Under the pieces are notes generated by a model, which did no database searches, had not been told where the DNA came from, and saw only the letters and a program-made list of their open reading frames with translations. From Nocardia huaxiensis (GTDB lineage Bacteria > Actinomycetota > Actinomycetes > Mycobacteriales > Mycobacteriaceae), in NCBI RefSeq assembly GCF_013744875.1, contig NZ_CP059399.1, positions 6,138,001 through 6,202,000 of the forward strand: a stretch of 64,000 bases of DNA. Reading direction: 5' to 3'. This document shows, one piece after another, positions 1 to 64,000 of this stretch. Position numbers and translations under genes: made by a program. Each line of letters opens with the position of its first letter. Positions within the stretch are counted from its first letter, which is position 1.

Positions 1-453
1 CACAATGCGATTCTCGACGGCGGCGAGCAGAGCATCCTGCTGCGTCTTGGAGAAGCGGTGCACCTCGTCGATGAAGAGCACGGTCTGCTCGCCGTGGGCC
101 AAGCGGCGGCGGGCCAGATCGATGACCGCCCGCACCTCCTTCACCCCGGCCGACAGCGCGGACAGCGCCTCGAAGCGGCGGCCGGTGGCCTGCGACAGCA
201 GCGAGGCGAGCGTGGTCTTGCCCGTTCCGGGCGGGCCGAACAGCAGCACCGAGGCCGCACCGGATCCTTCCACCAGTCGGCGTAGCGGCGACCCCGGTCC
301 GAGCAGATGTTGCTGCCCCACCACCTCGTCGAGGGTGCGCGGGCGCATGCGCACGGCCAGCGGTGCGAACTTCTCATCACCGACCGGTCGGCTCGGTACG
401 AACTCCTCGGATACGGGCTCCGCCTCCGGCGCCGCGAACAGGCCATCACTCAC
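1..453 (-). CDS. rarA: Replication-associated recombination protein A (RarA/MgsA), N-terminal part
   Basis: AAA+ clamp-loader-like ATPase of the RarA/MgsA/WRNIP1 family, which acts at stalled replication forks with SSB. Only the first about 151 codons lie in the window; the gene runs off the left edge. The reading starts at a GTG (451-453): a variable N-terminus, then residues [17 protein letters not shown], the Walker A motif GPPGTGKTT, and the Walker B-like FIDEVHRF with sensor residues following. An ATG a few bases inside is in another frame, so GTG is the supported start. It is the counterpart of M. tuberculosis Rv2559c, and the Rv2560-like gene nearby at 5.5 kb supports this synteny. It is divergent from the phosphatase genes to its right. 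Confidence 0.93.
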
Positions 454-646
454 GCGCCCGACCCTACCGACCGGGCCCGACAAGACCGCGTACTCGGGTC
501 GCGCCGCCCCACCGAGCCCAGCATCCCGGGTGTGCCGCCGCGGTGCTCTACTCTCACCTTCCGTGGCAAACCGTCAGCATCCCGGTAACGAACAATTCAT
601 CTTGTCCGCTTGCATTCTGGTCGGTTGATCAGTTGTGATCTCAGCC

Positions 647-2287
647 ATGGTTTTCGGTGAGATGGTCTCGGCCCGCTTCGACCGGCGCTCCGCCCTCAAG
701 GGCGGGACGGCCGCGGTGGCGGTGAGCCTGATCGGCTCGGCGGTCGCGCGAGCCGAGGCGACGGTGTTCCGGCATGGCGTCGCCTCCGGTGATCCGCTGC
801 CCGGCGGGGTGATCATCTGGACCCGCGTCACACCGTCCGAGGATGCGCTGCCCGGTTCCGGAAAGGGCGCGAATGTCGCGGTGCGATGGGAGGTCGCGGG
901 CGACGAGTCGTTCGGGACCATCGCCGCCTCCGGAACCCATTCGGCGACTTCGGATTCCGACCACACCGTGAAGGTCGATGTCTCCGGTCTGGCTCCGGGG
1001 CGCGAATACTTCTACCGGTTCACTGCGCTCGGCCAGACCTCTCCGGTCGGCCGAACACTCACCGCCCCAGCCGATTCCGCCACTCCGGACCGGCTGCGCC
1101 TGGGCGTGGTGTCGTGCGCGAACTGGGAGGCCGGATACTTCTCCGCCTACCGGCATCTCGCGGCACGCGGCGATCTGGATGCCATCGTGCATCTGGGCGA
1201 CTACCTCTACGAGTACCCGCGCGGCGAGTACGGCGGCCGCACCGGTTCGGTGCGCTGGCACGAGCCCGCGCACGAGATCGTCACCCTGGCCGACTATCGA
1301 ATCCGGCACGCGCAGTACAAGACCGACGCCGATCTCATGGCACTGCATGCCCGGCTGCCGTTCATCTGCACCTGGGACGACCACGAGACCGCCGACAACA
1401 CCTGGTCCGACGGCGCGGAGAACCATCAGCCCGCCACCGAGGGCGACTTCCAGACGCGCCGGGCCGCGGCACTGCAGGCCTACCTGGAGTGGATGCCGGT
1501 GCGCACCGGCGCGGACCGGAAGCTGTACCGCCGCCTGCGTTTCGGCACCCTCGCCGAACTGTCCATGCTCGACCTGCGCAGCTACCGCAGCGAGGAGGCC
1601 AAGACCGGCGCGGGCTGGCGCGAGATCGACAGCCCGGAGCGCACCATCACCGGCAAGGACCAAATGGATTGGGTGCAGGCCGGTTTGGTGTCCGCCCCGG
1701 TCACCTGGAAGCTCATCGGCAACCCGGTCATGATCGCGCCGCTGGTCTTCCCGCCCCTGGAACCGGCCACCTCCGCCGCCTTCACCACCGCACTCGGCCT
1801 GCCGCAGAACGGAATTCCCGCCAACCCGGACCAGTGGGACGGCTACACCGCCGATCGCTCCCGCCTGCTGCGCACCATCACCGAGCACAATGTCTCCGAC
1901 GTCGTTTTCCTGACCGGCGACATCCACAGCTCCTGGGGCGCGGACCTCCCCCTCGACGCCGCCACCTACCCCGCCGGCCCCACCGCGGGCGTGGAATTCG
2001 TTGTCCCGTCGATCACTTCGCAGAGCATCGGCGATGCCACCGGCGCACCGCCGCGCACCGCCTCGGTGGCGATCGAGGGCACCATCAAGGGCATCAACCG
2101 CCACCTGCACTACACCGAACTCGACTCGCACGGCTACGGCGTCCTGCACGTCGATGCCGACCAGACGCAGATGGACTGGTTCTACGTCACCGACGTGGCC
2201 GACCCGAACTCCGGTGTGCGCCACGGCGCGTCATACGCGGTCCGGCGCGGCGGCCGCATCGAACCCCGGCCCGGCCCCATGGTCTGA
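647..2287 (+). CDS. Tat-exported PhoD-family alkaline phosphatase, copy 1
   Basis: PhoD-like metallophosphoesterase of about 546 residues, expected to act outside the membrane on phosphodiesters or monoesters with Ca/Fe cofactors. The N-terminus carries a twin-arginine signal (FDRRSALKGG followed by an alanine-rich hydrophobic stretch ending AVARA). The mature protein begins VFRHGVASGDPLP, the typical PhoD N-domain. Metal-site motifs are visible: GVVSCANWE, HLGDYLYEY, WDDHETADN and TGDIHSSW. The start is uncertain: GTG 635, ATG 647 and ATG 662 are all in frame and none has a clear ribosome binding site; 647 was chosen. A second, very similar gene follows 123 bases downstream in the same direction. 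M. tuberculosis Rv2577 is a related phosphatase in the syntenic region. Confidence 0.9.
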   Translation: MVFGEMVSARFDRRSALKGGTAAVAVSLIGSAVARAEATVFRHGVASGDPLPGGVIIWTRVTPSEDALPGSGKGANVAVRWEVAGDESFGTIAASGTHSATSDSDHTVKVDVSGLAPGREYFYRFTALGQTSPVGRTLTAPADSATPDRLRLGVVSCANWEAGYFSAYRHLAARGDLDAIVHLGDYLYEYPRGEYGGRTGSVRWHEPAHEIVTLADYRIRHAQYKTDADLMALHARLPFICTWDDHETADNTWSDGAENHQPATEGDFQTRRAAALQAYLEWMPVRTGADRKLYRRLRFGTLAELSMLDLRSYRSEEAKTGAGWREIDSPERTITGKDQMDWVQAGLVSAPVTWKLIGNPVMIAPLVFPPLEPATSAAFTTALGLPQNGIPANPDQWDGYTADRSRLLRTITEHNVSDVVFLTGDIHSSWGADLPLDAATYPAGPTAGVEFVVPSITSQSIGDATGAPPRTASVAIEGTIKGINRHLHYTELDSHGYGVLHVDADQTQMDWFYVTDVADPNSGVRHGASYAVRRGGRIEPRPGPMV

Positions 2288-2410
2288 GTCCGAACGCCAC
2301 CCAGGCACAGATGGTCATGCTTGGTGAGGTCGATTCGCTATTCGCGGGTTACCGGCTGTTCAACCGTCCGGTATTGCTCGAAGATCTGATATCGGGTGTG
2401 ATCGAATACC

Positions 2411-4066
2411 GTGCTGCCTCATACGATCGCGCGCGCCCCGCTGGCACGCCGCACCCTGCTGAAATCCGGAGCCGCCGCTGTGGTCGCGGGCGGCGCCGCG
2501 CTGACCACGGGCACCGCGGCCGCCGATGCGCCGGTGTTCCAGCACGGCGTCGCCTCGGGTGATCCGCTGCCCACCGGGGTGATCCTGTGGACTCGGGTGA
2601 CCCCGATCGCGGACGCGACGCCCGGCTCCGGGCGCGGCGAGCCCGTCGAGGTGCGGTGGGAGGTGGCTCGTGACGGCGAGTTCGGAAACGTGGTCGCCTC
2701 CGGAAGTCATACGGCGACAGCCGAAACCGATCACACCGTCAAGATCGACGCGACCGGTCTGACTCCGGCGGCCGACTACTTCTTCCGATTCACCGCGCTG
2801 GGGCAGACCTCGCGCATCGGACGCACTCGCACCGCGCCCGGCGCGCAGGACACTCCCGATCGCCTGCGATTCGGGGTGGTCTCGTGCGCGAATTACGAGG
2901 AGGGATGGTTCGCGGCCTACCGGCATCTGGCCGCGCGCGACGACCTCGACGCGGTCATCCATCTGGGCGACTATCTTTACGAGTACGCACGCGGCGCGCA
3001 CGCGGTCGTGTTGCCGAACGTGCGGGCGCACGATCCGGCGAACGAGATCGTCACCCTCGCGGACTATCGAATCCGGCACGGGCAGTACAAGACCGACGCG
3101 GATCTGGCGACGCTGCATGCGCGGGTGCCGTTCATCTGCACCTGGGACGACCACGAGAGCGCCAATGACGCCTGGGTGGACGGGGCCGAAAACCATACGC
3201 CGGCAAAGGAAGGCGAGTGGCAGGCGCGGCGGGCCGCCGCACTGCGGGCCTATCTGGAATGGATGCCGGTGCGGGCGGTCGGCACCGGCGCGGGGGCGCA
3301 GCTGTATCGGCGGTTGCGGTTCGGCACCCTCGCAGAGCTGTCCATGCTGGATCTGCGCAGCTATCGGGATCAGCAGCTGAAGGCGGTCACCGGATGGCGC
3401 GACGTGGAGAATCCGGCGCGCACACTCACCGGGGCGGCCCAGATGCAATGGCTCACCGCGGGTTTGACCACCTCGACGGCGCAGTGGAAGCTCATCGGCA
3501 ATCCGGTGATGATCGCGCCGCTGACCTTGCCTACCCTGGACGGCACCATGGCGGGGGCGTTCGCGGCGACACTCGGCACGCCGTCCTCGGGGCTGCCGAT
3601 CAATCTGGACCAGTGGGACGGGTACGCCGCCGATCGGCAGCGCCTGTTCACCGCCCTCCGCGAGAACTCGGTCCGCGATGTGGTCTTCCTGACCGGTGAC
3701 ATTCACAGTTCGTGGGCGGCGGATCTGCCGATCGATCCCAACGACTATCCCGCCGGCCCCACGGTCGGAGCCGAATTCGTGGTTCCATCGGTCTCCATGG
3801 CCAGTATCGGCGATGCGGCGCATCTGCCCTTGCGCACGGCATCGGTGGTGCTGGAGAACACGATTCGCGGATTGAATCGGCATCTGCACTATTCGGAACT
3901 GGATTCGCACGGTTACGGCGTCCTGCATCTGGACTCCACGCAATCGCAGATGGACTGGTTCTATGTTGGTTCGGTGACCGACCCCAATGCCGGTGTGCGG
4001 CACGGCGCTTCCCTGGCCGTCCCGACTGGCGGGCGTATCGAGCCGCGCACCGCCCCCATGGCCTGA
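2411..4066 (+). CDS. Tat-exported PhoD-family alkaline phosphatase, copy 2
   Basis: Second PhoD-type phosphatase (551 residues), clearly a tandem duplicate of the preceding gene. Both share VFxHGVASGDPLP near the mature N-terminus, HLGDYLYEYARG, TWDDHES, LTGDIHSSWAADLPID, and the C-terminal segments HLHYSELDSHGYGVLHLD and GGRIEPR. The start is GTG 2411. The N-terminus has a Tat motif (ARRTLLKSG) and an alanine-rich hydrophobic region ending TAAADA. Divergence is greatest in the signal peptide and in the loop after YEY. A strong hairpin lies just after the stop codon. Phosphate limitation would be the expected control for this family, but no Pho box was identified. Confidence 0.92.
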   Translation: MLPHTIARAPLARRTLLKSGAAAVVAGGAALTTGTAAADAPVFQHGVASGDPLPTGVILWTRVTPIADATPGSGRGEPVEVRWEVARDGEFGNVVASGSHTATAETDHTVKIDATGLTPAADYFFRFTALGQTSRIGRTRTAPGAQDTPDRLRFGVVSCANYEEGWFAAYRHLAARDDLDAVIHLGDYLYEYARGAHAVVLPNVRAHDPANEIVTLADYRIRHGQYKTDADLATLHARVPFICTWDDHESANDAWVDGAENHTPAKEGEWQARRAAALRAYLEWMPVRAVGTGAGAQLYRRLRFGTLAELSMLDLRSYRDQQLKAVTGWRDVENPARTLTGAAQMQWLTAGLTTSTAQWKLIGNPVMIAPLTLPTLDGTMAGAFAATLGTPSSGLPINLDQWDGYAADRQRLFTALRENSVRDVVFLTGDIHSSWAADLPIDPNDYPAGPTVGAEFVVPSVSMASIGDAAHLPLRTASVVLENTIRGLNRHLHYSELDSHGYGVLHLDSTQSQMDWFYVGSVTDPNAGVRHGASLAVPTGGRIEPRTAPMA

Positions 4067-4075
4067 AACAGCACG

Positions 4076-4116
4076 AAGGCCGGAATTCGATGGTCACCCA
4101 TGCGAATTCCGGCCTT
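4076..4116. terminator. Bidirectional hairpin terminator
   Basis: A perfect 14-bp inverted repeat (AAGGCCGGAATTCG at 4076-4089, its complement at 4103-4116) with a 13-base loop sits 9 bases after the second phosphatase gene and 16 bases after the stop of the convergent phosphotransferase. Runs of A and T flank the stem only weakly, so it is called a terminator from position and stability. Confidence 0.75.
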
Positions 4117-4132
4117 CCGGTCTGTCCGGGAG

Positions 4133-5302
4133 CTATTCCTCCCAGCGCTCCTCCAGGGTCGCCGACACGTGTTCGGCGAAATCGCCGAGCGTGTCGTCAC
4201 CGGTGCAGCGGGCATCCTCGGCGAGCGCGGCCCAGCGATTGATGAGCGCCGCGGACCGCGGAATCGACAGCCCGTGCTCGCGCGCGGCGGCGATGCGGGT
4301 GTGGTCGGCGGGCAGGAACCAGTAGGTCGACAGCCACACCCAGATGAGCCGGGCCTCCAGAATGCGCTCGGCCAGCACCGCGTCGTCGGCCAGCGACGGC
4401 CACACCGCGACCACTTCGGAGCGCCACGCCTCGACCATCTGCCGGGCGCGTTCACGGGAGAGTTCGAAATCGCACAGGCAGCCCGGGAAGGACACCAGGG
4501 CATAGGCGATATCGAGAGTGGCGTCGCGGAAGCCGCCCCACTCGTAGTCGAGGAACCGCGCGCCCTCGTCATTGAGGATGACATTGTCGGGGCACAGGTC
4601 GGACGGGCTGAACGCGCGGTAGCGGCCGGCGGAGAACAGCCGGTTGCCGCGCACGATGCGTTCGGCGATCTCGCCGGGCACCTCGATGCCGAGTTCGCGG
4701 CCCAGCATGGCCGGCACTTCGGCCACGGCCGATTCGGCCTGCTGCGCGATGCCGTCCACACGATGCACCACGTCGACGCGGCGTAGCAGGGCGACGAAGT
4801 CGGCTTCGCGGCCGACGGTGGCGGCGTGCATGCGACCGAGCGCCTGCGCGAACGCCATGAGCGCATTGCGCCCGGCCGGTTCGACATTCGCCTGCAACAC
4901 CTGGGTGAGGGACGTGTTCTCGCCCAGATCGCTGAGTATGAGCAGGCGCTCGGGGAGGCTGTACCCGAGTAGGTAGGCACCGGGCCGGTGGTCGCGGCCG
5001 AGCGCGGTGGTGAACTGGTACGACACGGCTTCGCGTAGGAAGGCGGAGTCGATACTCGCCACTCCGGGTGCCATACCTCCGGTGCGTCGCTCCTTCGCTG
5101 CGCCGCGCACCTGTTTCACTATGAGGGTGCGTGGAAGTGAAAAAGCGTTCTCCGCAACACGGACGCGTAGGACCGTCGTCCTACCACTGCCGCTGAGTTC
5201 CATCGGATCGCTCAGCTTTACCGCAGCACCCATTCGCTTTGTGAGCAACTGTTGTGCCGCGTACACGACTTCGGCGGCGCGTTCGGCCAATAGTGCGGTC
5301 AT
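4133..5302 (-). CDS. Aminoglycoside phosphotransferase-family kinase-like protein
   Basis: A 389-residue protein with the phosphotransferase (APH/choline-kinase) fold. The N-lobe has a nucleotide-binding lysine region (TLIVKQVRG). The C-lobe has a Brenner-type loop reading SDLCPDNVIL, then FLDYEWGGFRD with the metal-binding Asp. In typical members the catalytic loop is HGDxxxxN; here the His-Gly pair is replaced by Pro-Ser while the catalytic Asp and the Asn remain. The substrate is unknown; antibiotics, sugars or amino alcohols are all possible for this superfamily. ATG at 5302 has GGAG just upstream. It converges on the phosphatase pair and shares their terminator. Confidence 0.8.
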   Translation of the reverse strand: MTALLAERAAEVVYAAQQLLTKRMGAAVKLSDPMELSGSGRTTVLRVRVAENAFSLPRTLIVKQVRGAAKERRTGGMAPGVASIDSAFLREAVSYQFTTALGRDHRPGAYLLGYSLPERLLILSDLGENTSLTQVLQANVEPAGRNALMAFAQALGRMHAATVGREADFVALLRRVDVVHRVDGIAQQAESAVAEVPAMLGRELGIEVPGEIAERIVRGNRLFSAGRYRAFSPSDLCPDNVILNDEGARFLDYEWGGFRDATLDIAYALVSFPGCLCDFELSRERARQMVEAWRSEVVAVWPSLADDAVLAERILEARLIWVWLSTYWFLPADHTRIAAAREHGLSIPRSAALINRWAALAEDARCTGDDTLGDFAEHVSATLEERWEE

Positions 5303-5498
5303 CGGGCTCCAAGTTACTCGCTCCAGGTCACTTTCAGCGAGCGGTTACGCAACCTTTCGCGCGTCTTCCGGCGTGTCTTGGTGAAGGGTTTGCCCACGCG
5401 GCGCTGGTTGCTTGACACAACCAGGGTCGTCGAGTTGTCTTCATGTTCAACTGCTATGCGTCCCACCGCAAACCGGGAAATGTGAAAGGCTTATGCCT

Positions 5499-6809
5499 AT
5501 GACCGGCACGCCGTCTTCCGCACCGAACGAGCCCACCGGCGACACACCTGCCGGAGCGGGCGGACCGCAGCATCCACCGCGTGCGGGACAGCACCAAAAC
5601 CCGGAATCCGCACCGCATTCCACCGAGCAGGGCGGTGCGAGCGCGCACGGCCGGCACGAGATGCCGGGGCTCGCGGGGTACCCGCAGTTCGACGGGCCGG
5701 GCGCGGCGCACTACGGCAGCGAACCCGTCGAACCGCCACCGCCGTTGAGTTCGCCCTCCGGCGTGCCGGTTTCGTCCGGTTACTCCCAATCGTCCGGTGT
5801 GCCGGCACAGCAACCGCAGGGCATCCCCCCGCAGGGCGGCGACCTATCCCAGCCAGGCGGCGGCCAGTCAGGCGGTTACGCACCGCAGGGCCAAAGCCGG
5901 CCTGGCGCACACGCACCACACGGCGGATACGGACAGCAAGGCGGACAGGTGCAGCAAGGCGGGTACGGGCAGCCCGGATCAGGGCCCCAGCAAGGCGGAT
6001 ACGGACAATCGGGGCCACAGCCGGGCGGCTACGGACAGCAGGGCGGCTATGGGCCCGCCGGATCCGGGCCCCAGCAGGGCGGATTCCCGCCACCGGGATC
6101 CGGGCCACAGGGACCGCCGCCCGGAAACGCCCCGCAGCAAGGCAATCCGGCCGAACCACCGGCCACTGCGGGCCACTACTACGAACCCGAGCGCCTCGAT
6201 GTCGGGCGCGCACTCGGCTATGGCTGGGATCGCTTCCGGCTCAACGCCATTCCCTGGATGGGCATGGTGCTCATCGGCCTGATCGCCTGGCTCATGGTGA
6301 TCCTGCTGGTGAACCTCCTCGACATCACCTCCGCGTCCGGCCTGCTGCTACTGTTCGGCGTGGCCGCGCTGGTGGTGTGGCTGCTGCAGGCCGCCATGAT
6401 TCGCGGCGCCCTCGCCGAGACCGACGGCACCCCACCGGATTTCCCGACCTTCTTCGCGTTCGTGAATGCCGGCAATGTGCTGATCACCGCGCTCATCGTC
6501 TTCCTGGCCGCGCTGGTCGCCTCGCTGGTGCTGGTGTTCCCGGCCATCATCGTCGGCGTGCTGTGCATGTTCTCGCTGCACTTCGTCATCGACCAGGACC
6601 AAACCCCGCTCACCGCAATCAAATCCAGCGCCCAGCTGGTGATCGCGAATGCGGTGCCGGTGGTCATCCTGGCGCTGGCCGTGCTGGTCGCCACCTTCCT
6701 CGGCGCGCTGCTGTGCGGACTCGGTCTGCTCATCGCCGGACCGGTGACGGCCATCGCCACCACCTACGCCTACCGCTTCCTCACCGGCGGCACGGTCGCG
6801 CACGCCTGA
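5499..6809 (+). CDS. Pro/Gly/Gln-rich membrane protein (Rv2560-like)
   Basis: About 436 residues in two parts. The first 230 residues are low complexity, with many GGYGQ-type repeats (about residues 100-200) rich in Gly, Gln, Pro and Ser. The C-terminal part begins about YYEPERLDVGRALGYGWDRF and has four or more hydrophobic helices. It matches M. tuberculosis Rv2560 (proline- and glycine-rich transmembrane protein), which also follows rarA. Function unknown; the cytoplasmic repeat tail could be a protein-interaction region. GAAAGG lies 9 bases before ATG 5499; ATG 5493 is an alternative. A good -35 hexamer TTGACA is at 5412-5417, with only a weak -10 about 18 bases later. Confidence 0.85.
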   Translation: MTGTPSSAPNEPTGDTPAGAGGPQHPPRAGQHQNPESAPHSTEQGGASAHGRHEMPGLAGYPQFDGPGAAHYGSEPVEPPPPLSSPSGVPVSSGYSQSSGVPAQQPQGIPPQGGDLSQPGGGQSGGYAPQGQSRPGAHAPHGGYGQQGGQVQQGGYGQPGSGPQQGGYGQSGPQPGGYGQQGGYGPAGSGPQQGGFPPPGSGPQGPPPGNAPQQGNPAEPPATAGHYYEPERLDVGRALGYGWDRFRLNAIPWMGMVLIGLIAWLMVILLVNLLDITSASGLLLLFGVAALVVWLLQAAMIRGALAETDGTPPDFPTFFAFVNAGNVLITALIVFLAALVASLVLVFPAIIVGVLCMFSLHFVIDQDQTPLTAIKSSAQLVIANAVPVVILALAVLVATFLGALLCGLGLLIAGPVTAIATTYAYRFLTGGTVAHA

Positions 6810-6829
6810 TTCCCGTGCGGCTCACCTGT

Positions 6830-7156
6830 CGTCGCCGCCACCGCGAATCCGACCGCCGGAATCGTCGTCACCGAGATGAAAACGCCTACCAGCGCGGTCG
6901 CCGAACGCCGCACCAGCCGGAAATCCTTGCGCACCAAGGCAACCGCCGCCGCCGCGAGGGGTCCGAACTCCGGCCCGACCACCATGGCCCCGACGATGGT
7001 CATTGCCGGCCTCGCGCGCCAGCGCGCATTCGATGCGATCCCCGTCCGGTTCGACCGCCGCGCCGCGCCGCGCCGTGACCAGGTGGCACCCGGTTCGGCG
7101 CGCAGCAGCGCGAGCGCGTGATCGGTCGATTCGGCGGGGCAGGCCAACCGGGTGAG
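6830..7156 (-). pseudogene. DUF389 membrane protein remnant
   Basis: Pieces of a DUF389 family protein lie directly downstream of aspS on the same strand. In one frame the N-terminal domain is readable (CPAESTDHALALLRAEPGAT). A second frame continues it (VEPDGDRIECALAREAGN, about 7010-7065 on the minus strand). The first frame then resumes with the diagnostic membrane motif TIVGAMVVGPEFGPLAAAAVALV. The normal 75-100 residues between these blocks are missing, and the coding signal dissolves after VGVFISVTTIPAVGF, so several later helices are absent. The frameshift lies in a run of GGC/GCG repeats. The best explanation is a gene decayed by frameshift, internal deletion and 3' truncation. No usable start was found; the 5' end abuts the aspS stop. 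Confidence 0.7.
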
Positions 7157-7159
7157 CGG

Positions 7160-8953
7160 CTACTTCTTGTCTTCGACGATCGGGTTTCCGTCGGCGTCGA
7201 CCTTGGCGTTGAGCCCGGCCTCCTGCCGCTGCTGCGGCGTGATCGGGGTGGGCGCGTCGGTGAGCGGGTCCACGCCACCGCCGGACTTCGGGAACGCGAT
7301 GACCTCACGGATGGAGTCCACCCCCGCGAGCAGCGCGGTGATGCGGTCCCAGCCGAAGGCGATGCCGCCCATGGGCGGAGCGCCGAAGGAGAAGGCGTCG
7401 AGGAGGAAGCCGAACTTGTCCTGCGCCTCGGCCTCGCCGATGCCCATCACCTTGAACACGCGTTCCTGCACGTCGCGGCGGTGGATACGGATGGAGCCGC
7501 CACCGATCTCATTGCCGTTGCAGACGATGTCGTAGGCGTAGGCCAGCGCCGAACCCGGATCGGTGTCGAAAGTGTCCAGGTGCTCGGGCTTGGGCGAGGT
7601 GAACGCGTGGTGCACCGCGGTCCAGGCCGAATGACCAAGGGCCACATCTCCGCTGGCGGTGGCGTCGGCGGCCGGCTCGAACATCGGCGCGTCCACGATC
7701 CACACGAACGCCCAGGCGTTCTCGTCGATGAGACCGCACTTGCGGGCGATCTCGCCGCGGGCCGCGCCCAGCAGCGCCCGGCTGGACTTGGCGTCACCGG
7801 CGGCGAAGAACACACAGTCGCCCGGCTCTGCGCCAACCTGCTTGGCCAGGCCCTCACGTTCGGTGTCGGTGAGGTTCTTGGCGACCGGGCCGCCGAGGGT
7901 GCCGTCCTCGTTGAAGGTGATGTAGGCCAGGCCCTTGGCGCCGCGCTGCTTGGCCCACTCCTGCCAGGCGTCGAACTGACGCCGCGGCTGGGACGCACCG
8001 CCCGGCATGACGACCGCACCGACGTAGGGAGACTGGAACACGCGGAACTGGGTGTCCGCGAAGTACTCCTTCATCTCGGTGATCTCGACACCGAAGCGCA
8101 GGTCCGGCTTGTCGGAACCGTAGCGGCGCATGGCCTCGGCGTAGGTCATGTGCGGAATCGGGGTCGGGATCTCGTAGCCGACCAGCTTCCACAGCGCGGC
8201 CAGGATGTCCTCGGCCAGCAGAATGACGTCTTCCTGCTCGACGAAGCTCATCTCGATGTCGAGCTGGGTGAACTCGGGCTGCCGGTCGGCGCGGAAGTCC
8301 TCGTCGCGGTAGCAACGCGCGATCTGGTAGTAGCGCTCGATGCCGCCGACCATGAGCAGCTGCTTGAACAGCTGCGGCGACTGCGGCAGCGCGTAGAACT
8401 TGCCGGGCTGCAGACGCGCCGGCACCAGGAAGTCACGCGCACCCTCGGGGGTGGACCGGGTCATGGTCGGGGTCTCGACCTCGACGAACGCGTGCTTGCC
8501 GAGCACCTCGCGCGCGGCGGCGTTCACCTTCGACCGCAGCCGGATGGCATGCCCCGGGCCCTCGCGGCGCAGATCCAGGTACCGGTACTTCAGGCGGGCC
8601 TCTTCACCGGGCTCGTCGTCGAGCTGGAACGGCAGCGGCGCGGCCTCGTTGAGCACCTCGAGCGCGGTCACATTGACCTCGATCGCGCCGGTCGGCAGAT
8701 TCGGGTTCTCGCTGCCCGCCGGTCGGTTCTCCACCACACCGGTGACCTTCACACAGAACTCGTTGCGCAGCTTGTGGGCCTGTTCAGCAGGCACGCCCTC
8801 ACGGAACACGGCCTGCGACACACCCGACGCATCGCGCAGATCGATGAAGATCACGCCACCGTGGTCTCGCCGCCGGGCCACCCAACCGGTGAGGGTGACG
8901 GTCTGACCGGCGTGCTCGCTTCGCAGCGAACCAGCCAAGTGGGTGCGCAGCAC
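7160..8953 (-). CDS. aspS: Aspartyl-tRNA synthetase
   Basis: Class II aminoacyl-tRNA synthetase charging tRNA-Asp (possibly also tRNA-Asn, as in many actinobacteria). 597 residues, the same size as M. tuberculosis AspS. The N-terminal OB-fold has [20 protein letters not shown]. The catalytic domain has motif 2 ([23 protein letters not shown] region), the bacterial GAD insertion and motif 3 (GIAFGWDRI). The start is GTG 8953, reading [16 protein letters not shown], preceded by AAAGGA; longer in-frame extensions upstream do not look coding. Divergent from the metallopeptidase gene. Confidence 0.97.
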
Positions 8954-9153
8954 GGGATTCCTTTCGACGAATTCGAGCACCGGAATATGAACGGGTGCGC
9001 GTACATCGTAGTTAGACACGTTCACAGAGTGGAAACCGATATCCGTTCCTCCATGCCAAGCTGTTAGCGGCACGACGCTCGGGCCACCTCGAACCACCAG
9101 GATCCGGACGCATCAGAGGCCCCGAAGGGCGACCGCAGACGGGAGTTAGCGCA

Positions 9154-10074
9154 ATGACTTTCAACGAGGGCCTGCAGATCGATCAGGATCGGGTGTCCTC
9201 CGGTGGTGGGCCGGGGATGGGTGGTGGGATCGCGCTCGGCGGCGGGGCGCTGGGGATTATCGCGTTGATCGCCACACTGCTGCTCGGGGGTGATCCGGGC
9301 AGCATTCTCGGGCAGTTCACCGGCGCCGACTCGCAGCAGCAGGGGACGGCGCAGACGCCCGATCACTGCAAGACCGGCGCGGACGCCAACAAGTATGTGG
9401 ACTGCCGGGTGGTGCTGACGGTGCAGAGCCTGGACGCGGTGTGGGGTACCGAGCTGCCCAAGCAGACGCGCACGGCGTACGTCGAGCCGAAGGTGCGGTT
9501 GTTCTCGGGGGTGATCAATACCGGGTGCGGGCGGGCGTCGTCGGCGGTGGGGCCCTTCTACTGTCCGGCCGATCAGACGGCCTACTTCGATGTGAGCTTC
9601 TTCCAGGAGTTGAAGGATCGCTTCGGTTCCACCGGCGGGCCGCTGGCGCAGGAGTATGTGGTGGCGCACGAGTTCGGGCACCACATCCAGAATCTGCTCG
9701 GCGATCTCAATCGCGCGCAGCGGGATCCGCAGGGGCCGGAATCCGGGGCGGTGCGCACCGAACTGCAGGCCGACTGCTACGCGGGCGTGTGGGCGTACTG
9801 GGCGGACAAGCTGCCGGCGCCCGGCTCGAACACGCCGTTCCTGGAGAAGCTGACCCGCGACAATATTCGCGATGCGCTGTCGGCGGCGTCGGCCGTGGGT
9901 GACGACCACATCCAGAAGTCGTCGGGTGCGCGGGTGAACCCGGAGGCGTGGACGCACGGCTCGTCCGAGCAGCGCCAGAAGTGGTTCCTCGCCGGATACC
10001 AGACCGGTCAGGTCTCCTCCTGCGACACGTATTCGGCTCGGGATCTGGACAATCCGCCGACCCTGAAGCTGTAG
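9154..10074 (+). CDS. Neutral zinc metallopeptidase, YpfJ family (Rv2575-like)
   Basis: 306-residue membrane-anchored putative zinc metallopeptidase (PF04228). After a glycine-rich leader there is one transmembrane helix (about residues 30-48, ALGIIALIATLLLGG). The extracytoplasmic part carries the zinc motif HEFGHH at about residue 172 and a downstream RTELQADCYAGVWA segment supplying the third ligand. ATG 9154 follows GGGAG at a proper distance. The M. tuberculosis counterpart near aspS is Rv2575. The physiological substrate is unknown. Confidence 0.92.
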   Translation: MTFNEGLQIDQDRVSSGGGPGMGGGIALGGGALGIIALIATLLLGGDPGSILGQFTGADSQQQGTAQTPDHCKTGADANKYVDCRVVLTVQSLDAVWGTELPKQTRTAYVEPKVRLFSGVINTGCGRASSAVGPFYCPADQTAYFDVSFFQELKDRFGSTGGPLAQEYVVAHEFGHHIQNLLGDLNRAQRDPQGPESGAVRTELQADCYAGVWAYWADKLPAPGSNTPFLEKLTRDNIRDALSAASAVGDDHIQKSSGARVNPEAWTHGSSEQRQKWFLAGYQTGQVSSCDTYSARDLDNPPTLKL

Positions 10075-10280
10075 GCCCAGCGTCGCAGTACCTTTCACCC
10101 GTCCGGCCAGTCCGAACAGCTGAATTGACTCCAGAACAACGGCTTTCACCTCACGCCGGACCGCTGTGCGATGCCTCCCATCCACACCGCGTCCGGCGTG
10201 CCGTCTGTGACGGCCCGGTGCGCGCGAGGCAGAATCACCGGCGGCGGGCACGTGCCCGCGAGGGAACTCGGAGGCGATTC

Positions 10281-10907
10281 ATGCGAAGGCTCGGCGGGAC
10301 AATAGAACTCGGCACGGCTCGCGGTGAGCGGGCACGCCGCACCGCACGCGGCACCATGTCGCGCAGGGTGACGCGTGGCTCGGCGGCCGCGCTGCTGGCG
10401 GCCGCAATGCTCACGGGCGCAACCGGATTCGCAGCGGCGCAGGAGCCTGCCGCGCCGGCCACCCCCGCGCCCGTCTCGCCCGTGTCGCCCGCCGCACCGG
10501 CCCCCGCACCCGTGGCCGCCACCACCCAGGTCATCCTGACCACGCTGCCGAATGCCTGGCAGTCCCGCCTGGATCTCAAGCCGGTCCTCGAGGTGCTCTC
10601 CGACGGCACCGCGGTGAAGCGCGCCGACGGCGGCCCCCAGGAGGTCACCGGTACCGTCCCGAGCGCCGTACTCGCCACTGCCGCAGCCGATATCCGCGCC
10701 CTCGCAGCAGCGGACATGGGCACGCCCTCGGTCACTGACCAAGGCGCGATGATCCTCGACTTCATGCCCGCGCCCCCGGACCAGGAGGTGCACCTGATCG
10801 TCTACGCACCGGAATTCACCGAGGGCCTGACCGACGAGCAGCTGGCGGCGCGCGCGAAATTCGCCGAGCTCTACAACCGACTCCTGACCGCGTTCATCCC
10901 CGCCTAG
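10281..10907 (+). CDS. Secreted Ala/Pro-rich protein of unknown function
   Basis: 208 residues starting at ATG 10281, preceded by a strong GGAGG; ATG 10356 (MSRRVTRGS) is an alternative that would give a tighter signal peptide. The hydrophobic segment AAALLAAAMLTGATGFAAA ending before QEP looks like a cleavable signal. It is followed by an Ala-Pro linker and a compact domain of about 130 residues (TTQVILTTLPNAWQSRLDLK to FAELYNRLLTAFIPA). No catalytic motif is recognised. The stop codon lies inside a terminator hairpin. Confidence 0.75.
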   Translation: MRRLGGTIELGTARGERARRTARGTMSRRVTRGSAAALLAAAMLTGATGFAAAQEPAAPATPAPVSPVSPAAPAPAPVAATTQVILTTLPNAWQSRLDLKPVLEVLSDGTAVKRADGGPQEVTGTVPSAVLATAAADIRALAAADMGTPSVTDQGAMILDFMPAPPDQEVHLIVYAPEFTEGLTDEQLAARAKFAELYNRLLTAFIPA

Positions 10908-10929
10908 GCGCCGCGCCGCGGCGCCTAGG
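10903..10929 (+). terminator. Hairpin overlapping the stop codon
   Basis: CCTAGGCGCCGCG at 10903-10915 pairs with CGGCGCCTAGG ending at 10929, giving a 12-13 bp perfect stem with almost no loop. The stem includes the TAG stop of the secreted-protein gene. Confidence 0.6.
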
Positions 10930-10990
10930 ACACGTGAACGCGGGAACCTCTGCGGGACATCGAGCAGGCCCCATGACGAGCAGGTGCCGG

Positions 10991-11023
10991 TTCCCCGCGC
11001 GGTTGTGTGTACCGCACGGGGAA
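10991..11023 (-). terminator. Hairpin downstream of korB
   Basis: TTCCCCGCGCGGT (10991-11003) pairs with ACCGCACGGGGAA (11011-11023) apart from the central bases; the loop is 7 bases. It lies 14 bases past the korB stop, the expected place for a terminator of the kor operon. Confidence 0.6.
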
Positions 11024-11036
11024 CGGAAGCGAAAGG

Positions 11037-12116
11037 TCAGCCGACGGTCCAGGTTTCGCGGCCGGTGAGTAGCTCCTGAAGGGAGTCCCCGCTCACCGGT
11101 TTGCGTTCGGCGGCGGTGTCGAGCTGGGCGCGGACGCCGTCGTCGTAGGTGGGGCGGGTGACGCTGCGGAAAATGCCGGTCACGACGTGGGACAGGTCCT
11201 GATCGGAGAGGCGGGAGAGGGCGTAGGCGTATTCGGGGTCGTCGGCGTAGGCGTCGTGGACCATGATGTCGGAGTCGGCGACGGTGTCGGCGCGGACCAC
11301 GCGGAGGCCGAAACCCGAACGGACGACAGCGAATTCGCGGTCGGCGCCGAAGCGGATGGGTTCGCCGTGGCGCAGGCGGATGAGGTGGGATTCGGCGTTC
11401 TCGCGGCGGAGGGCGTCGAAGGAGCCGTCGTTGAAGATGGGGCAGTCCTGCAGGATCTCCACGAAGGAGGTGCCGCGGTGCTCGGCGGCGGCACGCAGCA
11501 CCTCGGTGAGGCCGGCGCGGTCGGAGTCCAAAGCCCGTGCGGCGAAGGTGGCTTCGGCGCCCAGGGCCACCGACAGGGTGTTGAACGGGTGGTCGATCGA
11601 GCCCATGGGGGTGGACTTGGTGATCTTGCCGGTTTCCGAGGTGGGTGAGTACTGGCCCTTGGTCAGACCGTAGATCCGGTTGTTGAACAACAGGATTGTC
11701 ATGTTCACATTGCGGCGCAGTGCGTGGATGAGGTGGTTGCCGCCGATGGACAGGGCATCACCGTCACCGGTCACCACCCAGACCGACAGGTCCGGACGCG
11801 TGACGGCCAGGCCGGTGGCAATGGCCGGGGCGCGGCCGTGGATGGAGTGGATTCCGTACGCCTCCAGGTAATACGGGAACCGGCTCGAGCAGCCGATGCC
11901 GGAGACGAACATGAGGTTCTCGCGCCGCAGGCCCAGATCGGCGAGGAAGCCGCGCACGGTGGCGAGGATGACGTAGTCGCCGCAGCCGGGGCACCAGCGC
12001 ACCTCCTGATCGGAGGTGTAATCCTTGGCCTTCTGCGGGCCGTCGGCGTGCGGCACGCCGGACAGCCCGGTGAGCCCCAGATCCGTTCCGACGAGCGGGT
12101 TTTCCATGATGGTCAT
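11037..12116 (-). CDS. korB: 2-oxoglutarate:ferredoxin oxidoreductase, beta subunit
   Basis: Thiamine-pyrophosphate-binding beta subunit of KorAB, which converts 2-oxoglutarate and CoA to succinyl-CoA with reduction of ferredoxin. About 359 residues. The N-terminus has WCPGCGDY (a conserved iron-sulfur ligand region), then GIGCSSRFPYY and the TPP motif GDGDALSIGGNHLIHALRRN. ATG 12116 overlaps the korA stop by one base; GTG 12119 would overlap by four. Either way the two genes are translationally coupled. Counterpart of M. tuberculosis Rv2454c. Confidence 0.95.
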   Translation of the reverse strand: MTIMENPLVGTDLGLTGLSGVPHADGPQKAKDYTSDQEVRWCPGCGDYVILATVRGFLADLGLRRENLMFVSGIGCSSRFPYYLEAYGIHSIHGRAPAIATGLAVTRPDLSVWVVTGDGDALSIGGNHLIHALRRNVNMTILLFNNRIYGLTKGQYSPTSETGKITKSTPMGSIDHPFNTLSVALGAEATFAARALDSDRAGLTEVLRAAAEHRGTSFVEILQDCPIFNDGSFDALRRENAESHLIRLRHGEPIRFGADREFAVVRSGFGLRVVRADTVADSDIMVHDAYADDPEYAYALSRLSDQDLSHVVTGIFRSVTRPTYDDGVRAQLDTAAERKPVSGDSLQELLTGRETWTVG

Positions 12117-14062
12117 CACTTACCCCCAGTGGTGCGGTAGGTCGCCCGCGCCCGCGCGGCGAAGGCCTTGCTCTGTTCCATCTCGGCGATGGAGCCGTCC
12201 AGGGCCGCGTCGATCACGCCGACCAGCTCCTGCGCGGAGAAGGCGGTTCCGGCGATCTTGGTCCAGGGTTGGACGTCCACCAGGTATTCGGCGCGCAGCA
12301 GCATGGCGAGCTGTCCATTGTTCATTTCGGGCGCGACGACCGTGCGATACCGGCGCAGCACCTCGCCGAGGTTGGCGGGGAACGGATTCAGATGCCGCAG
12401 ATGCGCCTGCGCGACCGGGACGCCCCGGCGGCGGGCGCGCCGGCAGGCCTCGCCGATCGGGCCGTAGGAGCTGCCCCAGCCGATGAGCAGCAGTTCGGCC
12501 CGGCCGTCGGGATCGTCGACCTCGAGATCGGGCACGGTGATGCCGTCGATCTTGGCCTGCCGCAAGCGAACCATGAGCTCGTGGTTGGCCGGTTCGTAGG
12601 AGATATTGCCGCTGCCGTCGGCCTTCTCCAGCCCGCCGATGCGGTGTGCGCGCCCCTTGGTGCCGGGCACGGCGAGCGGCCGCGCGAGCGTTTCGGGATC
12701 GCGGGCGTAGGGCTGGAATTCGTCGCCCTCTCCCCCATCGGCCTCGAATCCCGGCTCGATCCGCGGCATTTCGCTGACCTGTGGAATCGCCCACGGCTCG
12801 GAACCATTGGCGATGGCCCCGTCGGAGAGCAGCAGCACCGGCGTGCGATAGGTGAGCGCGATGCGCGCCGCTTCCACCGCGATGTCGAAACAGTCGGCGG
12901 GCGAACGCGGGGCGACCACCGCCACCGGCGATTCGCCATTGCGCCCGTAGAGCGCCTGGAGCAGATCGGCCTGTTCGGTCTTGGTGGGCAGACCCGTCGA
13001 CGGCCCGCCACGCTGCACGTCGACAATCACCATGGGCAGCTCGGTCATGACGGCCAGGCCGATGGCCTCGCTCTTGAGCGCCAGCCCCGGCCCGGAGGTG
13101 GAGGTGACACCGAGCGCGCCGCCCAGCGCCGCGCCCAATGCCGCACCGACACCGGCGATCTCGTCCTCGGCCTGGAAGGTCGTGACGCCGAAGTTCTTGT
13201 GCTTGCTCAGCTCGTGCAGGATGTCGGAGGCCGGGGTGATCGGATACGTCCCCAGGAACACCGGCAGCCCCGACAGCTGCCCGGCGGTGACGAGCCCGTA
13301 GGCGAGCGCGGTATTGCCGGTGATCTGCCGATAGGTTCCGGCCGGGAGTGTCGCGGGAGCGATCTCGTAGGTGGTGGCGAAGGATTCGGTCGTTTCGCCG
13401 TAATTCCAGCCCGCCCGGAATGCGAGGATATTTGCTTCGGCCACATCCGGTTTGGACGCGAACTTCTCCCGCATGAACTGTTCGGTGCCACCGATGGGCC
13501 GCCCGTACATGAAGGACAGCAATCCCAGCGCGAACATATTCTTGGCGCGCTGCCCGTCCTTTTTGCCCACACCGGTCGGTTCGGTCGCGGTGAGCGTCAG
13601 CGATGTCATGGGCACCCGGTGCACCACGAAATCGGACAGCGTGTCATCGGTGAGCGGATCACCGGTGTACCCGACCTTGGCCAGATTGCGCTTGCTGAAT
13701 TCGTCGGTATTGACGATGACCATGGCCCCGCGCGCCAGATCCTCCAGATTCGCCTTGAGCGCCGCGGGATTCATGGCCACCAGCACATCCGGCTGGTCGC
13801 CCGCGGTGAGGATGTCGTAGTCGGCGATCTGGATCTGGAAGGACGAGACGCCGGGCAGCGTGCCCTGGGGTGCGCGGATCTCGGCGGGGAAGTTGGGCTG
13901 CGTCGCAAGGTCGTTGCCGAAGGCCGCCGCCTCGTGGGTGAATCGATCACCGGTGAGCTGCATACCGTCACCGGAGTCGCCCGCGAAGCGAATTACGACT
14001 CTTTCCAATTTCTCTGCGGCAGGACTCTTTCCGGCCACAGAGTCGTCATGCTGCGAAACCAT
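12116..14062 (-). CDS. korA: 2-oxoglutarate:ferredoxin oxidoreductase, alpha subunit
   Basis: 648-residue fused gamma-alpha subunit (counterpart of Rv2455c). The gamma domain begins about VVIRFAGDSGDGMQLTGDRF. The alpha (pyrimidine-binding) domain has YPITPASDILHELSKH, QAEDEIAGVGAALGAALGG and TSTSGPGLALKSEA, typical of this family. In mycobacteria the enzyme supports a CO2-dependent variant of the TCA cycle and works with 2-oxoglutarate dehydrogenase. It is first in a two-gene operon with korB. GAGGAAG lies about 13 bases before ATG 14062. Confidence 0.95.
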   Translation of the reverse strand: MVSQHDDSVAGKSPAAEKLERVVIRFAGDSGDGMQLTGDRFTHEAAAFGNDLATQPNFPAEIRAPQGTLPGVSSFQIQIADYDILTAGDQPDVLVAMNPAALKANLEDLARGAMVIVNTDEFSKRNLAKVGYTGDPLTDDTLSDFVVHRVPMTSLTLTATEPTGVGKKDGQRAKNMFALGLLSFMYGRPIGGTEQFMREKFASKPDVAEANILAFRAGWNYGETTESFATTYEIAPATLPAGTYRQITGNTALAYGLVTAGQLSGLPVFLGTYPITPASDILHELSKHKNFGVTTFQAEDEIAGVGAALGAALGGALGVTSTSGPGLALKSEAIGLAVMTELPMVIVDVQRGGPSTGLPTKTEQADLLQALYGRNGESPVAVVAPRSPADCFDIAVEAARIALTYRTPVLLLSDGAIANGSEPWAIPQVSEMPRIEPGFEADGGEGDEFQPYARDPETLARPLAVPGTKGRAHRIGGLEKADGSGNISYEPANHELMVRLRQAKIDGITVPDLEVDDPDGRAELLLIGWGSSYGPIGEACRRARRRGVPVAQAHLRHLNPFPANLGEVLRRYRTVVAPEMNNGQLAMLLRAEYLVDVQPWTKIAGTAFSAQELVGVIDAALDGSIAEMEQSKAFAARARATYRTTGGK

Positions 14063-14169
14063 GCGCCTGCATCACTTCCTCGTCGCTGTGAGGTACCAAC
14101 GCCAAACTACTCCGCCATATTCGCGACACACCGCGAAGTTAGCGGTTGCACAAGAAATCTCGGCCGGTT

Positions 14170-15201
14170 TCAGGCGAAGAGAGCCAACTGCCGGTCGGTG
14201 GTGGTCGAGTCGGTGGCGCGTAGCTCCGGATTCTCTGGAACCCCGGCTTCGTCCGTCCGTTCTCGGTTCAAGCGGTATTTCTCCAGCAGCGGCTCGATGC
14301 GGCCGCGTAGCCACGCAGAATACTCCGGTGTAACCGAAGCTCCGCGACCATACAACTGTCGGTAGCGTCGCAGCAGCGCGGGGTGCTCTTCGGCGAGCCA
14401 GTTGAGGAACCAGCCGCGGGTGCTGCCGCGCAGATGCATGGGAAAGGCGGTGACGCTCGCGGCGCCGGCCTCGGCGATGGCGGCGAACAGCTCGTCCAGA
14501 TGCGCCTTGCTGTCGGTGAGATACGGAATGACCGGAGCCACCATGACATTCACGGCAAATCCGGCATCGGCGAGGGCGCGCACCAGGTCCAGCCGGGCGC
14601 GCGGCGACGGCGTGCCGGACTCCAGGCTCTTGTGCAACTCCTCGTCGAGGATGGCGATGGACACCGCCACGTGCACATCCACCTGCCGCGCGGCCTGCGT
14701 CAGCAGCGGCAGATCCCGGCGCAGCAGGGTGCCCTTGGTGAGAATCGAGAAGGGCGTACCGGATTCGGTGAGCGCGCCGATGATGCCGGGCATGAGCCGG
14801 TAGCGACCCTCGGCGCGCTGATAGGGATCCGTATTCGTGCCCAGCGCAACGGGTTCGCGGCGCCAGGAGCGCTTGTGCACCTCCCGGCGCAGCACCGCGG
14901 CGACATTGGTCTTGACGACGATCTGCGAGTCGAAATCGTCACCGGCGTCCAGGTCGAGGTACTCGTGCGTGCCGCGCGCGAAGCAGTAGCGGCACGCGTG
15001 CGAGCACCCGCGCATGGGATTGACGGTCCAGCCGAACGGCAGGCTCTCGCTCTCGACCTTGTTCAGCGCGGACTTGCACAACACCTCGTGAAAGGTGATG
15101 CCCTCGAACTCGGGTGTCTGTACGCTCCGTACGAAACCGGCACGTTCGAGCCCGGGCAGCGCGCCGTCATCGGCGTCCAGGGTCTGGCTTTGCCACCGCA
15201 C
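14170..15201 (-). CDS. Radical SAM protein of the SPL/Rv2578c type
   Basis: 343-residue radical S-adenosylmethionine protein related to spore photoproduct lyase-like enzymes and to M. tuberculosis Rv2578c. The [4Fe-4S] motif is C66-SHA-C70-RY-C73, inside RGCSHACRYCFARGTHEYLD. Further family blocks are VALGTNTDPYQRAEGRY, SILTKGTLLRRDLPL and HLRGSTRGWFLNWL. GTG 15201 gives VRWQSQ, matching the N-terminus of the mycobacterial homologue; GTG 15204 is adjacent. An SOS-type box sits 9 bases upstream, consistent with DNA-damage induction. The reaction is unknown; a nucleic-acid repair role is suggested by family and regulation. Confidence 0.9.
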   Translation of the reverse strand: MRWQSQTLDADDGALPGLERAGFVRSVQTPEFEGITFHEVLCKSALNKVESESLPFGWTVNPMRGCSHACRYCFARGTHEYLDLDAGDDFDSQIVVKTNVAAVLRREVHKRSWRREPVALGTNTDPYQRAEGRYRLMPGIIGALTESGTPFSILTKGTLLRRDLPLLTQAARQVDVHVAVSIAILDEELHKSLESGTPSPRARLDLVRALADAGFAVNVMVAPVIPYLTDSKAHLDELFAAIAEAGAASVTAFPMHLRGSTRGWFLNWLAEEHPALLRRYRQLYGRGASVTPEYSAWLRGRIEPLLEKYRLNRERTDEAGVPENPELRATDSTTTDRQLALFA

Positions 15202-15209
15202 CACCCAAG

Positions 15210-15225
15210 TCGAACATGTGTTCTA
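15210..15225. promoter_or_regulatory. LexA (SOS) box upstream of the radical SAM gene
   Basis: TCGAACATGTGTTCTA contains the actinobacterial SOS-box core GAAC-N4-GTTC with the consensus TC on the left and TA instead of GA on the right. It lies 9-24 bases before the start codon of the radical SAM gene, a typical LexA operator position. Confidence 0.8.
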
Positions 15226-15261
15226 CCCGAAGTCAAGCGGACACGGGCGAGTTCGCGCGTG

Positions 15262-16251
15262 TCAGGCGATCTTGAGTACTTCCGGCTTGGTGGTCAGCCC
15301 GTTGTAGAAGGCCACCAGATCCCGCACGGTCTCCGCGGCCGGACGCGGCTGGTAGCCGAGTTCCGTTGCGGCCTTGGCGTGTTCGACGACCGGCGCGGAC
15401 AGCAGCGCGCCCATGGACGCCTTGGACAGCTTGTCGGTGCCGAAGGCGCGCCCGGCGGGCTCGAGCACCGGCAGCAGCGCCGAGATCACCTTGGGCGGAA
15501 TCGCGAAGGCGGGCTTGAGTTTTCCGTTCACCTCGGCCGCGAGGCGGGTGGCCTCGAACAGGTTCACGTATTCGCCGCCGAGCAGGTAGTTCTCGCCGGT
15601 CTTGCCGCGTTCGCCGGCCAGGATCAGGCCCTTGGCCACATCGCGCACGTCGACCAGGTCGAAGCTGCCGCCGATCATGACGGGCACGCGGCCGCGCGCG
15701 GCATCCCAGAGCACCTTGTTGATGCGCGAGTCGCTGTAGTCGATCGGGCCGTACACACCGGTCGGATTACAGATGACGGCGTCGAGGCCCTCGTCGATCA
15801 CCTTGCGCAGCTCGACCTCGCCCTGGAACTTGGAGCGGTCGTAGACCGGCAGCTCCGGGTCGATGGAGCGGACCGTGCGCTCGTTGATCCGCCCGCCGCA
15901 GGTGTACTGGTTGAACGCGTGGATCGAGCTGGTGTGCACCATGCGCCGCACGCCCACCTCGCGCGCCGCCTCGGCCACGGTCCGCACACCCTGGGTGTTG
16001 ACCCGCCAGGCCAGATCGTTCTTGTGCGCGAGGGTGATCAGCGCGACCAGGTGGTAGACCACCTCGGCGCCGTCGAGCACCTTGCGCATGGACTCGGGAT
16101 CCAGCACGTCGCCGCTGACCCAGGTGACACCTGGCTGATTGGTGGTGGGCCGGACGCGATCGATGGCGGTAACCTCGTGACCGCGATCCGTGAGCTGGCG
16201 AAGCAGATTGGTGCCAAGGAACCCGGCAGCGCCGGTGACTGCGACCTTCAT
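15262..16251 (-). CDS. NAD-dependent epimerase/dehydratase (extended SDR, possible steroid dehydrogenase)
   Basis: 329-residue extended short-chain dehydrogenase. The nucleotide motif is TGAAGFLGTNLL near the N-terminus, the catalytic pair is YDRSK at about residue 144, and HTSSIHAFN supplies the serine. This domain layout is shared by sugar epimerases, dihydroflavonol reductases and 3-beta-hydroxysteroid dehydrogenases. Two KstR-type palindromes lie immediately upstream of ATG 16251, which makes a steroid or sterol-linked substrate the better guess. No ribosome binding site is obvious. Divergent from the EspC-like operon. Confidence 0.82.
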   Translation of the reverse strand: MKVAVTGAAGFLGTNLLRQLTDRGHEVTAIDRVRPTTNQPGVTWVSGDVLDPESMRKVLDGAEVVYHLVALITLAHKNDLAWRVNTQGVRTVAEAAREVGVRRMVHTSSIHAFNQYTCGGRINERTVRSIDPELPVYDRSKFQGEVELRKVIDEGLDAVICNPTGVYGPIDYSDSRINKVLWDAARGRVPVMIGGSFDLVDVRDVAKGLILAGERGKTGENYLLGGEYVNLFEATRLAAEVNGKLKPAFAIPPKVISALLPVLEPAGRAFGTDKLSKASMGALLSAPVVEHAKAATELGYQPRPAAETVRDLVAFYNGLTTKPEVLKIA

Positions 16252-16264
16252 GAGTTGAAGAATA

Positions 16265-16295
16265 TAGAACTTGTTCTAATTTGCAACACGTTCCA
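16265..16295. promoter_or_regulatory. Tandem KstR-type operators
   Basis: Two sites matching the KstR consensus TnnAACnnGTTnnA stand three bases apart: TAGAACTTGTTCTA (16265-16278, perfect in both arms) and TGCAACACGTTCCA (16282-16295). They are 14-44 bases upstream of the SDR start codon. KstR is the TetR-family repressor of sterol catabolism in mycolate actinobacteria. Confidence 0.78.
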
Positions 16296-16329
16296 GTTTA
16301 GGGGTGCGAGAGCAAGCCGACATGGGGTG

Positions 16330-16352
16330 CTGGACGTCCAGTGGGATATATT
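16330..16352 (+). promoter_or_regulatory. Palindrome and -10 element before the EspC-like operon
   Basis: A perfect 12-bp palindrome CTGGACGTCCAG (16330-16341) stands five bases ahead of a good -10 hexamer TATATT (16347-16352), about 40 bases before the EspC-like start codon. It overlaps the expected -35/-10 spacer, so a repressor site is plausible. The binding protein is unknown. Confidence 0.45.
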
Positions 16353-16390
16353 CGGCACCGCATGTCCACGACGATTTTGGGGGGCACCTG

Positions 16391-16702
16391 ATGGCGAACG
16401 AACTGTCGCTCGAGGGCGATGAGATCCGGGCCGGGGCGACGACCATCAATACACTGGCCGGCGACATCGCCGGCGCGGCCAATGGCAACACCTTGGCCAG
16501 CATCACCAGCATGACGCCCGTGTTCGGGATCATCGGCGCCGACTTCCTGGCCAGCTTCGCGGTGGCGGAACTGTTGCACGACAAGGACATCAACGCCTTG
16601 GCCGCCAAGTTCACCAAACTCAGCGAGGCCGCCAACACCACCGTGACGGCCGTCGAAACCCAGGACACCTCGCTGGCGACACAGATCGGAGCCAAGGGAT
16701 GA
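16391..16702 (+). CDS. EspC-like type VII secretion-associated small protein
   Basis: 103-residue all-helical-looking protein starting at ATG 16391 after a G-rich binding site. The pattern (MANELSLEGDEIRAGATTINTLAGDIAGAA to the C-terminal LSEAANTT) resembles the EspC/DUF2580 class of short ESX-1-associated substrates. There is no WXG motif, a hydrophobic centre and no signal peptide. Its stop overlaps the start of the next gene (ATGA), as for substrate pairs made together. No ESX ATPase or channel gene is in the window, so any secretion machine would be encoded elsewhere. Assignment to the family is by pattern only. Confidence 0.6.
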   Translation: MANELSLEGDEIRAGATTINTLAGDIAGAANGNTLASITSMTPVFGIIGADFLASFAVAELLHDKDINALAAKFTKLSEAANTTVTAVETQDTSLATQIGAKG

Positions 16703-18291
16703 AACCGCTCGACTCCGGTGTGATCGGCGTATCCACCCCCTCCACCCCCGCCTCCGGCCCGCTGACCACCGGCCCCGATCTGCGCGCCGGCGGTTCCAAT
16801 GCCTTCGTCGACCTGCAGGTGGGCCAGCTGCCCGAGGATATGGAGCCCGTCGAGGCTCCCGCCTTCGTGCTGTCCCGCAAGGAGTTCGAGCAGAACGGCT
16901 CGGCCATCGGCGGCGGTATGCCGACCGGGCTCGGCGGCGGCAACTCCGACAACACCTATGCGGCCTCGGTGCTCGACGGTGCGGTCACGCCGGTCGTCTC
17001 CGGCGCGAACACCGTGTTCGCCGGGGCGACGACGGCACTCACCAATGCCCAGACCGCCGTCACCAACGCGCAGACCGCGGTGAACAATATTCCGGCCTCC
17101 CTCGATGCCGCACAGACCGCGCTGCTGCAGGCCGCCTCGAACGGAATCACCATCCCGACGGTGTCGACCGAATCGCTCGATACCGCGCTGCAGAGCCTGG
17201 GCCTGTCCTCGGTCACCGATCTGACCAGCCTGTTCACGCCGTTCCAGGAGATGCTGAGCAGCTTCGGCTCCGGCATTCTGAGCAGTATCAATCCGGCGAC
17301 ACTGCTGAGCCAGGGCTCCACCATCATTCAGACCGCGCTGTCCACCGGCAGCAGTGTGCTGTCGAATTTCTCGTCGGTCTGGAGCGGTGATTCCTCCACC
17401 TCGGCACAGACCACCGGGCAGCAGGCGGTGACCACCGGCGAGACCACCGCGCAGAACGGTTTGGATCTCTCGTCCATCACCGAGCAGGCGGCCGCGGCGG
17501 TCCAGACCGGCAATATTCAGCTCACCGGCATCGTGCAGGCGTTCCTCGCGGAGGCGGCGACGCTGGTTCCGCTCGCGGTGACCCCGGTCGGCCAGACCGC
17601 GCTCATCGCCTCGGCCACCACGCATCTCACTGAGGCGGCCACCGTGGTCAACACCACCCGCGGCACCCTCGCCGGGTACACCGGCCAGGTGAACACGATC
17701 ATCAGTCAGCTGCTGGGCACCAACAACATCAGCGCCTCCGAGGTCAGCCAGGCACTGGTGTCCAGCGGTGAGGATCTGCTGACGGGTGCGCAGTCGCTGC
17801 TGTCGAACACCACCGACGACACGACCACGAACACCAACAATACGAACACCGGAACCAACCCGGTCGACACCACCACGACCACCGACGACGACACCACTGC
17901 GGCCGGCGCGGGCGGTGGCGGAGGCGGCGGGGGTGGCGGCGGCTACGGCGGTGGCGGCCTGACCTCCACGCCGGGCGGCCCGGGTTCCTCGGTGCCGGGT
18001 GGCACGCTCTCCGGAGCCACCTCCCCGTTCGGTGCGGGTACCACGGCCGCGAGCTCCGGCATGGGCACGACCGGTTCGGGCTTCATGGGTTCCCCCGCCG
18101 CGGGCGCCCGTGGCGGTGCGGGCGGCACCGACTCCGAGTTCGCCCGCAATGTCGAGCTGGTCAATGAGGAGAACACGCGCGAGCTGCTCGGCGATGTGCC
18201 GAAGACGGTGCCGGACGGCGTGATCGGCGGCCGCTTCGCCAGTGCCGGAGCCCCCGCGGAGGGCACGCCGGAGAACCCGCCGCGCACCTGA
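16699..18291 (+). CDS. Large Ala/Thr/Gly-rich protein coupled to the EspC-like gene
   Basis: 530 residues, no known catalytic motif. Residues about 95-150 are repetitive (TNAQTAVTNAQTAVNNI), suggesting long amphipathic helices. The middle is Ala/Thr/Ser-rich. About residues 375-400 are Thr/Asn/Asp-rich (DDTTTNTNNTNT), followed by an unbroken glycine tract and a Gly/Ser-rich region. A conserved-looking C-terminal peptide ends it (EFARNVELVNEENTRELL ... GGRFAS). ATG 16699 overlaps the EspC-like stop by four bases. The pair resembles EspC/EspA- or EspE-type substrate couples, so it is probably exported, but this is inference. Confidence 0.65.
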   Translation: MKPLDSGVIGVSTPSTPASGPLTTGPDLRAGGSNAFVDLQVGQLPEDMEPVEAPAFVLSRKEFEQNGSAIGGGMPTGLGGGNSDNTYAASVLDGAVTPVVSGANTVFAGATTALTNAQTAVTNAQTAVNNIPASLDAAQTALLQAASNGITIPTVSTESLDTALQSLGLSSVTDLTSLFTPFQEMLSSFGSGILSSINPATLLSQGSTIIQTALSTGSSVLSNFSSVWSGDSSTSAQTTGQQAVTTGETTAQNGLDLSSITEQAAAAVQTGNIQLTGIVQAFLAEAATLVPLAVTPVGQTALIASATTHLTEAATVVNTTRGTLAGYTGQVNTIISQLLGTNNISASEVSQALVSSGEDLLTGAQSLLSNTTDDTTTNTNNTNTGTNPVDTTTTTDDDTTAAGAGGGGGGGGGGGYGGGGLTSTPGGPGSSVPGGTLSGATSPFGAGTTAASSGMGTTGSGFMGSPAAGARGGAGGTDSEFARNVELVNEENTRELLGDVPKTVPDGVIGGRFASAGAPAEGTPENPPRT

Positions 18292-18305
18292 TCGCCCGAG
18301 CTCCA

Positions 18306-18336
18306 CGGCGGCAGTCGGATCTTCCGGCTGCCGCCG
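18306..18336 (+). terminator. Hairpin after the EspC-like operon
   Basis: CGGCGGCAG (18306-18314) and CTGCCGCCG (18328-18336) form a stem that continues through a G-T wobble and four more pairs to a three-base loop. It is 15 bases after the stop codon. Confidence 0.65.
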
Positions 18337-18415
18337 TTCGCATTGTCCGGCAACGGGATTCCGGGTGCGCTGTGCTGCCGAGGGTGTCATCGATACCGGG
18401 GACCTTCGAAGCAGT

Positions 18416-18458
18416 GATGCCGCGGTGACCGGGCGGGTATCCCGGTCACCGCGGCATC
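18416..18458. terminator. 18-bp perfect inverted repeat between convergent genes
   Basis: GATGCCGCGGTGACCGGG (18416-18433) is exactly complementary to 18441-18458, with a 7-base loop. It is the longest perfect stem noticed in the window and lies between the convergent EspC-like operon and the SDR gene, so a terminator or roadblock is the simplest reading. There is no T-tract. Confidence 0.55.
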
Positions 18459-18551
18459 GTGGAGGCCGAGAGCGGCTGTACACCCCGCGGGCTCGACCAC
18501 CGTTCGTGGCGCCGGTCGTGCCGGGCGCGCTGAAACGGAAGACGGTGTGGA

Positions 18552-19301
18552 TCAGACGGCGGCCGGGCGCACCTTGGCGTCGATGCCGCCGTCGATGACG
18601 AACTGCGCGCCGTGAATGAATCCGGCCTGCGGTCCGAGCAGATACGCGATGAGCGAAGCGATTTCCTCCGGCGTGCCATTGCGGCCGATGGGGGCGGTGA
18701 AGTTGCGGATGGCGTCGCCGTAGCGCGCATCGGCCATACCGGCTTGCAGCAGCGGGGTGTCGACGCTGCCCGGGGCGACGGTATTGAGCCGCACGCCCGC
18801 CGCGCCCCACTCCTCGGCGCGCTGCCGCACCGCGACGGTGACGGCGTTCTTGGAGGCCGCGTAGGCGTAGGAACCCGCGAAATCGCCTGCGGCGGCGAAG
18901 GCTTCGGCCTCGGTGCCGGTATTGATCGGGTTCTGGTCCCAGGCGATATGGGTGGAGGCGACCGACGAAACCACCACAGCCGCAGGCGATTCGCCCTTCT
19001 GCAGGGCGGGCAGTAGTGCGTCGAGCAGGGCTACGGTGGCGCGATAGTTGATCTCCACCACGAAGTTCGGGTCGGGCACGTGCGGGCCGACGCCCGCGCA
19101 CAGCACCAAGCCCTCGAGGACTCCCCCGGTGCGCTCGAGCACGGTGGCCACGGCGGCGTCGCGGGCGGCGGGATCGGTCAGATCGGCGGTGACGTCGGCA
19201 TTGCGCAGATCGATGCCGAGGATGTCGTGGCCCGCGGCGGACAGGGCAGCGGCGGTGGCCGCACCGATCCCGGATCCGGACCCGGTGATGACGATGGTCA
19301 T
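18552..19301 (-). CDS. SDR resembling 3-alpha-hydroxysteroid dehydrogenase/carbonyl reductase
   Basis: 249-residue classical short-chain dehydrogenase starting at ATG 19301 (MTIVITGSGSGIGAA). It resembles Comamonas 3-alpha-hydroxysteroid dehydrogenase along its length: GIDLRNADVTADL, GLVLCAGVGP, VVVSSVAS, the catalytic YAASKNAVTVAVRQRA, RLNTVAPGSVDTPLLQAG and FVIDGGIDAKVRP. The predicted reaction is NAD(P)-dependent interconversion of 3-hydroxy and 3-oxo steroids or other carbonyls. A KstR-like site lies 10 bases upstream, which supports a steroid role. A longer in-frame extension to 19442 does not look coding. Divergent from the LLM oxidoreductase. Confidence 0.87.
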   Translation of the reverse strand: MTIVITGSGSGIGAATAAALSAAGHDILGIDLRNADVTADLTDPAARDAAVATVLERTGGVLEGLVLCAGVGPHVPDPNFVVEINYRATVALLDALLPALQKGESPAAVVVSSVASTHIAWDQNPINTGTEAEAFAAAGDFAGSYAYAASKNAVTVAVRQRAEEWGAAGVRLNTVAPGSVDTPLLQAGMADARYGDAIRNFTAPIGRNGTPEEIASLIAYLLGPQAGFIHGAQFVIDGGIDAKVRPAAV

Positions 19302-19310
19302 GACAATGAT

Positions 19311-19324
19311 TAGAACAAGCTCCA
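19311..19324. promoter_or_regulatory. KstR-like site upstream of the 3-alpha-HSD-like gene
   Basis: TAGAACAAGCTCCA matches TnnAACnnGTTnnA except for one base (GCT for GTT). It is 10 bases before the start codon at 19301, where bound repressor would block initiation. Confidence 0.6.
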
Positions 19325-19501
19325 GATTTTTGGACAACCCGTAGGCGGATCCGGTCTCAGCTATCGAGACGCCGGGCCGCGCCGGGCTCTCCGTTGCGAT
19401 ACGACTGATACTGCTGTTCAGCGAGATCGGCGTGCCACCCACCGGAGTAGCCGTTTCGCGTGACCTCGGGCCGGTCCCCCGGCTAGCATCACGGGCACAA
19501 C

Positions 19502-19515
19502 TAGAATCTGTTCTA
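19502..19515. promoter_or_regulatory. KstR-like site upstream of the LLM oxidoreductase
   Basis: TAGAATCTGTTCTA, flanked by C and G so that the palindrome extends to 16 bases with one mismatched pair. It differs from the KstR consensus by one base (AAT for AAC) and is 36 bases before ATG 19551. Confidence 0.6.
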
Positions 19516-19550
19516 GTTTTTCACTTGCTCACTGTCGAGAGGACGACCCG

Positions 19551-20423
19551 ATGCGCTTCACGTACGCGGAGGCCATGACGAATCCGGACTACTACATTCC
19601 GCTGGCGCAGGCCGCGGAGGCCGCCGGATTCCACTCCATGACCATTGCCGACAGCATCGCCTACCCGGCCGAGTCCGACTCGAAGTACCCGTACACCAAG
19701 GACGGCAATCGCGAATTCCTGGACGGCAAGCCGTTCATCGAGACCTTCGTGCTCTCGGCCGCCATCGCCGCGGCCACCACCACCCTGCGCCTGACCCCGT
19801 TCGTCCTCAAGCTGCCCATCCGCCCGCCGGTCCTGGTCGCCAAGCAGGCGAGTTCCCTTGCGCGCCTGAGCAACAACCGTTTCGCCCTGGGCGTGGGCAT
19901 CAGCCCCTGGCCGGAGGACTTCCAGATCATGGGCGTGCCGTTCGAGCGCCGCGGCAAGCGCCTGGACGAGTGCATCGAGATCGTGCGCGGCCTGTCCACC
20001 GGCGAGTACTTCGAATACCACGGCGAGTTCTACGACATCCCCAAGATCAAACTCACCCCCGCGCCCACCGAGCCGCTGCCCATCCTCATCGGCGGCCACA
20101 GCGACGCCGCCCTCAAACGGGCCGTGCGGCTGTGCGACGGCTGGATGCACGCCGGCGGCAATGCCGAGGAGCTCGACAAGTACCTGGCCCGCATCGACGA
20201 ATTGCGCAGTGAGCGGGATCATTCCGGCGATTTCGAGATCCACGCCGTCTCCCGCGACGGGTACACCCCCGACGGTGTCGAGCGCCTCGAGGAGAAGGGG
20301 ATCACCGACCTGATCATCGGCTTCCGCAACTCCTACGCCATGGAGCACGACACCGAGAGCCTCGAGGACAAGATCACGAAGATCAAGTGGTACGGCGACA
20401 ATGTGATCAGCAAGCTGAGCTGA
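19551..20423 (+). CDS. LLM-class F420/flavin-dependent oxidoreductase
   Basis: 290-residue luciferase-like monooxygenase-fold enzyme. Visible family blocks are MRFTYAEAM, PLAQAAEAAGFHSMTIADS, VLVAKQASSLARLSNNRFALGVGISPW and LPILIGGHSDAALKRAVRLCDGW. Many actinobacterial members use F420 rather than FMN; the sequence alone does not settle this. AGAGGA precedes ATG 19551. A KstR-like operator and the divergent steroid-dehydrogenase-like gene suggest a role in sterol or steroid side-chain/ring metabolism (inference). Its 3' end is 10 bases from the convergent mdh stop. Confidence 0.88.
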   Translation: MRFTYAEAMTNPDYYIPLAQAAEAAGFHSMTIADSIAYPAESDSKYPYTKDGNREFLDGKPFIETFVLSAAIAAATTTLRLTPFVLKLPIRPPVLVAKQASSLARLSNNRFALGVGISPWPEDFQIMGVPFERRGKRLDECIEIVRGLSTGEYFEYHGEFYDIPKIKLTPAPTEPLPILIGGHSDAALKRAVRLCDGWMHAGGNAEELDKYLARIDELRSERDHSGDFEIHAVSRDGYTPDGVERLEEKGITDLIIGFRNSYAMEHDTESLEDKITKIKWYGDNVISKLS

Positions 20424-20433
20424 TCACCGCGCA

Positions 20434-21528
<1,095 letters not shown>

Positions 21529-21589
21529 TCAGTCACACGATCGACGACATGGCGGCGGCCGCGCTGCCGCCGTATCGCCCCGCTCCGCG

Positions 21590-22237
21590 CTATTTCGCGA
21601 GTTCGGCGATGTCCTGGTCGCTGAGTACGACCGGTTGCACGGCGTCCTTGCCGCGCACCATGCGTGCGGCGCGGTAGAGCGGGCGCTCTTCGGCATTGGC
21701 GTCGCGTGCTTCGGCACGCAGCTGGTGCACGAGCATGGACGACACCGCCAGCGCGGCCGCGAGCGGGCAGGAGGCCAGGGCGTCGGCGAGCCGGCGCAGG
21801 CCGAGGATGTGCATCTCGCGGCCGCTGCCGCTGTCGGTGTACATGGCCAGCGGGATGATCCGGCTCTCGGGTCCGGTGGTGACGCGCAGGACCACCCGGC
21901 TCAGCCGCCCGGGGTACACCGCGACTTCCACCCCGGTGGCGGCGGCCAGATCGAGGGTGTGCTCGCCCGACCAGTTGCGGGCGTGAATCACGGTGCCGGA
22001 CAGCCACATTCGCCGCCGTTGCGCGGCGGCCGCGTACAGCGCGGTCGGCGCGCCGAGCACGATTCCGGCGCAGGCCGCGATGGGCCAGCTCACGAACAGA
22101 GCCAGCAGCAACCCGACGCCGATCCCGACGCCGAGGGCCGCCAGGGTGAGCCGCCGCAGGGCGGGTGCGTACATCTCGGGTGCGATGAGGTCGAGGCCGA
22201 CCGTGGTGGCGGGCTCGGTATTCGGCTGTTCAGTCAC
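21590..22237 (-). CDS. Membrane protein with two helices and a C-terminal soluble domain
   Basis: 215 residues from GTG 22237 (VTEQPNTEP). Two adjacent hydrophobic helices (about residues 33-75, LTLAALGVGIGVGLLLALFVSW and the segment after it) form a hairpin. A beta-rich region follows that could be PH-like (VIHARNWSGEHTLDL, RVVLRVTTGPESRIIPLAMY), then a helical tail. No family was recognised with confidence. Upstream codons to 22330 are in frame but unlike the rest. Confidence 0.7.
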   Translation of the reverse strand: MTEQPNTEPATTVGLDLIAPEMYAPALRRLTLAALGVGIGVGLLLALFVSWPIAACAGIVLGAPTALYAAAAQRRRMWLSGTVIHARNWSGEHTLDLAAATGVEVAVYPGRLSRVVLRVTTGPESRIIPLAMYTDSGSGREMHILGLRRLADALASCPLAAALAVSSMLVHQLRAEARDANAEERPLYRAARMVRGKDAVQPVVLSDQDIAELAK

Positions 22238-22331
22238 AGGTGCATTCGTCCGAATTCGTCCGGGGTGCGCGGATACTCGGTCGTCGCGTCGCGCACCGAC
22301 GGGACGGTACCAGGATGTTCGCTCCCCCACC

Positions 22332-22379
22332 GGGGTTCGGCGACACGATGTCCCGTCCGGTCAGGGGTTCGGCGACACG
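22332..22379. repeat. 16-bp direct repeat between hisS and a membrane-protein gene
   Basis: GGGGTTCGGCGACACG occurs at 22332-22347 and again at 22364-22379, with a period of 32 bases. It lies in the 222-base gap between the membrane-protein gene and the hisS terminator. Nothing else was seen in the gap apart from the hisS hairpin. Confidence 0.7.
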
Positions 22380-22409
22380 CGTCGGGCGCGGCGCGACCGG
22401 GCGCGGGCC

Positions 22410-22438
22410 GGGCCTTCCCGCCGGAGCGTGGAAGGCCC
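22410..22438 (-). terminator. Hairpin downstream of hisS
   Basis: GGGCCTTCC (22410-22418) pairs with GGAAGGCCC (22430-22438); the loop is 11 bases. It lies 20 bases beyond the hisS stop. Confidence 0.6.
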
Positions 22439-22458
22439 TGCCCGCCTTGGTTGTTCGG

Positions 22459-23733
22459 TTACTCCGCCGCCAGCGCCGCGGCGACCTGCGCCACGGTCTC
22501 GGTCAGCGGGATCGAGCGCTGTTCGCCGGTGCGCAGGTCCTTCAGGCCGATCTGGCCCTCGGTGACCTCGCGGTCGCCGAGCACCAGGGCGAAGCGCGCG
22601 CCCGACCGGTCGGCACCCTTCATGGCGCCCTTGAGGCCACGCCCGCCGTAGGCGAGGTCGGTGCGGATTCCGGCCGCCCGCAGCTGCGCGGCCAAGGCGA
22701 CCAGGTGCTGCTTGGCCACCTCGCCGAGCGGCACACCGTAGACGTCCACACTCGACCCGTCGGTGACGGTCTTGCCCTCGGCCTTGAGGGCGAGCACGGT
22801 GCGGTCGACGCCGATGCCGAATCCGATGCCCGACAGCGCCTGCCCGCCGAGCTTCTCCATCAGCCCGTCGTAGCGCCCGCCACCACCGATCCCCGACTGC
22901 GCGCCGAGCCCGTCGTGCACGAATTCGAAGGTGGTCTTGGTGTAGTAGTCCAGCCCGCGCACCATGCGCGGGTTCACCACATACGGCACGCCCATCCCGT
23001 CCAGGAATCCGAGCACCTGATCGAAGTGCGCCTTGGCCGACTCCGACAGGTGATCGATCATGAGCGGCGCGTCCGCGGTCATCTCCTTGACCTCGGGCCG
23101 CTTGTCGTCGAGCACCCGCAGCGGATTGATCTGCGCCCGCCGCCGCGTCTCCTCGTCGAGGGGAAGCTTGAACAGGAACTCCTGCAACAGTTCCCGATAC
23201 TGCGGCCGGCAGGTGTCGTCGCCGAGCGAGGTGAGTTCGAGCCGGTAGTCGGTCAGCCCCAGCGCCCGGAACCCGGTGTCGGCCACGGCGATCACCTCGG
23301 CGTCCAGCGCCGGATCATCGACCCCGATGGCCTCCACACCGACCTGCTGCAACTGCCGATACCGCCCGGCCTGCACGTTCTCGTACCGGAAGAACGGCCC
23401 CGCGTAGCACAGCTTCACCGGCAACTGCCCGCGATCGAGGCTGTTCTCGATGACCGCCCGCATGACACCGGCGGTGCCTTCCGGCCGCAGCGTGTAGCTC
23501 TTGCCCTTGCGATCGTCGAAGGTCCACATCTCCTTCGACACGACATCGGTGGACTCGCCGACACCCCGCGCGAACAGCGCGGTGTCCTCGAAGATCGGCA
23601 GCTCGATATGCCCGTACCCGGCCAATCGCGCGGCACGAATCAGTCCGTCACGAACGGCGACGAACTCCGCGGAGTTGGGCGGGAAGTAATCGGGGACCCC
23701 CTTCGGGGCCTGAAAGCTGCTGGTCTTGGTCAC
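22459..23733 (-). CDS. hisS: Histidyl-tRNA synthetase
   Basis: 424-residue class II synthetase charging tRNA-His. Motif 1 region: [10 protein letters not shown] to [11 protein letters not shown]. Motif 2: [21 protein letters not shown]. Histidine-specific signatures: [11 protein letters not shown] and GGGGRYDGL. Motif 3: [13 protein letters not shown]-terminal anticodon domain follows. The start is GTG 23733 ([12 protein letters not shown]). Divergent from ppiB. In M. tuberculosis a glyoxalase II-like gene (Rv2581c) separates hisS from ppiB; it is absent here. Confidence 0.97.
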
Positions 23734-23862
23734 GATGTGCAATTTTCCACCACCGGTCCCCAGCAAGTCCAACCGGTATCGACCCGCTGGTCACGCGGGA
23801 AGTTCTAAGGAATAGATGGCAGACTCCTGTGCCGGAAGCAACCGATACGGAGGGAACAGCTA

Positions 23863-24678
23863 GTGCCGACGAATGAACAGCGACGCGCTGCGGCCAAGAG
23901 GAAGCTGGAGCGTCAACTGGCCAATCGAGCCGAGCGGGCGCGCAAGCGCAAGCAGATCACCATCGCGGCCTCGGTCGCGGGCGTTGTGGTCGCCGTCGCG
24001 GCCGGCACAATTGTCTGGTTCGCCACCCGGCCGGAGCCGACTCCGCCGCCGCCGTTCTATCGCAACAGCACCGACCAGGCCGCACGCCCGGTGGAGAAGC
24101 CGAGCGAGGACAAGGACAAGCTGCCCAAGGGCACGGTCAAGGCCACCATCGAGACCAATCAGGGTCCGATCACCGTGAATCTGGATGCCGACAAGGCGCC
24201 GTACACGGTCAACAGCTTCGAGAGCCTGGCCAAGCAGAAGTACTTCGACGGCACCAACTGCCATCGCATGACCGACAGTGAAGGCTTGAAGGTGCTGCAG
24301 TGCGGTGACCCGACCGCCTCCGGCATGGGCGGGCCGGGTTACGAGTTCGACAACGAGTACCCGACCACCGACTACCCGGCCGACGATCCGAAGGCCGAGC
24401 AGCCCATCGATTACAAGCGCGGCTTCCTGGCCATGGCGAACGCCAATGGGAACGCGGGCTCGAACGGCATCGACCACAAGGGCACCAACGGCAGCCAGTT
24501 CTTCATCGTCTACGCCGATTCCAAGCTGCCGCCGCAGTACACCATCTTCGGCACGGTCGACGAGGCCGGCATGGCGACCGTCGACAAGATCGCGGCACTC
24601 GGCGTGGTCCCGGACCCGACCGGGCAGACCACGCAGCCGAAGGAACCGGTAACGATTCAGTCCGTCCGAATCGACTGA
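23863..24678 (+). CDS. ppiB: Membrane-anchored cyclophilin-type peptidyl-prolyl isomerase
   Basis: 271 residues. A basic cytoplasmic N-terminus, one transmembrane helix (about residues 33-53), a Pro-rich linker, and an external cyclophilin domain from about residue 90. The active-site arginine is in NCHRMT, the conserved GTNGSQFFIVYADS block is intact, and YTIFGTV follows. It is expected to assist folding of proteins outside the membrane. GTG 23863 follows GGAGGG. Counterpart of M. tuberculosis Rv2582, which there sits next to rel; here 24 kb of other DNA intervenes. A strong terminator follows. Confidence 0.93.
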   Translation: MPTNEQRRAAAKRKLERQLANRAERARKRKQITIAASVAGVVVAVAAGTIVWFATRPEPTPPPPFYRNSTDQAARPVEKPSEDKDKLPKGTVKATIETNQGPITVNLDADKAPYTVNSFESLAKQKYFDGTNCHRMTDSEGLKVLQCGDPTASGMGGPGYEFDNEYPTTDYPADDPKAEQPIDYKRGFLAMANANGNAGSNGIDHKGTNGSQFFIVYADSKLPPQYTIFGTVDEAGMATVDKIAALGVVPDPTGQTTQPKEPVTIQSVRID

Positions 24679-24692
24679 CCGGCACGGTTTTT

Positions 24693-24750
24693 CGGGCCCG
24701 ACGCCCGCTGTGTCTCCCCCGCGGGACACAGTGGACGCCGGGCCCGTTCC
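24693..24750 (+). terminator. Rho-independent terminator of ppiB
   Basis: A long imperfect stem begins and ends with CGGGCCCG (24693-24700; 24739-24746), with an inner CTGTGTC/GACACAG stem, followed by TTCCTTTTCC. It is 14 bases after the ppiB stop. Confidence 0.85.
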
Positions 24751-25108
24751 TTTTCCGGCGGAACCCGACCGATCAGGCCACGGAACCTCCGGAATTAGGC
24801 TTCCCTAACCAAAGAAAATCCTGAGTTTCCCACGACCTGCCGGAAATGTGCGATATATGCTGGATCGCGACCCGCGCGTACGGCGGGTTCGGAGTTTTCG
24901 CTGGTAATCTCGTAGAACGGAGTACGAAAGGGCGTAGTAAAGGCCCACCGGGGTAACCCTCCACCGGGCACGTCCGACGCCTCCAAGTGCTCCCGGTGTC
25001 CACGTTTGCAGGCGGGACACCGTCCACGAACCACCGTTCGTGTGGCGATGTCCATGACGAAGCACCACAATCATCCATAGTGATCACTGCAGCATCGGGG
25101 AGCAGGCA
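24751..25108. other. Gene-free junction between ppiB and the secretion block
   Basis: 358 bases with no convincing gene. Base composition is more AT-rich at the left (24790-24850). At the right are two small inverted repeats: GGTGTCC/GGACACC (24995-25021), and an SOS-like palindrome described separately. No tRNA, att core or direct-repeat boundary was found. Confidence 0.5.
25025..25042. promoter_or_regulatory. SOS-box-like palindrome upstream of the coiled-coil gene
   Basis: CACGAACCACCGTTCGTG is a perfect 7-bp inverted repeat around a 4-base centre and contains CGAAC-N4-GTTCG, the core of the mycobacterial/actinobacterial LexA box. It ends 66 bases before ATG 25109. Confidence 0.6.
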
Positions 25109-25690
25109 ATGGCCGAGGAACTCGACGACATCGGCCGCGAAACAGCGGCGATGATGAGGCAAATGTTGCAGCTGGCGACACTTGTCGCGCTGCGCACCCG
25201 GGAACGTGGCCAGAAGGAAGCCGAAGCCCGCGTCAAGATGACGGAGGCTCGGCAGAAGGAGGCTCGCGAGCGCCAGCTCCGCGAGGCCGCCAATGCCAAG
25301 GCCAAGGACCCACGCAATGTGGAGCTGAGCCGCATTCTGGAAAAGCCGCCGTTGGACAAGGGCGTATCGCTGGAGAAGGACCGGTTCGCCGCGCAGGCCG
25401 AAGCCACTCGTATGGCGGCCACGCAGGCGGCTGTGAACAAATCCCTCGTGCGATACGACTCGGTGGAACGCAGAACCGCTCTCGCCCAACACCTTTCACG
25501 TATGGGTATCGCGCCGGAACTGGCCGCGGTGCGCATGCTGATGGAGGTCGGGCAGGCGCAGTCGGCGGGCGAAGCAGTCCGGGCCCGGGAGCAGGAAGCC
25601 ACTGTCGCACAGCGGCGTAGCCGGGAGATGGAAGCCCGGGCCCGCGAGCGGGAACGCCAGCGCGAGCTCGAGCGGGTACGTACGCTCTGA
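25109..25690 (+). CDS. Charged coiled-coil protein of unknown function
   Basis: 193 residues, very rich in Glu, Arg, Ala and Gln. Two strongly predicted coiled-coil stretches (about residues 28-72, ERGQKEAEARVKMTEARQKE, and about 150-190, ending ERERQRELERVRTL) flank a small globular part (LVRYDSVERRTALAQHLSRMGI). No signal peptide or membrane helix. GGGGAG precedes ATG 25109. It converges on the secretion operon and shares its terminator. A SOS-like box lies upstream. No known family recognised; it may belong with the secretion/conjugation block. Confidence 0.7.
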   Translation: MAEELDDIGRETAAMMRQMLQLATLVALRTRERGQKEAEARVKMTEARQKEARERQLREAANAKAKDPRNVELSRILEKPPLDKGVSLEKDRFAAQAEATRMAATQAAVNKSLVRYDSVERRTALAQHLSRMGIAPELAAVRMLMEVGQAQSAGEAVRAREQEATVAQRRSREMEARARERERQRELERVRTL

Positions 25691-25742
25691 GTCCCACCGC
25701 GCTCTGAAATCTCACACTGCGAGTCTCACCGCTGTACAGACC

Positions 25743-25770
25743 GGGCGGACCGTAAAAATACGGTCCGCCC
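25743..25770. terminator. Bidirectional terminator at the end of the secretion operon
   Basis: GGGCGGACCGTA (25743-25754) pairs perfectly with TACGGTCCGCCC (25759-25770) around an AAAA loop, between the convergent coiled-coil gene and the last gene of the secretion operon. Confidence 0.85.
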
Positions 25771-25795
25771 AATGGTTTTCAACGGATCCTCCGGT

Positions 25796-26182
25796 TCAGC
25801 TCGGGAACTCACCCATGGCCGGATTGCTGAACAGCCCGTGCGTGGGCGACTTCAGCGGCAGCGGGGTCAGCATGTCCTTGTGGCCGTTGCGGACACTGCA
25901 GTACTTGAACGGGCCCTTGGGGTCGAACAGGCGCGCCATGTGCGGGTCGGCGTGGTCCAGAAACCATACGGACAGACCGGTTTTGCCATCGAGCCGGTAG
26001 TGCTCCCAGGCACGCCACATGGCCTCCAGTCGCACCACCGCCTCCGCGTGCTTCCACCACTCCGGGCACCACACCGTGTCGCTGATATCGGTGACCTGCC
26101 GCCGATAGACCAGACTCAGGTAGTTCTCGACGAACTCGACCACCGTCGAATAGACCATGGGTGTTTCCTGCTGGTCGCTCAC
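25796..26182 (-). CDS. DUF4913 domain protein, last gene of the secretion operon
   Basis: 128-residue soluble protein with the DUF4913 pattern: LVYRRQVTD, WCPEWWKHAEAVVRLEAMWRAWEHYR, DHADPHMARLF and GPFKYC. The family is common in actinobacterial conjugative elements and plasmids, but its function is unknown. Its ATG overlaps the stop of the coupling-protein gene by four bases, so the two are probably made together. It is the 3' end of a 14-gene minus-strand run starting at 40.4 kb. Confidence 0.82.
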   Translation of the reverse strand: MSDQQETPMVYSTVVEFVENYLSLVYRRQVTDISDTVWCPEWWKHAEAVVRLEAMWRAWEHYRLDGKTGLSVWFLDHADPHMARLFDPKGPFKYCSVRNGHKDMLTPLPLKSPTHGLFSNPAMGEFPS

Positions 26183-28170
26183 AGCGGCCGCGCCTCCTCG
26201 ATTGTGCCCGCGTCGACTACCGGCTTCTTCGTCATGGATAGCCGGTCATTGACCAGATCGATCATCTCTGTCTTCTTCTTCATGCCCGGCTCGTGCTTCT
26301 CCAGCGACTGCAGCACGGCGGTGGAGTACTCGCCCTCCCACCACGGCACCGTCTTGATCAGCACCGCCGGTGTGGCGGAGGAGAATACGATGGCGCGGCC
26401 GGTCGGCAGAGTCGCCAGGGAGTTCACATTGAACGTCTTGGACGACCCCAGCGAGCGCGAATAACTCTTGCCGCCCTTGGATTCCGACACCGACTGCGAG
26501 ATGCTCTCGTACTCGCCGATGGTTTCGGCCCGCTGCTGCAGGAACTGCACATCGTCGACGCCGCTGCCGAGCACCCGCACATTGGCGGCCGCCCACAGCG
26601 CTTCCATGCCGTCCACGCCCCAGCAGCGCGCGCCCTGCGCCCAGGACTGCAGCACCGTCATGACCACGATCCCGCGAGATCCGAAGTGGCTGTAGTGCTT
26701 CGGCAGATCCTTCCAGCGCACCACGTTCGCCGCCTCGTCCAGGACAGCGAGCAGCGGGATGGGCAGCCGGCCGCGTGGGGAACGCGACGCCTTGTGCACG
26801 GCCACGTCGATGACCGCCTCGATGAAGGCGCTCACCAGCGGGCCGGCCGAACTGCGGCCCTCCAGGGACAGACAGTAGAGCGTGCCGTTGCCCTCGATGA
26901 ACTCGAGTTCGTCGAATTGCCTACGGCCGTCCGGCTTCTGGCTGCCCAGCCATACCTCGAGCTTCTCTCGCTTGGCCTTGATGGCCCCCTGCTCGTTCTC
27001 CAGCGAGCCGGCCTTGATCAGCCTGGCGAGCTCGGCCTCGACGTCCTCCTGGGTGTACCGCTTGGACGACTGGATCCAGCGCTGCACCGAGGACAGCTTC
27101 AGCGAGCGGATCATCTTCTTGGCAGTGCCGAAAATGCCGCTGACCGTGCGCGGGTCGGCGTTGTACTGCTGCGCCAGGCCCGAGGCCACGAAGTGGTAGC
27201 TGTCGCGGAACTCGGAGGGAATGTCGTATTTCATGGAGTTGCGCAGGATTTCGATCGGTTCGGTGTCGAGCGGGTTGGTCACCCATTCCCACACCTGGGT
27301 GATCGGTTTCCGCGAGACGGCCGCGGCCAGCAGCAAGGCCGAGAGCAGCTCCTCGGCCTCCTGCGTGAAGTAGGTGTCGGAATCGCTGCCGCCCGTACCG
27401 CCATCGGAGCCGTCGGCGAAATGCCCGGCCAGGCTGGCGGCCCGGCCGTCGTAGCCGGGACGGCCCGGATTGACCCAGGCCAGCGGATCCCAGTACCACG
27501 TGGGCTCTTCGTCCGCGACGCCCTGCGGATCGAAAACCCAAGTGTTGCTGCCTCTTTGCTCTCGCACCAGGCGGGTGGCGTCGACGACGTCGCGCTTGTT
27601 GGAGGTCACCATGGCCGGGCCGATGGCCGACAGGATGGCCGGAATCACGCGCGAGGTGGTCTTGCCCTGGCGCGGGCCCCAAATGTCGACGTGCAGGTCC
27701 TCGTAGGAGCCGTAGAGCATTTCGCCGTCGGCCACGGACATGCCGATCGGGACGCCGGGCAGATCATCCTTGCCCAGGCGCATGCCGATGCGTTCGGCCT
27801 TCTCCCGCGCACCGGCGGCGGTGAGCGACTTGATCGCGCCACCGCTGCCCATGTAGTCGGCCTTGTCGTCGACCGGTAGTCGCCCCACGCTCGCGCGCGC
27901 GGCCGACTTGCGGCGCAGGATGACCCACGCCAGCGCGGCGATGATCACCAGGATCACGATGACGGTGGCCGCGGTGGGCCATACGATCTTGCCTTTGGCC
28001 AGGTCCAGGCCGATGGCGATCGGGTTGATCGGGATCTTCTGGCCGGACAACAGGCTGCCCAGTTGCATGGCGAGCCACAGGGTTCCGAAGATCGCGAACC
28101 CCGCGTAGATCAGATAGAGGGTGGTGTCCGGGCCCGGGTCGGCCGGATCCTTCACCGGTTTCTTCGCCAT
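26179..28170 (-). CDS. VirD4/TraG-type coupling protein (type IV secretion ATPase)
   Basis: 663 residues from ATG 28170, preceded by CAGGAGG. Two N-terminal transmembrane helices (about 16-38 and 62-86) are followed by an ATPase domain with Walker A GPRQGKTT at residues 165-172 and Walker B LLAVLDEAANVV near residue 475, then the TraG-like tail (QSWAQGARCWG, LGSGVDDVQFLQQRAETIGEYE). VirD4/TraG proteins bring substrate (DNA or protein) to the channel. Domain order and length are normal. The usual relaxase partner is not encoded nearby. Overlaps the DUF4913 gene by ATGA. Confidence 0.9.
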   Translation of the reverse strand: MAKKPVKDPADPGPDTTLYLIYAGFAIFGTLWLAMQLGSLLSGQKIPINPIAIGLDLAKGKIVWPTAATVIVILVIIAALAWVILRRKSAARASVGRLPVDDKADYMGSGGAIKSLTAAGAREKAERIGMRLGKDDLPGVPIGMSVADGEMLYGSYEDLHVDIWGPRQGKTTSRVIPAILSAIGPAMVTSNKRDVVDATRLVREQRGSNTWVFDPQGVADEEPTWYWDPLAWVNPGRPGYDGRAASLAGHFADGSDGGTGGSDSDTYFTQEAEELLSALLLAAAVSRKPITQVWEWVTNPLDTEPIEILRNSMKYDIPSEFRDSYHFVASGLAQQYNADPRTVSGIFGTAKKMIRSLKLSSVQRWIQSSKRYTQEDVEAELARLIKAGSLENEQGAIKAKREKLEVWLGSQKPDGRRQFDELEFIEGNGTLYCLSLEGRSSAGPLVSAFIEAVIDVAVHKASRSPRGRLPIPLLAVLDEAANVVRWKDLPKHYSHFGSRGIVVMTVLQSWAQGARCWGVDGMEALWAAANVRVLGSGVDDVQFLQQRAETIGEYESISQSVSESKGGKSYSRSLGSSKTFNVNSLATLPTGRAIVFSSATPAVLIKTVPWWEGEYSTAVLQSLEKHEPGMKKKTEMIDLVNDRLSMTKKPVVDAGTIEEARPL

Positions 28171-28207
28171 CTCTAGCCTCCTGGGATGACCTGTAAGTCG
28201 ATGCCGC

Positions 28208-28903
28208 TCAACGGAATTCGTCCAGCAGCCAGCCGCCGGGGGTGCGTACGACGGTGGCGACGACCGTGGCCGGGGGCAGTGGGGTGCGCCGCCCGTCGGG
28301 GTAAACGACCGTCTGCTCGATGCCGATCTTGTATTGCTGCCGGTCCGGGTCGGCACCCTGGGGCGCCTGCTCACCGGACGCGAACGCGAACGCCTCGACG
28401 TGTGCGCCGGCCTTTCCCCAGTCGGCCCACTGCAGCGACGCCTTCGGCGTTTCCGCTCCGCTGGGTGGCGTATCCAGTGTACGGATCAGGGTGGGACCCA
28501 GCCATTTCCGCGCCCGTCGCAACGCCGCGTCCTGGGATTCGGTGGCCGGATACCAGGTGTAGATCTCACGCAGCGCACTCACGGCAACACCGTCGGCCGT
28601 GGCGGGATCGGGGGCCGGGGCCTTGTCCAGCAGGCGGGTGGTGGAAGTGGGCGGGGACAGCGTGGTGAAGCCCGAACCCTCCGAACTGCCGCTGTCGCCG
28701 CCGCATGCGGTGGCCAGCGTTGCGACGCTCAGCACCAGCATCACCACCCCGATCGCGGGTTGCACCGCCGGTTGCACACCGTCCGGCCCGCGCCGGCGGC
28801 GCAGCACCGGACCATTCCTCCAGGCTAGTCGCTGGGACCGACATGTGGGCGATACCAGCGGTTTTGCCGGATCGGCGTGTTCGCGAACACGGTCGCCGGT
28901 CAT
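28208..28903 (-). CDS. Membrane-anchored NTF2/VirB8-like protein
   Basis: 231 residues. About 48 basic N-terminal residues precede a hydrophobic segment (AIGVVMLVLSVATLATACGG) that is either a helix anchor or a poor lipobox. A Ser/Thr/Pro-rich linker leads to a compact domain of about 140 residues ending PGGWLLDEFR, the ending typical of NTF2-like folds. In Gram-positive type IV systems such proteins are VirB8 (TcpC) counterparts. ATG 28903 overlaps the stop of the OrfA-like gene (ATGA). The fold call is by pattern only. Confidence 0.6.
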   Translation of the reverse strand: MTGDRVREHADPAKPLVSPTCRSQRLAWRNGPVLRRRRGPDGVQPAVQPAIGVVMLVLSVATLATACGGDSGSSEGSGFTTLSPPTSTTRLLDKAPAPDPATADGVAVSALREIYTWYPATESQDAALRRARKWLGPTLIRTLDTPPSGAETPKASLQWADWGKAGAHVEAFAFASGEQAPQGADPDRQQYKIGIEQTVVYPDGRRTPLPPATVVATVVRTPGGWLLDEFR

Positions 28904-29208
28904 ACGCCCCGCTTGGCGTCATTGAGGGTTTCCACCAGGGTGCGGTTCATCTCCGCGGCCGCGGCCAGCTGCTGCTGGAGCAGAGCGACCTTGCGGCGCA
29001 AGGCGATTGCGTCCATGCGCTCCAGGCCCGGGGTTTCCGCGGCGCGCACCCAGTTGCGCACCGAATTGGTGTGCACACCGATCTGGTCGGCGACCACCCG
29101 GCACGCCTCGGATTCGGATCTGAGTTTGCCGGTCAGCGCGATGACCTGTTCGACCGCGGCCTGCCGCACCTCCGGCGACACTCTGCGGTAGGACCGATGC
29201 GGCATCAT
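28900..29208 (-). CDS. IS3 OrfA-like helix-turn-helix/leucine-zipper protein embedded in the operon
   Basis: 102 residues: RVSPEVRQAAVEQVIALTG, a transposase-type helix-turn-helix (SEACRVVADQIGVHTNSVRNWVR), then a heptad region (LRRKVALLQQQLAAAAEMNRTLVETL). This is the layout of OrfA of IS3-family elements. There is no OrfB integrase, no terminal inverted repeats and no target duplication. Both ends overlap neighbouring operon genes by ATGA (29205-29208 and 28900-28903). It therefore looks like a domesticated DNA-binding protein, perhaps an operon regulator or a substrate-DNA recognition factor. Confidence 0.78.
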   Translation of the reverse strand: MMPHRSYRRVSPEVRQAAVEQVIALTGKLRSESEACRVVADQIGVHTNSVRNWVRAAETPGLERMDAIALRRKVALLQQQLAAAAEMNRTLVETLNDAKRGV

Positions 29209-32200
29209 GCGGCACTCCCCTCGTCCCCACCGGTGTCCGTGCCGTGCCCGCGGCGCGCCGTGGTTTCGGTGAATTCGCTGAAACGCTGGTTGGTGTCGTG
29301 GATTCCGCTCTCCTTCTCCGAGAGCGTGAACTCCATGTGGAACGGGATGCCGGGGCGGCGGTCCTCACCGATCTTGAGCAGGAATTTGCCGGTGCCGGGC
29401 GCGGACGGGCGCGTCTGGCCGGGCTTGAGGGCCTCGCCGGTGAGCGCCTGCGGCGCAGACCAACTGGTCACCATTTCCTCCTCGGCGGACGTGAAGGGGA
29501 CCGTGGAATCCAACCGCTGGATCTCCTCGGCGGGCAGGGCGCCGAATATCTTGGCGCGGGCGCGTTCCAGGAAGCCGAGCGCCTTGGCGATGGCGGCCTC
29601 CGAGCCGAGCGCCTGCAGGTCCTTGATGGTGTGCGAGATCATGATCAGCGCGGTGGCGATGCTGCGCTGCAGACGGGTGAGCTCGTCCACGCGGTCGACC
29701 ATGAAGTCGCCCAGGCCCAGCACCTGCCACAGCTCGTCCATCACGACCTGGAAGTAGCGCTGCGGGCCCAGACCGGCGTCGGCGAGCACGTGCGCGGCCT
29801 CCACCGAGGCGAAACCGTCCGCCCAGCAGGCCAGCATGACGGCGGCCTTGAGCTTCTTGTCGCCGTTGGGGATGTGCGAGACGTCGATGCAGACGGCCGT
29901 GGACGCGGTGTCGATGGGAGTTGTGGTGTGGCCGTTGAAGATCGCGCCGAACGGGCCCTGGGTGAGCGCGCGCAGGGAACGGCGCAGGCCCTTGATGGCG
30001 TTCTGGTATTCGTCGGGATTGTCGGCGCCGGCGTCGAGCTGCAGTTCGTCGCCGCCGGCCACGATCACGGCCAGCAGATCGTCGAGGATGGGCGGCTTGT
30101 CCGGGGTGAACTCGCTGCCGTCCCGGTAGAGGATGCGCAGGCCCGTGGAGATGAGCGTCTCCTCGTAATCGCGTACGCGCGCACCGCGAACCAGCTCCAC
30201 CAGGCCCGCCACCAGGGTGACCTGGCGGGCGCGCAGCTCCTGCATGACCTGGGTCTGCAACACCGGCATATCGTCCAGCCGCGGTACGACCGAGCCGAGC
30301 ACGCCGGCGGCGAGGGGGTTGAGTTTCCCGTGCCCGTAACCCAAATCGATGACCTGCCCGCCGACCAGCTCCACGAGCTTGCGGTAGTCGGGCTTCACGT
30401 CGGCCAGGATGAGCGGCGTAATCCCCTGCGCCACACCACCCAGCACGATCCGTCGCACCAGCGACGATTTACCGAAACCGTTGAGCCCCAGCACGAAAAG
30501 GCTCGGCGCGGTGATGAAGCTGCCGCGCATGAACCAGTTCATCGGGTCGAAGCACACCGGCGCGCCGGTATGCAGGTGCGATCCCAGCGGCGTCCCGATC
30601 AGCGGCGCACCCGCACCCACCGACCACGGCCACAGCCCGGCGACCTGCGCTGTGGTGGCACGGTATTCGACGGGGCGGCCGATCACGTTCATTCGCCCGC
30701 CGCCCTCGCCTACATACCCGCGATCGGTGAGCTGCTGTGTGCTGCGGTCGAATTCGTCGAAGCTCCCGTACTCCATCCGCTCCGCGCGCGCCGCGAAATT
30801 CCGCCGCCGCAGATCATCGGTGTGCAGCCGGAACGTGGCCAGCGCGGCCCGAATCCCATTGCCTTCGCGCGCGGTGACTTCCAACCGCGCCCGCGTGGCA
30901 TCGTCGAGCAGCTTCGGCCCCGACTGCTTCTTCTTCCCGGACTGCTTCCGCACCGGCGTGGCTTCGATGTCCTTGCTGCGCCTGCCGCGTCGCGCACCCT
31001 TGCGCATATCGACATCCGCGGCAGCGACTTCCGGCCGCGGATTCCGCGCAGGGCGTTTCCGCACCGGCCGCTCCCCCGCGTCCCCGTCCGGCCGCACCCG
31101 CCGTTCCCGCTCGGGTCCCCCGGTGCGCCCACCGAGATGCACCCGATCGGCATCGGTGCGACGCGTCTCGCTCCCCTGGGGCCGGCCGCGCCGCACCTCT
31201 CGATCCTCGCCACGCCGTTCCTGGCCGCCCCGTGCGGGCCGTCCCTCCAGCTCGGGCGTCTCCGCATCATGCGCGCGTTCCCGCGTGCCTCGCCTGTTCC
31301 GCATCGCCTCCCCCTCTCCCCGGTCGGCCCCACGGTCGGCCCCCGGGGCGCGGCGCATCCGCTCACGCTCCGGCCCACCCGGGCGCTTCCCGCCCGAGCT
31401 CTCCGAACCCTGTTCTCGCCCACGCCCCCTGGCCTCCGAACCCGGCTCACGGGTACGACCACCGGCCGACCGCGGATCAGCATCGCGCGACCGCGCCGAT
31501 CCGGAACCCGCAGCCGCCGAACGGGTTTCGCCCGCACCGGCGTCCAGCCGCGCGAGCGCCTTTCCGGGCGCGGATCCAGCAGCTCCCGAATCACCCTGTC
31601 CCGCAGCGGCACCGGCTTCGCCGCGCGCACGGTCGGCATTGCCGCCGACCCGTCCGGCGGCCTCGGCCGATCCCGTGTGACCCGCGCCGGCATCATCGGA
31701 TCCGTCGCCGACGCCGGCAGCGGTTCGGCGCAGCGCGTCGAGCGGTCCTGCCGCGCGGTCATCGCCGCGGTCCGCGTGTCCGGGAGCATCCGAATCCGCA
31801 GCAACTGCGCCGGATTCACGGGGCGGTCGCGCCTTGTCGGGGCGGTTCGGCCCTGTCGCGCTGTCGGTGGTGGCCGCCGCGGATGCCTTCTGCACTGCGC
31901 CCGACCCGGTTTCGCCCATTCCGGCGGTGCGGTCGGACCTCCGGGGCGCATCCGATGCCGCCGAGGGCGCGTCACCGCCGGCCGTCGGCTCGGGTGCCGT
32001 ACTCGACTCGCGGGATCGCACCGAGGCTGCTGCCGGTTCGTGTGCTTCGGCCCCCGAGGACCTCTGCCGTGCTGCGCCGGAGCCGCTGTGCTCCGGCCCG
32101 CGCACCGCGCTGTCGGAGTCGAGCGTCTCCGCGCGTGCGGCAGGCTGCCCGGAGGATTCCTGAAGTGTGTGCGGCCGTTCGTCTTCCGGACCGGAAGCGG

Positions 32201-33497
32201 GCGATGTCGCGCGATCGCCGTCCGTGGCCCGCGATGCGGACGACCGCATCGGGTCGGCGACATCCGCATCGGCCGCGCGGCGCGCATGGCCGGGACTGTC
32301 CGCGCCATCGGCGGCGCGCCGCACCGATGCCGTTGTGGCGCTGTCGTGCTCGACCCGCGCATCGACTTCGGAGGCGCCGGGCCGGACCGATGCGGCCGCG
32401 TCGCGGGCATCCCCGTCCCGCGTTTCCGGCGTGGCGGACGTGCGGCGCAGAACGGGCGCTGCCTCGTCGGCGGTGTGGGAATCGGCCGATGTGTCGACTC
32501 CCGGTGTGACGGCACCGGTCGTCGCGTGACGGTCTGCGGCGGAGTCCGGAGTGGATGTGGTGGTCGCCGTGGTGGCCTGGCGAGCGGCGGGCGACAGCTC
32601 AGCGGGGCGTCCCTCCGCCGCAGCGGTGGGCGCGCGGCCCGGGGTGCGGGTGCGTTCCAGTTCGGCCATTTCGGCGGCGGCGCGGCGGGCTGTCGGGGAC
32701 GCCTCCGACGGTTGGTCGGGGATGCCCGAGGTGCGGGCTGCGGCGCGGGCGTCGGAGCGGGCCGCGATCTCGGCGGCGGCGCGACCGGGGGCGTTCAGGG
32801 ATTCGGCGGCGCGTTCGCGGCCGGAGGTGGTGCGGGAGGGCTCGCGGGCGCCGGCGGATGCGGATACGCCAGGGGTGGTGCGGGATTCATCGCGCACGCG
32901 GGCGGCGCCGGAGGTGGCGGGGGCCGAGCCGCGCGCGCCGGTGGGGCCGGATTTCTCTGCGGCGCGGGCGCTTTCGCGGGCCGCGATTTCAGCGGCGGCG
33001 CGGGCGGGTGCGCTGAGGTTCTCGGGCGGACGGCGGCGGGCGGAGAAGGTTCGGGCGGGTTGCGGCTCCGGGGTTTCCGGGGCTTCAGGGGCGGCAGTGT
33101 TCGGGTCCTGGGTGGTCCAGGAACCATCCTTGTGATTGCGGGGAACGTCGGGGTCGGTGGAGCGGCGGTCGGTGCCGCGGACCCGGGCGCTGGTGGTGCG
33201 GGCGGCGATGCGGGCGCGTTCGAGTTCGGCCATTTCGGCGGCTCGACGTTCGGCGCTCGTCATGGGGGGTGGGGTGGGCTCGGGTTCGAACGGGGTGTCG
33301 CGGCGCAGCAGGCGACGATCCGGGAGGGTGCCGCGGCGGGGGCGGTGTTCGTCGCGCACGACTCGGGGGGACGCCGCGGCTTCGGCATCCCGAGGAGGCT
33401 GGGCGGGGGCATCGGGGGTGGACCCGTCGCGGCGGGTGCCGCGGCGGGTCGAGGCCGAATCCCGTTCCCGGACCGGTGGTTCGAAGTCACGAGCCAT
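29205..33497 (-). CDS. VirB4-like ATPase with a giant disordered N-terminal extension
   Basis: 1430 residues. The C-terminal 570 residues are a VirB4/TraC-type hexameric motor: the domain starts about residue 856 (KLLDDATRARLE). Walker A GLNGFGKSS lies near residue 1006, then LILADVKPDYRKLVE and Walker B FQVVMDELWQVL near 1254. Residues 1-855 are low complexity (Arg, Ala, Asp, Glu, Ser, Gly). Early on there are four copies of an AAEIAAR/AAEMAELER motif (about residues 79-99, 161-181, 234-254, 266-286). VirB4 ATPases energise pilus or channel assembly. The N-terminal VirB4 half appears to be supplied by the upstream SCO6880-type gene. ATG 33497 lies 6 bases after that gene's stop; the 3' end overlaps the OrfA-like gene. 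Confidence 0.85.
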   Translation of the reverse strand: MARDFEPPVRERDSASTRRGTRRDGSTPDAPAQPPRDAEAAASPRVVRDEHRPRRGTLPDRRLLRRDTPFEPEPTPPPMTSAERRAAEMAELERARIAARTTSARVRGTDRRSTDPDVPRNHKDGSWTTQDPNTAAPEAPETPEPQPARTFSARRRPPENLSAPARAAAEIAARESARAAEKSGPTGARGSAPATSGAARVRDESRTTPGVSASAGAREPSRTTSGRERAAESLNAPGRAAAEIAARSDARAAARTSGIPDQPSEASPTARRAAAEMAELERTRTPGRAPTAAAEGRPAELSPAARQATTATTTSTPDSAADRHATTGAVTPGVDTSADSHTADEAAPVLRRTSATPETRDGDARDAAASVRPGASEVDARVEHDSATTASVRRAADGADSPGHARRAADADVADPMRSSASRATDGDRATSPASGPEDERPHTLQESSGQPAARAETLDSDSAVRGPEHSGSGAARQRSSGAEAHEPAAASVRSRESSTAPEPTAGGDAPSAASDAPRRSDRTAGMGETGSGAVQKASAAATTDSATGPNRPDKARPPRESGAVAADSDAPGHADRGDDRAAGPLDALRRTAAGVGDGSDDAGAGHTGSAEAAGRVGGNADRARGEAGAAAGQGDSGAAGSAPGKALARLDAGAGETRSAAAGSGSARSRDADPRSAGGRTREPGSEARGRGREQGSESSGGKRPGGPERERMRRAPGADRGADRGEGEAMRNRRGTRERAHDAETPELEGRPARGGQERRGEDREVRRGRPQGSETRRTDADRVHLGGRTGGPERERRVRPDGDAGERPVRKRPARNPRPEVAAADVDMRKGARRGRRSKDIEATPVRKQSGKKKQSGPKLLDDATRARLEVTAREGNGIRAALATFRLHTDDLRRRNFAARAERMEYGSFDEFDRSTQQLTDRGYVGEGGGRMNVIGRPVEYRATTAQVAGLWPWSVGAGAPLIGTPLGSHLHTGAPVCFDPMNWFMRGSFITAPSLFVLGLNGFGKSSLVRRIVLGGVAQGITPLILADVKPDYRKLVELVGGQVIDLGYGHGKLNPLAAGVLGSVVPRLDDMPVLQTQVMQELRARQVTLVAGLVELVRGARVRDYEETLISTGLRILYRDGSEFTPDKPPILDDLLAVIVAGGDELQLDAGADNPDEYQNAIKGLRRSLRALTQGPFGAIFNGHTTTPIDTASTAVCIDVSHIPNGDKKLKAAVMLACWADGFASVEAAHVLADAGLGPQRYFQVVMDELWQVLGLGDFMVDRVDELTRLQRSIATALIMISHTIKDLQALGSEAAIAKALGFLERARAKIFGALPAEEIQRLDSTVPFTSAEEEMVTSWSAPQALTGEALKPGQTRPSAPGTGKFLLKIGEDRRPGIPFHMEFTLSEKESGIHDTNQRFSEFTETTARRGHGTDTGGDEGSAA

Positions 33498-33503
33498 GGA
33501 GGA

Positions 33504-34994
33504 TCACCCCGCAAGTGCTTTCGGAATGGTGGCGTGCTCGGGCAGGATGACGCCGCAACCCAGGGAGGCGGCGAAGGCGGCGCCCTGGTAGCGGTAGCAG
33601 CGCCGGATCTTGAGCCGCGCCTGGGTGGACAGGTCCCGGGTGATCGCCTCGATGCGCGGCAGGTCACCGCGCAGCGGCTCGGTGATGGTCACCAGCGCGC
33701 CGAAGCGGGTGACGCCGTGGCCGCGGGCCTGCTCCTCGCGGGCCTGCTGGGTGGCGCCCACCCGGATGGTGGCCGAGGCCGACACGACACCGCGTTCGCT
33801 CTGCTGGGCGACGAGCGCGTTCTTGTAGTCGTCGTCGACGATCTGCGCGGCGTCACCGGCCGAGTGCGGGCGGTACACGATGGCGATGCGTTTACGCGGC
33901 ACTTCGGGATTCGGCGCGAGCAAGCGCTGCAGCACCCGCTCGTCGACCGCACCTTCGGGCGCGGTGTCCATCTCCCAGGTGACCGAGCGGCCGCCATCGT
34001 GGATGAAGTGATCCCAGCGCTCCTCGTGCGAAACCGGCCCGGCGTCAGCCCAATCCAGGCCGTGACCGCCGGGCTCGCCCGCCGCCACTTCCAGATCCGC
34101 CTGCGAGGCGGGGTCGTAGCTGCGCCGGATGAAGGAGATGACCTCGTCGGCCGACATGGGCTGCGCGCGCACGCCCGCCTCGGCCAGCGCCGCGCAGATG
34201 CCCGGCAGTCGCCGGCCGATCTCGACCGCTTCCTCGGCCGGGTTCTTGCGCCGCTCGGCGGTGGTGGCCTTGAACGTGATTGCCACCCGCGGCAACAGCT
34301 GCACGCGTTCCTGCGGCAGCTCGGTCGCCAGCTCGTACATGACCTGCTGCGCCAGATCCGGCGACTCCGGCCGTGTGATGGCGGAAACCTCGGTGAGCAA
34401 ACGGTTTCCGGTCTCGGGCACGGTGTCGATCACCGGCACGACGGCCACGATGTCGGAGGTCTGCCCCAGCGAGGCCAGGAAGGTGCCCCACGCCGCCACC
34501 CACCGGTCGATGACCGGCTGGTCCACGGCCTCGTGCCCCTGCGGCCAGGCCCGCAGAACCACTGTGTACTGCCCGAATTGGGGTAGGTGGATCATGCCGA
34601 AGCTGTAGCCGCCCGCGTCGATGCCCTCGTAGAGCCGCGACGGCGCCATGAGCCCGGGCAGCCGCGTGACACCGCCGGGGATCCGGGAGAACCGGCCACC
34701 GCGGTACACGTGCTCGCCCTTGGAGCGGCCCCGCAACCAATGGAACATCATCAATCCCGTCTCGTAGCCGGAGCGACCCCCGGTCCGCCACACCAGTGGA
34801 ACCATCACGATCACGCCGACGCCGGCCACCACCGCCGCCGGTTTGGGTCCGGCCACCAGCGCCACCAGCAGGGCGGTGATCACGACCGCGAAACCGACCA
34901 CGGTCTCACCCCAGCGCAGGCCGAAAAGTCCTGCGCTGCGGGGCTTCTGCCACAGTCCGTACGAGCGGCGCTCGTAGGTGTCGGTCATCGTCAT
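33504..34994 (-). CDS. SCO6880-family type IV secretion protein (VirB3/VirB4 N-half-like)
   Basis: 496 residues. Two transmembrane helices at about 27-65 (TVVGFAVVITALLVALVAG; VVAGVGVIVMVPLVW), a VirB3-like feature, are followed by a large cytoplasmic domain (YSFGMIHLPQFGQYTVVLRAWPQG, ERVQLLPRVAITFKATT, GALVTITEPLRGDLPRIEA). Actinobacterial type IV clusters regularly place an SCO6880 protein just before the VirB4-type ATPase, as here. Start ATG 34994 overlaps the stop of the upstream channel gene by four bases. Confidence 0.82.
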   Translation of the reverse strand: MTMTDTYERRSYGLWQKPRSAGLFGLRWGETVVGFAVVITALLVALVAGPKPAAVVAGVGVIVMVPLVWRTGGRSGYETGLMMFHWLRGRSKGEHVYRGGRFSRIPGGVTRLPGLMAPSRLYEGIDAGGYSFGMIHLPQFGQYTVVLRAWPQGHEAVDQPVIDRWVAAWGTFLASLGQTSDIVAVVPVIDTVPETGNRLLTEVSAITRPESPDLAQQVMYELATELPQERVQLLPRVAITFKATTAERRKNPAEEAVEIGRRLPGICAALAEAGVRAQPMSADEVISFIRRSYDPASQADLEVAAGEPGGHGLDWADAGPVSHEERWDHFIHDGGRSVTWEMDTAPEGAVDERVLQRLLAPNPEVPRKRIAIVYRPHSAGDAAQIVDDDYKNALVAQQSERGVVSASATIRVGATQQAREEQARGHGVTRFGALVTITEPLRGDLPRIEAITRDLSTQARLKIRRCYRYQGAAFAASLGCGVILPEHATIPKALAG

Positions 34995-36466
34995 CGCGGA
35001 ATGGTGCTCCTGCCGAGGTCGGGTGAACGGTTGGCCCAGGTGTCACCGGCGAGGTCGCCCATCTTCTCGTCGGCCCGGTTCAGGCTCGACGTGGCGGCCC
35101 GCACCTGGGCCGCCCGGTTGGCCGCGCGCGCCGCGCCTGACGGTACTGCGCCGGAACCGCCTCCGCCGGAAGGACTCGCGGCCGCCGCGCCGCCGCCTCC
35201 GCCACCGCCGCCCGGGCGTGGCGGGGGCACGGGCCGTCCGCCGGTGCCGGGCAGGCCGCGACCGGAGCCGCCGGGCGGGCGCGGGCCGCGGCCCGGACCC
35301 ACATGTCCCGCAGCGCCTGTCGTGGCGCGCGGCGCGACGGCACGCGTACCGACCGCACCGAGGGCCGCGACACCGACGAGGGTGCCGGTGGTGGCGGTCA
35401 AACCGGAACCACCGCTGCCGACGATGGCGACGGCCGGGGTGGCCAGACGCATGAGTGCGGGCAGCACGAACGCGACCGAGCACAGCAGCACGATGGCGAC
35501 CAGCATGCGCTGCGCCTGATCGGCATCCGGCAGCGTGCCCGCCTGACTGAGTTCGTCGACGTGCCCGGCGGTGGCGAAGGCGATCATGTACACGATGGCC
35601 GCCACCGGCTTGTAGAGCATGAAGGCGATGATCCAGCCGAGCAGTTTCGGATACGACTGCTTACCGGTATTGGTGCCGGAAGCCGCTGCGGCCAAGGGCA
35701 ATACACCGGCGGCCACGATCAGCAAACCCTGCCGGACGATGGCCAGCACGATCTGCGCGAGCGCCCCCAGCAGGCCCACGATGGCGATGATCAGCACCAG
35801 ACCCGGCGAGAAGGCTTGCAGGGCGGCGGTTTTCACCATCAGCTCGGCCAGGTTCTGGGCTTCGCCATTGGTGGAGTCGTTGATCACCCACTCGGAGAAC
35901 TTGTCCGAAGCCTGGGTGCCCGCCACGATGACCGCGCCCAGCATCCAGGAGCTGAAGATCACCCGCGCGAACATCCGGAACGATTCGGTGGCCTCGCTGA
36001 CCGCGGCTCCGCGCCTGGCTTCGGCGAGCTTCGCACCGGTGAGGATCACCGACACCATGAGTAGCAGGATCTGCGCCTGATACGTGTAGTCGTTGATCTT
36101 CGTGAACAGCGTGCCGGTGTCGCTGACTCTTTCGTTGGGCACCTTCATCCAGAAGGTGAGCGCCAGGATCAGCGCCTCGCCCAGACCGCTCATGAGCGAG
36201 TCCACCACCTTGCCGAAGGTGGAGTCCCAGGCCTTGTCCCGCACGGCTTCGGCCGCGTCGGTGGGGTGCGTGGCCACATTGCCGGCCTTGCACGCCGCCG
36301 AGGCCGCGTCACCGAGGGTGATGCCCGGGATGCCGAGTCCGTCGAGCGAGTCGTGGATCTCGTTGCAGGTCTCGTCGAAGCCGTAGGTCTGACCGTACGC
36401 CACGGTGGGCGTCGCGATCATGACGGTGAACACGACCGCCAGGATCGTGAGGAGCTTCCTCAGCAT
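34991..36466 (-). CDS. VirB6/TrbL-like polytopic membrane protein
   Basis: 491 residues from ATG 36466 with GAGAGGTGG upstream (GTG 36475 is an alternative). A signal-like N-terminus (LLTILAVVFTVMIATPTVAYG) and an external segment with two cysteines (ETCNEIH, AACKAGN) precede five or six hydrophobic helices (about residues 90-370). A long Pro/Gly/Arg- and Gly-rich cytoplasmic tail follows, with an 8-Gly run. The topology matches VirB6/TrbL channel components of Gram-positive type IV systems. It is coupled to the SCO6880 gene. Confidence 0.8.
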   Translation of the reverse strand: MLRKLLTILAVVFTVMIATPTVAYGQTYGFDETCNEIHDSLDGLGIPGITLGDAASAACKAGNVATHPTDAAEAVRDKAWDSTFGKVVDSLMSGLGEALILALTFWMKVPNERVSDTGTLFTKINDYTYQAQILLLMVSVILTGAKLAEARRGAAVSEATESFRMFARVIFSSWMLGAVIVAGTQASDKFSEWVINDSTNGEAQNLAELMVKTAALQAFSPGLVLIIAIVGLLGALAQIVLAIVRQGLLIVAAGVLPLAAAASGTNTGKQSYPKLLGWIIAFMLYKPVAAIVYMIAFATAGHVDELSQAGTLPDADQAQRMLVAIVLLCSVAFVLPALMRLATPAVAIVGSGGSGLTATTGTLVGVAALGAVGTRAVAPRATTGAAGHVGPGRGPRPPGGSGRGLPGTGGRPVPPPRPGGGGGGGGAAAASPSGGGGSGAVPSGAARAANRAAQVRAATSSLNRADEKMGDLAGDTWANRSPDLGRSTIPR

Positions 36467-36503
36467 GGGGTCCACCTCTCGATGGGTCGCAATGCCATCT
36501 CAT

Positions 36504-37331
36504 TCACCATTTCGTCCACCCCACCAGGGAATCGACCTTCTCGGTCTGTGAGGTCTTGGAGGTCGCCGGTTTGAGCCGCCAGTCCCCGGCGTCCCACACC
36601 ATGATCAAACGCACCGCCGACCACTGCTGCTGGTTGCCGAGCACCGGGCCGCGCACGGCCAGTCGCACGATCGCCATGTCGTCGGCGTAGTTCTCGATCT
36701 GGAAGGCGTCGGGCGCCACCAGATAGCGGGTCACCTTCTCCGGCTGCTGTTTCGGCAGCCGGTCGTCGGCCAGGGCCTGGTCGTAGGCGGCGATCTGCTG
36801 GGTGCTCACGCGCACCTGCCGCACATACAGTTCCCGGTCGGCCGGACGGGCATTGAGCCGGTAGGTGATCTGCGCGGCCGCCACCGCCGCACCCTGCGGG
36901 GTGTGCGAATAGCCCACGGCCAGACCGTTTTCCAGCTTGGTCGGACCGTCGGAGGTGGTGAACGGCACCGACGCCCCGTAGACCCGCTGCCAGCCGTGCG
37001 GGTCGGTGAGACCCGCGGGGGCGGCGGTCAGCCAGTCCGAGTCGCTCGCGCTGCGCTGCTTGGACGAGTCCTGCGGAAGCGGTTGTCCCGCAGGGTTGTT
37101 CGGGACGTCGACGCGCCGCCCGAACAGGTCGATATCCGGGGAGGCGAAGCCGGTCAACCCGGAATCACCCGAAGTCACTTGCCCGCCTTCGACTTTCACC
37201 GGCGACGAGGCCGCGTCGTCACGACTGAAGTAGACCACCGCGCCGACGATGAGGATCAGCACCACCACGGCTGCGGAGGCGATGACGCCGAACGAGACGC
37301 GGTCGCGCTCGGGCGACTCCTTCTCGCTCAT
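36504..37331 (-). CDS. Single-pass membrane protein, DUF8175-like (VirB8-like)
   Basis: 275 residues. A short basic cytoplasmic N-terminus, one helix (about residues 14-37, FGVIASAAVVVLILIVGAVVYF), and an external domain containing a Trp-rich block (HGWQRVYGASVPFTTSDGPT), a helical segment (LYVRQVRVSTQQIAAYDQAL) and the C-terminal RLIMVWDAGDWRLKP. Proteins of this type occur in actinobacterial secretion clusters and have VirB8-like architecture; the DUF number is from memory. GGAGG precedes ATG 37331. Confidence 0.68.
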   Translation of the reverse strand: MSEKESPERDRVSFGVIASAAVVVLILIVGAVVYFSRDDAASSPVKVEGGQVTSGDSGLTGFASPDIDLFGRRVDVPNNPAGQPLPQDSSKQRSASDSDWLTAAPAGLTDPHGWQRVYGASVPFTTSDGPTKLENGLAVGYSHTPQGAAVAAAQITYRLNARPADRELYVRQVRVSTQQIAAYDQALADDRLPKQQPEKVTRYLVAPDAFQIENYADDMAIVRLAVRGPVLGNQQQWSAVRLIMVWDAGDWRLKPATSKTSQTEKVDSLVGWTKW

Positions 37332-37383
37332 GATGGCGCCTCCAAGTTTCGTATCCCACTGGACAATTCAGCTGCACACGCCT

Positions 37384-37647
37384 TTACGTCGGCAGCAGGG
37401 CGAGGGCGATGCCGCTGGCCGAACTCGCCATGATGGCGCCCAGCAGGCTCATCACCACCCCGTGCGTCGCGTCGTTCTCGGCCAGGTCATCACGGAACGC
37501 GTACCAGAGTCTGCCCGCGGACAGGATCATCCAAGCCATACAGAACAGCAGCACGACCCACAGCAGCCAGTCGATCAGCTGCATGATGGGCCGGATCACG
37601 TCCGCCGGCATCTGCTTGTATGCCAGCACGGCCAGGGTGGCGTTCAT
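37384..37647 (-). CDS. Small two-helix membrane protein (VirB2-like), copy B
   Basis: 87 residues with two hydrophobic helices (LLWVVLLFCMAWMILSAG and VVMSLLGAIMASSASGIALAL) joined by a charged loop. It shares spacing and residues with the preceding 96-residue protein: W-VLL, AGR, and a C-terminal GAI-AS/TSAG helix. Small two-helix proteins in this position of type IV clusters are pilin or VirB2/VirB3-like. The stop of copy A lies 7 bases upstream of ATG 37647. Confidence 0.7.
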   Translation of the reverse strand: MNATLAVLAYKQMPADVIRPIMQLIDWLLWVVLLFCMAWMILSAGRLWYAFRDDLAENDATHGVVMSLLGAIMASSASGIALALLPT

Positions 37648-37654
37648 GAGCCGA

Positions 37655-37945
37655 TCAGCCGATCGCTGCGTTCATGATCGTGCCCGCACTGGTGGCGATG
37701 ATTCCACCAATCATGGCTCCGGCCACCATCTTCGGCGACTCCAAACCGCCTCCTGTCCACTTCTCCCACGCGAAGCGGCCGCCCGCGTAGGTGATGCCCA
37801 TGATTCCCGACAACAGCACGAACCAAGTGAAGTAGCGAACCAGTTTCAGCAACTTGTCCGACGCGGGCGGCGCCTCCGGGGTCGGGTTCCCGACCTGAGC
37901 GAGGAGGGAGCCGTACGCGTCGTGTACGGCGAGAAGCATGCTCAT
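37655..37945 (-). CDS. Small two-helix membrane protein (VirB2-like), copy A
   Basis: 96 residues. A soluble N-terminus of about 30 residues, helix 1 YFTWFVLLSGIMGITYAGG, a loop with WEKWTGGG, and helix 2 VAGAMIGGIIATSAGTIMNAA. The glycine/alanine-rich second helix is typical of VirB2/TrbC pilins, though no signal peptide is seen. It is a paralogue of the next gene. Its ATG overlaps the stop of the 53-residue ORF by ATGA; GGAGAAGGA lies upstream. Confidence 0.7.
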   Translation of the reverse strand: MSMLLAVHDAYGSLLAQVGNPTPEAPPASDKLLKLVRYFTWFVLLSGIMGITYAGGRFAWEKWTGGGLESPKMVAGAMIGGIIATSAGTIMNAAIG

Positions 37946-38103
37946 TGTCTGTCCTTCTCCAAAAGCGAACTGCTAGTAACAATCTCGCCGATGAGCGGTT
38001 TGCCCGCAGCACCGGAGGAAACTTCCAGAGCTATCGGTCCATCGGTCAACGGACGCGCGGAAGACGTTCGCACGCAGAGCATTCCACGCATCTTCATGAT
38101 CAT
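37942..38103 (-). CDS. Small 53-residue protein coupled on both sides
   Basis: A short open frame exactly bridging two genes. ATG 38103 overlaps the upstream stop by ATGA, and its own TGA overlaps the downstream ATG by ATGA (37942-37945). The predicted protein begins MIMKMRGMLCVRTS, contains GPIALEVSSGAAGKPLIGEIV, and ends SSLLEKDRQ. An AGGGG lies well placed for the second ATG (38097). Without it there would be a 154-base hole in an otherwise tightly packed operon. No family recognised; not hydrophobic. Confidence 0.65.
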   Translation of the reverse strand: MIMKMRGMLCVRTSSARPLTDGPIALEVSSGAAGKPLIGEIVTSSSLLEKDRQ

Positions 38104-38768
38104 TCCCCTCGGTCCGGCGCGTCGTCGCGTGGCGTGTCCAGCGCGTGCTGGACGGCCGCCAGCAGTCCGGCGCCGAGCTCCCGGACTTCGGGCGTGATCT
38201 CGTGCAGCGCATCGACTTTGCGCTTGCCCTTGGCGGGCGGCGCGTCACCGGGCGACCACACCGGCAGCTGATCGGGCTCGACGAGGGTCCACTCCTCGTG
38301 CCAGGGCAGCTGCCACACCTGTCCGGCCAGCGAACCGACCACGTCGCGGTAGCGCCGGATCTCCGCGGGGATCCGGCCCGGCCGCGCGGCCACCGTCACC
38401 AGGCCCAGCACCTCGCACGGCCCGGCCAGGCCGGCGTGATGCTGGCGCAGCAGGTCGTGGGCGCGGGTCAGGCCGGAGATGGTCTCGCGGGCCACCAGCA
38501 CGACGAACGGGGATTCGCGGTCGAAGACTCCGGGCCAGCGGCGGTGCGAATCCGCCGCCGGCGCAAGGACATGCGAGAGCGTGGTCGCGCCCGCGCCCCC
38601 GTGCACGCCGAGCAGCCACACCAGTGGTGCGCGGCCGGCGCCGGGTACGGGACGGTCCCAGATCGGTGCGCGGCGGGCTTCCGGCGGCGGCACCACACCG
38701 GCCGCGAGAGCGGCCCCCGAAGCAATGTTCTGGGCGGAGGATCGGCGTTCCTTCATGGCTGCGGTCAT
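38100..38768 (-). CDS. ParA/MinD-like protein with an altered P-loop (DUF6668-like)
   Basis: 222 residues. After a disordered start, WLLGVHGGAGATTLSHVL stands where a deviant Walker A (KGGxGKTT) would be, but both lysines are missing. FVVLVARETISGL and EVLGLVTVAARPGRIP follow as in SIMIBI ATPases. Such proteins in actinobacterial transfer clusters are annotated DUF6668 (from memory). ATP hydrolysis is doubtful; it may bind nucleotide weakly or act as a partner of the next ParA-like protein. Overlaps neighbours on both sides by ATGA. Confidence 0.68.
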   Translation of the reverse strand: MTAAMKERRSSAQNIASGAALAAGVVPPPEARRAPIWDRPVPGAGRAPLVWLLGVHGGAGATTLSHVLAPAADSHRRWPGVFDRESPFVVLVARETISGLTRAHDLLRQHHAGLAGPCEVLGLVTVAARPGRIPAEIRRYRDVVGSLAGQVWQLPWHEEWTLVEPDQLPVWSPGDAPPAKGKRKVDALHEITPEVRELGAGLLAAVQHALDTPRDDAPDRGE

Positions 38769-39640
38769 GATGCCACTCCAGCAAGCAGGCGGCGATACGC
38801 GCGGCGTGTCTCAGCGGCAAGATTGCTGTGGCGCACCAGTTCTCCGCGGGCGAGGTGCGGGTCGTAGGGAATCTCCCGGATGTCGCGGACCCAGCCGTCG
38901 AGGTGCTCCCGCAAATGATCAGCGATCCGGGAGTCGGTGCCGGGCAACTGATGTGACACGACAATCGTGGTGTCGCCGACAATCCCGCCGCCCTGCCCCT
39001 CGCCCGGCGCGCCGAACTGGTCGTCGAGCCACTCCAGGGTGACGCGCAGCCGGTTGGCGGCGTCGACGCGAGCCGGAATCGACAGCACCAGAGCGATATC
39101 CGCGTCCTCGAGCAGCGGCCGCAGGTGCCGGGAGGCGATCGGATTGCCGCCGTCGTATACCGGGGTATACCCCGCGTCGTCGATGGCGCGGGTGACGGTC
39201 AGATAGGTCGCACGGCGGCGCAGCGGGTCCGGATCGCGCCACAGCAGGCCGATCCCGGAGGTTGCCCGGGACAGGCATTCCTTGAGCGGAGCCGGTTCGT
39301 TGTCGCCGCGGCCGTAGAGCCAGGACTGTAGCGAGATCGGGCTCAGGTGCTCATCCGCGCCGCGGAGAGCAAGATCACTGCCGGCCGAGGTCGCGTCGAC
39401 TGCGACCACCTGCGCGCCGACCGCGCCGATCTCACCCGCGATTCCCAGTGCGGTAGTGGTGGTTCCGGCGCCGCCGCAGCCGCCGACCACGAGGATCGGG
39501 CGCTGGGCCGGACCGGATTCGCCGGAATCCCCACGGCGCTTGCGCAATCGAACCACCGGAGCCTTGGAACGCGCGGCACGACTCGACGATTCGCCCTCCT
39601 CGGGCATTTCGTCGAGCCAGCGGCTCCAGTCCTGATCCAT
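38765..39640 (-). CDS. ParA/CpaE-like NTPase with a lysine-free P-loop
   Basis: 291 residues. The N-terminus is acidic and disordered. The P-loop region reads ILVVGGCGGAGTTTTALGIAG, so the catalytic lysine of GKT is Thr, as in some CpaE/TadZ/Ssd proteins. VVAVDATSAGSDLALRG follows as the switch I/Walker A' equivalent, and DIALVLSIPARVDAANRL as the later strand. Likely a localisation or assembly factor for the membrane machine. The stop overlaps the start of the second ParA-like gene. Confidence 0.75.
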   Translation of the reverse strand: MDQDWSRWLDEMPEEGESSSRAARSKAPVVRLRKRRGDSGESGPAQRPILVVGGCGGAGTTTTALGIAGEIGAVGAQVVAVDATSAGSDLALRGADEHLSPISLQSWLYGRGDNEPAPLKECLSRATSGIGLLWRDPDPLRRRATYLTVTRAIDDAGYTPVYDGGNPIASRHLRPLLEDADIALVLSIPARVDAANRLRVTLEWLDDQFGAPGEGQGGGIVGDTTIVVSHQLPGTDSRIADHLREHLDGWVRDIREIPYDPHLARGELVRHSNLAAETRRAYRRLLAGVAS

Positions 39641-39699
39641 TGGTCTCAGCTCTCCCTCTCAGCCCGCCGGGCTGCCTGCGACAGATTCATGGTCGCCGA

Positions 39700-40380
39700 T
39701 CATCGCGGGGCCGTCATTTCGTTGTACGCCGCCAGACCGTCGCTCGGACCGAAACGGGTTGCCCCGTAGAGGGTGCCCAGCGATTGCGCGGTGCCGCTGT
39801 GCGAGTTCAGCACATACAGGGCAATTCCGCCCGCGACGGCCAGCAACAACACGGCAACAATGAGGAAGGCAATTGCGAAAAGTCGTCGGCCCGTGGACCG
39901 CTCGGCGGCGCCCGCCGCCGAGTCGTTGCGATCCAGGGCATCCAGCAGCGCGGAGGCGCGGTCGACCGGCTGGTCGGCATCGCCGTCGAACTCGCGGGCG
40001 CGCTCGTACGGCGCGGCGCCGGGTTCGTCGGCCTCGCTGGGGAATTCCAGGACGGTCGAGGCGCGGTAGCGCAGTCTCGGTGTGTACGAGTCGGACTCGC
40101 GATCGGTCATCCAGTCCGACCACGCCCCGCTGAAATGGCTGCGCCGCAGCACCGATTCCGGCAGTGGCGGAATGTCCAACTCCGGTTCGTCGTCGGTGAT
40201 GTAGTGCGGGTAGCGCGCGAGGCCGTCCGCCGGATCGAGATCCTCGACACCGAAACCGGTGTCGCCGTTGGCATCCGGGGCATCGGCGGCCGGATCCAGG
40301 GCCGGATACCAGCGCGAGACTTTTTTGTACGACTTCAACATTGCGCGGGGAGCCGCGGCGCCAGGCTCGTCCTGCTGCAT
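39700..40380 (-). CDS. Membrane-anchored protein of unknown function, first gene of the secretion operon
   Basis: 226 residues from ATG 40380 (MQQDEPG; GAGAGGG upstream). The first 160 residues are acidic and look disordered, with Tyr/Pro motifs (YPALDPAADAPDANGD, ARYPHYITDDEPELDIPPLP, FSGAWSDWMTD). One transmembrane helix near residue 175 (LFAIAFLIVAVLLLAVAGGIALYVL) leaves about 35 residues outside. Topology is N-in. It could be a cytoplasmic docking arm. It opens the operon, 59 bases ahead of the CpaE-like gene. Confidence 0.7.
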   Translation of the reverse strand: MQQDEPGAAAPRAMLKSYKKVSRWYPALDPAADAPDANGDTGFGVEDLDPADGLARYPHYITDDEPELDIPPLPESVLRRSHFSGAWSDWMTDRESDSYTPRLRYRASTVLEFPSEADEPGAAPYERAREFDGDADQPVDRASALLDALDRNDSAAGAAERSTGRRLFAIAFLIVAVLLLAVAGGIALYVLNSHSGTAQSLGTLYGATRFGPSDGLAAYNEMTAPR

Positions 40381-40671
40381 CGTCGGACCCTCTCGGCGGT
40401 CGGTTGCTGTCGTCTGCGTGTCGAACAGTGGTCCCACCGCCGCGCAGCCCTTGGCCTCCAGGAGCATGGCGCGCGAGACGGTCCCGATCGGAAATTCTCT
40501 CGCATGGACAGGAATCCAACGACTCGACGCGCCGGAAAGGTAGTCCTAATAATCCGCGCGCGTGCGCGATAGCAGTGTCTCGAGCGGGGCGTGCACACCA
40601 CGCCGGACCCCACCTCTTCCGCCCGAACGAAGGAGAATCTACATTAACTAGAACTTGTTACAGGAGGTTTT
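40381..40671. other. Divergent promoter region of the secretion operon and the SDR gene
   Basis: 291 bases without a gene. It must hold the promoter of the minus-strand secretion operon; no clear -10/-35 pair was identified. It has an alternating CG run (CGCGCGCGTGCGCG, about 40555-40568) and, at the right end, a KstR-type operator and a strong binding site for the SDR gene. Confidence 0.5.
40649..40662. promoter_or_regulatory. KstR-type operator upstream of an SDR gene
   Basis: TAGAACTTGTTACA matches TnnAACnnGTTnnA exactly. It ends immediately before the AGGAGG binding site (40662-40667) of the SDR gene, so bound repressor would cover the initiation region. Confidence 0.75.
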
Positions 40672-41433
40672 GTGAAAACAGCAGACATCGTCGCGGTCGT
40701 TACCGGCGGCGCCTCGGGTCTCGGTGAAGCCACCGTGCGCGAACTGCACGCCGCGGGCGCGAAGGTCGTCATCCTGGATCTTCCCTCGTCCAACGGGAAG
40801 ACTCTGGTCGAGGAACTCGGTGAGCGCGTGGTGTTTTCGCCCGGCGACGTCACCAGCGAAGAGGACGTGACGGCCGCGCTGGACGCCGCCCAGGCGCTGG
40901 GCACCCTGAGAATCGCGGTGAACTGCGCGGGCATCGGCAATGCCGTGAAGACGGTCGGCAAGCAGGGCGCGTTCCCGCTCGACGCGTTCAAGAAGATCAT
41001 CAACGTGAATCTGATCGGCACGTTCAATGTGATCCGGCTGGCGGCCGAGCGCATCGCGCAGGTCGAGGAGGCCGACGGCGAGCGCGGCGTCATCGTGAAC
41101 ACCGCGTCCGTGGCCGCCTATGACGGGCAGATCGGGCAGGCCGCCTATTCGGCGTCCAAGGGCGGCATCGTCGGCCTGACCCTGCCGGTCGCGCGCGACC
41201 TGGCCTCGTTCAAGATTCGCGTCATGACCATCGCGCCCGGGCTGTTCCACACGCCGCTGTTCGCGACCCTGCCGGATTCGGCCATTGCCGCGCTCGGCGC
41301 GCAGGTGCCGCACCCGGCGCGGCTCGGGCAACCCGCCGAGTACGCGGCGCTGGTCCGCCACATCGTGGAGAACCCGATGCTGAACGGCGAGACCATCCGC
41401 CTCGACGGCGCCATCCGGATGGCGCCGCGCTAG
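40672..41433 (+). CDS. SDR of the 3-hydroxyacyl-CoA dehydrogenase type II (17-beta-HSD10) kind
   Basis: 253 residues from GTG 40672 with a consensus AGGAGG. Cofactor motif [15 protein letters not shown], then [11 protein letters not shown] (Asp after strand 2, NAD preference), [22 protein letters not shown], catalytic serine in [14 protein letters not shown] and YSASKGG. The pattern is that of HSD17B10-type enzymes that oxidise 3-hydroxyacyl-CoAs and some steroids. With a KstR site at the promoter, a step in sterol side-chain beta-oxidation is likely (inference). Confidence 0.88.
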
Positions 41434-41442
41434 GTCGGGCGC

Positions 41443-41479
41443 GGATCCGGCTGGGCGGCAAGGTCTCCCGGCCGGATCC
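41443..41479. terminator. Bidirectional hairpin between SDR and esterase genes
   Basis: GGATCCGGCTGGG (41443-41455) pairs, with one mismatch, with CCCGGCCGGATCC (41467-41479); the loop is 11 bases. It lies between two convergent genes. Confidence 0.7.
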
Positions 41480-41492
41480 GGTCGAATCCCGG

Positions 41493-42659
41493 TCAGGGAG
41501 CCGGGAATTTCAGGTCCAGGAACTGGCCCAGTACGTGGCGGGAGATCTGGGTTCCCCAGTCGCCCCAACCGGCGTCGAAACCGTGCTCCCCGTACGGGAT
41601 GGGCTGTAGCTGGTATTGCACGCCCGCCTGCGCCAGCTTGTCCGCGAGCTCGACCGACTGCGTGTAGGGCACCACGTGGTCGCGGGTGCCGTGGATGAGC
41701 AGGGTGGGCGGCAGGCCCGGGCGCACATAGGTGACCGGGGAGGCCGCGGCGTAGTGGTCGGGCACCTGTCCGGGGGTGCCGCCGGTGTAATCCTTTGCCA
41801 GCGTGCGCACCTTGCTCACCATGTCCGGATCCGCGTAGGCCGTCGCGATATCGGTGGCCGGGTAGAAGGCCGCGACGGCCTGCACCGCGGTGTCGGTGAC
41901 CGCGCAGCTGGGCTGCACCCGCTCATCCGAATAGGCGGCCATGAGCGCCAGATTGCCGCCGGCGGAACCGCCGACCACCATCAGCCGCGCCGGGTCCACG
42001 AGATAGTCGGCAGCATGCTGTTTCACCCATCCCACAGCGCATTTCACGTCATTGGGAGCCTGATTCCAGCGGGGCGGCGGGGACAGGCGGTAGTCGACGG
42101 CGAAGACGGCGTAGCCCCGGTCATTGAGCCACTCATGCCATTTCGGGCCCTCGCCGCGATCACCTTCGGCCCAGCCGCCGCCGTGCACCCACACCACCGC
42201 CGGGCGCGGGCCGTCCGGAGTTCCGGGCGGCAGCTTCACATCCAGCAGCAGCTCCTGCCCGTCGACCGTGTTGTAGGCGACGCTGCGCCGCTCGTCCGGG
42301 CGGCCGTTATTGGACCCGCCCTTCAGATAGTCCTTGATCGACAGCGACGCACCGACCTTGTCGGCGTCCTGCCACGAGGCCACCAATGGGAAACCTGCAG
42401 CAACCACCCCGACGGCGCAGACGAGCGCGATCAGCGCACCGCCCCAACGCATTACGCGACCGCCCCGCACCCGCACCAGCAGGGCCAGTCCCGCCCCCGC
42501 AATCCCCAGCGGGATCAGATACAACCCGTAGTTGCTCACGATCACCGAAAACGCCAGGAACTGCTCGGGTATTCGGAACCGAGCAATGGCGAACGTGCAC
42601 AATCCCATCAGCGCCGCAATCAGGAATGCCGCTGCGGCGAACACCGAGCGAACGATCAT
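41493..42659 (-). CDS. Membrane-anchored alpha/beta-hydrolase (hormone-sensitive-lipase-like esterase)
   Basis: 388 residues from ATG 42659. Three N-terminal hydrophobic helices (about residues 4-120) precede an esterase domain with the oxyanion motif VWVHGGGWAEGD, nucleophile GGSAGGN, and the late acid/base pair in LLIHGTRDHVVPY and EHGFDAGWGDW. The substrate is unknown; a short or medium acyl ester is typical. No ribosome binding site is obvious upstream; further in-frame codons exist to 42737 but overlap the neighbouring gene. Confidence 0.85.
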   Translation of the reverse strand: MIVRSVFAAAAFLIAALMGLCTFAIARFRIPEQFLAFSVIVSNYGLYLIPLGIAGAGLALLVRVRGGRVMRWGGALIALVCAVGVVAAGFPLVASWQDADKVGASLSIKDYLKGGSNNGRPDERRSVAYNTVDGQELLLDVKLPPGTPDGPRPAVVWVHGGGWAEGDRGEGPKWHEWLNDRGYAVFAVDYRLSPPPRWNQAPNDVKCAVGWVKQHAADYLVDPARLMVVGGSAGGNLALMAAYSDERVQPSCAVTDTAVQAVAAFYPATDIATAYADPDMVSKVRTLAKDYTGGTPGQVPDHYAAASPVTYVRPGLPPTLLIHGTRDHVVPYTQSVELADKLAQAGVQYQLQPIPYGEHGFDAGWGDWGTQISRHVLGQFLDLKFPAP

Positions 42660-42717
42660 GCGCGCTATTAGCGCACGCGCGAGCGCCGGTGGCCCGGCGG
42701 CACGCCGAACACCGCGC

Positions 42718-43125
42718 TCAGAGTGCGGCGAACACACCGACCGCGAGAATCACCAGACCCGCGAACAGCGTCACCGCACCCGCCAAGCCGAGCGGCGCGG
42801 TCTTCGCCTTCTCGGTGAACTCGTCATTGATCCCGGTGAGCCAGTTGATGGTGTCCTTCGCGGCGATGAACACCCCGGAGGCGACGAGCAGCCACGCGGC
42901 GGTGGTCTCCCACCCGCTCGACAGCTCCGACATGCGGGCCGCCCACACCAGACTCAACAGGATGACGCCCTGGATGACCGCCCCGATATGGGCGACATTC
43001 AGATATCGCGGCGTCGGCGGATGCGGTTCCCGCATCCGCAGTGCGGTCATCGGAATGCCCAGCAGCGACCCGTATCCGAGCGTCAGCACTCCGCCGATAA
43101 TAAGGACCTGCTCCGCAGTGGTCAT
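42718..43125 (-). CDS. Four-helix membrane protein of unknown function
   Basis: 135 residues from ATG 43125 (MTTAEQVLIIGG), preceded by AAAGGGG. Hydrophobic segments at the N-terminus, about 45-66, 78-97 and the C-terminus suggest four helices; the conserved-looking loop MREPHPPTPRYLN is cytoplasmic or external. No family recognised. Confidence 0.7.
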   Translation of the reverse strand: MTTAEQVLIIGGVLTLGYGSLLGIPMTALRMREPHPPTPRYLNVAHIGAVIQGVILLSLVWAARMSELSSGWETTAAWLLVASGVFIAAKDTINWLTGINDEFTEKAKTAPLGLAGAVTLFAGLVILAVGVFAAL

Positions 43126-43195
43126 GACGGCCCCTTTCGCCACTATTCACGATATGCCTGTTCTGACCAGCACATATAGCGAATCGACAGCGAGA

Positions 43196-43831
43196 TCACT
43201 CCCAGAGGGTGCCGTCGCGGTCCACCGCCGAGTTCCGCCAACCGCCCCACAGCACGAGCAGGCCGCTGTCGTAGGCGTGCAGTTCCGGCAACTGTCCGTC
43301 GTCCACCGAGGATTCGATGTCCACCCAGTCACCCGGCCCGATATCGAACATCATGCCGGTGGGTTCCAGTCCCAGGGTGAGCGGCTCGGTGCGGTCGTTG
43401 GTCAGCCGGAACCGCGCCGCAGGCAGTTCCTCTCGCTCCGTGCCGGATTTCCGCGCCACCGCGCGCAACGGCGTCTCCAACGCGTACACCGCGTTGATCT
43501 CCACCCTCGACATCCGTTCCCGCAGCTGCACGGCCATTCTGGGTTGCGCGGCCGGATCCCCGAACTCGAACTGCACCCCGACCGCACGCCCGGCGTCATC
43601 GGTCAACCAGCCCGAACGCGCGGGCTCCCCGATCACCCGAGGCCACGGAAAACAATCCGACACAGGGGAATTCGCCGCCTCGGCTACACCCTGCCGGAAC
43701 GAAACCACCCCGTACTCCCCGAGCCGCAGCCCCCATGTCCCGGTATCGAACTCGAAATCGACACTCAGCACCCGCTGCGGCGCCCCGTCGTCGAACCGAT
43801 ACGCGACCGCGAGCAGTGTGCCGAGCAACAT
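43196..43831 (-). CDS. Hypothetical soluble protein
   Basis: 211 residues, beta-rich in appearance (LSVDFEFDTGTWGLRLGEYG, VQFEFGD, GMMFDIGPGDW). No signal peptide, helix bundle or catalytic motif is recognised. Codon use is normal for the window, with a long GC-biased frame supporting coding. ATG 43831 has no strong binding site nearby. Confidence 0.6.
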   Translation of the reverse strand: MLLGTLLAVAYRFDDGAPQRVLSVDFEFDTGTWGLRLGEYGVVSFRQGVAEAANSPVSDCFPWPRVIGEPARSGWLTDDAGRAVGVQFEFGDPAAQPRMAVQLRERMSRVEINAVYALETPLRAVARKSGTEREELPAARFRLTNDRTEPLTLGLEPTGMMFDIGPGDWVDIESSVDDGQLPELHAYDSGLLVLWGGWRNSAVDRDGTLWE

Positions 43832-43905
43832 GACCGCAGGCTACTCCCCCGCACATGCGAACGCCCGAGCCGTTCGACGGCCCGGGCGCGGTATCAGCCT
43901 GCGAC

Positions 43906-44217
43906 TCAGCCGAAGTGGCACACGTAGTGCACCGGCTCGAGCACCTCGATCTCGAAGCTGCTGTCACCGGGAACCGAGAACGACTCGCCGCCGCGGTAGG
44001 TCTTGGCCTCGGCCTCCCCGGCGAGGGTGACCTTGGCCTCGCCCTCGATGAGCTCCATGATCTCGGGCGCGCCCGTGTTGAACGTCAGCGTGGCCGGCAG
44101 GATCACACCCACCGACTTGGTGGTGCCGTCGGCCAGCACCAGGCTGTGCGACACACACTTGCCGTCGAAGTAGACATTCGCCTTCTTCGTGACGGTGACA
44201 TTCTCGAACGCAGTCAT
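43906..44217 (-). CDS. ppnP: Pyrimidine/purine nucleoside phosphorylase PpnP
   Basis: 103-residue cupin-fold protein of the PpnP (YaiE/DUF1255) family, which splits nucleosides with phosphate. Family blocks visible: ENVTVTKKANVYFDGKCVSH, KSVGVILPATLTFNTGAPEIMELIEG, GESFSVPGDSSFEIEV and the C-terminal VHYVCHFG. Full length for the family. ATG 44217 follows AGGAG. Confidence 0.93.
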   Translation of the reverse strand: MTAFENVTVTKKANVYFDGKCVSHSLVLADGTTKSVGVILPATLTFNTGAPEIMELIEGEAKVTLAGEAEAKTYRGGESFSVPGDSSFEIEVLEPVHYVCHFG

Positions 44218-44452
44218 CGACTCTCCTGATAGTGGATCCGGAGAGGCCAGCCTAACTTGCCGGGTGGTGACCAGCGGCGGGTGGGTTGGCGGCTGGAGGA
44301 AGCACTTTCCCACCCCAGCCCGAGCTCCCGCCGATCCCGCTCACGGACCCCGGCACGTTTATCCATCGCTTATCGCATCACCGATCGGGCAGCGGACGCG
44401 CGACCTAGAATCGGCTGCGCCGCCGACTGCTCGACCTCGCTCAGGAAATCCC

Positions 44453-45250
44453 ATGTGCGCCAAGCCCGTACCGCCCGCCTACGATTCCGAGCTGTGGCGG
44501 CGGATCTCCGCCGCAGCCACCGATGCCGATCTCGGGCGACATGTGCGCACCTACTGGCCTTCGCTGCCGCAGTGGCGCAGGTTCATTCCGTTCCTCGTCA
44601 TACTCGGAATTCTCGACGCGGTGGCCGTGGCCGCTCTGCGCGCGGGCGAGACCGGCATCGCCGTGCTGATCGGCGGATTCCTTTCCGGGGGGCCGACATT
44701 GGTGCTGCTCATCACCATGATCAAAGTCGCGATCCGGCGGCGGCGGTACGGGGGCGCCCGGCTCGACCTGTACGAGCTCGGCCTGGTGCGGGTCCGGCGC
44801 GCAGATCTGCGGGTGGCGCGCTACGACTCGACAGCGGCCCTGCCCCGGGTATCGGTCACCCGCCCGGCCCGGGAGGGCGGCACCCCGACCTACCACCTCG
44901 ATCTGACCGATATCACCGGGCGGCGTTTCGAGGTGAGTGACGCGTTCTCCGGCCCCTGGGCGACCGAAGTGCAGCAGGCCATCACCACGCTTCGGTTCCC
45001 ACGGGATCTGGCCGCGGTGCACGCGGGGCATCGCATCGATTTCGGTGAGATCTGGGTGACGGAGACAGCGATCGGCGACAAGAAGCGATCCATCCCGTGG
45101 GCGGAAGTGGAACCGATCGCGACGCTGCCGCACGAACTGATCGAGATCAGAGGTGGGCGAAAGTCTTTGGTCGCCAGCAAGCTGAATCTCCCCAATTTCG
45201 AGCTCTTCCGAATGCTCTTCGAGCACCTGCGGCGATCACACTCGGCCTGA
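44453..45250 (+). CDS. Membrane protein with PH-like domain (DUF6585-like)
   Basis: 265 residues from ATG 44453 (AGGAAA upstream). Two helices (about 47-64 and 70-90) are followed by GARLDLYELGLVRVRRADLRVARYDS, a pattern of DUF6585 proteins, and a second soluble repeat ending LNLPNFELFRMLFEHL. Function unknown. The name is by resemblance only. Confidence 0.65.
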   Translation: MCAKPVPPAYDSELWRRISAAATDADLGRHVRTYWPSLPQWRRFIPFLVILGILDAVAVAALRAGETGIAVLIGGFLSGGPTLVLLITMIKVAIRRRRYGGARLDLYELGLVRVRRADLRVARYDSTAALPRVSVTRPAREGGTPTYHLDLTDITGRRFEVSDAFSGPWATEVQQAITTLRFPRDLAAVHAGHRIDFGEIWVTETAIGDKKRSIPWAEVEPIATLPHELIEIRGGRKSLVASKLNLPNFELFRMLFEHLRRSHSA

Positions 45251-45330
45251 CCGGAACACGATGCCGCGTGCGGGCGGCAGCTCCGGAGGCACCCGGGGTG
45301 ACGTGCGGAACCTTGCGCTGCGTCCAGCGA

Positions 45331-45355
45331 ACTAGTACGTTCACTCTATATAGAG
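45331..45355. promoter_or_regulatory. Overlapping palindromes upstream of the molybdopterin oxidoreductase
   Basis: GAAC-N6-GTTC (about 45330-45343) abuts a perfect 12-bp palindrome CTCTATATAGAG (45344-45355), 59 bases before ATG 45414. A TetR-type operator overlapping the promoter is plausible; the regulator is unknown. Confidence 0.45.
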
Positions 45356-45413
45356 CGTTTGCCCTATTTGGTCAGCGTTGTTCACAGATCGCACCGCACG
45401 ACAGAGGATCGAC

Positions 45414-46079
45414 ATGACACTGCCTCCAGGCCAGCGGGCCGTCCAAGGATTTCCGCGCTTCGGCACCCATCTCCATCACCCGCCGCCGGAAGTGCCCGCC
45501 GAGCCGGTGCTCGAGGTCGGGGGTGCGCTGAGCGAAGGGTTCACGCTGACTGTTGCCGAGGTCGCGAAGTTGCCGCGGCGGGTGGTCGAGGCCGACTTCC
45601 ACTGTGTGGCGGGGTGGACGGCCACCGGGTTGCGGTGGGAGGGGACCGGGTTCGCGGAGTTCTATCGGACGCGGGTTGTGCCGCTGGTCGATTCGGGGGT
45701 CGAGATCAGTCATGTCATCTTCGAGGGGCTGGACGGGTTTCAGGCGGTGGCGGTGCTCGAGGATGCGCTGGGCGAGGATGTGCTGATCGCGGATCGGCTC
45801 GACGGGGAGCCGCTCAATGGGGACCACGGGGCGCCGTTGCGGCTGGTCAGTCCCAGCCAGTACGGGTTCATGAATACCAAGCATCTGTGCCGCATCGAAT
45901 TCCGGACCAGCGCGCCGCCGGCGCCGGATCGGTTCTCGCCGATCTCCGGACATCAGCGGGCGCGGGTGTGGCATGAGGAGCGGCATCGGTATCTGCCCGG
46001 GCGGGTCGTGCGGCCGGTGTATCACTGGCTGATCGAGCCGATTCGCAAGCTCAGTGCGCGCGGGAGTGTCGCGAACTGA
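45414..46079 (+). CDS. Molybdopterin-dependent oxidoreductase (sulfite-oxidase fold)
   Basis: 221 residues, AGAGGA before ATG 45414. It has the sulfite-oxidase/YedY-type Mo-binding domain: the cysteine ligand lies in ADFHCVAGWTATGLRWEG near residue 65, followed by VIFEGLDGF, DVLIADRLDGEPLNGDHGAPLRLV and SQYGFMNTKHL. No Tat signal is visible, so it may be cytoplasmic. Substrate unknown. Confidence 0.87.
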   Translation: MTLPPGQRAVQGFPRFGTHLHHPPPEVPAEPVLEVGGALSEGFTLTVAEVAKLPRRVVEADFHCVAGWTATGLRWEGTGFAEFYRTRVVPLVDSGVEISHVIFEGLDGFQAVAVLEDALGEDVLIADRLDGEPLNGDHGAPLRLVSPSQYGFMNTKHLCRIEFRTSAPPAPDRFSPISGHQRARVWHEERHRYLPGRVVRPVYHWLIEPIRKLSARGSVAN

Positions 46080-46191
46080 AGCACAGCACCGCAACCGACC
46101 GGTTCGACGCTTCGGGGCGAGTGATCGACCGTGCCCAAGTTGGCCACCCGGCGCGCAGGAAAGCGTAGGCTGAGTGCGAATTCCGGGTTGA

Positions 46192-46599
46192 ATGTCCAGC
46201 CTGAGGCCGGAGGCCGATCACCCGTTCCATCGTGCGGATGACCTCAGTCGCCTATGCGTTGATCCGAACGAGGTTGCTGTGCACCACTATTCCTATCGCG
46301 CGTTCACGATCGTCCCGTCGGCCGAAGCCGACCCCGCATCCCGATGCGTCATCGACGGGGAGATCGACATGACTGTCGTGCAGGCCTTCCGCACCGCCCT
46401 GTTCGACGAGGTGCGAGCGGGCGCGACCACGACCATCGACCTCAGCAATGTCACCTTCCTCGGGGTGGGCGGCCTGCGCGCGCTGGTCGAAGCCCGCGAG
46501 TGGGCGGCCCAGCACGACTGCCGACTACATCTGGTGGCCTCGCCGGTGGTGTGGCGCATGCTCGAAATCATCGGCAAGGCGGGCGATTTCAACCGCTGA
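46192..46599 (+). CDS. STAS-domain protein lacking the phosphorylatable serine
   Basis: 135 residues (ATG 46192), or about 106 from the better-spaced GTG 46279. STAS fold: CVIDGEIDMTVVQAFRTAL, TIDLSNVTFLGVGGLRALVEA, HLVASPVVWRMLEIIG. Anti-sigma-factor antagonists carry a DSSG-like loop whose serine is phosphorylated; here it reads GVGG, so the switch residue is absent. Its 3' end overlaps the 3' end of the convergent PP2C/kinase gene by 11 bases, which suggests a regulatory couple. Confidence 0.8.
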   Translation: MSSLRPEADHPFHRADDLSRLCVDPNEVAVHHYSYRAFTIVPSAEADPASRCVIDGEIDMTVVQAFRTALFDEVRAGATTTIDLSNVTFLGVGGLRALVEAREWAAQHDCRLHLVASPVVWRMLEIIGKAGDFNR

Positions 46600-48592
46600 C
46601 GGATTCGGCGGTCCCATCCGGATCGTGGGTGTGGTGGTCGAGTCGCACCAGCGACAGCACCACATCGGAGGGCGAACCGGTCGGCGCGAACCAGCGCACC
46701 CGCGTCCCATTGTCGTGATGCAGCCGCGACAACCGGTGCAACGCGGCGATTCCCGCACTGGCGAGATGGGTGACACCGGTGAGGTCCACCGTCAAGGAGC
46801 GCTGACCCGTCGATCCGGCGGTGCGCACCGTGCGTTCGAACTCCGCGACGGTATTCGCGTCGATCGGCCCATCGGCCTGCACCCGGGGCCGGGGTGCGCC
46901 GACCTGTTCGAAGACGAGCAGCATGTCACTGGACGACTCCTGCCGGGCGGTCGATCCCCAGATCGCGGTGGTGCTGGTCAACAACCGGGCCGGGCGGGCC
47001 AGGCGATGCGTGAGAAGGGCGCTCGTGCCGGTCTCGTCATGGGCGATATGCAAGGAGTCGACCAGACTGTCGGCAAGTTGCAGTCCCAAACCGCGATCTG
47101 GTGCGGGTGTCGGCGGTCGCCACCGCCCCTCGTCCATCACCCGCACCTCCGCGATGCCGTTCTCGGTGACGGTGGCGGTGAGCGTGAAAGTGTGGTGGCC
47201 GGCGATGCCGGTATAGGCGTGCTCGATGCAATTGGTGATCAGCTCCATGGCCGCGTGCCGCAGCGCCTCCGCATCGGGATCGACGATGTGCGCATCGGAC
47301 AGCCACGCGCTCAACCGCTTTCGGACCGGCCCAAGCGAGGCGGGCAGCGCCGGTGCGCGCAGGGTGAGATCCTCCGGCGGCACGGACCGCTGGGCGGCCA
47401 GCAGGGTGATGTCGTCGCGGTATCCGGAGATCCGCGTCAGCATTTCCAGGGTCTGCGAACAGATCCGCTCGACCGGCGAACCGGTGTCCTGCGGAAACGC
47501 CCGTCCCGCAGCGCTATCCGCGGCGGCGTGCGCCAATTCGACCGTGCTCTGCGCCAATTCGCGCCCGGGACGTTCCAGGATGCCGTCGGTGTAGAGCAGG
47601 ATCAGCTCCGCGTCCGCCAACCGCGCGGACCCGATCGTGTCCCGGGTGAACCGGCCACCGACACCGATCGGCCCGGCCCCGGTGGCCGGCAGAAATCGAG
47701 CGTCACCCGCGATGGTCGCGACCAGCGGCGGCGGATGACCGGCGGTGCAGTACTCCAGCGCCCCGGTCTCGGGATCGAGCAGCACCACGCCGACGGTGGC
47801 CGCGTAGGCTCCCGGAATCCGTTGCGCCGCAGCGTCCAAGGCGGTGAGCGCGGCGGCGATGTCACCGGTGAGCAGCAGGTGCTCATGCAGCAGGATCCGC
47901 AGCTGCCCCATGGTCGCCGCCGCCGCGACCCCGTGGCCGACCACATCCCCGACTACCAGCGCGGTGCGGCCGCCGGGCAGGGTCACCGCGTCGAACCAGT
48001 CACCACCCGCGGCCATATCGGTATCGGCGAGCAGATAGCTGGCGGCGATGCGCAGACGCGGCAGCACCGGCAGCCCGGCGGGCAGCAGAATACGCTGCAA
48101 TGCGTCGATCGTATCCTGGGCGTGCGCGAAGCGCCGCTCGGCCTCGACCGCCCGGCGTTGCGCGGACTGCCGCGCGTGCACCTGATCGGTCACGTCGGTG
48201 AGCGAACAGGTGACCCCGACGACCGTGCCGTCCGGACTACGCCGCGGATGCACGTCGAAGTCGGCGAAGACCTCCCGCCGGCCGCCGGTATCGGGCAGGT
48301 CGACCTGTACCCGCCAATCCCGCAGCCTCATCGATTCCCCGGACGCGTACACCTGGTCGAGAATCGGTTTGATCCCCTGCTGCATGATTTCGGGAAAGAC
48401 GTCCTCGACGCACATGCCGATCACGTGCTCGCGGCCGACATAGGCGCGCTCGAGCGCCGTGGCCGCCACGAACCGATATTCCGGACCATCCATCGCCGCG
48501 ATGATCATCGGTAGCTGATCGAAGACCTGCTGCACGGCAGCCGCGTCCCCGACACGGCGGGACAGCTCGTCGTCTACTCCCTCATCAACCAT
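46589..48592 (-). CDS. PAS-PP2C-HATPase-STAS partner-switching protein (Rv1364c-like)
   Basis: 667 residues from ATG 48592. In order: PAS sensor (about 20-150), short coiled coil, SpoIIE/PP2C phosphatase (AAGGDWFDAVTLPGG, VVGDVVGHG, LLYTDGILERPG, RDDITLLAA), RsbW-like kinase domain (N-box MELITNCIEHAY, G-box GLGLQLADSL), and a STAS domain (LTVDLTGVTHLASAGIAAL) that keeps a serine. This fuses RsbP, RsbW and RsbV functions, as in M. tuberculosis Rv1364c. It should control a sigma factor encoded elsewhere, since none is adjacent. It converges with the separate STAS gene. Confidence 0.92.
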   Translation of the reverse strand: MVDEGVDDELSRRVGDAAAVQQVFDQLPMIIAAMDGPEYRFVAATALERAYVGREHVIGMCVEDVFPEIMQQGIKPILDQVYASGESMRLRDWRVQVDLPDTGGRREVFADFDVHPRRSPDGTVVGVTCSLTDVTDQVHARQSAQRRAVEAERRFAHAQDTIDALQRILLPAGLPVLPRLRIAASYLLADTDMAAGGDWFDAVTLPGGRTALVVGDVVGHGVAAAATMGQLRILLHEHLLLTGDIAAALTALDAAAQRIPGAYAATVGVVLLDPETGALEYCTAGHPPPLVATIAGDARFLPATGAGPIGVGGRFTRDTIGSARLADAELILLYTDGILERPGRELAQSTVELAHAAADSAAGRAFPQDTGSPVERICSQTLEMLTRISGYRDDITLLAAQRSVPPEDLTLRAPALPASLGPVRKRLSAWLSDAHIVDPDAEALRHAAMELITNCIEHAYTGIAGHHTFTLTATVTENGIAEVRVMDEGRWRPPTPAPDRGLGLQLADSLVDSLHIAHDETGTSALLTHRLARPARLLTSTTAIWGSTARQESSSDMLLVFEQVGAPRPRVQADGPIDANTVAEFERTVRTAGSTGQRSLTVDLTGVTHLASAGIAALHRLSRLHHDNGTRVRWFAPTGSPSDVVLSLVRLDHHTHDPDGTAESVSG

Positions 48593-48716
48593 GCCTACGA
48601 GCACTCCTCGTGCAGCCGACACTGTTGCCCCAGGTTTATCACGATCCACCCGAGCCGAACCGGCGATCGGCAAACCCGCTGCGGCACCGCCGGACAGGGT
48701 CGGCGGTGCGTGTCCG

Positions 48717-51083
48717 TCAGGCCGCGGAGGTCACGCGGTAGACGTCGTAGACGCCTTCCACATTGCGCACCACATTGAGCAGGTGACCGAGATGCTTGGG
48801 ATCGCCCATTTCGAAGGTGAACTTCGAAATGGCAACGCGGTCACCGGAAGTCGTGACCGCCGCCGAGAGGATATTGACCTTCTCGTCGGCGAGGACCTTG
48901 GTGACATCCGACAGCAGACGCGTGCGGTCGAGGGCCTCGATCTGGATGGCGACCAGGAACACCGACGACGGCGACGGCGCCCACTTGACCTCGATGATGC
49001 GTTCGGGCTCCGCGCGCAGCGAATCGGCGTTGGTGCAGTCGGTGCGGTGCACCGACACCGCGCCGCCGCGGGTCACGAAGCCCATGATCTCGTCACCGGG
49101 GACGGGGGTGCAGCATTTGGCCAGCTTCGACACCGTGCCCGGCGCGCCCGGAATCTCGACGCCGGCGTCACCGGTCGAGCGCTGCCGCGAGGGCAGCGTG
49201 GACGGTGTACTGCGTTCGGCCAGTTCGTTTTCCACGTCGCTGACGCCGCCGAGCTGCGCCATGAGGCGCTGCACGACGTGATGCGCCGAGACCTGGTTCT
49301 CGCCGACGGCCGCGTACAGCGCGGAGATGTCGGTGTAGTGCAGCTCGTGCGCCAGCGCGGACATGGCGTCCACGCTCATCAGGCGCTGCAGCGGCAGCCC
49401 GGAGCGGCGAACCTCCTTGGAGATGGCGTCCTTGCCCGCCTCGAGGGCCTCTTCGCGGCGTTCCTTGGCGAACCACTGCCGGATCTTGGCCTTGGCGCGC
49501 GGGGAGATGACGAAGTTCTGCCAGTCCCGCGAGGGCCCGGCGTTCTGCGCCTTCGAGGTGAAGATCTCGACGACCTCACCGTTCTCCAGCTGCCGTTCCA
49601 GCGCGACGAGCCGCCCGTTGACGCGCGCGCCGATGCAGCGATGCCCGACCTCGGTGTGCACGGCATAGGCGAAGTCCACCGGGGTGGACTTCTGCGGGAG
49701 CGTGATCACGTCACCCTTGGGGGTGAACACGAATATCTCCGGCGATTTCAGGTCGAAGCGCAGCGATTCCAGGAACTCGGCCGGGTCCGCGGCTTCGCGC
49801 TGCCAGTCGAGCAGCTGCCGCATCCAGGCCATATCGTCGACTTCGGTGGAATCCTGGGAGTGCTTGCCCTTGGTTTCCTTGTAGCGCCAGTGCGCGGCGA
49901 TGCCGAATTCGGCGGTGCGGTGCATGTCCTGGGTGCGGATCTGCACTTCCAGGGGCTTGCCGTCGGGGCCGACGACCGTGGTGTGCAGGGACTGGTAGAC
50001 GCCGTAGCGCGGCTGGGCGATGTAGTCCTTGAAGCGTCCGGCCATGGGCTGCCACAGCGAATGCACCACGCCCACAGCGGCATAGCAGTCGCGCACCTCG
50101 TCGCAGAGGATGCGGATGCCGACCAGGTCGTGGATGTCGTCGAAGTCCTTACCCTTGACGATCATCTTCTGGTAGATGGACCAGTAGTGCTTGGGGCGGC
50201 CTTCGACGATGGCGTTGATGCGGCTCGCGGCCAAGGTGTTGACGATCTCGGCGCGCACCTTCGCCAGGTAGGTGTCGCGCGAGGGCGCGCGATCGGCGAC
50301 CAGGCGCACGATCTCGTCGTACTTCTTGGGGTGCAGGATCGCGAACGCGAGGTCTTCCAGCTCCCATTTGACGGTGGCCATACCGAGCCGGTGCGCCAGG
50401 GGTGCGATGACCTCGAGGGTTTCGCGTGCCTTCTTGGCCTGCTTCTCCGGCGGCAGGAAGCGCATGGTGCGCATATTGTGCAGCCGGTCGGCGACCTTGA
50501 TCACCAGCACGCGCGGATCACGCGCCATGGCGATGATCATCTTGCGGATGGTCTCGGCCTCGGCGGCCGCGCCGAGGTTGACCTTGTCGAGTTTGGTCAC
50601 GCCGTCGACCAGATGGGCGACCTCGGTGCCGAATTCGTTGGTCAGTTCCTCGAGCGAGTAGCCGGTGTCCTCGACGGTGTCGTGCAGCAGCGCGGCCACC
50701 AGCGTGGTGGTGTCCATGCCGAGCTCGGCGAGAATGTTCGCCACGGCCAGCGGATGCGTGATGTACGGGTCGCCGGACTTGCGGAACTGGTGCGCGTGCT
50801 TCTCGTCGGCGACATCGAAAGCCCGTTGCAGCAGAGCAAGATTCGCCTTCGGATACAGCTCACGATGCACGGTGGCCAGCGGCTCGAGCACCGGCTTCAC
50901 CGCGGCGATGCCGCGCTGCCCGGTCATGCGCCGCGCCAGGCGGGCGCGCACGCGCCGGGACGCGGAAGTGGGTACGGCCGTGGAGTTGTTACGTGGCGTG
51001 CCGGGTTGCGGAGTCGGCTGCGACGCACCGGAGGCGCCATTGCCCGATTGCTCGGCGTTCGCCTTCTCCAAATGCTGAGTCAT
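48717..51083 (-). CDS. rel: Bifunctional (p)ppGpp synthetase/hydrolase
   Basis: 788 residues from the ATG at about 51083. Domains in order: HD hydrolase ([16 protein letters not shown]; catalytic [12 protein letters not shown]), synthetase ([45 protein letters not shown]), TGS ([17 protein letters not shown]), helical and zinc-finger regions ([11 protein letters not shown]), and a C-terminal ACT domain. Makes and degrades the stringent-response alarmone. Same length class as M. tuberculosis Rel (Rv2583c). It is separated from apt by 7 kb and from ppiB by 24 kb of accessory genes, unlike in mycobacteria. Confidence 0.97.
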
Positions 51084-51326
51084 GCCACCACCTCTCCCGG
51101 TCTCGACCTGGCTCACCCTATCGGACCGTTCAACCACCCGGACCACCCACTTTAGTCCTGGAAACGTACATGGACCGGGACGCCGAACGCGGCCGACCCG
51201 GACAGGTCCCGAACGGGGAAGATTACCCGCTCGGAGACCGGTCCGGATGACGTTGCGTCCCGCTTGCCCGGCCGCGCCGACGTGCCCGGCGGCGCGCCCT
51301 GCTCAGACCGCGAAACCACCCGTTGC

Positions 51327-52919
51327 TCATGACGCCGGCGCATCGGTGATTCCCGCCGCGGTGAGCTCGAGCCGCCGTGTGACCCCGATGTCGTCGAGGA
51401 AGCGCGGGTCGTGCGAGACCACCACCAGCGCGCCCTGGAAACTCGCCAGCGCCTCGGTGAGATGCCGGAGGCTGGGCAGGTCCAGGTTGTTGGTGGGCTC
51501 GTCGAGCAGCAGCAGCTTCGGGGCGGGCTCGGCCAGCAGCAGCATGGCCAGGGCCGCCCGCAGCCGTTCCCCGCCCGACAGCGCCGACGCGAGCACGTCG
51601 GCGTCGCTGCCGCGAAACAGGAAGCGCGCCAACTGGGCTCGGATCTGTTCGGGCACCGCGTGCGGCGCGGTCGCGGCGACATTCTCGAAGACGGTGAGCT
51701 CTTCGTCGAAGATGTCGAGCCGCTGCGGCAGCATGCGCCAGGCCACCTTCGGCTGCTCCGCGCAGATGCGGTGCAGCAGTGTGGTTTTCCCGGCCCCATT
51801 GCGTCCGGTGAGGGCGATGCGCTCGGGGCCGCTGATCTTCAGCGTGACCGTCGGCCCGTTCGCCAGCACCACCCGATCCAGGTCGATCACGTCCTGTCCC
51901 GGATACAGCCGGGTGCCGGGCAGGTCGACACGGATCTCCCGGTCGTCACGCAGGTGCTCCTCCGCCTTGGTGAGCGTGTCCTTCGCGTCGTCGAGTTTGC
52001 CGATGTGATTGTTGCGCAGCTTGCCCGCCGATACCTGGGCCTGGCGTTTGCGCTCCCCCATGACGATCTTGGGTTCGCGCTTCTGATCCCACATCTTCTG
52101 CCCGTACCGCTGGCGGCGGTCGAGTTTGATGCGGGCTTCGACGAGTTCACGCGCCTGCTTCTTGACGTCGCTGCGGGCATCCCGGACCGCCGCGCGGGCG
52201 GCCTCCTGTTCGGCCTCGACGATCCGCTCGTAGTCGGTGAAATTACCGCCGAACAAACGGATCTCGCCCTGCCGCAGTTCGGCGATGGTGTCGACGCGCT
52301 CCAGCAGTTCCCGATCGTGGCTGACGGTGACCACGGTGCCGTCGAACTGCCCGACGACCTCGTAAAGGCGTTCGCGCGCAACAGCATCGAGATTATTGGT
52401 CGGTTCGTCGAGCAGCAGTACATCGGGTTCCCGCAATAGTTCGGCCACCAGCCCGAGCAGCACCGTCTCGCCACCGGAGAGAGTGTCGAGCCGCCGATCG
52501 AGCTGCGCGACATCACCTGCCAGGTAATGCAATCCGAGCTTGCCCAGCAGCGCCACCGCCTGCCCTTCGACATCCCAGCGCACACCCACGGCATCGAAGT
52601 CGGCCTCGGTGCCGGCGCCGGATTCGATGCGGTGCAGGGCCTTCCGGATATCGGCGATGCCGAGCACCTCGTCGACCCGCTGCCCGGCGGTCAGACCGAG
52701 GTCCTGCCGCAGGTAACCGAGCCGCCCGGGAACGGTGATCGAACCGCGCTGCGGGGACAGTTGACCGGTGATCAGCCGCAGCAGCGTGGATTTCCCCGCG
52801 CCATTGCTGCCGACCAGGCCGATATGACCGCGTCCGAGCACAGCATCGAGACCGTCGAAAACAGGGGTGCCGTCCGGCCACACGAAGGTGAGATCGGAAA
52901 TAGACAGAGAACTGGACAT
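51327..52919 (-). CDS. ABC-F family ATPase
   Basis: 530 residues, no membrane domain, two ATP-binding cassettes. NBD1 has GLVGSNGAGKSTLL, LSGGETVLL and VLLLDEPTNNLD. A charged interdomain linker follows (about residues 230-310). NBD2 has ALTGRNGAGKTTLL, LSGGERLRAAL and LLLDEPTNNLD. ABC-F proteins bind the ribosomal E site; some protect from antibiotics, others are housekeeping. GGGAGGG precedes ATG 52919. The upstream 51 bases are an in-frame open stretch. No transporter partner is adjacent. Confidence 0.93.
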   Translation of the reverse strand: MSSSLSISDLTFVWPDGTPVFDGLDAVLGRGHIGLVGSNGAGKSTLLRLITGQLSPQRGSITVPGRLGYLRQDLGLTAGQRVDEVLGIADIRKALHRIESGAGTEADFDAVGVRWDVEGQAVALLGKLGLHYLAGDVAQLDRRLDTLSGGETVLLGLVAELLREPDVLLLDEPTNNLDAVARERLYEVVGQFDGTVVTVSHDRELLERVDTIAELRQGEIRLFGGNFTDYERIVEAEQEAARAAVRDARSDVKKQARELVEARIKLDRRQRYGQKMWDQKREPKIVMGERKRQAQVSAGKLRNNHIGKLDDAKDTLTKAEEHLRDDREIRVDLPGTRLYPGQDVIDLDRVVLANGPTVTLKISGPERIALTGRNGAGKTTLLHRICAEQPKVAWRMLPQRLDIFDEELTVFENVAATAPHAVPEQIRAQLARFLFRGSDADVLASALSGGERLRAALAMLLLAEPAPKLLLLDEPTNNLDLPSLRHLTEALASFQGALVVVSHDPRFLDDIGVTRRLELTAAGITDAPAS

Positions 52920-53084
52920 ATGCCCTCCCGAGGTGTTCGCAGAAGATGCGGCGCGCAGATTGCGGGCCACGCAGCGGTTACCTCAGAAGATCAATGTCGG
53001 GACTCCGATCGGACGGGGAAGGGAACGCACCCAAGTTATCCAAGACCAACCGGAGGCGGCAAGGGATTATTTCCGTGACCCCAC

Positions 53085-55049
53085 TCACTGGCCGATGCGG
53101 CGGGCCTTCATGCCGTTGAGCAACGGCACTTCGGCCACGCCCCTGTCGCTTTCGGCGTGCAGCATGCGGCCGTTGCCGAGGTAGATGCCGACGGTGGCGG
53201 GTCCGCGCGGGCCGAAGGTGCCGAACACCAGATCGCCCGCTTTGGCCTTGATCAGCTCCACTTCGGTGCCGCGCTCCCACTGCTGTTCGGCGGTGCCGGG
53301 CAGGGTGATGGTGCCGCCGCTGGCGGAAAACACTGCGGCCGTGGTGAATCCGGCCGCGTCGAAGCCGCCGTTGGACGGGCCGGAGGTGCCGCCGCCGCCG
53401 AAAGCGTATGGGGTGCCGATCCATTCGCGTCCGGCCTCGACGATCTGGGGGCCCAGGTCGGCGGCGGCGTCGGGGATGAACCGGCCGCCGCTGGTGACGC
53501 TGCGGAAACTCGCCTCGGCCGCCATGATGCGCGCCACGTACGGACGGGTTTCGCTGAAGTGGGCGGCGTACTGGCTGGGCATGCCGCCGGAGGCCAGTAC
53601 CGCGCCCTCACCGGCGTTGTAGGCGGCGATGGTCAGTTCGGTGAGATCGCCGCTGACCTTGCCCTCCTGCATCCAGCCCTTGATCGTGGCCGCGATGGTG
53701 CACATGTAGCGGCCCTGGCCGATGATGGCGTCCCCGTCGTCCCACACGCTCGCCGTGCCATTGCCGTCGGCGTCGATGACATAGGGCTGCCCGTCGGGTG
53801 CGCTGGCGGTCGCGGTGGTGGGCAGGAACTGGGCCAGGCCCTGCGCACCGGCCGGGGAGGTGAGGCCGCGCCGGAAGCCGGATTCGGCCTGCCCCTGCGC
53901 CGCCAGCAGCGAGGCGCTGATCTCGGGGCACAGCGAGCCGGCGCGCCGGTACCAGATCTCGAGTTCGGCGGGCACCTTGCCGGAGGCGAGATTGCCGCCG
54001 GCGGTGCCGAATCCGTTCTCGCAGTAGGTCGCCGAGGGTGCGGGCAGGCTCGCGCCGCCCAGCCACGCGATCGGGTCGACCTGCGAGCCGCCGGTGAGCC
54101 GCCCTCCGGGTACGACCTCGAAATGCAGGTGCGCGCCGGAGGATTCACCATTGTTGCCGACATTGGCGATGTGCTGGCCCATGGCGACGATGTCACCGGT
54201 CTTGACGAAAATGCCGCTGTCCCACATGTGTCCGTAGACGGTGGAGTAGCGGCGGCCGCTCTCGTCGAGGGAGTCGATGACCACCCAGACACCGAAGCCG
54301 GAGGCCGGGCCCGCCGCCACCACGAGGCCGTCGGCGGCCGCGTAGATCGGGGTGCCGTCGGAGGCGGCCATATCGACCCCGAGGTGATTGCCGCCACGCG
54401 AGCCGAAGACGTCGGAGACGGTGAATGTGCCTGCCGCCAAGGGGTATTGGCGGCGGCCCAGGCCACTGAGCCGCCCGGCCTCGTTCACCGCGGCGAGGGA
54501 CACCTCGGGCGAGGCCGACGTGGTGGACCCGCTCTGCTCCTTGATGGTGACCTGCACCCGATCCGTGCGATTGCGCGCCGCGTCGCCGCGATCCTCCAGC
54601 GGCGTCCACGCGATGGCGGCGGCCGCGTCGGGAGTCCAGCTGCGCTGCTTCCAGATCAGGTAGTCGATGCGGAAGGCAGCGGCGTTCTCCTGCAGGTACG
54701 CGACGATCTGATCGCCCTTGGCCTGATCGGCGCCCACGATGAATTCCACCGCGCGCCCGGCCCGATGATCGGGGAAGGCGTCGTCGGTGATGACGCCGCG
54801 CATGTCCATCATCCCGAATTGGGCCACCACACAGCGCAGTGCGCGCAGCGCCCCGTCCTGCAGCCCGGTTTCGGCGGGTGATCCCGTGGCGGGGCAGTTG
54901 GGTTCGGTGCGCCCGGTGGTCGCCGACACCACCGCCGGAGTGCCCACGCCGCAGGTCTCCTCGGTGGCGGGCAGGATGATGACGAGCACGAGTGCCATCA
55001 GCGCCAAGGGCAGGCCGAGCCCCACGCCCACAAGGACTTTGGAGTTCAC
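53085..55049 (-). CDS. Peptidoglycan hydrolase with M23, lytic transglycosylase and degenerate NlpC/P60 domains
   Basis: 654 residues with an N-terminal membrane anchor (about 7-28). Domain 1, M23 LytM endopeptidase: zinc ligands in NHLGVDMA and GAHLHFEV. Domain 2, SLT-type transglycosylase: catalytic Glu in GQAESGFRRG, then AQGLAQFLP. Domain 3, NlpC/P60 fold: GTPYAFGGGGTSG, but the FDCSG motif reads FDAAGF, so the catalytic Cys (about residue 565) is Ala; a later His (MLHAES) is kept. Such multidomain hydrolases open the wall for Gram-positive conjugation systems (VirB1-like), so it may serve the secretion cluster 13 kb away (inference). Confidence 0.88.
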   Translation of the reverse strand: MNSKVLVGVGLGLPLALMALVLVIILPATEETCGVGTPAVVSATTGRTEPNCPATGSPAETGLQDGALRALRCVVAQFGMMDMRGVITDDAFPDHRAGRAVEFIVGADQAKGDQIVAYLQENAAAFRIDYLIWKQRSWTPDAAAAIAWTPLEDRGDAARNRTDRVQVTIKEQSGSTTSASPEVSLAAVNEAGRLSGLGRRQYPLAAGTFTVSDVFGSRGGNHLGVDMAASDGTPIYAAADGLVVAAGPASGFGVWVVIDSLDESGRRYSTVYGHMWDSGIFVKTGDIVAMGQHIANVGNNGESSGAHLHFEVVPGGRLTGGSQVDPIAWLGGASLPAPSATYCENGFGTAGGNLASGKVPAELEIWYRRAGSLCPEISASLLAAQGQAESGFRRGLTSPAGAQGLAQFLPTTATASAPDGQPYVIDADGNGTASVWDDGDAIIGQGRYMCTIAATIKGWMQEGKVSGDLTELTIAAYNAGEGAVLASGGMPSQYAAHFSETRPYVARIMAAEASFRSVTSGGRFIPDAAADLGPQIVEAGREWIGTPYAFGGGGTSGPSNGGFDAAGFTTAAVFSASGGTITLPGTAEQQWERGTEVELIKAKAGDLVFGTFGPRGPATVGIYLGNGRMLHAESDRGVAEVPLLNGMKARRIGQ

Positions 55050-55147
55050 GCCCGAACGCTCACGACCGACGCGGTGATCACCCGGACATCATGCCATGCC
55101 CGCGCCCCGGATTACCTGAACGCCAGCCGGATTCGGGTGGCCCGCGC

Positions 55148-56056
55148 TCAGCGCAGGCGGTTATCGCGCAGGGTGGCGGCAATGGCGAGCTGGTCCGCGT
55201 CCAGTTCGTCGTCCTCGTCGTCGATGTTCCACAGCAGGTTCTGCAAGGCGCGGCCCAGGGTCCAGGCGGCGGCGCGCTGCCGGTCCTGGCCGGTGGCCTC
55301 GGTGAGCAGGTCGAAGCGGTAGAGGACTTCCTTCTCGTCGTAGCCGCCACGGAGTTCGTTGCGCAGGGCGGGCATCAGATCGAATCCGGGATCTCCGGCG
55401 AGCGGTTTGGGATCGATGGCCAGCCAGGGTTCGCGGGCGGCGGCCAGGATGTTGTCGAAGTGCAGGTCCCAGTGCAGGAGCCGGTCGCCCGGCTGGTCGA
55501 GCACGTCCCGCACGGCGGCCGCGCAGTCGAGAATCGTGCGCCGGGCGGCGCTGTCCACCAGGGGTGACGTGAGCGCTTCGGGGACCTCGTCGAGCATCTC
55601 CCGGGCGATATCGCCGAGCCGGCGCAGTCCGGCGGGGGCCGCGACGGCGGTGAGGCGGGCCAGGATTCCGGCGAGAATCGCGGTCGCTGCGTGCATGTCG
55701 TCGAGGGCGGACAGGTGCCGGGTCTCGTCGAGGCGCTCGAGCAGCATGCTGCCGGTGTCCGCGTCGTGTTCGAGCAGCCGCACGATGGCGTCACCGTTCC
55801 ACTGCCGCAGTGCGAGCGGCTCCCCCACGCTTTCCTCGTCCAGCAGTGGCAGTTTCAGCGCGGCGGGGGTGCCGTCGGCGCGCTCGACGGGCAGCACCAG
55901 CGAGGCCACGCCGTGCATGGACTTGCCGGTGAGCGTCAGCTGCCAGCGATCGAGAAAGGTGGCCGCACGACGGGGCAGGTCGTCGAGGAAGGCGCGGCCG
56001 GCCGCGCCGTTGTAGTCGATCTGGGTCCGGGTGAGTTCCGCGGGAACATCGATCAC
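55148..56056 (-). CDS. APH(6)/hydroxyurea-type phosphotransferase
   Basis: 302 residues of the aminoglycoside/hydroxyurea kinase family (PF04655): FLDRWQLTLTG, MHGVASLVLPVERADG, AALKLPLLDEES, the catalytic loop LLHWDLHFDNIL and the metal-binding AIDPKPLAGDPGFDL. The catalytic motif is intact, unlike in the 4.1-kb phosphotransferase. Streptomycin 6-kinases belong here, but many members have no known antibiotic substrate. GTG 56056 follows AGGA. Lies next to the hydrolase and ABC-F genes. Confidence 0.85.
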   Translation of the reverse strand: MIDVPAELTRTQIDYNGAAGRAFLDDLPRRAATFLDRWQLTLTGKSMHGVASLVLPVERADGTPAALKLPLLDEESVGEPLALRQWNGDAIVRLLEHDADTGSMLLERLDETRHLSALDDMHAATAILAGILARLTAVAAPAGLRRLGDIAREMLDEVPEALTSPLVDSAARRTILDCAAAVRDVLDQPGDRLLHWDLHFDNILAAAREPWLAIDPKPLAGDPGFDLMPALRNELRGGYDEKEVLYRFDLLTEATGQDRQRAAAWTLGRALQNLLWNIDDEDDELDADQLAIAATLRDNRLR

Positions 56057-56172
56057 GACATGATCCTACGAACGCCGTCGAGCGGATTACGGTGCGCGCT
56101 CCGGGGATTCCACCCCGGACCGACCGGCACGCCGGCTTGTTTCGACCGGCAGCCACCGGGCATCCGAGGGGT

Positions 56173-56469
56173 ATGCCTTATCTCTACCGCACCTACAACG
56201 AGGGTGCCGCCGCCCGCATCATCGCGGGTGTCGGTGGCCTGTTCGCACTCATCGAGGGTGTCTACATCCTGCTGCTGGTGTTCGACGCCGACCAGTCCAA
56301 CCGGTTCTTCACCTTCATCAAGGGGCTCGCCGAACCCCTGGCGCTGTTCTTCCCGGGCCTGTTCCACACCGGCAACGGGGACCTGGACATCGTGTTGAAC
56401 TACGGTCTGGCCGCGGTCTTCTGGCTCGCCGTGACGGGTTTCATCGCGCGCCTGGTGTCCCGATACTGA
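56173..56469 (+). CDS. Small membrane protein, tandem copy 1
   Basis: 98 residues from ATG 56173 after GAGGGG. Two hydrophobic helices (IIAGVGGLFALIEGVYILLLVF and YGLAAVFWLAVTGFIARLV) flank a loop with AEPLALFFPGLFHTGNGDLDIVLN. It is followed by a near-copy in the same direction. Unknown function; YggT-like topology only. Confidence 0.72.
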   Translation: MPYLYRTYNEGAAARIIAGVGGLFALIEGVYILLLVFDADQSNRFFTFIKGLAEPLALFFPGLFHTGNGDLDIVLNYGLAAVFWLAVTGFIARLVSRY

Positions 56470-56564
56470 CCAGTCCGCGTCTCGCATAACGACACGCGGT
56501 TTCCGCTGGTAGCGACACGGTTTCAGCGGGCATGACGGCGACCTGCATCGGGCATATTTCCGTT

Positions 56565-56852
56565 ATGCCGTACGTCGCCCGCAATGAGGCCACCGCCGCG
56601 CGGATCATCGCCGGGGTGGGTGCCGTGTTCGCCCTGATCGAGGGCCTGTACATCCTGATGCTGGTGCTGGACGCCGATCAAACCAATCGGTTCTTCCTGT
56701 TCATCAAGCAGTTCGCCGAACCCCTGGCGCTGTTCTTCCCGGGCCTGTTCCACACCGGCAACGCCGATCTGGACATCGTCCTGAATTACGGTCTGGCAGC
56801 GCTGTTCTGGCTCATCGTCAGCGGATTCGTGGCGAGGTGGGTGGCGAAGTAG
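56565..56852 (+). CDS. Small membrane protein, tandem copy 2
   Basis: 95 residues from ATG 56565. More than two thirds of residues match copy 1; the central block AEPLALFFPGLFHTGN is identical, as is DLDIVLNYGLAA. It differs at both ends. It stops 8 bases before the convergent PucR gene's stop. Confidence 0.72.
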   Translation: MPYVARNEATAARIIAGVGAVFALIEGLYILMLVLDADQTNRFFLFIKQFAEPLALFFPGLFHTGNADLDIVLNYGLAALFWLIVSGFVARWVAK

Positions 56853-56859
56853 CTATCTC

Positions 56860-58062
56860 TCAGAGATCCGCCGACGCCAGGTCGAACGCGGTGAGCGCGG
56901 CCGCGAACAGCGGCGTGTGCTCGGACCGGCCGGGATCGTATCCGGTCAGGGCGGCAATGCGGGTGAGCCGATAGTTGAGCGTATTGCGGTGCACCACCAG
57001 CGACTCCGCCGCGGCCACCCGATTGTGATCGTGCGCGAGATAGGCGCGCAGCGCGTCCATCAGATGCGGGTGCCCGGTGAGCGGGGCGAGCAGCTCCAGC
57101 AGCCAGGCGCGCGCCGGGCCGGGCCGGGCGAACTGATACTGGAGTGCCAGATCCGCCATGCGGTAGACCCCGGTCGGACGACCCAGGCCACGCGCCAGCC
57201 GCGCGATCTCCCCCGCCTCCTCGGCCCGCGCGGGAATCTCGGAAACCACTGCGGCCGTGGCCGTTCCGGCGATCACCCGAACACCTCCGGCGGCGGCGAT
57301 GCGCGCGACGGCGGCATCGAGCCGGGCGGCGGGCTCGGTGATCGGCACCAGCACCCAGCCTCCGGTCCGGTCCAGCAGGGTCAGCGCGGACGGTGACAGC
57401 GCGTCGATCTCGGCATGGATCACCCGCAGCGCCGGACGAGCCGCCTCGGCGGATTCGACGGAGTCGGCCGTGCGCAGCGACAGCACGTGATAGCCCCCGA
57501 GGGCGAGCCCGAACCGCTCCGCCAGCAGCTCGGCCGGTTTGCCCTGCAGAAGCGCCTGCGCCAGCGTGCGTTTCGCCTCCCGCTGCTCCCAGTGCAGATC
57601 CTGCCGTTCCCGCAGATACGACCCCGCCACCCCCGGAATCACCACCCCCAGATACCGCAGCAGCTGCGGCACCGCGGCCAGCAGTTCGGCCTGCCGCTGC
57701 GGCGTATCGACCGCCGCGGCAATGTACTCCCACGCCGCCAGCGCGCCACGATGGTAGACCGCCAGCGCCGCATCCAGCGGAATGCCTTCCCGCGCACGGC
57801 GAACCGCGACCTCGATCATCCCGTCGAGATCCTCCGCCCGAGGTTCCCGCCCCTCGATGACCAGGCGCACGAACAGCCGCAGATTGTCCTCCGCCCGCCG
57901 CGCCAGATCCCGCTCCAGCCCCTCGTGCGGCAGCCGATCGTAATCGGGAAAGGTGCGCAGCAGATCTGCCACCACTTGCCGAGCCATATCCGGAATGCGC
58001 GCGGTGACGAACTCGGGGAACGACAGATCCCGCTCCCCCACTGAACTATCCACGCCCCACAT
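56860..58062 (-). CDS. PucR/CdaR-type transcriptional regulator
   Basis: About 400 residues from ATG 58062 (GTG 58053 is an alternative). The middle contains a GGDEF-like/PucR region; the C-terminal helix-turn-helix is classical (HNRVAAAESLVVHRNTLNYRLTRI, then TGYDPGR). PucR-family proteins respond to metabolites such as purine or sugar derivatives; the effector is unknown. It is convergent with the small membrane protein genes and upstream of apt's terminator. Confidence 0.88.
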   Translation of the reverse strand: MWGVDSSVGERDLSFPEFVTARIPDMARQVVADLLRTFPDYDRLPHEGLERDLARRAEDNLRLFVRLVIEGREPRAEDLDGMIEVAVRRAREGIPLDAALAVYHRGALAAWEYIAAAVDTPQRQAELLAAVPQLLRYLGVVIPGVAGSYLRERQDLHWEQREAKRTLAQALLQGKPAELLAERFGLALGGYHVLSLRTADSVESAEAARPALRVIHAEIDALSPSALTLLDRTGGWVLVPITEPAARLDAAVARIAAAGGVRVIAGTATAAVVSEIPARAEEAGEIARLARGLGRPTGVYRMADLALQYQFARPGPARAWLLELLAPLTGHPHLMDALRAYLAHDHNRVAAAESLVVHRNTLNYRLTRIAALTGYDPGRSEHTPLFAAALTAFDLASADL

Positions 58063-58205
58063 TGTGTATGCGAACCAAGTCGGCCGCACCCCCTAGCGAG
58101 GCAGCCGGGAACATTGTCGCTGGACGGTGCGCCGGATCTGTCATTCGAACAAAGTCACCGCCGCAACCCTGATTCGCCGCACAGACCGTGAGCACCTCGG
58201 AACAG

Positions 58206-58238
58206 CGCAGGCGTGGCGACAGTGTCGCCACGCCTGCG
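58206..58238 (-). terminator. Hairpin downstream of apt
   Basis: CGCAGGCGTGGCGAC (58206-58220) pairs perfectly with 58224-58238 over 15 bp with a three-base loop. It lies 22 bases beyond the apt stop, so it terminates the yajC-secDF-apt transcription unit. Confidence 0.75.
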
Positions 58239-58259
58239 GATTTCGCTGTCCGGAACGCG

Positions 58260-58832
58260 CTAGAGCTTGACGACCGAGGTGAGCGGGTAGTCGCCCTGCT
58301 TTTCCCGGCCGTTGAGGAAGCTCAGTTCGAGCACGACCGCCGCCGCGACAACCTCCGCGCCGGCGGCGTGGAATAGCTCGGCCGCAGCGGCGAGGGTGCC
58401 GCCGGTGGCGAGCACATCGTCGAGGAGCAGCACCCTGCGGCCCTTCAGGTCGATGCCGTCGGCCGGGATTTCCAGTGCGGCGGAACCGTATTCGAGGGTG
58501 TACTCGCGGGAGATGACCGGGGGCGGGAGCTTGCCCGCCTTGCGCACCGCGACCACGCCGGTGCCCAGGACGGCCGCGACGCCCGCGCCGAGCAGGAAGC
58601 CGCGGGCGTCCACGCCCGCGACCAGGTCGGCTTCGGGAGCGCAGGCGGCGAAGCAGTCCAGCACCGCGCGGAAGCCCTGGGAGTCCGCGAACACCGGCGT
58701 CAGATCGGCGAAACGCACTCCCGGAGTCGGGAAGTCGTCGTGCCAGCGGGTCAGCCGTTCGACCGCCTCGGCGGCCCGGGTGGCCCGCTCACCGGCGATC
58801 TCGGCGGTCTCCACCATTTCGTGCTTGCTCAT
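58260..58832 (-). CDS. apt: Adenine phosphoribosyltransferase
   Basis: 190 residues. Converts adenine and PRPP to AMP. PRPP-binding motif RRVLLLDDVLATGGTLAAAAEL, adenine-site block VAGVDARGFLLGAGVA, and FPTPGVRFADLTPVFAD near the start. GAGGAG precedes ATG 58832. Position between rel and the secDF cluster matches M. tuberculosis Rv2584c, although accessory genes now separate it from rel. Confidence 0.95.
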   Translation of the reverse strand: MSKHEMVETAEIAGERATRAAEAVERLTRWHDDFPTPGVRFADLTPVFADSQGFRAVLDCFAACAPEADLVAGVDARGFLLGAGVAAVLGTGVVAVRKAGKLPPPVISREYTLEYGSAALEIPADGIDLKGRRVLLLDDVLATGGTLAAAAELFHAAGAEVVAAAVVLELSFLNGREKQGDYPLTSVVKL

Positions 58833-58870
58833 CTACACCCACTCCTCGTCACCACGCCACACGGCACATC

Positions 58871-60589
58871 TCACCGCTCGAGCACCCAGCGATCCATATT
58901 CCAGCCCGCGCCCGCCTTGGTGGGGCTGGCGATGCCGTTCCTCATGCCGTCGCCGAACCCGATGGTGCGCGGGGTGGCGAACAGCGGGATGGACGGCATC
59001 TCGCTCCACAGCAGGTTCTCCTGCTCGGTCAGCAGGTTCAGCACCGTGGCCGAGTTGTCCTCCGCCGCAAGCTGATCCGCGATGGCATCGTAGCGGCCAT
59101 TGCCGAACCGGTTGAAATTCAGGCCCTGACCGGTCTTCAGCGCCGCGGTCGCGTCGGTGCCGGTGAGCGAGCCGGACGGGCCGGGCATGCCGGCGGTGCC
59201 GGTCAGCATGGCGTCCACCTTGCCCTCGGTCAGCTGCGCGGGAGCGAAGTCCGGCGTGCCCGCGTCGACCACGGTGATACCGGCGGGCTTGCAGGCCGCC
59301 GCGATGTCGGCGATCGTCTGGGCGCGGCGCTCGTCGGGCTTCAGGTAGCCGATGCGCACCGTCGGATTCTGCACGCCCGAGCCGGCCAGCGCCTGGGTGG
59401 CGGCGGCGACATCACCGCCCTTGTAGCGGTCGGCCGCGCCGGTGGCCGCCGCGTAGTACAGCGAATCCTGTTGGATGGTGCGGGAATTCAACGGCCCGGA
59501 GCCGAGCCCGGAGGCGGCGTCGATGTCCGGGTGGCCGAGTTTGTCGAACAGCGCCTGCCGTGGCGTGCACAGCGCCAGCGCGCGGCGGGCCTCGGTATTG
59601 CTGAAGACGCCGCCGGTGCTCAGGATCAGCTGTTCCACACCGCGACTGGGCAGGTTCTCGGCGGAGAAGCCGCCCAGCCCCACATCACCGAGCGAGCCCG
59701 CGCCCACGTCGAGGACGCCGATCGCGCCGTCGGACACCTTCTTCTTCAGGTCGGATGTCCTGGGCCACACCACGATTCGCGCGGTCTTGGCGGGATCGCC
59801 CCACCACTTGTCGTTCTTCACCAGGACCAGGCCGTCCTTGTCGGTGAAGGATTCGATCTTGTACGGCCCCGAGGCGGGCAGCACCGACAGATCCAGCTTG
59901 CCGGGCGCGAGAGTGAAGCCGTTGTTCCAGAACTCGGCCACGCGCTCGAGCTGCCCGGTGTCACCCGACTGCACGGCCGTGACCAGGTTGGACACATTCG
60001 CCTGCTTGGCCACCACATGGGCGGGCATCAGCTCGGTGGCGTTGAACAGCGTCTTCCACGCCGAGTAATGCCGGCCCGGCCGGAACACCACGGTGGCGTC
60101 CTTGGACCCGGGCTGACAGTCCACCCGCTCGATATCGCTGTACCCGGAGGTCGTGGCGGCGTCGAACAGCGGAACCGGGCCGCCCGGACCGGCTTTGGTG
60201 AACCGGCCGCTGCGCGCGGCCCACGCCAGCACCAGATCGTCACAGGACGTGGACGTGCCGTCGGAGTACACGCCGTCCGGATTGAGCCGGTACTGGATGG
60301 TCTGGGTCTCCCCCGGCACCTCTTTGGCGGTGCCGGTATCGGTGTCGGCGATCGGCTGACCGTCCGGACCGGTGTAGAAGAACCCGGTCAGCACCCGCGA
60401 GAACACCGCCGCCGCACCGGAACTCGCGCCCAGCGTGCTGCCGCCGTTGTAGCTGGCGATGGCGGCGTCCACGCCGTAGCCGATGGACGGCACCTGGTTC
60501 TTGCCACCACAACCCGCCACCGCACCGGCGGCGAGCACACCCGCCACACCGACGGCCAGACCGCGCGCCAAGGCCCGGCGAGGCGTCAT
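58871..60589 (-). CDS. Solute-binding lipoprotein of the oligopeptide class (Rv2585c-like)
   Basis: About 572 residues. Signal and lipobox AVAGCGGK make it a lipoprotein. The body is a type 5 ABC solute-binding protein (SBP_bac_5): GVYSDGTSTSCDDLVLAWAAR, PASGPYKIESFTDKDGLVLVKN and IRIGYLKPDE-like segments. No permease or ATPase is adjacent. ATG 60589 has GGGAG just upstream; ATG 60646, 2 bases after the secF stop, is an alternative. Gene order secD-secF-lipoprotein-apt is that of M. tuberculosis. Confidence 0.9.
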   Translation of the reverse strand: MTPRRALARGLAVGVAGVLAAGAVAGCGGKNQVPSIGYGVDAAIASYNGGSTLGASSGAAAVFSRVLTGFFYTGPDGQPIADTDTGTAKEVPGETQTIQYRLNPDGVYSDGTSTSCDDLVLAWAARSGRFTKAGPGGPVPLFDAATTSGYSDIERVDCQPGSKDATVVFRPGRHYSAWKTLFNATELMPAHVVAKQANVSNLVTAVQSGDTGQLERVAEFWNNGFTLAPGKLDLSVLPASGPYKIESFTDKDGLVLVKNDKWWGDPAKTARIVVWPRTSDLKKKVSDGAIGVLDVGAGSLGDVGLGGFSAENLPSRGVEQLILSTGGVFSNTEARRALALCTPRQALFDKLGHPDIDAASGLGSGPLNSRTIQQDSLYYAAATGAADRYKGGDVAAATQALAGSGVQNPTVRIGYLKPDERRAQTIADIAAACKPAGITVVDAGTPDFAPAQLTEGKVDAMLTGTAGMPGPSGSLTGTDATAALKTGQGLNFNRFGNGRYDAIADQLAAEDNSATVLNLLTEQENLLWSEMPSIPLFATPRTIGFGDGMRNGIASPTKAGAGWNMDRWVLER

Positions 60590-60648
60590 TCCACTCCCAT
60601 CGAACGATTCGGTTTCCTGCCGCCGCACCCGCAACCCCCTGCGCATTG

Positions 60649-61896
60649 TCAGTGCCTTCTCTTGTGTCGTTTCCCGCTCGGTTTGGCGCCGGGGCGCGGG
60701 GCGCCGGCGTCGCGGGTGCGCGGCCCGGAGCTCTCCCGGCCGCCACTGAAACCATTTGCCGCGCCGTGGGTTTCGTAGTCGGCATCGCGGACGGCGGTGC
60801 GCCCGGCGCGCGCCGAGGCGGCGGTGGCCACCCGTGAGGAGGTCGCGCCCGACCGCTTGGCGAGCACCTTGCGCGTATGCGCCGCAACGGGTCCGAAGCG
60901 TTCCTTGATCGACACCAGCAGCGGCACCGCGAAGAAGATCGAGGAGTACGCGCCGACGATCATGCCGACCAGCTGCACCAGTGCCAGGTCCTTGAGCGTG
61001 CCGACGCCGAGCAGCCACACCGCGATCACCAGCATGCCGATGATCGGCAGAATGCCGATGACGGTGGTGCTGATGGAGCGCATGAGGGTCTGGTTGGCCG
61101 CCAGGTTGGCCTGCTCGGCGTAGGTGCGCCGGGTGACGTGCAGGATGCCCTTGGTGTTCTCCTCCACCTTGTCGAACACGACCACGTTGTCGTACAGCAC
61201 GTAGCCGAGGATGGTGAGCAGACCGATCACGGCCGCCGGAGTCACCTCGAAACCGACCAGCGAATAGATGCCGGCGGTGACGATCAGGTTGAAGAACAGC
61301 GAGGCGATGGCCGCGAACGACATGTCCCGTTCGAAGCGGATCGCGATGTACACCATGGTCAGCGCGATGAACACGACCAGCGCGATCAGGGCCTTCTGGG
61401 TGATCTGATGACCCCAGGTCTCACTGATCTCGGCGATGGAGATGGCATTGCGATCCACCACCCCGTCGCTGTCCTTGGGATGGAACGCCTCGAACAGCGC
61501 CAGCTGCAGCCGATCGGACTGCTCGGCGTCGAGGGTGTCCGAGCGCACCTGAATGGTGGCCGAGGAGCCCGAGCCCACCTTCTGCACCGTCACCGGCGCG
61601 TGCCCGAGGGTGTCGGTGTAGACCTGCTCCACCTGCGAGACGGAGATATTGTCCGACGCCGGGATCTGGATGCGGGAACCGCCGGCGAAGTCGATGCCGA
61701 GGGTGAATCCGCGGATGGCGATGCTCAGCAGCGAGATGATCACGAAGGCGGCGGCCAGCCCGTAGTAGAGCTTGCGCCTGCCGACGATCTCGAATCCGCC
61801 TGTGCCCGTGTACAACCGCTCCAGGAAGCTGTGCTTCGGAGCGTCCGGGGCGGCCTCGACGTAGTCGATGTCGGAATCAACGATGGGATTGCTCAT
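60649..61896 (-). CDS. secF: Protein translocase subunit SecF
   Basis: 415 residues, six transmembrane helices. RND-type partner of SecD that uses the proton gradient to help late steps of Sec export. Visible blocks: FTLGIDFAGGSRIQI, LTMVYIAIRFERDMSFA, TILGYVLYDNVVVFDKVEEN and RSISTTVIGILP. A long basic C-terminal tail (about 80 residues) ends in KRHKRRH. GGAGG precedes ATG 61896, 2 bases after the secD stop. Confidence 0.96.
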   Translation of the reverse strand: MSNPIVDSDIDYVEAAPDAPKHSFLERLYTGTGGFEIVGRRKLYYGLAAAFVIISLLSIAIRGFTLGIDFAGGSRIQIPASDNISVSQVEQVYTDTLGHAPVTVQKVGSGSSATIQVRSDTLDAEQSDRLQLALFEAFHPKDSDGVVDRNAISIAEISETWGHQITQKALIALVVFIALTMVYIAIRFERDMSFAAIASLFFNLIVTAGIYSLVGFEVTPAAVIGLLTILGYVLYDNVVVFDKVEENTKGILHVTRRTYAEQANLAANQTLMRSISTTVIGILPIIGMLVIAVWLLGVGTLKDLALVQLVGMIVGAYSSIFFAVPLLVSIKERFGPVAAHTRKVLAKRSGATSSRVATAASARAGRTAVRDADYETHGAANGFSGGRESSGPRTRDAGAPRPGAKPSGKRHKRRH

Positions 61897-61898
61897 CG

Positions 61899-63692
61899 TC
61901 ACGCCTCCTTGCCCGCGCCGACGGTGGCGGCGGCGGCAGCCTTGCGCTCCCGCGCGATCTGCGAAACCACACCGAGTCCGTTGACCGACGGCTTCGCCCA
62001 GAACGGCGACTTGGACGCCAGCATCAACAGCGGGGCGGTCACCAGGTAGAGCACGATCACGTCGAGGACGGTGGTGATGCCGAGGGTGAACGCGAAGCCC
62101 TTCACCTGTCCGGCGGCCAGCATGTACAGCACCGCGGACGCGATCAGCGAGACGGTCTTACCGGAGAGGTTGGTGCGCTGGGCACGCTGCCAGCCGCGCG
62201 GCACCGCCGAACGGAAGCTGCGGCCCTCGCGCATCTCGTCCTTGATGCGTTCGAAGAACACCACGAACGAGTCGGCGGTCAGACCGATACCGATGATCAG
62301 ACCGGCGATACCGGCCAGGTCGAGGGTGAAGCCGATCCAGCGGCCCAGCAGGATGATCACGCCGTACACGGCCACACCGGCCATGAGCAGCGAGAAACCG
62401 GCCAGCAGGCCGAGCATGCGGTAGACGATCAGGCAGTACAGCAGCACCGCCACCAGGCCGATGGCGCCCGCGATGAGCGAGGCCCGCAGCGAGCTCAAAC
62501 CCAGTGTCGCCGAGACGGTTTCGGCTTCGGAGGTGGTGAAGGACAGCGGCAGCGAACCGTACTTGAGCTGGTTGGCCAGCTCGGTGGCGCTGGCCTTGGT
62601 GAAGCTGCCCGAGATCTCGGTGTTGCCGCCGTACTGGTTGCCGTCGTTGATCCGCGGCGCGCTCACGACCCGCGAGTCCAGGGTGAAGGCCAGCTGGTTG
62701 GTCGGCGCCGGCTTGGACACGTATTCGGTGGTCAGCTTGCCCCAGGTGTCGGCGCCGCTGGACTTGAAGTCGATGGCGACCGTCCACTGCGGCTGACCCT
62801 GGCGCGGCGCGACCGCCTGCGCGTCCTTGATCTCCTGGCCGTCCAGGGCGGACTTGGCCAGCAGGTACACGTACTGGCCGTCGGTGGAGCAGGTGACCAG
62901 CGGCAGGTTCGGGTCGTCGTTGCCCGCCAGCGGATCCGGCTTGCTGCAGTCCATGGTCAGCATGGCCAGCTGCTGCACGTTCGGGTCGGTGCTCTGCCGG
63001 GTCGCCTTCGCCTCGGCGATCTCCTGCTGCGTCTTCTGCGCGGTGGTCAGGCCACCGGTGGGCTTGGGGGCCTCCGTGGTCGCCGGAGCCTCAGTGGTCG
63101 CCGGAGCCTCGGTGGTCGGTGCGGGCGCCTCGGTGGTCGGGGCCTGCGCCGGGAACACCCGGTTCTGCGGGGCGGGAGCCTCGCTGGTCGCCGGGGCGTC
63201 GGTCGCGGGCGCGTCGGTGGCGGGCGCCTCGAGGCCGGGCACGGCGGGTGCGGTGGTCGGCGCGCCGCCGGCGGGCGGCGTGGTCGGCGCGGTGGCCCCA
63301 CCCTGCTTCTGCGCCTGGATCATGTTCTGCACCGGCCGGATGTAGAGCTTGGCCGTGGTGGCGAGAGTCTTTGCCTGCGAACCACTGTCGCCCGGCACGG
63401 TGATCACCAGATTGTCGCCGTCGATCACGACCTCCGAACCGGAGACGCCGAGACCGTTGACACGCTGCTCGATGATGTCCTGCGCGCGACGCAGGGCGTC
63501 CTGGCTGGGCTTACCGCCGTCGGGAGTGCGCGGAGTGAGCGTGACGCGGGTGCCGCCCTGCAGGTCGATACCGAGTTTCGGGGTGTGGGCCTTGTCGCCG
63601 GTGAAGAACACCAGACCGAATATCAAGGCCAGCAGCGCGGCGTAGACGCCCAGCAGGCGCCATGGATGCGCCGATCCCTGGGAAGGTGGCAC
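61899..63692 (-). CDS. secD: Protein translocase subunit SecD
   Basis: 597 residues from GTG 63692 (GGAG upstream). N-terminal helix, P1 domain with KLGIDLQGGTRVTLTP, and a long Pro/Ala/Thr-rich inserted linker with repeated APATTEAP units (about residues 130-215). Then the C-terminal six-helix bundle: AGIAGLIIGIGLTADSFVVFFERIKDE and NLSGKTVSLIASAVLYMLAAG. The linker is much longer than in E. coli SecD, as is usual in mycolate actinobacteria. Confidence 0.96.
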   Translation of the reverse strand: MPPSQGSAHPWRLLGVYAALLALIFGLVFFTGDKAHTPKLGIDLQGGTRVTLTPRTPDGGKPSQDALRRAQDIIEQRVNGLGVSGSEVVIDGDNLVITVPGDSGSQAKTLATTAKLYIRPVQNMIQAQKQGGATAPTTPPAGGAPTTAPAVPGLEAPATDAPATDAPATSEAPAPQNRVFPAQAPTTEAPAPTTEAPATTEAPATTEAPKPTGGLTTAQKTQQEIAEAKATRQSTDPNVQQLAMLTMDCSKPDPLAGNDDPNLPLVTCSTDGQYVYLLAKSALDGQEIKDAQAVAPRQGQPQWTVAIDFKSSGADTWGKLTTEYVSKPAPTNQLAFTLDSRVVSAPRINDGNQYGGNTEISGSFTKASATELANQLKYGSLPLSFTTSEAETVSATLGLSSLRASLIAGAIGLVAVLLYCLIVYRMLGLLAGFSLLMAGVAVYGVIILLGRWIGFTLDLAGIAGLIIGIGLTADSFVVFFERIKDEMREGRSFRSAVPRGWQRAQRTNLSGKTVSLIASAVLYMLAAGQVKGFAFTLGITTVLDVIVLYLVTAPLLMLASKSPFWAKPSVNGLGVVSQIARERKAAAAATVGAGKEA

Positions 63693-63789
63693 GGTTCGTA
63701 ATCTCCTAGGCCGGAATCGAGGTGGTTGCGGGCGCACGCCGCAGCGCCACCGGCCGCCGGATTCGAGGCGGCCGATGGCGCGCGGTATG

Positions 63790-64000
63790 TCAGTCCTTGG
63801 TCAGCCGCGGGGCTTCGTCGGCGGTCTCGCCGGTCGCCTCGGTGGCGGCCGGAGCGGTGTCCGGGGTCGAATCCTCGGTGGTGTCGGCGACGTCGTCATT
63901 GCGGATCTCGCGGATCGCGGCCCGCGACCAGGTGGTCACGACATCCTCGGCGATCTCGAGGTCGACGCTGGTGTCATCGGTGTCGACAACGGTGCCGTAC
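63790..64000 (-). CDS. yajC: Preprotein translocase accessory protein YajC, C-terminal part
   Basis: The last 70 codons are visible: YGTVVDTDDTSVDLEIAEDVV, TTWSRAAIREIRN, then an acidic Ala/Thr-rich tail ending RLTKD before TGA at 63790. The start lies beyond the right edge. The pattern VVxxxDxxVxLEIAxxV and the position directly upstream of secD identify it as YajC. Confidence 0.9.
   Translation of the reverse strand, partial: YGTVVDTDDTSVDLEIAEDVVTTWSRAAIREIRNDDVADTTEDSTPDTAPAATEATGETADEAPRLTKD

Follow-up and report, generated by a model that had tools for sequence, protein, structure and literature searches.

A relaxase-less conjugation-type secretion operon fixed between ppiB and relA across Nocardia, probably serving the cell as a protein exporter

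Known relaxase-less systems

The route by which proteins traverse the mycolate outer membrane is still an open question, type VII secretion systems being the usual candidates. The closest precedents for the locus described here are the 'MOBless' type IV secretion systems (T4SSs) and the Streptomyces cmd cluster. The former are relaxase-less chromosomal T4SSs for which domestication into protein transport has been proposed; the sections of PMC3158045 that deal with them name Proteobacteria and certain environmental bacteria as their hosts, and describe T4SSs as scarce in Actinobacteria. The latter, S. coelicolor cmdABCDEF (SCO4126-4131), consists of six genes, with VirB4-like cmdB and with cmdC and cmdD resembling SCO6880 and SCO6881; the part of PMC2782261 devoted to the cluster names no VirD4, hydrolase, cutinase or pilin, and the mutants are affected in differentiation.

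We analysed a stretch of 64,000 nucleotides (the window) of the Nocardia huaxiensis chromosome (NZ_CP059399.1, positions 6,138,001 to 6,202,000). Like MOBless T4SSs, its T4SS locus is chromosomal and lacks a relaxase; unlike those treated in the sections of PMC3158045 mentioned above, the Nocardia system is nearly universal in a mycolic-acid genus and is accompanied by dispersed pilin-like paralogues. Going by the published description, cmd would be a conserved chromosomal cluster with parts of the same kind (VirB4-, SCO6880- and SCO6881-like proteins). VirB4, TcpC (VirB8) and a MinD-type ATPase also recur in pRAW-type mycobacterial T7/T4 hybrids, as outlined in the relevant passages of PMC12803027 and PMC4791881. 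Unlike these hybrids, the Nocardia operon has no ESX genes: its SCO6880 protein matches EccE only below the cut-off (18.2 versus 23.7 bits), and no EccC match was detected in the block. No description of the Nocardia operon was found in open PMC papers.

The operon and its borders

The block at 25796-40380 is an actinobacterial SCO6880-type T4SS operon in which genes for a relaxase, an integrase or replication are lacking. The initial annotation had correctly recognized minus-strand genes for VirD4-, VirB4-, VirB6-, VirB8- and VirB2-like (pilin-like) parts and two ParA-like proteins, although it counted 14 genes where there are 13. The features of the region are as follows:

22459..23733, minus strand: hisS, left chromosomal flank (PF13393, 141 bits; present in 50 of 80 loci)
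23863..24678, plus strand: ppiB-like cyclophilin gene, left border of the insertion (PF00160, 101.5 bits; 67 of 80 loci)
25109..25690, plus strand: X, charged coiled-coil protein of 193 aa, in convergent orientation to the operon; may be a substrate or adaptor
25743-25770, no strand assigned: terminator-like hairpin of 12 pairs between X and the operon end (hairpin scan)
25796..26182, minus strand: DUF4913 protein, last gene of the operon (PF16259, 140 bits)
26179..28170, minus strand: VirD4/TraG-type coupling ATPase (PF12696, 100.9 bits; PF02534, 72.6 bits)
28208..28903, minus strand: extracytoplasmic lipoprotein-like gene (28.7% identity to the pVAPB1593 gene at the same position, E 9e-10)
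28900..29208, minus strand: 102-aa HTH protein, IS3-OrfA-like (PF01527, 26.3 bits, cut-off 24.1; median dN/dS 0.10)
29205..33497, minus strand: VirB4-type ATPase with a low-complexity N-terminal extension of ~830 aa (NF045975, 59.7 bits, and PF19044, 22.6 bits, both below cut-offs)
33504..34994, minus strand: SCO6880-family protein (NF042935, 565.9 bits, cut-off 60; 90-100% in 80 loci)
34991..36475, minus strand: VirB6-like polytopic membrane protein (pVAPB1593 counterpart 33%, E 3e-40)
36504..37331, minus strand: TcpC/VirB8-like protein (pVAPB1593 counterpart 26%, E 2e-13)
37384..37647, minus strand: 87-aa two-helix membrane protein, pilin-like by hydropathy (PF18895 T4SS_pilin, 14.5 bits, below the cut-off of 26.6)
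37655..37945, minus strand: pil2, 96-aa pilin-like membrane protein (pVAPB1593 counterpart 41%, E 2e-20)
38100..38768, minus strand: ParA/CpaE-like protein 2, DUF6668 (PF20373, 25.1 bits, cut-off 27; Walker A lysine absent by eye)
38765..39640, minus strand: ParA/CpaE-like protein 1 (TIGR03815 and CbiA below cut-off; Walker A lysine absent)
39700..40380, minus strand: TM1 membrane protein, lacking the C-terminal domain found at other loci (locus comparison)
40672-48592: probable clade-specific insertion
48717..50951, minus strand: relA, right chromosomal flank (PF04607, 146 bits; 43 of 80 loci)
53085..55049, minus strand: peptidoglycan hydrolase, M23 + SLT + NlpC/P60 (Pfam; its in-operon counterpart at locus L067 matches at 68% over 442 aa)

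The names VirB6, TcpC and pilin derive from position and weak similarity (tblastn to an annotated conjugative plasmid), no Pfam match being above cut-off. Assignment to the SCO6880 type is based on the family protein, which exceeds the curated cut-off, and on the collinear VirB4, VirB6-like, TcpC-like and DUF4913 genes. Of the features expected of a conjugative element, VirD4, VirB4 and channel genes are present; a relaxase, an integrase, att site or replicon, and a variable site were not found. PADLOC returned a single weak VirB4 match and nothing else. The absence of relaxase, integrase and replication genes noted earlier was borne out by a Pfam scan of 50 of the 53 called genes (all except three small ones), and that of an att repeat by the 17 direct-repeat families of at least 18 nt within 23800-41000, none of which brackets the block. 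The window contains no tRNA. All 13 frames are open. Other details of the initial annotation have to be revised. Four-base overlaps, said to occur at most junctions, are present at five of 12 (with the VirD4 start set to 28170), and of the terminators placed at the 3′ end, one strong hairpin was detected, beyond the operon end and listed for the plus strand; overall, three terminator-like sites were found versus 6.5 expected by chance. The convergent gene at 25109-25690 and the hydrolase gene at 53085-55049 had been overlooked. The VirD4 frame stays open upstream to a GTG at 28374.

A single chromosomal site across the genus

SCO6880 of the window's clade (at least 90%) was identified in 130 of 150 Nocardia genomes. 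True absence from the remaining 20 was considered and rejected for all except one: 18 of them hold the VirD4, HTH and VirB4 genes (16 together with ppiB) on contigs that stop at or just beyond VirB4, and a further one displays relA-cutinase-TM1 followed by the contig end. In the last genome (G056), neither VirB4 nor SCO6880 of clade A was detected, strong matches to the hydrolase were lacking, and relA is bordered by other genes; here the operon may have been lost. Conservation across Nocardia, which had been proposed as a check on the initial annotation, is thus nearly complete, with operon genes of the same clade in 149 of 150 genomes.

Over 80 loci, ppiB was found in 67, relA in 43 and the two together in 38, without exception on the sides expected, and wherever these flanks are held the operon occupies one and the same site. 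Outside Nocardia, 13 of 14 genomes have a gap of 0.07-1.4 kb between ppiB and relA, and nothing in it matches a T4SS gene. The conserved site contradicts a private island or an ordinary integrative and conjugative element (ICE) of the strain. Many genomes carry a second, plasmid-type SCO6880 system.

Selection and inheritance

The chromosomal copies group in a single clade (support 0.897) in a tree of those sequences among P0001-P0120 that exceed 430 aa, plus ten others. Median dN/dS values of SCO6880 (0.079) and VirB4 (0.155) resemble those of relA (0.060) and hisS (0.129); pil2 has 0.111, while VirD4 (0.29) and X (0.28) evolve faster. Pairs were restricted to dS of 0.1-1 and matches covering at most 75% of the query were excluded, leaving 16 hisS and 28 relA sequences; three matches with stops were dropped, and G180 was excluded from both dN/dS and distance tests. 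Internal stops were detected in one of 74 X, one of 74 DUF4913 and one of 79 VirB4 matches, and in none for the other genes. Distances of SCO6880 and VirB4 follow those of hisS (Spearman 0.75 and 0.73, reached by 0 of 199 permutations), the hisS-relA control giving 0.44 on fewer taxa. Distances of X correlate weakly with those of relA (0.188; reached by 3 of 199 permutations). Chromosomal location, lack of a relaxase at the locus, vertical inheritance and purifying selection are properties that the operon has in common with a domesticated MOBless T4SS; the export of protein effectors, with X as a candidate, would be a further one. Walker A and B motifs are retained in all 77 VirB4 and all 75 usable VirD4 sequences, the latter arguing for substrate delivery.

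Comparison with conjugative plasmids, and relaxases

Conjugative plasmids of Rhodococcus/Prescottella (pVAPB1593; NZ_CP147922) display the same order of DUF4913, VirD4, VirB4, SCO6880, VirB6-like, TcpC-like and ParA-like genes, which in many Nocardia extends to TM1 and cutinase. Identity between the plasmid and window proteins is 52% for SCO6880 and 45% for VirB4. In pVAPB1593, a MobF relaxase and a topoisomerase adjoin DUF4913, partition genes stand beside the operon, and X is absent. The Nocardia operon, in contrast, is chromosomal and fixed, and has X at the DUF4913 end, where the plasmid has its relaxase and topoisomerase. The plasmid MobF had no match in the window or in the L067, L014 or G180 loci, and the topoisomerase had none at the Nocardia locus. 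Genome-wide, TrwC was matched in 102 of 148 Nocardia genomes, and 40 of 148 had no match to TrwC, Relaxase or MobA_MobL, the families that these counts span (MOBV, MOBT, MOBC and Replic_Relax lie outside them).

Possible functions

We favour, as the likely explanation, a relaxase-less conjugation-type T4SS that is fixed at ppiB-relA across Nocardia and belongs to the cell as a protein exporter, being no longer a mobile DNA-transfer element. The initial annotation had suggested that the block might be fixed and export protein or DNA; that it is fixed is strongly supported by its presence in 149 of 150 genomes at the same site, purifying selection, the lack of a relaxase at the locus and the 40 genomes devoid of a match to the three relaxase families, and protein would be its cargo. 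In such a scenario, a conjugative plasmid or integrative element would have inserted between ppiB and relA in a Nocardia ancestor and subsequently lost its relaxase and mobility genes, with the channel being kept by the host. VirD4 would take up the substrate at the inner membrane and pass it to an ATP-driven channel made of VirB4, SCO6880, VirB6 and TcpC-like proteins; the peptidoglycan hydrolase and, where present, cutinase might open the wall and mycolate layer, and small membrane proteins might form the outer conduit, with the dispersed pil2 paralogues as alternative subunits. If so, T4SSs would provide a second export route in a mycolic-acid genus, many members of which infect people.

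Alternatively, the operon could be a chromosomal conjugation machine that moves resident plasmids, whose relaxases would dock on VirD4, or chromosomal DNA in a relaxase-independent manner. We regard this as rather unlikely, even though its genes make up a conjugation module, VirD4 and the channel have been kept, and TrwC relaxases are widespread; a part of PMC12803027 discusses whether linear mycobacterial plasmids with a T7/T4 hybrid might be transferred in the absence of a relaxase. However, the genomes that match none of the three relaxase families keep the operon, the locus has no relaxase or integrase and lacks the plasmid topoisomerase, and the plasmid-type T4SSs that coexist in many genomes could serve plasmids. 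The related proposal, that the block is an element borrowing a relaxase from elsewhere, is disfavoured as far as its own movement is concerned, since the block stays in place; relaxases of resident plasmids may use its channel, and DNA transfer in trans is conceivable given the TrwC counts and the second, plasmid-type SCO6880 systems of many genomes. Were the block an ordinary ICE, a plasmid integrated in this strain or a decaying remnant, the gene order of a conjugative plasmid and the parts missing from the window copy would be explained, but this is very improbable given the same site genus-wide, dN/dS far below 1, the rarity of internal stops and the lack of an integrase, a relaxase or a bracketing direct repeat.

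It is quite improbable, too, that the operon is a developmental or envelope machine resembling cmdABCDEF, with a role in the growth or fragmentation of hyphae or in chromosome segregation, and with no secreted effector. The CpaE/ParA-like proteins within the operon would fit such a role, as would the short aerial hyphae and segregation defects that PMC2782261, in its account of the cluster, reports for cmd mutants. Yet VirD4, not named for cmd in that account, is kept here in every usable sequence, and the hydrolase, cutinase and pilin-like genes of the operon and its satellites fit an envelope-crossing conduit. A fixed relaxase-less T4SS is also compatible with DNA uptake, as in competence. 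The Helicobacter ComB system is not known to have a VirD4, which is conserved in Nocardia, and a ComB-like function seems extremely improbable.

Dispersal of envelope genes

The protein-exporter reading has to accommodate a window copy that is less complete than it had appeared. The in-operon peptidoglycan hydrolase is present in all 64, and the TM1 C-terminal domain in all 43, other Nocardia loci that hold the respective stretch, cutinase occurs in 32 of 43 and a lipoprotein of ~200 aa in 33 of 45; the window block has none of the four. Cutinase and the lipoprotein are not essential, because they are also missing from loci outside the window's clade (11 of 43 and 12 of 45, respectively). Within this clade the operon is split: the hydrolase lies beyond relA, and other envelope parts reside in an unlinked satellite cluster (in those genomes of the clade that were examined for it). 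The hydrolase gene at 53085-55049 has presumably been relocated from the operon; simple loss is contradicted by this copy and by 20 genomes with the same 654-aa type outside the operon. For pil2, 30 Nocardia genomes gave 4-7 matches each, and all 17 copies examined stand alone.

The locus offers a clear example of a conjugation operon that was domesticated at one known site, the junction being empty in outgroups, and later split into unlinked loci with its parts retained. More tentatively, one might envisage a genus-wide exporter crossing the mycomembrane, with a fixed motor and channel at ppiB-relA, movable envelope-opening enzymes, X standing in for the relaxase as a dedicated, non-plasmid substrate or adaptor, and lone pil2 genes swapping into the conduit, perhaps in the way that orphan hcp/vgrG genes serve type VI systems.

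Protein X and structural models

X is present in 72 of the 72 loci (of 80) that hold its stretch. It belongs to no Pfam or NCBIfam family and had no match among 72,556 plasmid records. Among the best 120 of its 194 homologues, all named ones except one are from Nocardia. Its AF2 model is all-helical (pLDDT 76.7) and resembles no known fold. The last 25 residues contain 7.0 Arg versus 2.1 in window proteins. Located beside the VirD4-DUF4913 end and having an arginine-rich C-terminus, X would be the best candidate for a substrate or adaptor.

The AF2 model of the TcpC-like protein is poor (mean pLDDT 55.5), with weak NTF2-like matches only (best PDB match, E 0.09). The N-terminal extension of VirB4 is in a frame that, in 75 of 77 loci, runs uninterrupted from close to the SCO6880 end; that it might be non-coding was rejected, since 27 loci with more than 1 kb of it have one stop versus 87 and 333 in the other frames. 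Searches of solved structures with VirD4 and with the SCO6880 profile yielded no match, and the one with VirB4 retrieved a single VirB4-like chain (E 0.0012).

Gene content and likeness to plasmid conjugation modules

The operon comprises 13 genes, one fewer than the fourteen of the initial annotation, all on the minus strand, flanked by relA at one end and by hisS and a ppiB-like gene at the other. The features referred to below are:

25109-25690, plus strand: X, 193-aa coiled-coil protein
25796-40380, minus strand: DUF4913, VirD4, a lipoprotein-like gene, a small HTH protein, a VirB4-type ATPase, an SCO6880-family protein, VirB6-like, TcpC/VirB8-like, two small membrane proteins, two ParA/CpaE-like proteins and TM1
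29205-33497, within the operon: VirB4, with a low-complexity N-terminal extension
37655-37945, within the operon: pil2, 96-aa pilin-like gene, neighbour of pil1 (87 aa)
38100-38768 and 38765-39640, within the operon: ParA2 and ParA1
39700-40380, within the operon: TM1, membrane protein

SCO6880 is the firmest family assignment (565.9 bits against a cut-off of 60); several other genes score below curated cut-offs and are named from position and from tblastn against an annotated conjugative plasmid. The initial annotation had seen no relaxase, integrase, replication gene or att repeat in or beside the block. Pfam detected no relaxase, integrase or replication protein in 50 of the 53 called genes, and no direct repeats of at least 18 nt were found bracketing the block. 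The spacing from SCO6880 to the VirB4 core differs among species, from 197 to 3700 bases (77 loci).

The reference plasmid, pVAPB1593 (Rhodococcus/Prescottella), on which roles beyond the record's own gene names were assigned by tblastn, has the order MobF relaxase, hypothetical, topoisomerase, hypothetical, DUF4913, VirD4, lipoprotein-position gene, M23 hydrolase, HTH-position gene, VirB4, SCO6880, VirB6-like, TcpC-like, a 203-aa gene, two small genes, two ParA-like genes, TM1, a hypothetical gene and cutinase. From DUF4913 onward this order is identical to that of the Nocardia loci. MobF, the topoisomerase, the three hypothetical genes and the gene at the HTH position had no match in the window, in the relatives' loci L067 and L014, or in G180, a genome from outside Nocardia (handles above G150 are taken to be such, the genus set numbering 150). 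SCO6880 relatives are found in 454 plasmid records, and PMC6852188 describes a MOBF relaxase together with a T4SS on such plasmids. The Nocardia operon is built as a conjugation module. In one genome, the contig with the core copy also carries a second, related T4SS (L121, G022:C1:6775001-6795000; SCO6880 77%).

The initial annotation had proposed a relaxase profile search beyond the block. Here and below, genome-wide statements concern genomes of relatives, not the window strain. TrwC matches were found in 102 of 148 Nocardia genomes, and PF03432 in 7 of the 48 genomes not positive for TrwC; two of these 48 (G084 and G089) are inferred to fall outside the 148-genome draw. PF03389 was found in none of 42 (the remaining 40 of the 148, G084 and G180). 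Thus, 40 of the 148 match none of these three relaxase families, and all 40 retain the operon.

Presence and genomic site

The operon is a core-genome locus of Nocardia. SCO6880 at 90% or more is present in 130 of 150 Nocardia genomes (table read by eye), some copies being truncated by contig ends. Eighteen of the other 20 all have VirD4, HTH and VirB4 (ppiB in 16), the contig stopping at VirB4 or just beyond, and G109 has relA, cutinase and TM1, followed by the contig end. Counting these as present puts the operon in 149 of 150 genomes; in G056 no parts of the Nocardia operon clade were found, and relA adjoins other genes. The conservation that the initial annotation had suggested checking is thus nearly complete.

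Loci were sampled as the best 80 of 101 SCO6880 relatives in genome contigs, all 80 from Nocardia and 90-100% identical. ppiB was found in 67, relA in 43 and both in 38, each on its expected side wherever present. Each of the 13 loci without ppiB stops short of its position. Among the 37 without relA, 26 stop before the first ParA gene, L029 stops 3.9 kb past the ParA gene, and nine belong to the window clade (which comprises L001-L011 and L022), where other genes intervene between TM1 and relA; in L077 relA was not found within 5.3 kb. relA is flipped beside the operon in L031 and L033. In the window, the TM1-relA interval (40672-48592) encodes an SDR, a BD-FAE hydrolase, Ppnp, DUF6585, a molybdopterin oxidoreductase domain, STAS and a SpoIIE/PAS/STAS regulator, genes absent there from most other loci, as in a clade-specific insertion.

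The operon probably represents one insertion, into a site that is empty in most of the genomes compared from outside Nocardia. With G180 set apart, ppiB lies about 0.07-1.4 kb from the relA end in 13 of 14 non-Nocardia family genomes (0.8-1.4 kb in five of the 13), with no T4SS match between the two genes; in the 14th, ppiB was not seen in the stretch examined. Among 401 family genomes, many of them Nocardia, SCO6880 beyond the genus list reaches at most 63%, except in G180 (4.2 Mb; 86%), where the operon occupies this site too. In the fragmented genome G164, part of a similar operon is present (L177).

Selection, inheritance and possible function

Median dN/dS values, from pairs with dS of 0.1-1, were 0.079 for SCO6880, 0.100 for HTH, 0.111 for pil2, 0.155 for VirB4, 0.161 for ParA1, 0.195 for ParA2, 0.211 for VirB6, 0.245 for pil1, 0.281 for DUF4913, 0.283 for X, 0.287 for VirD4, 0.301 for TcpC and 0.355 for the lipoprotein, compared with 0.060, 0.129 and 0.397 for the controls relA, hisS and ppiB. 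Both Walker motifs, A and B, are preserved in VirB4 (77/77) and VirD4 (75/75). The window SCO6880 protein is 100% identical, as rounded, to that of Nocardia acididurans LPG 2 (L001; dN 0.003), the DNA of that locus being only 86-91% identical to the window, which suggests that the window strain belongs to a sister species. Distances of SCO6880 and VirB4 correlate with those of hisS (0.75 and 0.73; control hisS vs relA 0.44, with fewer taxa). In the tree, the chromosomal copies that were included group as a single clade (support 0.897), next to the SCO6880 relatives P0012 and P0013; P0012 (77%, from a contig equal in length to that of L121) is the sister of the core clade. These sequence comparisons indicate that the operon has been kept by selection and vertically inherited.

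The Nocardia operon is likely a domesticated exporter, in which the motor and channel would stay fixed, substrate-recognition parts (VirD4, X) would evolve faster, and envelope enzymes would be tolerated at a distance from the operon. PMC3158045 reports few T4SSs in Actinobacteria and makes the case that most T4SSs lacking a relaxase export proteins. A developmental role was weighed against the exporter reading because another SCO6880-type cluster, cmd, conserved in Streptomyces, affects differentiation (PMC2782261); cmd is the nearest tested precedent. No description of the Nocardia locus was found in open PMC texts.

Protein X

X occupies the place of the plasmid's relaxase end and is convergent to DUF4913. 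It belongs to no Pfam or NCBIfam family, and none of 72,556 plasmid records matched it. X is present in 72 of the 80 loci, the other eight stopping before its position; one copy (L071) has a stop inside the match. Homologues number 194; among the 120 listed, those with a name are all Nocardia except one 'Streptomyces gardneri'; X of G180 is at 38%. Its distances track relA weakly (0.188). In the AF2 model (pLDDT 76.7, pTM 0.30), the N-terminal helix is long and the C-terminal one rich in arginine, and the last 25 residues contain on average 7.0 arginines in the 120 homologues vs 2.1 in 53 window proteins. C-termini rich in arginine are known to act as export signals in T4SSs, and because of this resemblance X is a candidate, at most, for a substrate or adaptor.

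Dispersal of operon genes

Outside the window clade, the operon includes an M23-SLT-NlpC/P60 hydrolase (64/64 loci with that stretch), the TM1 C-terminal domain (43/43), a lipoprotein of ~200 aa (33/45) and cutinase (32/43). Within the clade the corresponding counts are 0/10, 0/9, 1/9 and 0/9, though most loci in the last count stop short of relA; the window, whose sequence does extend to relA, has no cutinase match. The window hydrolase lies at 53085-55049 (68% identical to the in-operon gene across 442 aa). This 654-aa type (69-92%) occurs in 20 of 148 genomes, about 14-39 kb from SCO6880 in the 12 where both share a contig. All 20 have a cutinase at 56-60% away from the operon, that of G121 being in two pieces (56% and 63%). 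In four other genomes searched, the matches were a second cutinase in G003 (52%, most of the length), a 53% copy with a stop in G010, and short, weaker matches in G005 and G037. In the five of these 20 relatives in which the site was inspected (L140-L144), the cutinase and a pil2 copy (75-89%) belong to a satellite cluster unlinked to the operon, together with two TM1-type C-domain proteins, a ParA1 paralogue and a lipoprotein of the ~200-aa type. Taken together, the operon appears from sequence to have been taken apart in the window clade. Between relA and TM1, L146 and L147 match no more than a short C-terminal part of cutinase (45-52 aa), possibly a remnant of the gene in their clade.

pil2 has 4-7 matches per genome in 30/30 Nocardia genomes examined. 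These counts take in the copy within the operon, some copies that belong to plasmid-type T4SSs (53-63%) and two contig-end pieces in G005. Seventeen copies have no T4SS match alongside in 14 11-kb regions from five genomes (L148-L161), picked away from known T4SSs. At three loci the neighbouring genes are shared between G150 and G001, and a divergent pair has a neighbour common to G025, G123 and G003. Sequence conservation of pil2 is strong and includes NPTPE-like and ATSAGTIMN motifs, and from their position the pil2 proteins would be pilin subunits. Outside the genus, pil2 is absent from 20 of 31 genomes, including G165, which has an SCO6880 system; nine of the 31 have both pil2 copies and an SCO6880 system. 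G180 has one copy, inside the operon, and fragmented G164 has six.

Elsewhere in the window, 16391-18291 encodes an EspC-like ESX small protein (PF10824) and then a 530-aa protein that no family matched at E 1e-6, and 55148-56056 an aminoglycoside/hydroxyurea kinase-like gene (PF04655, 120.7 bits).
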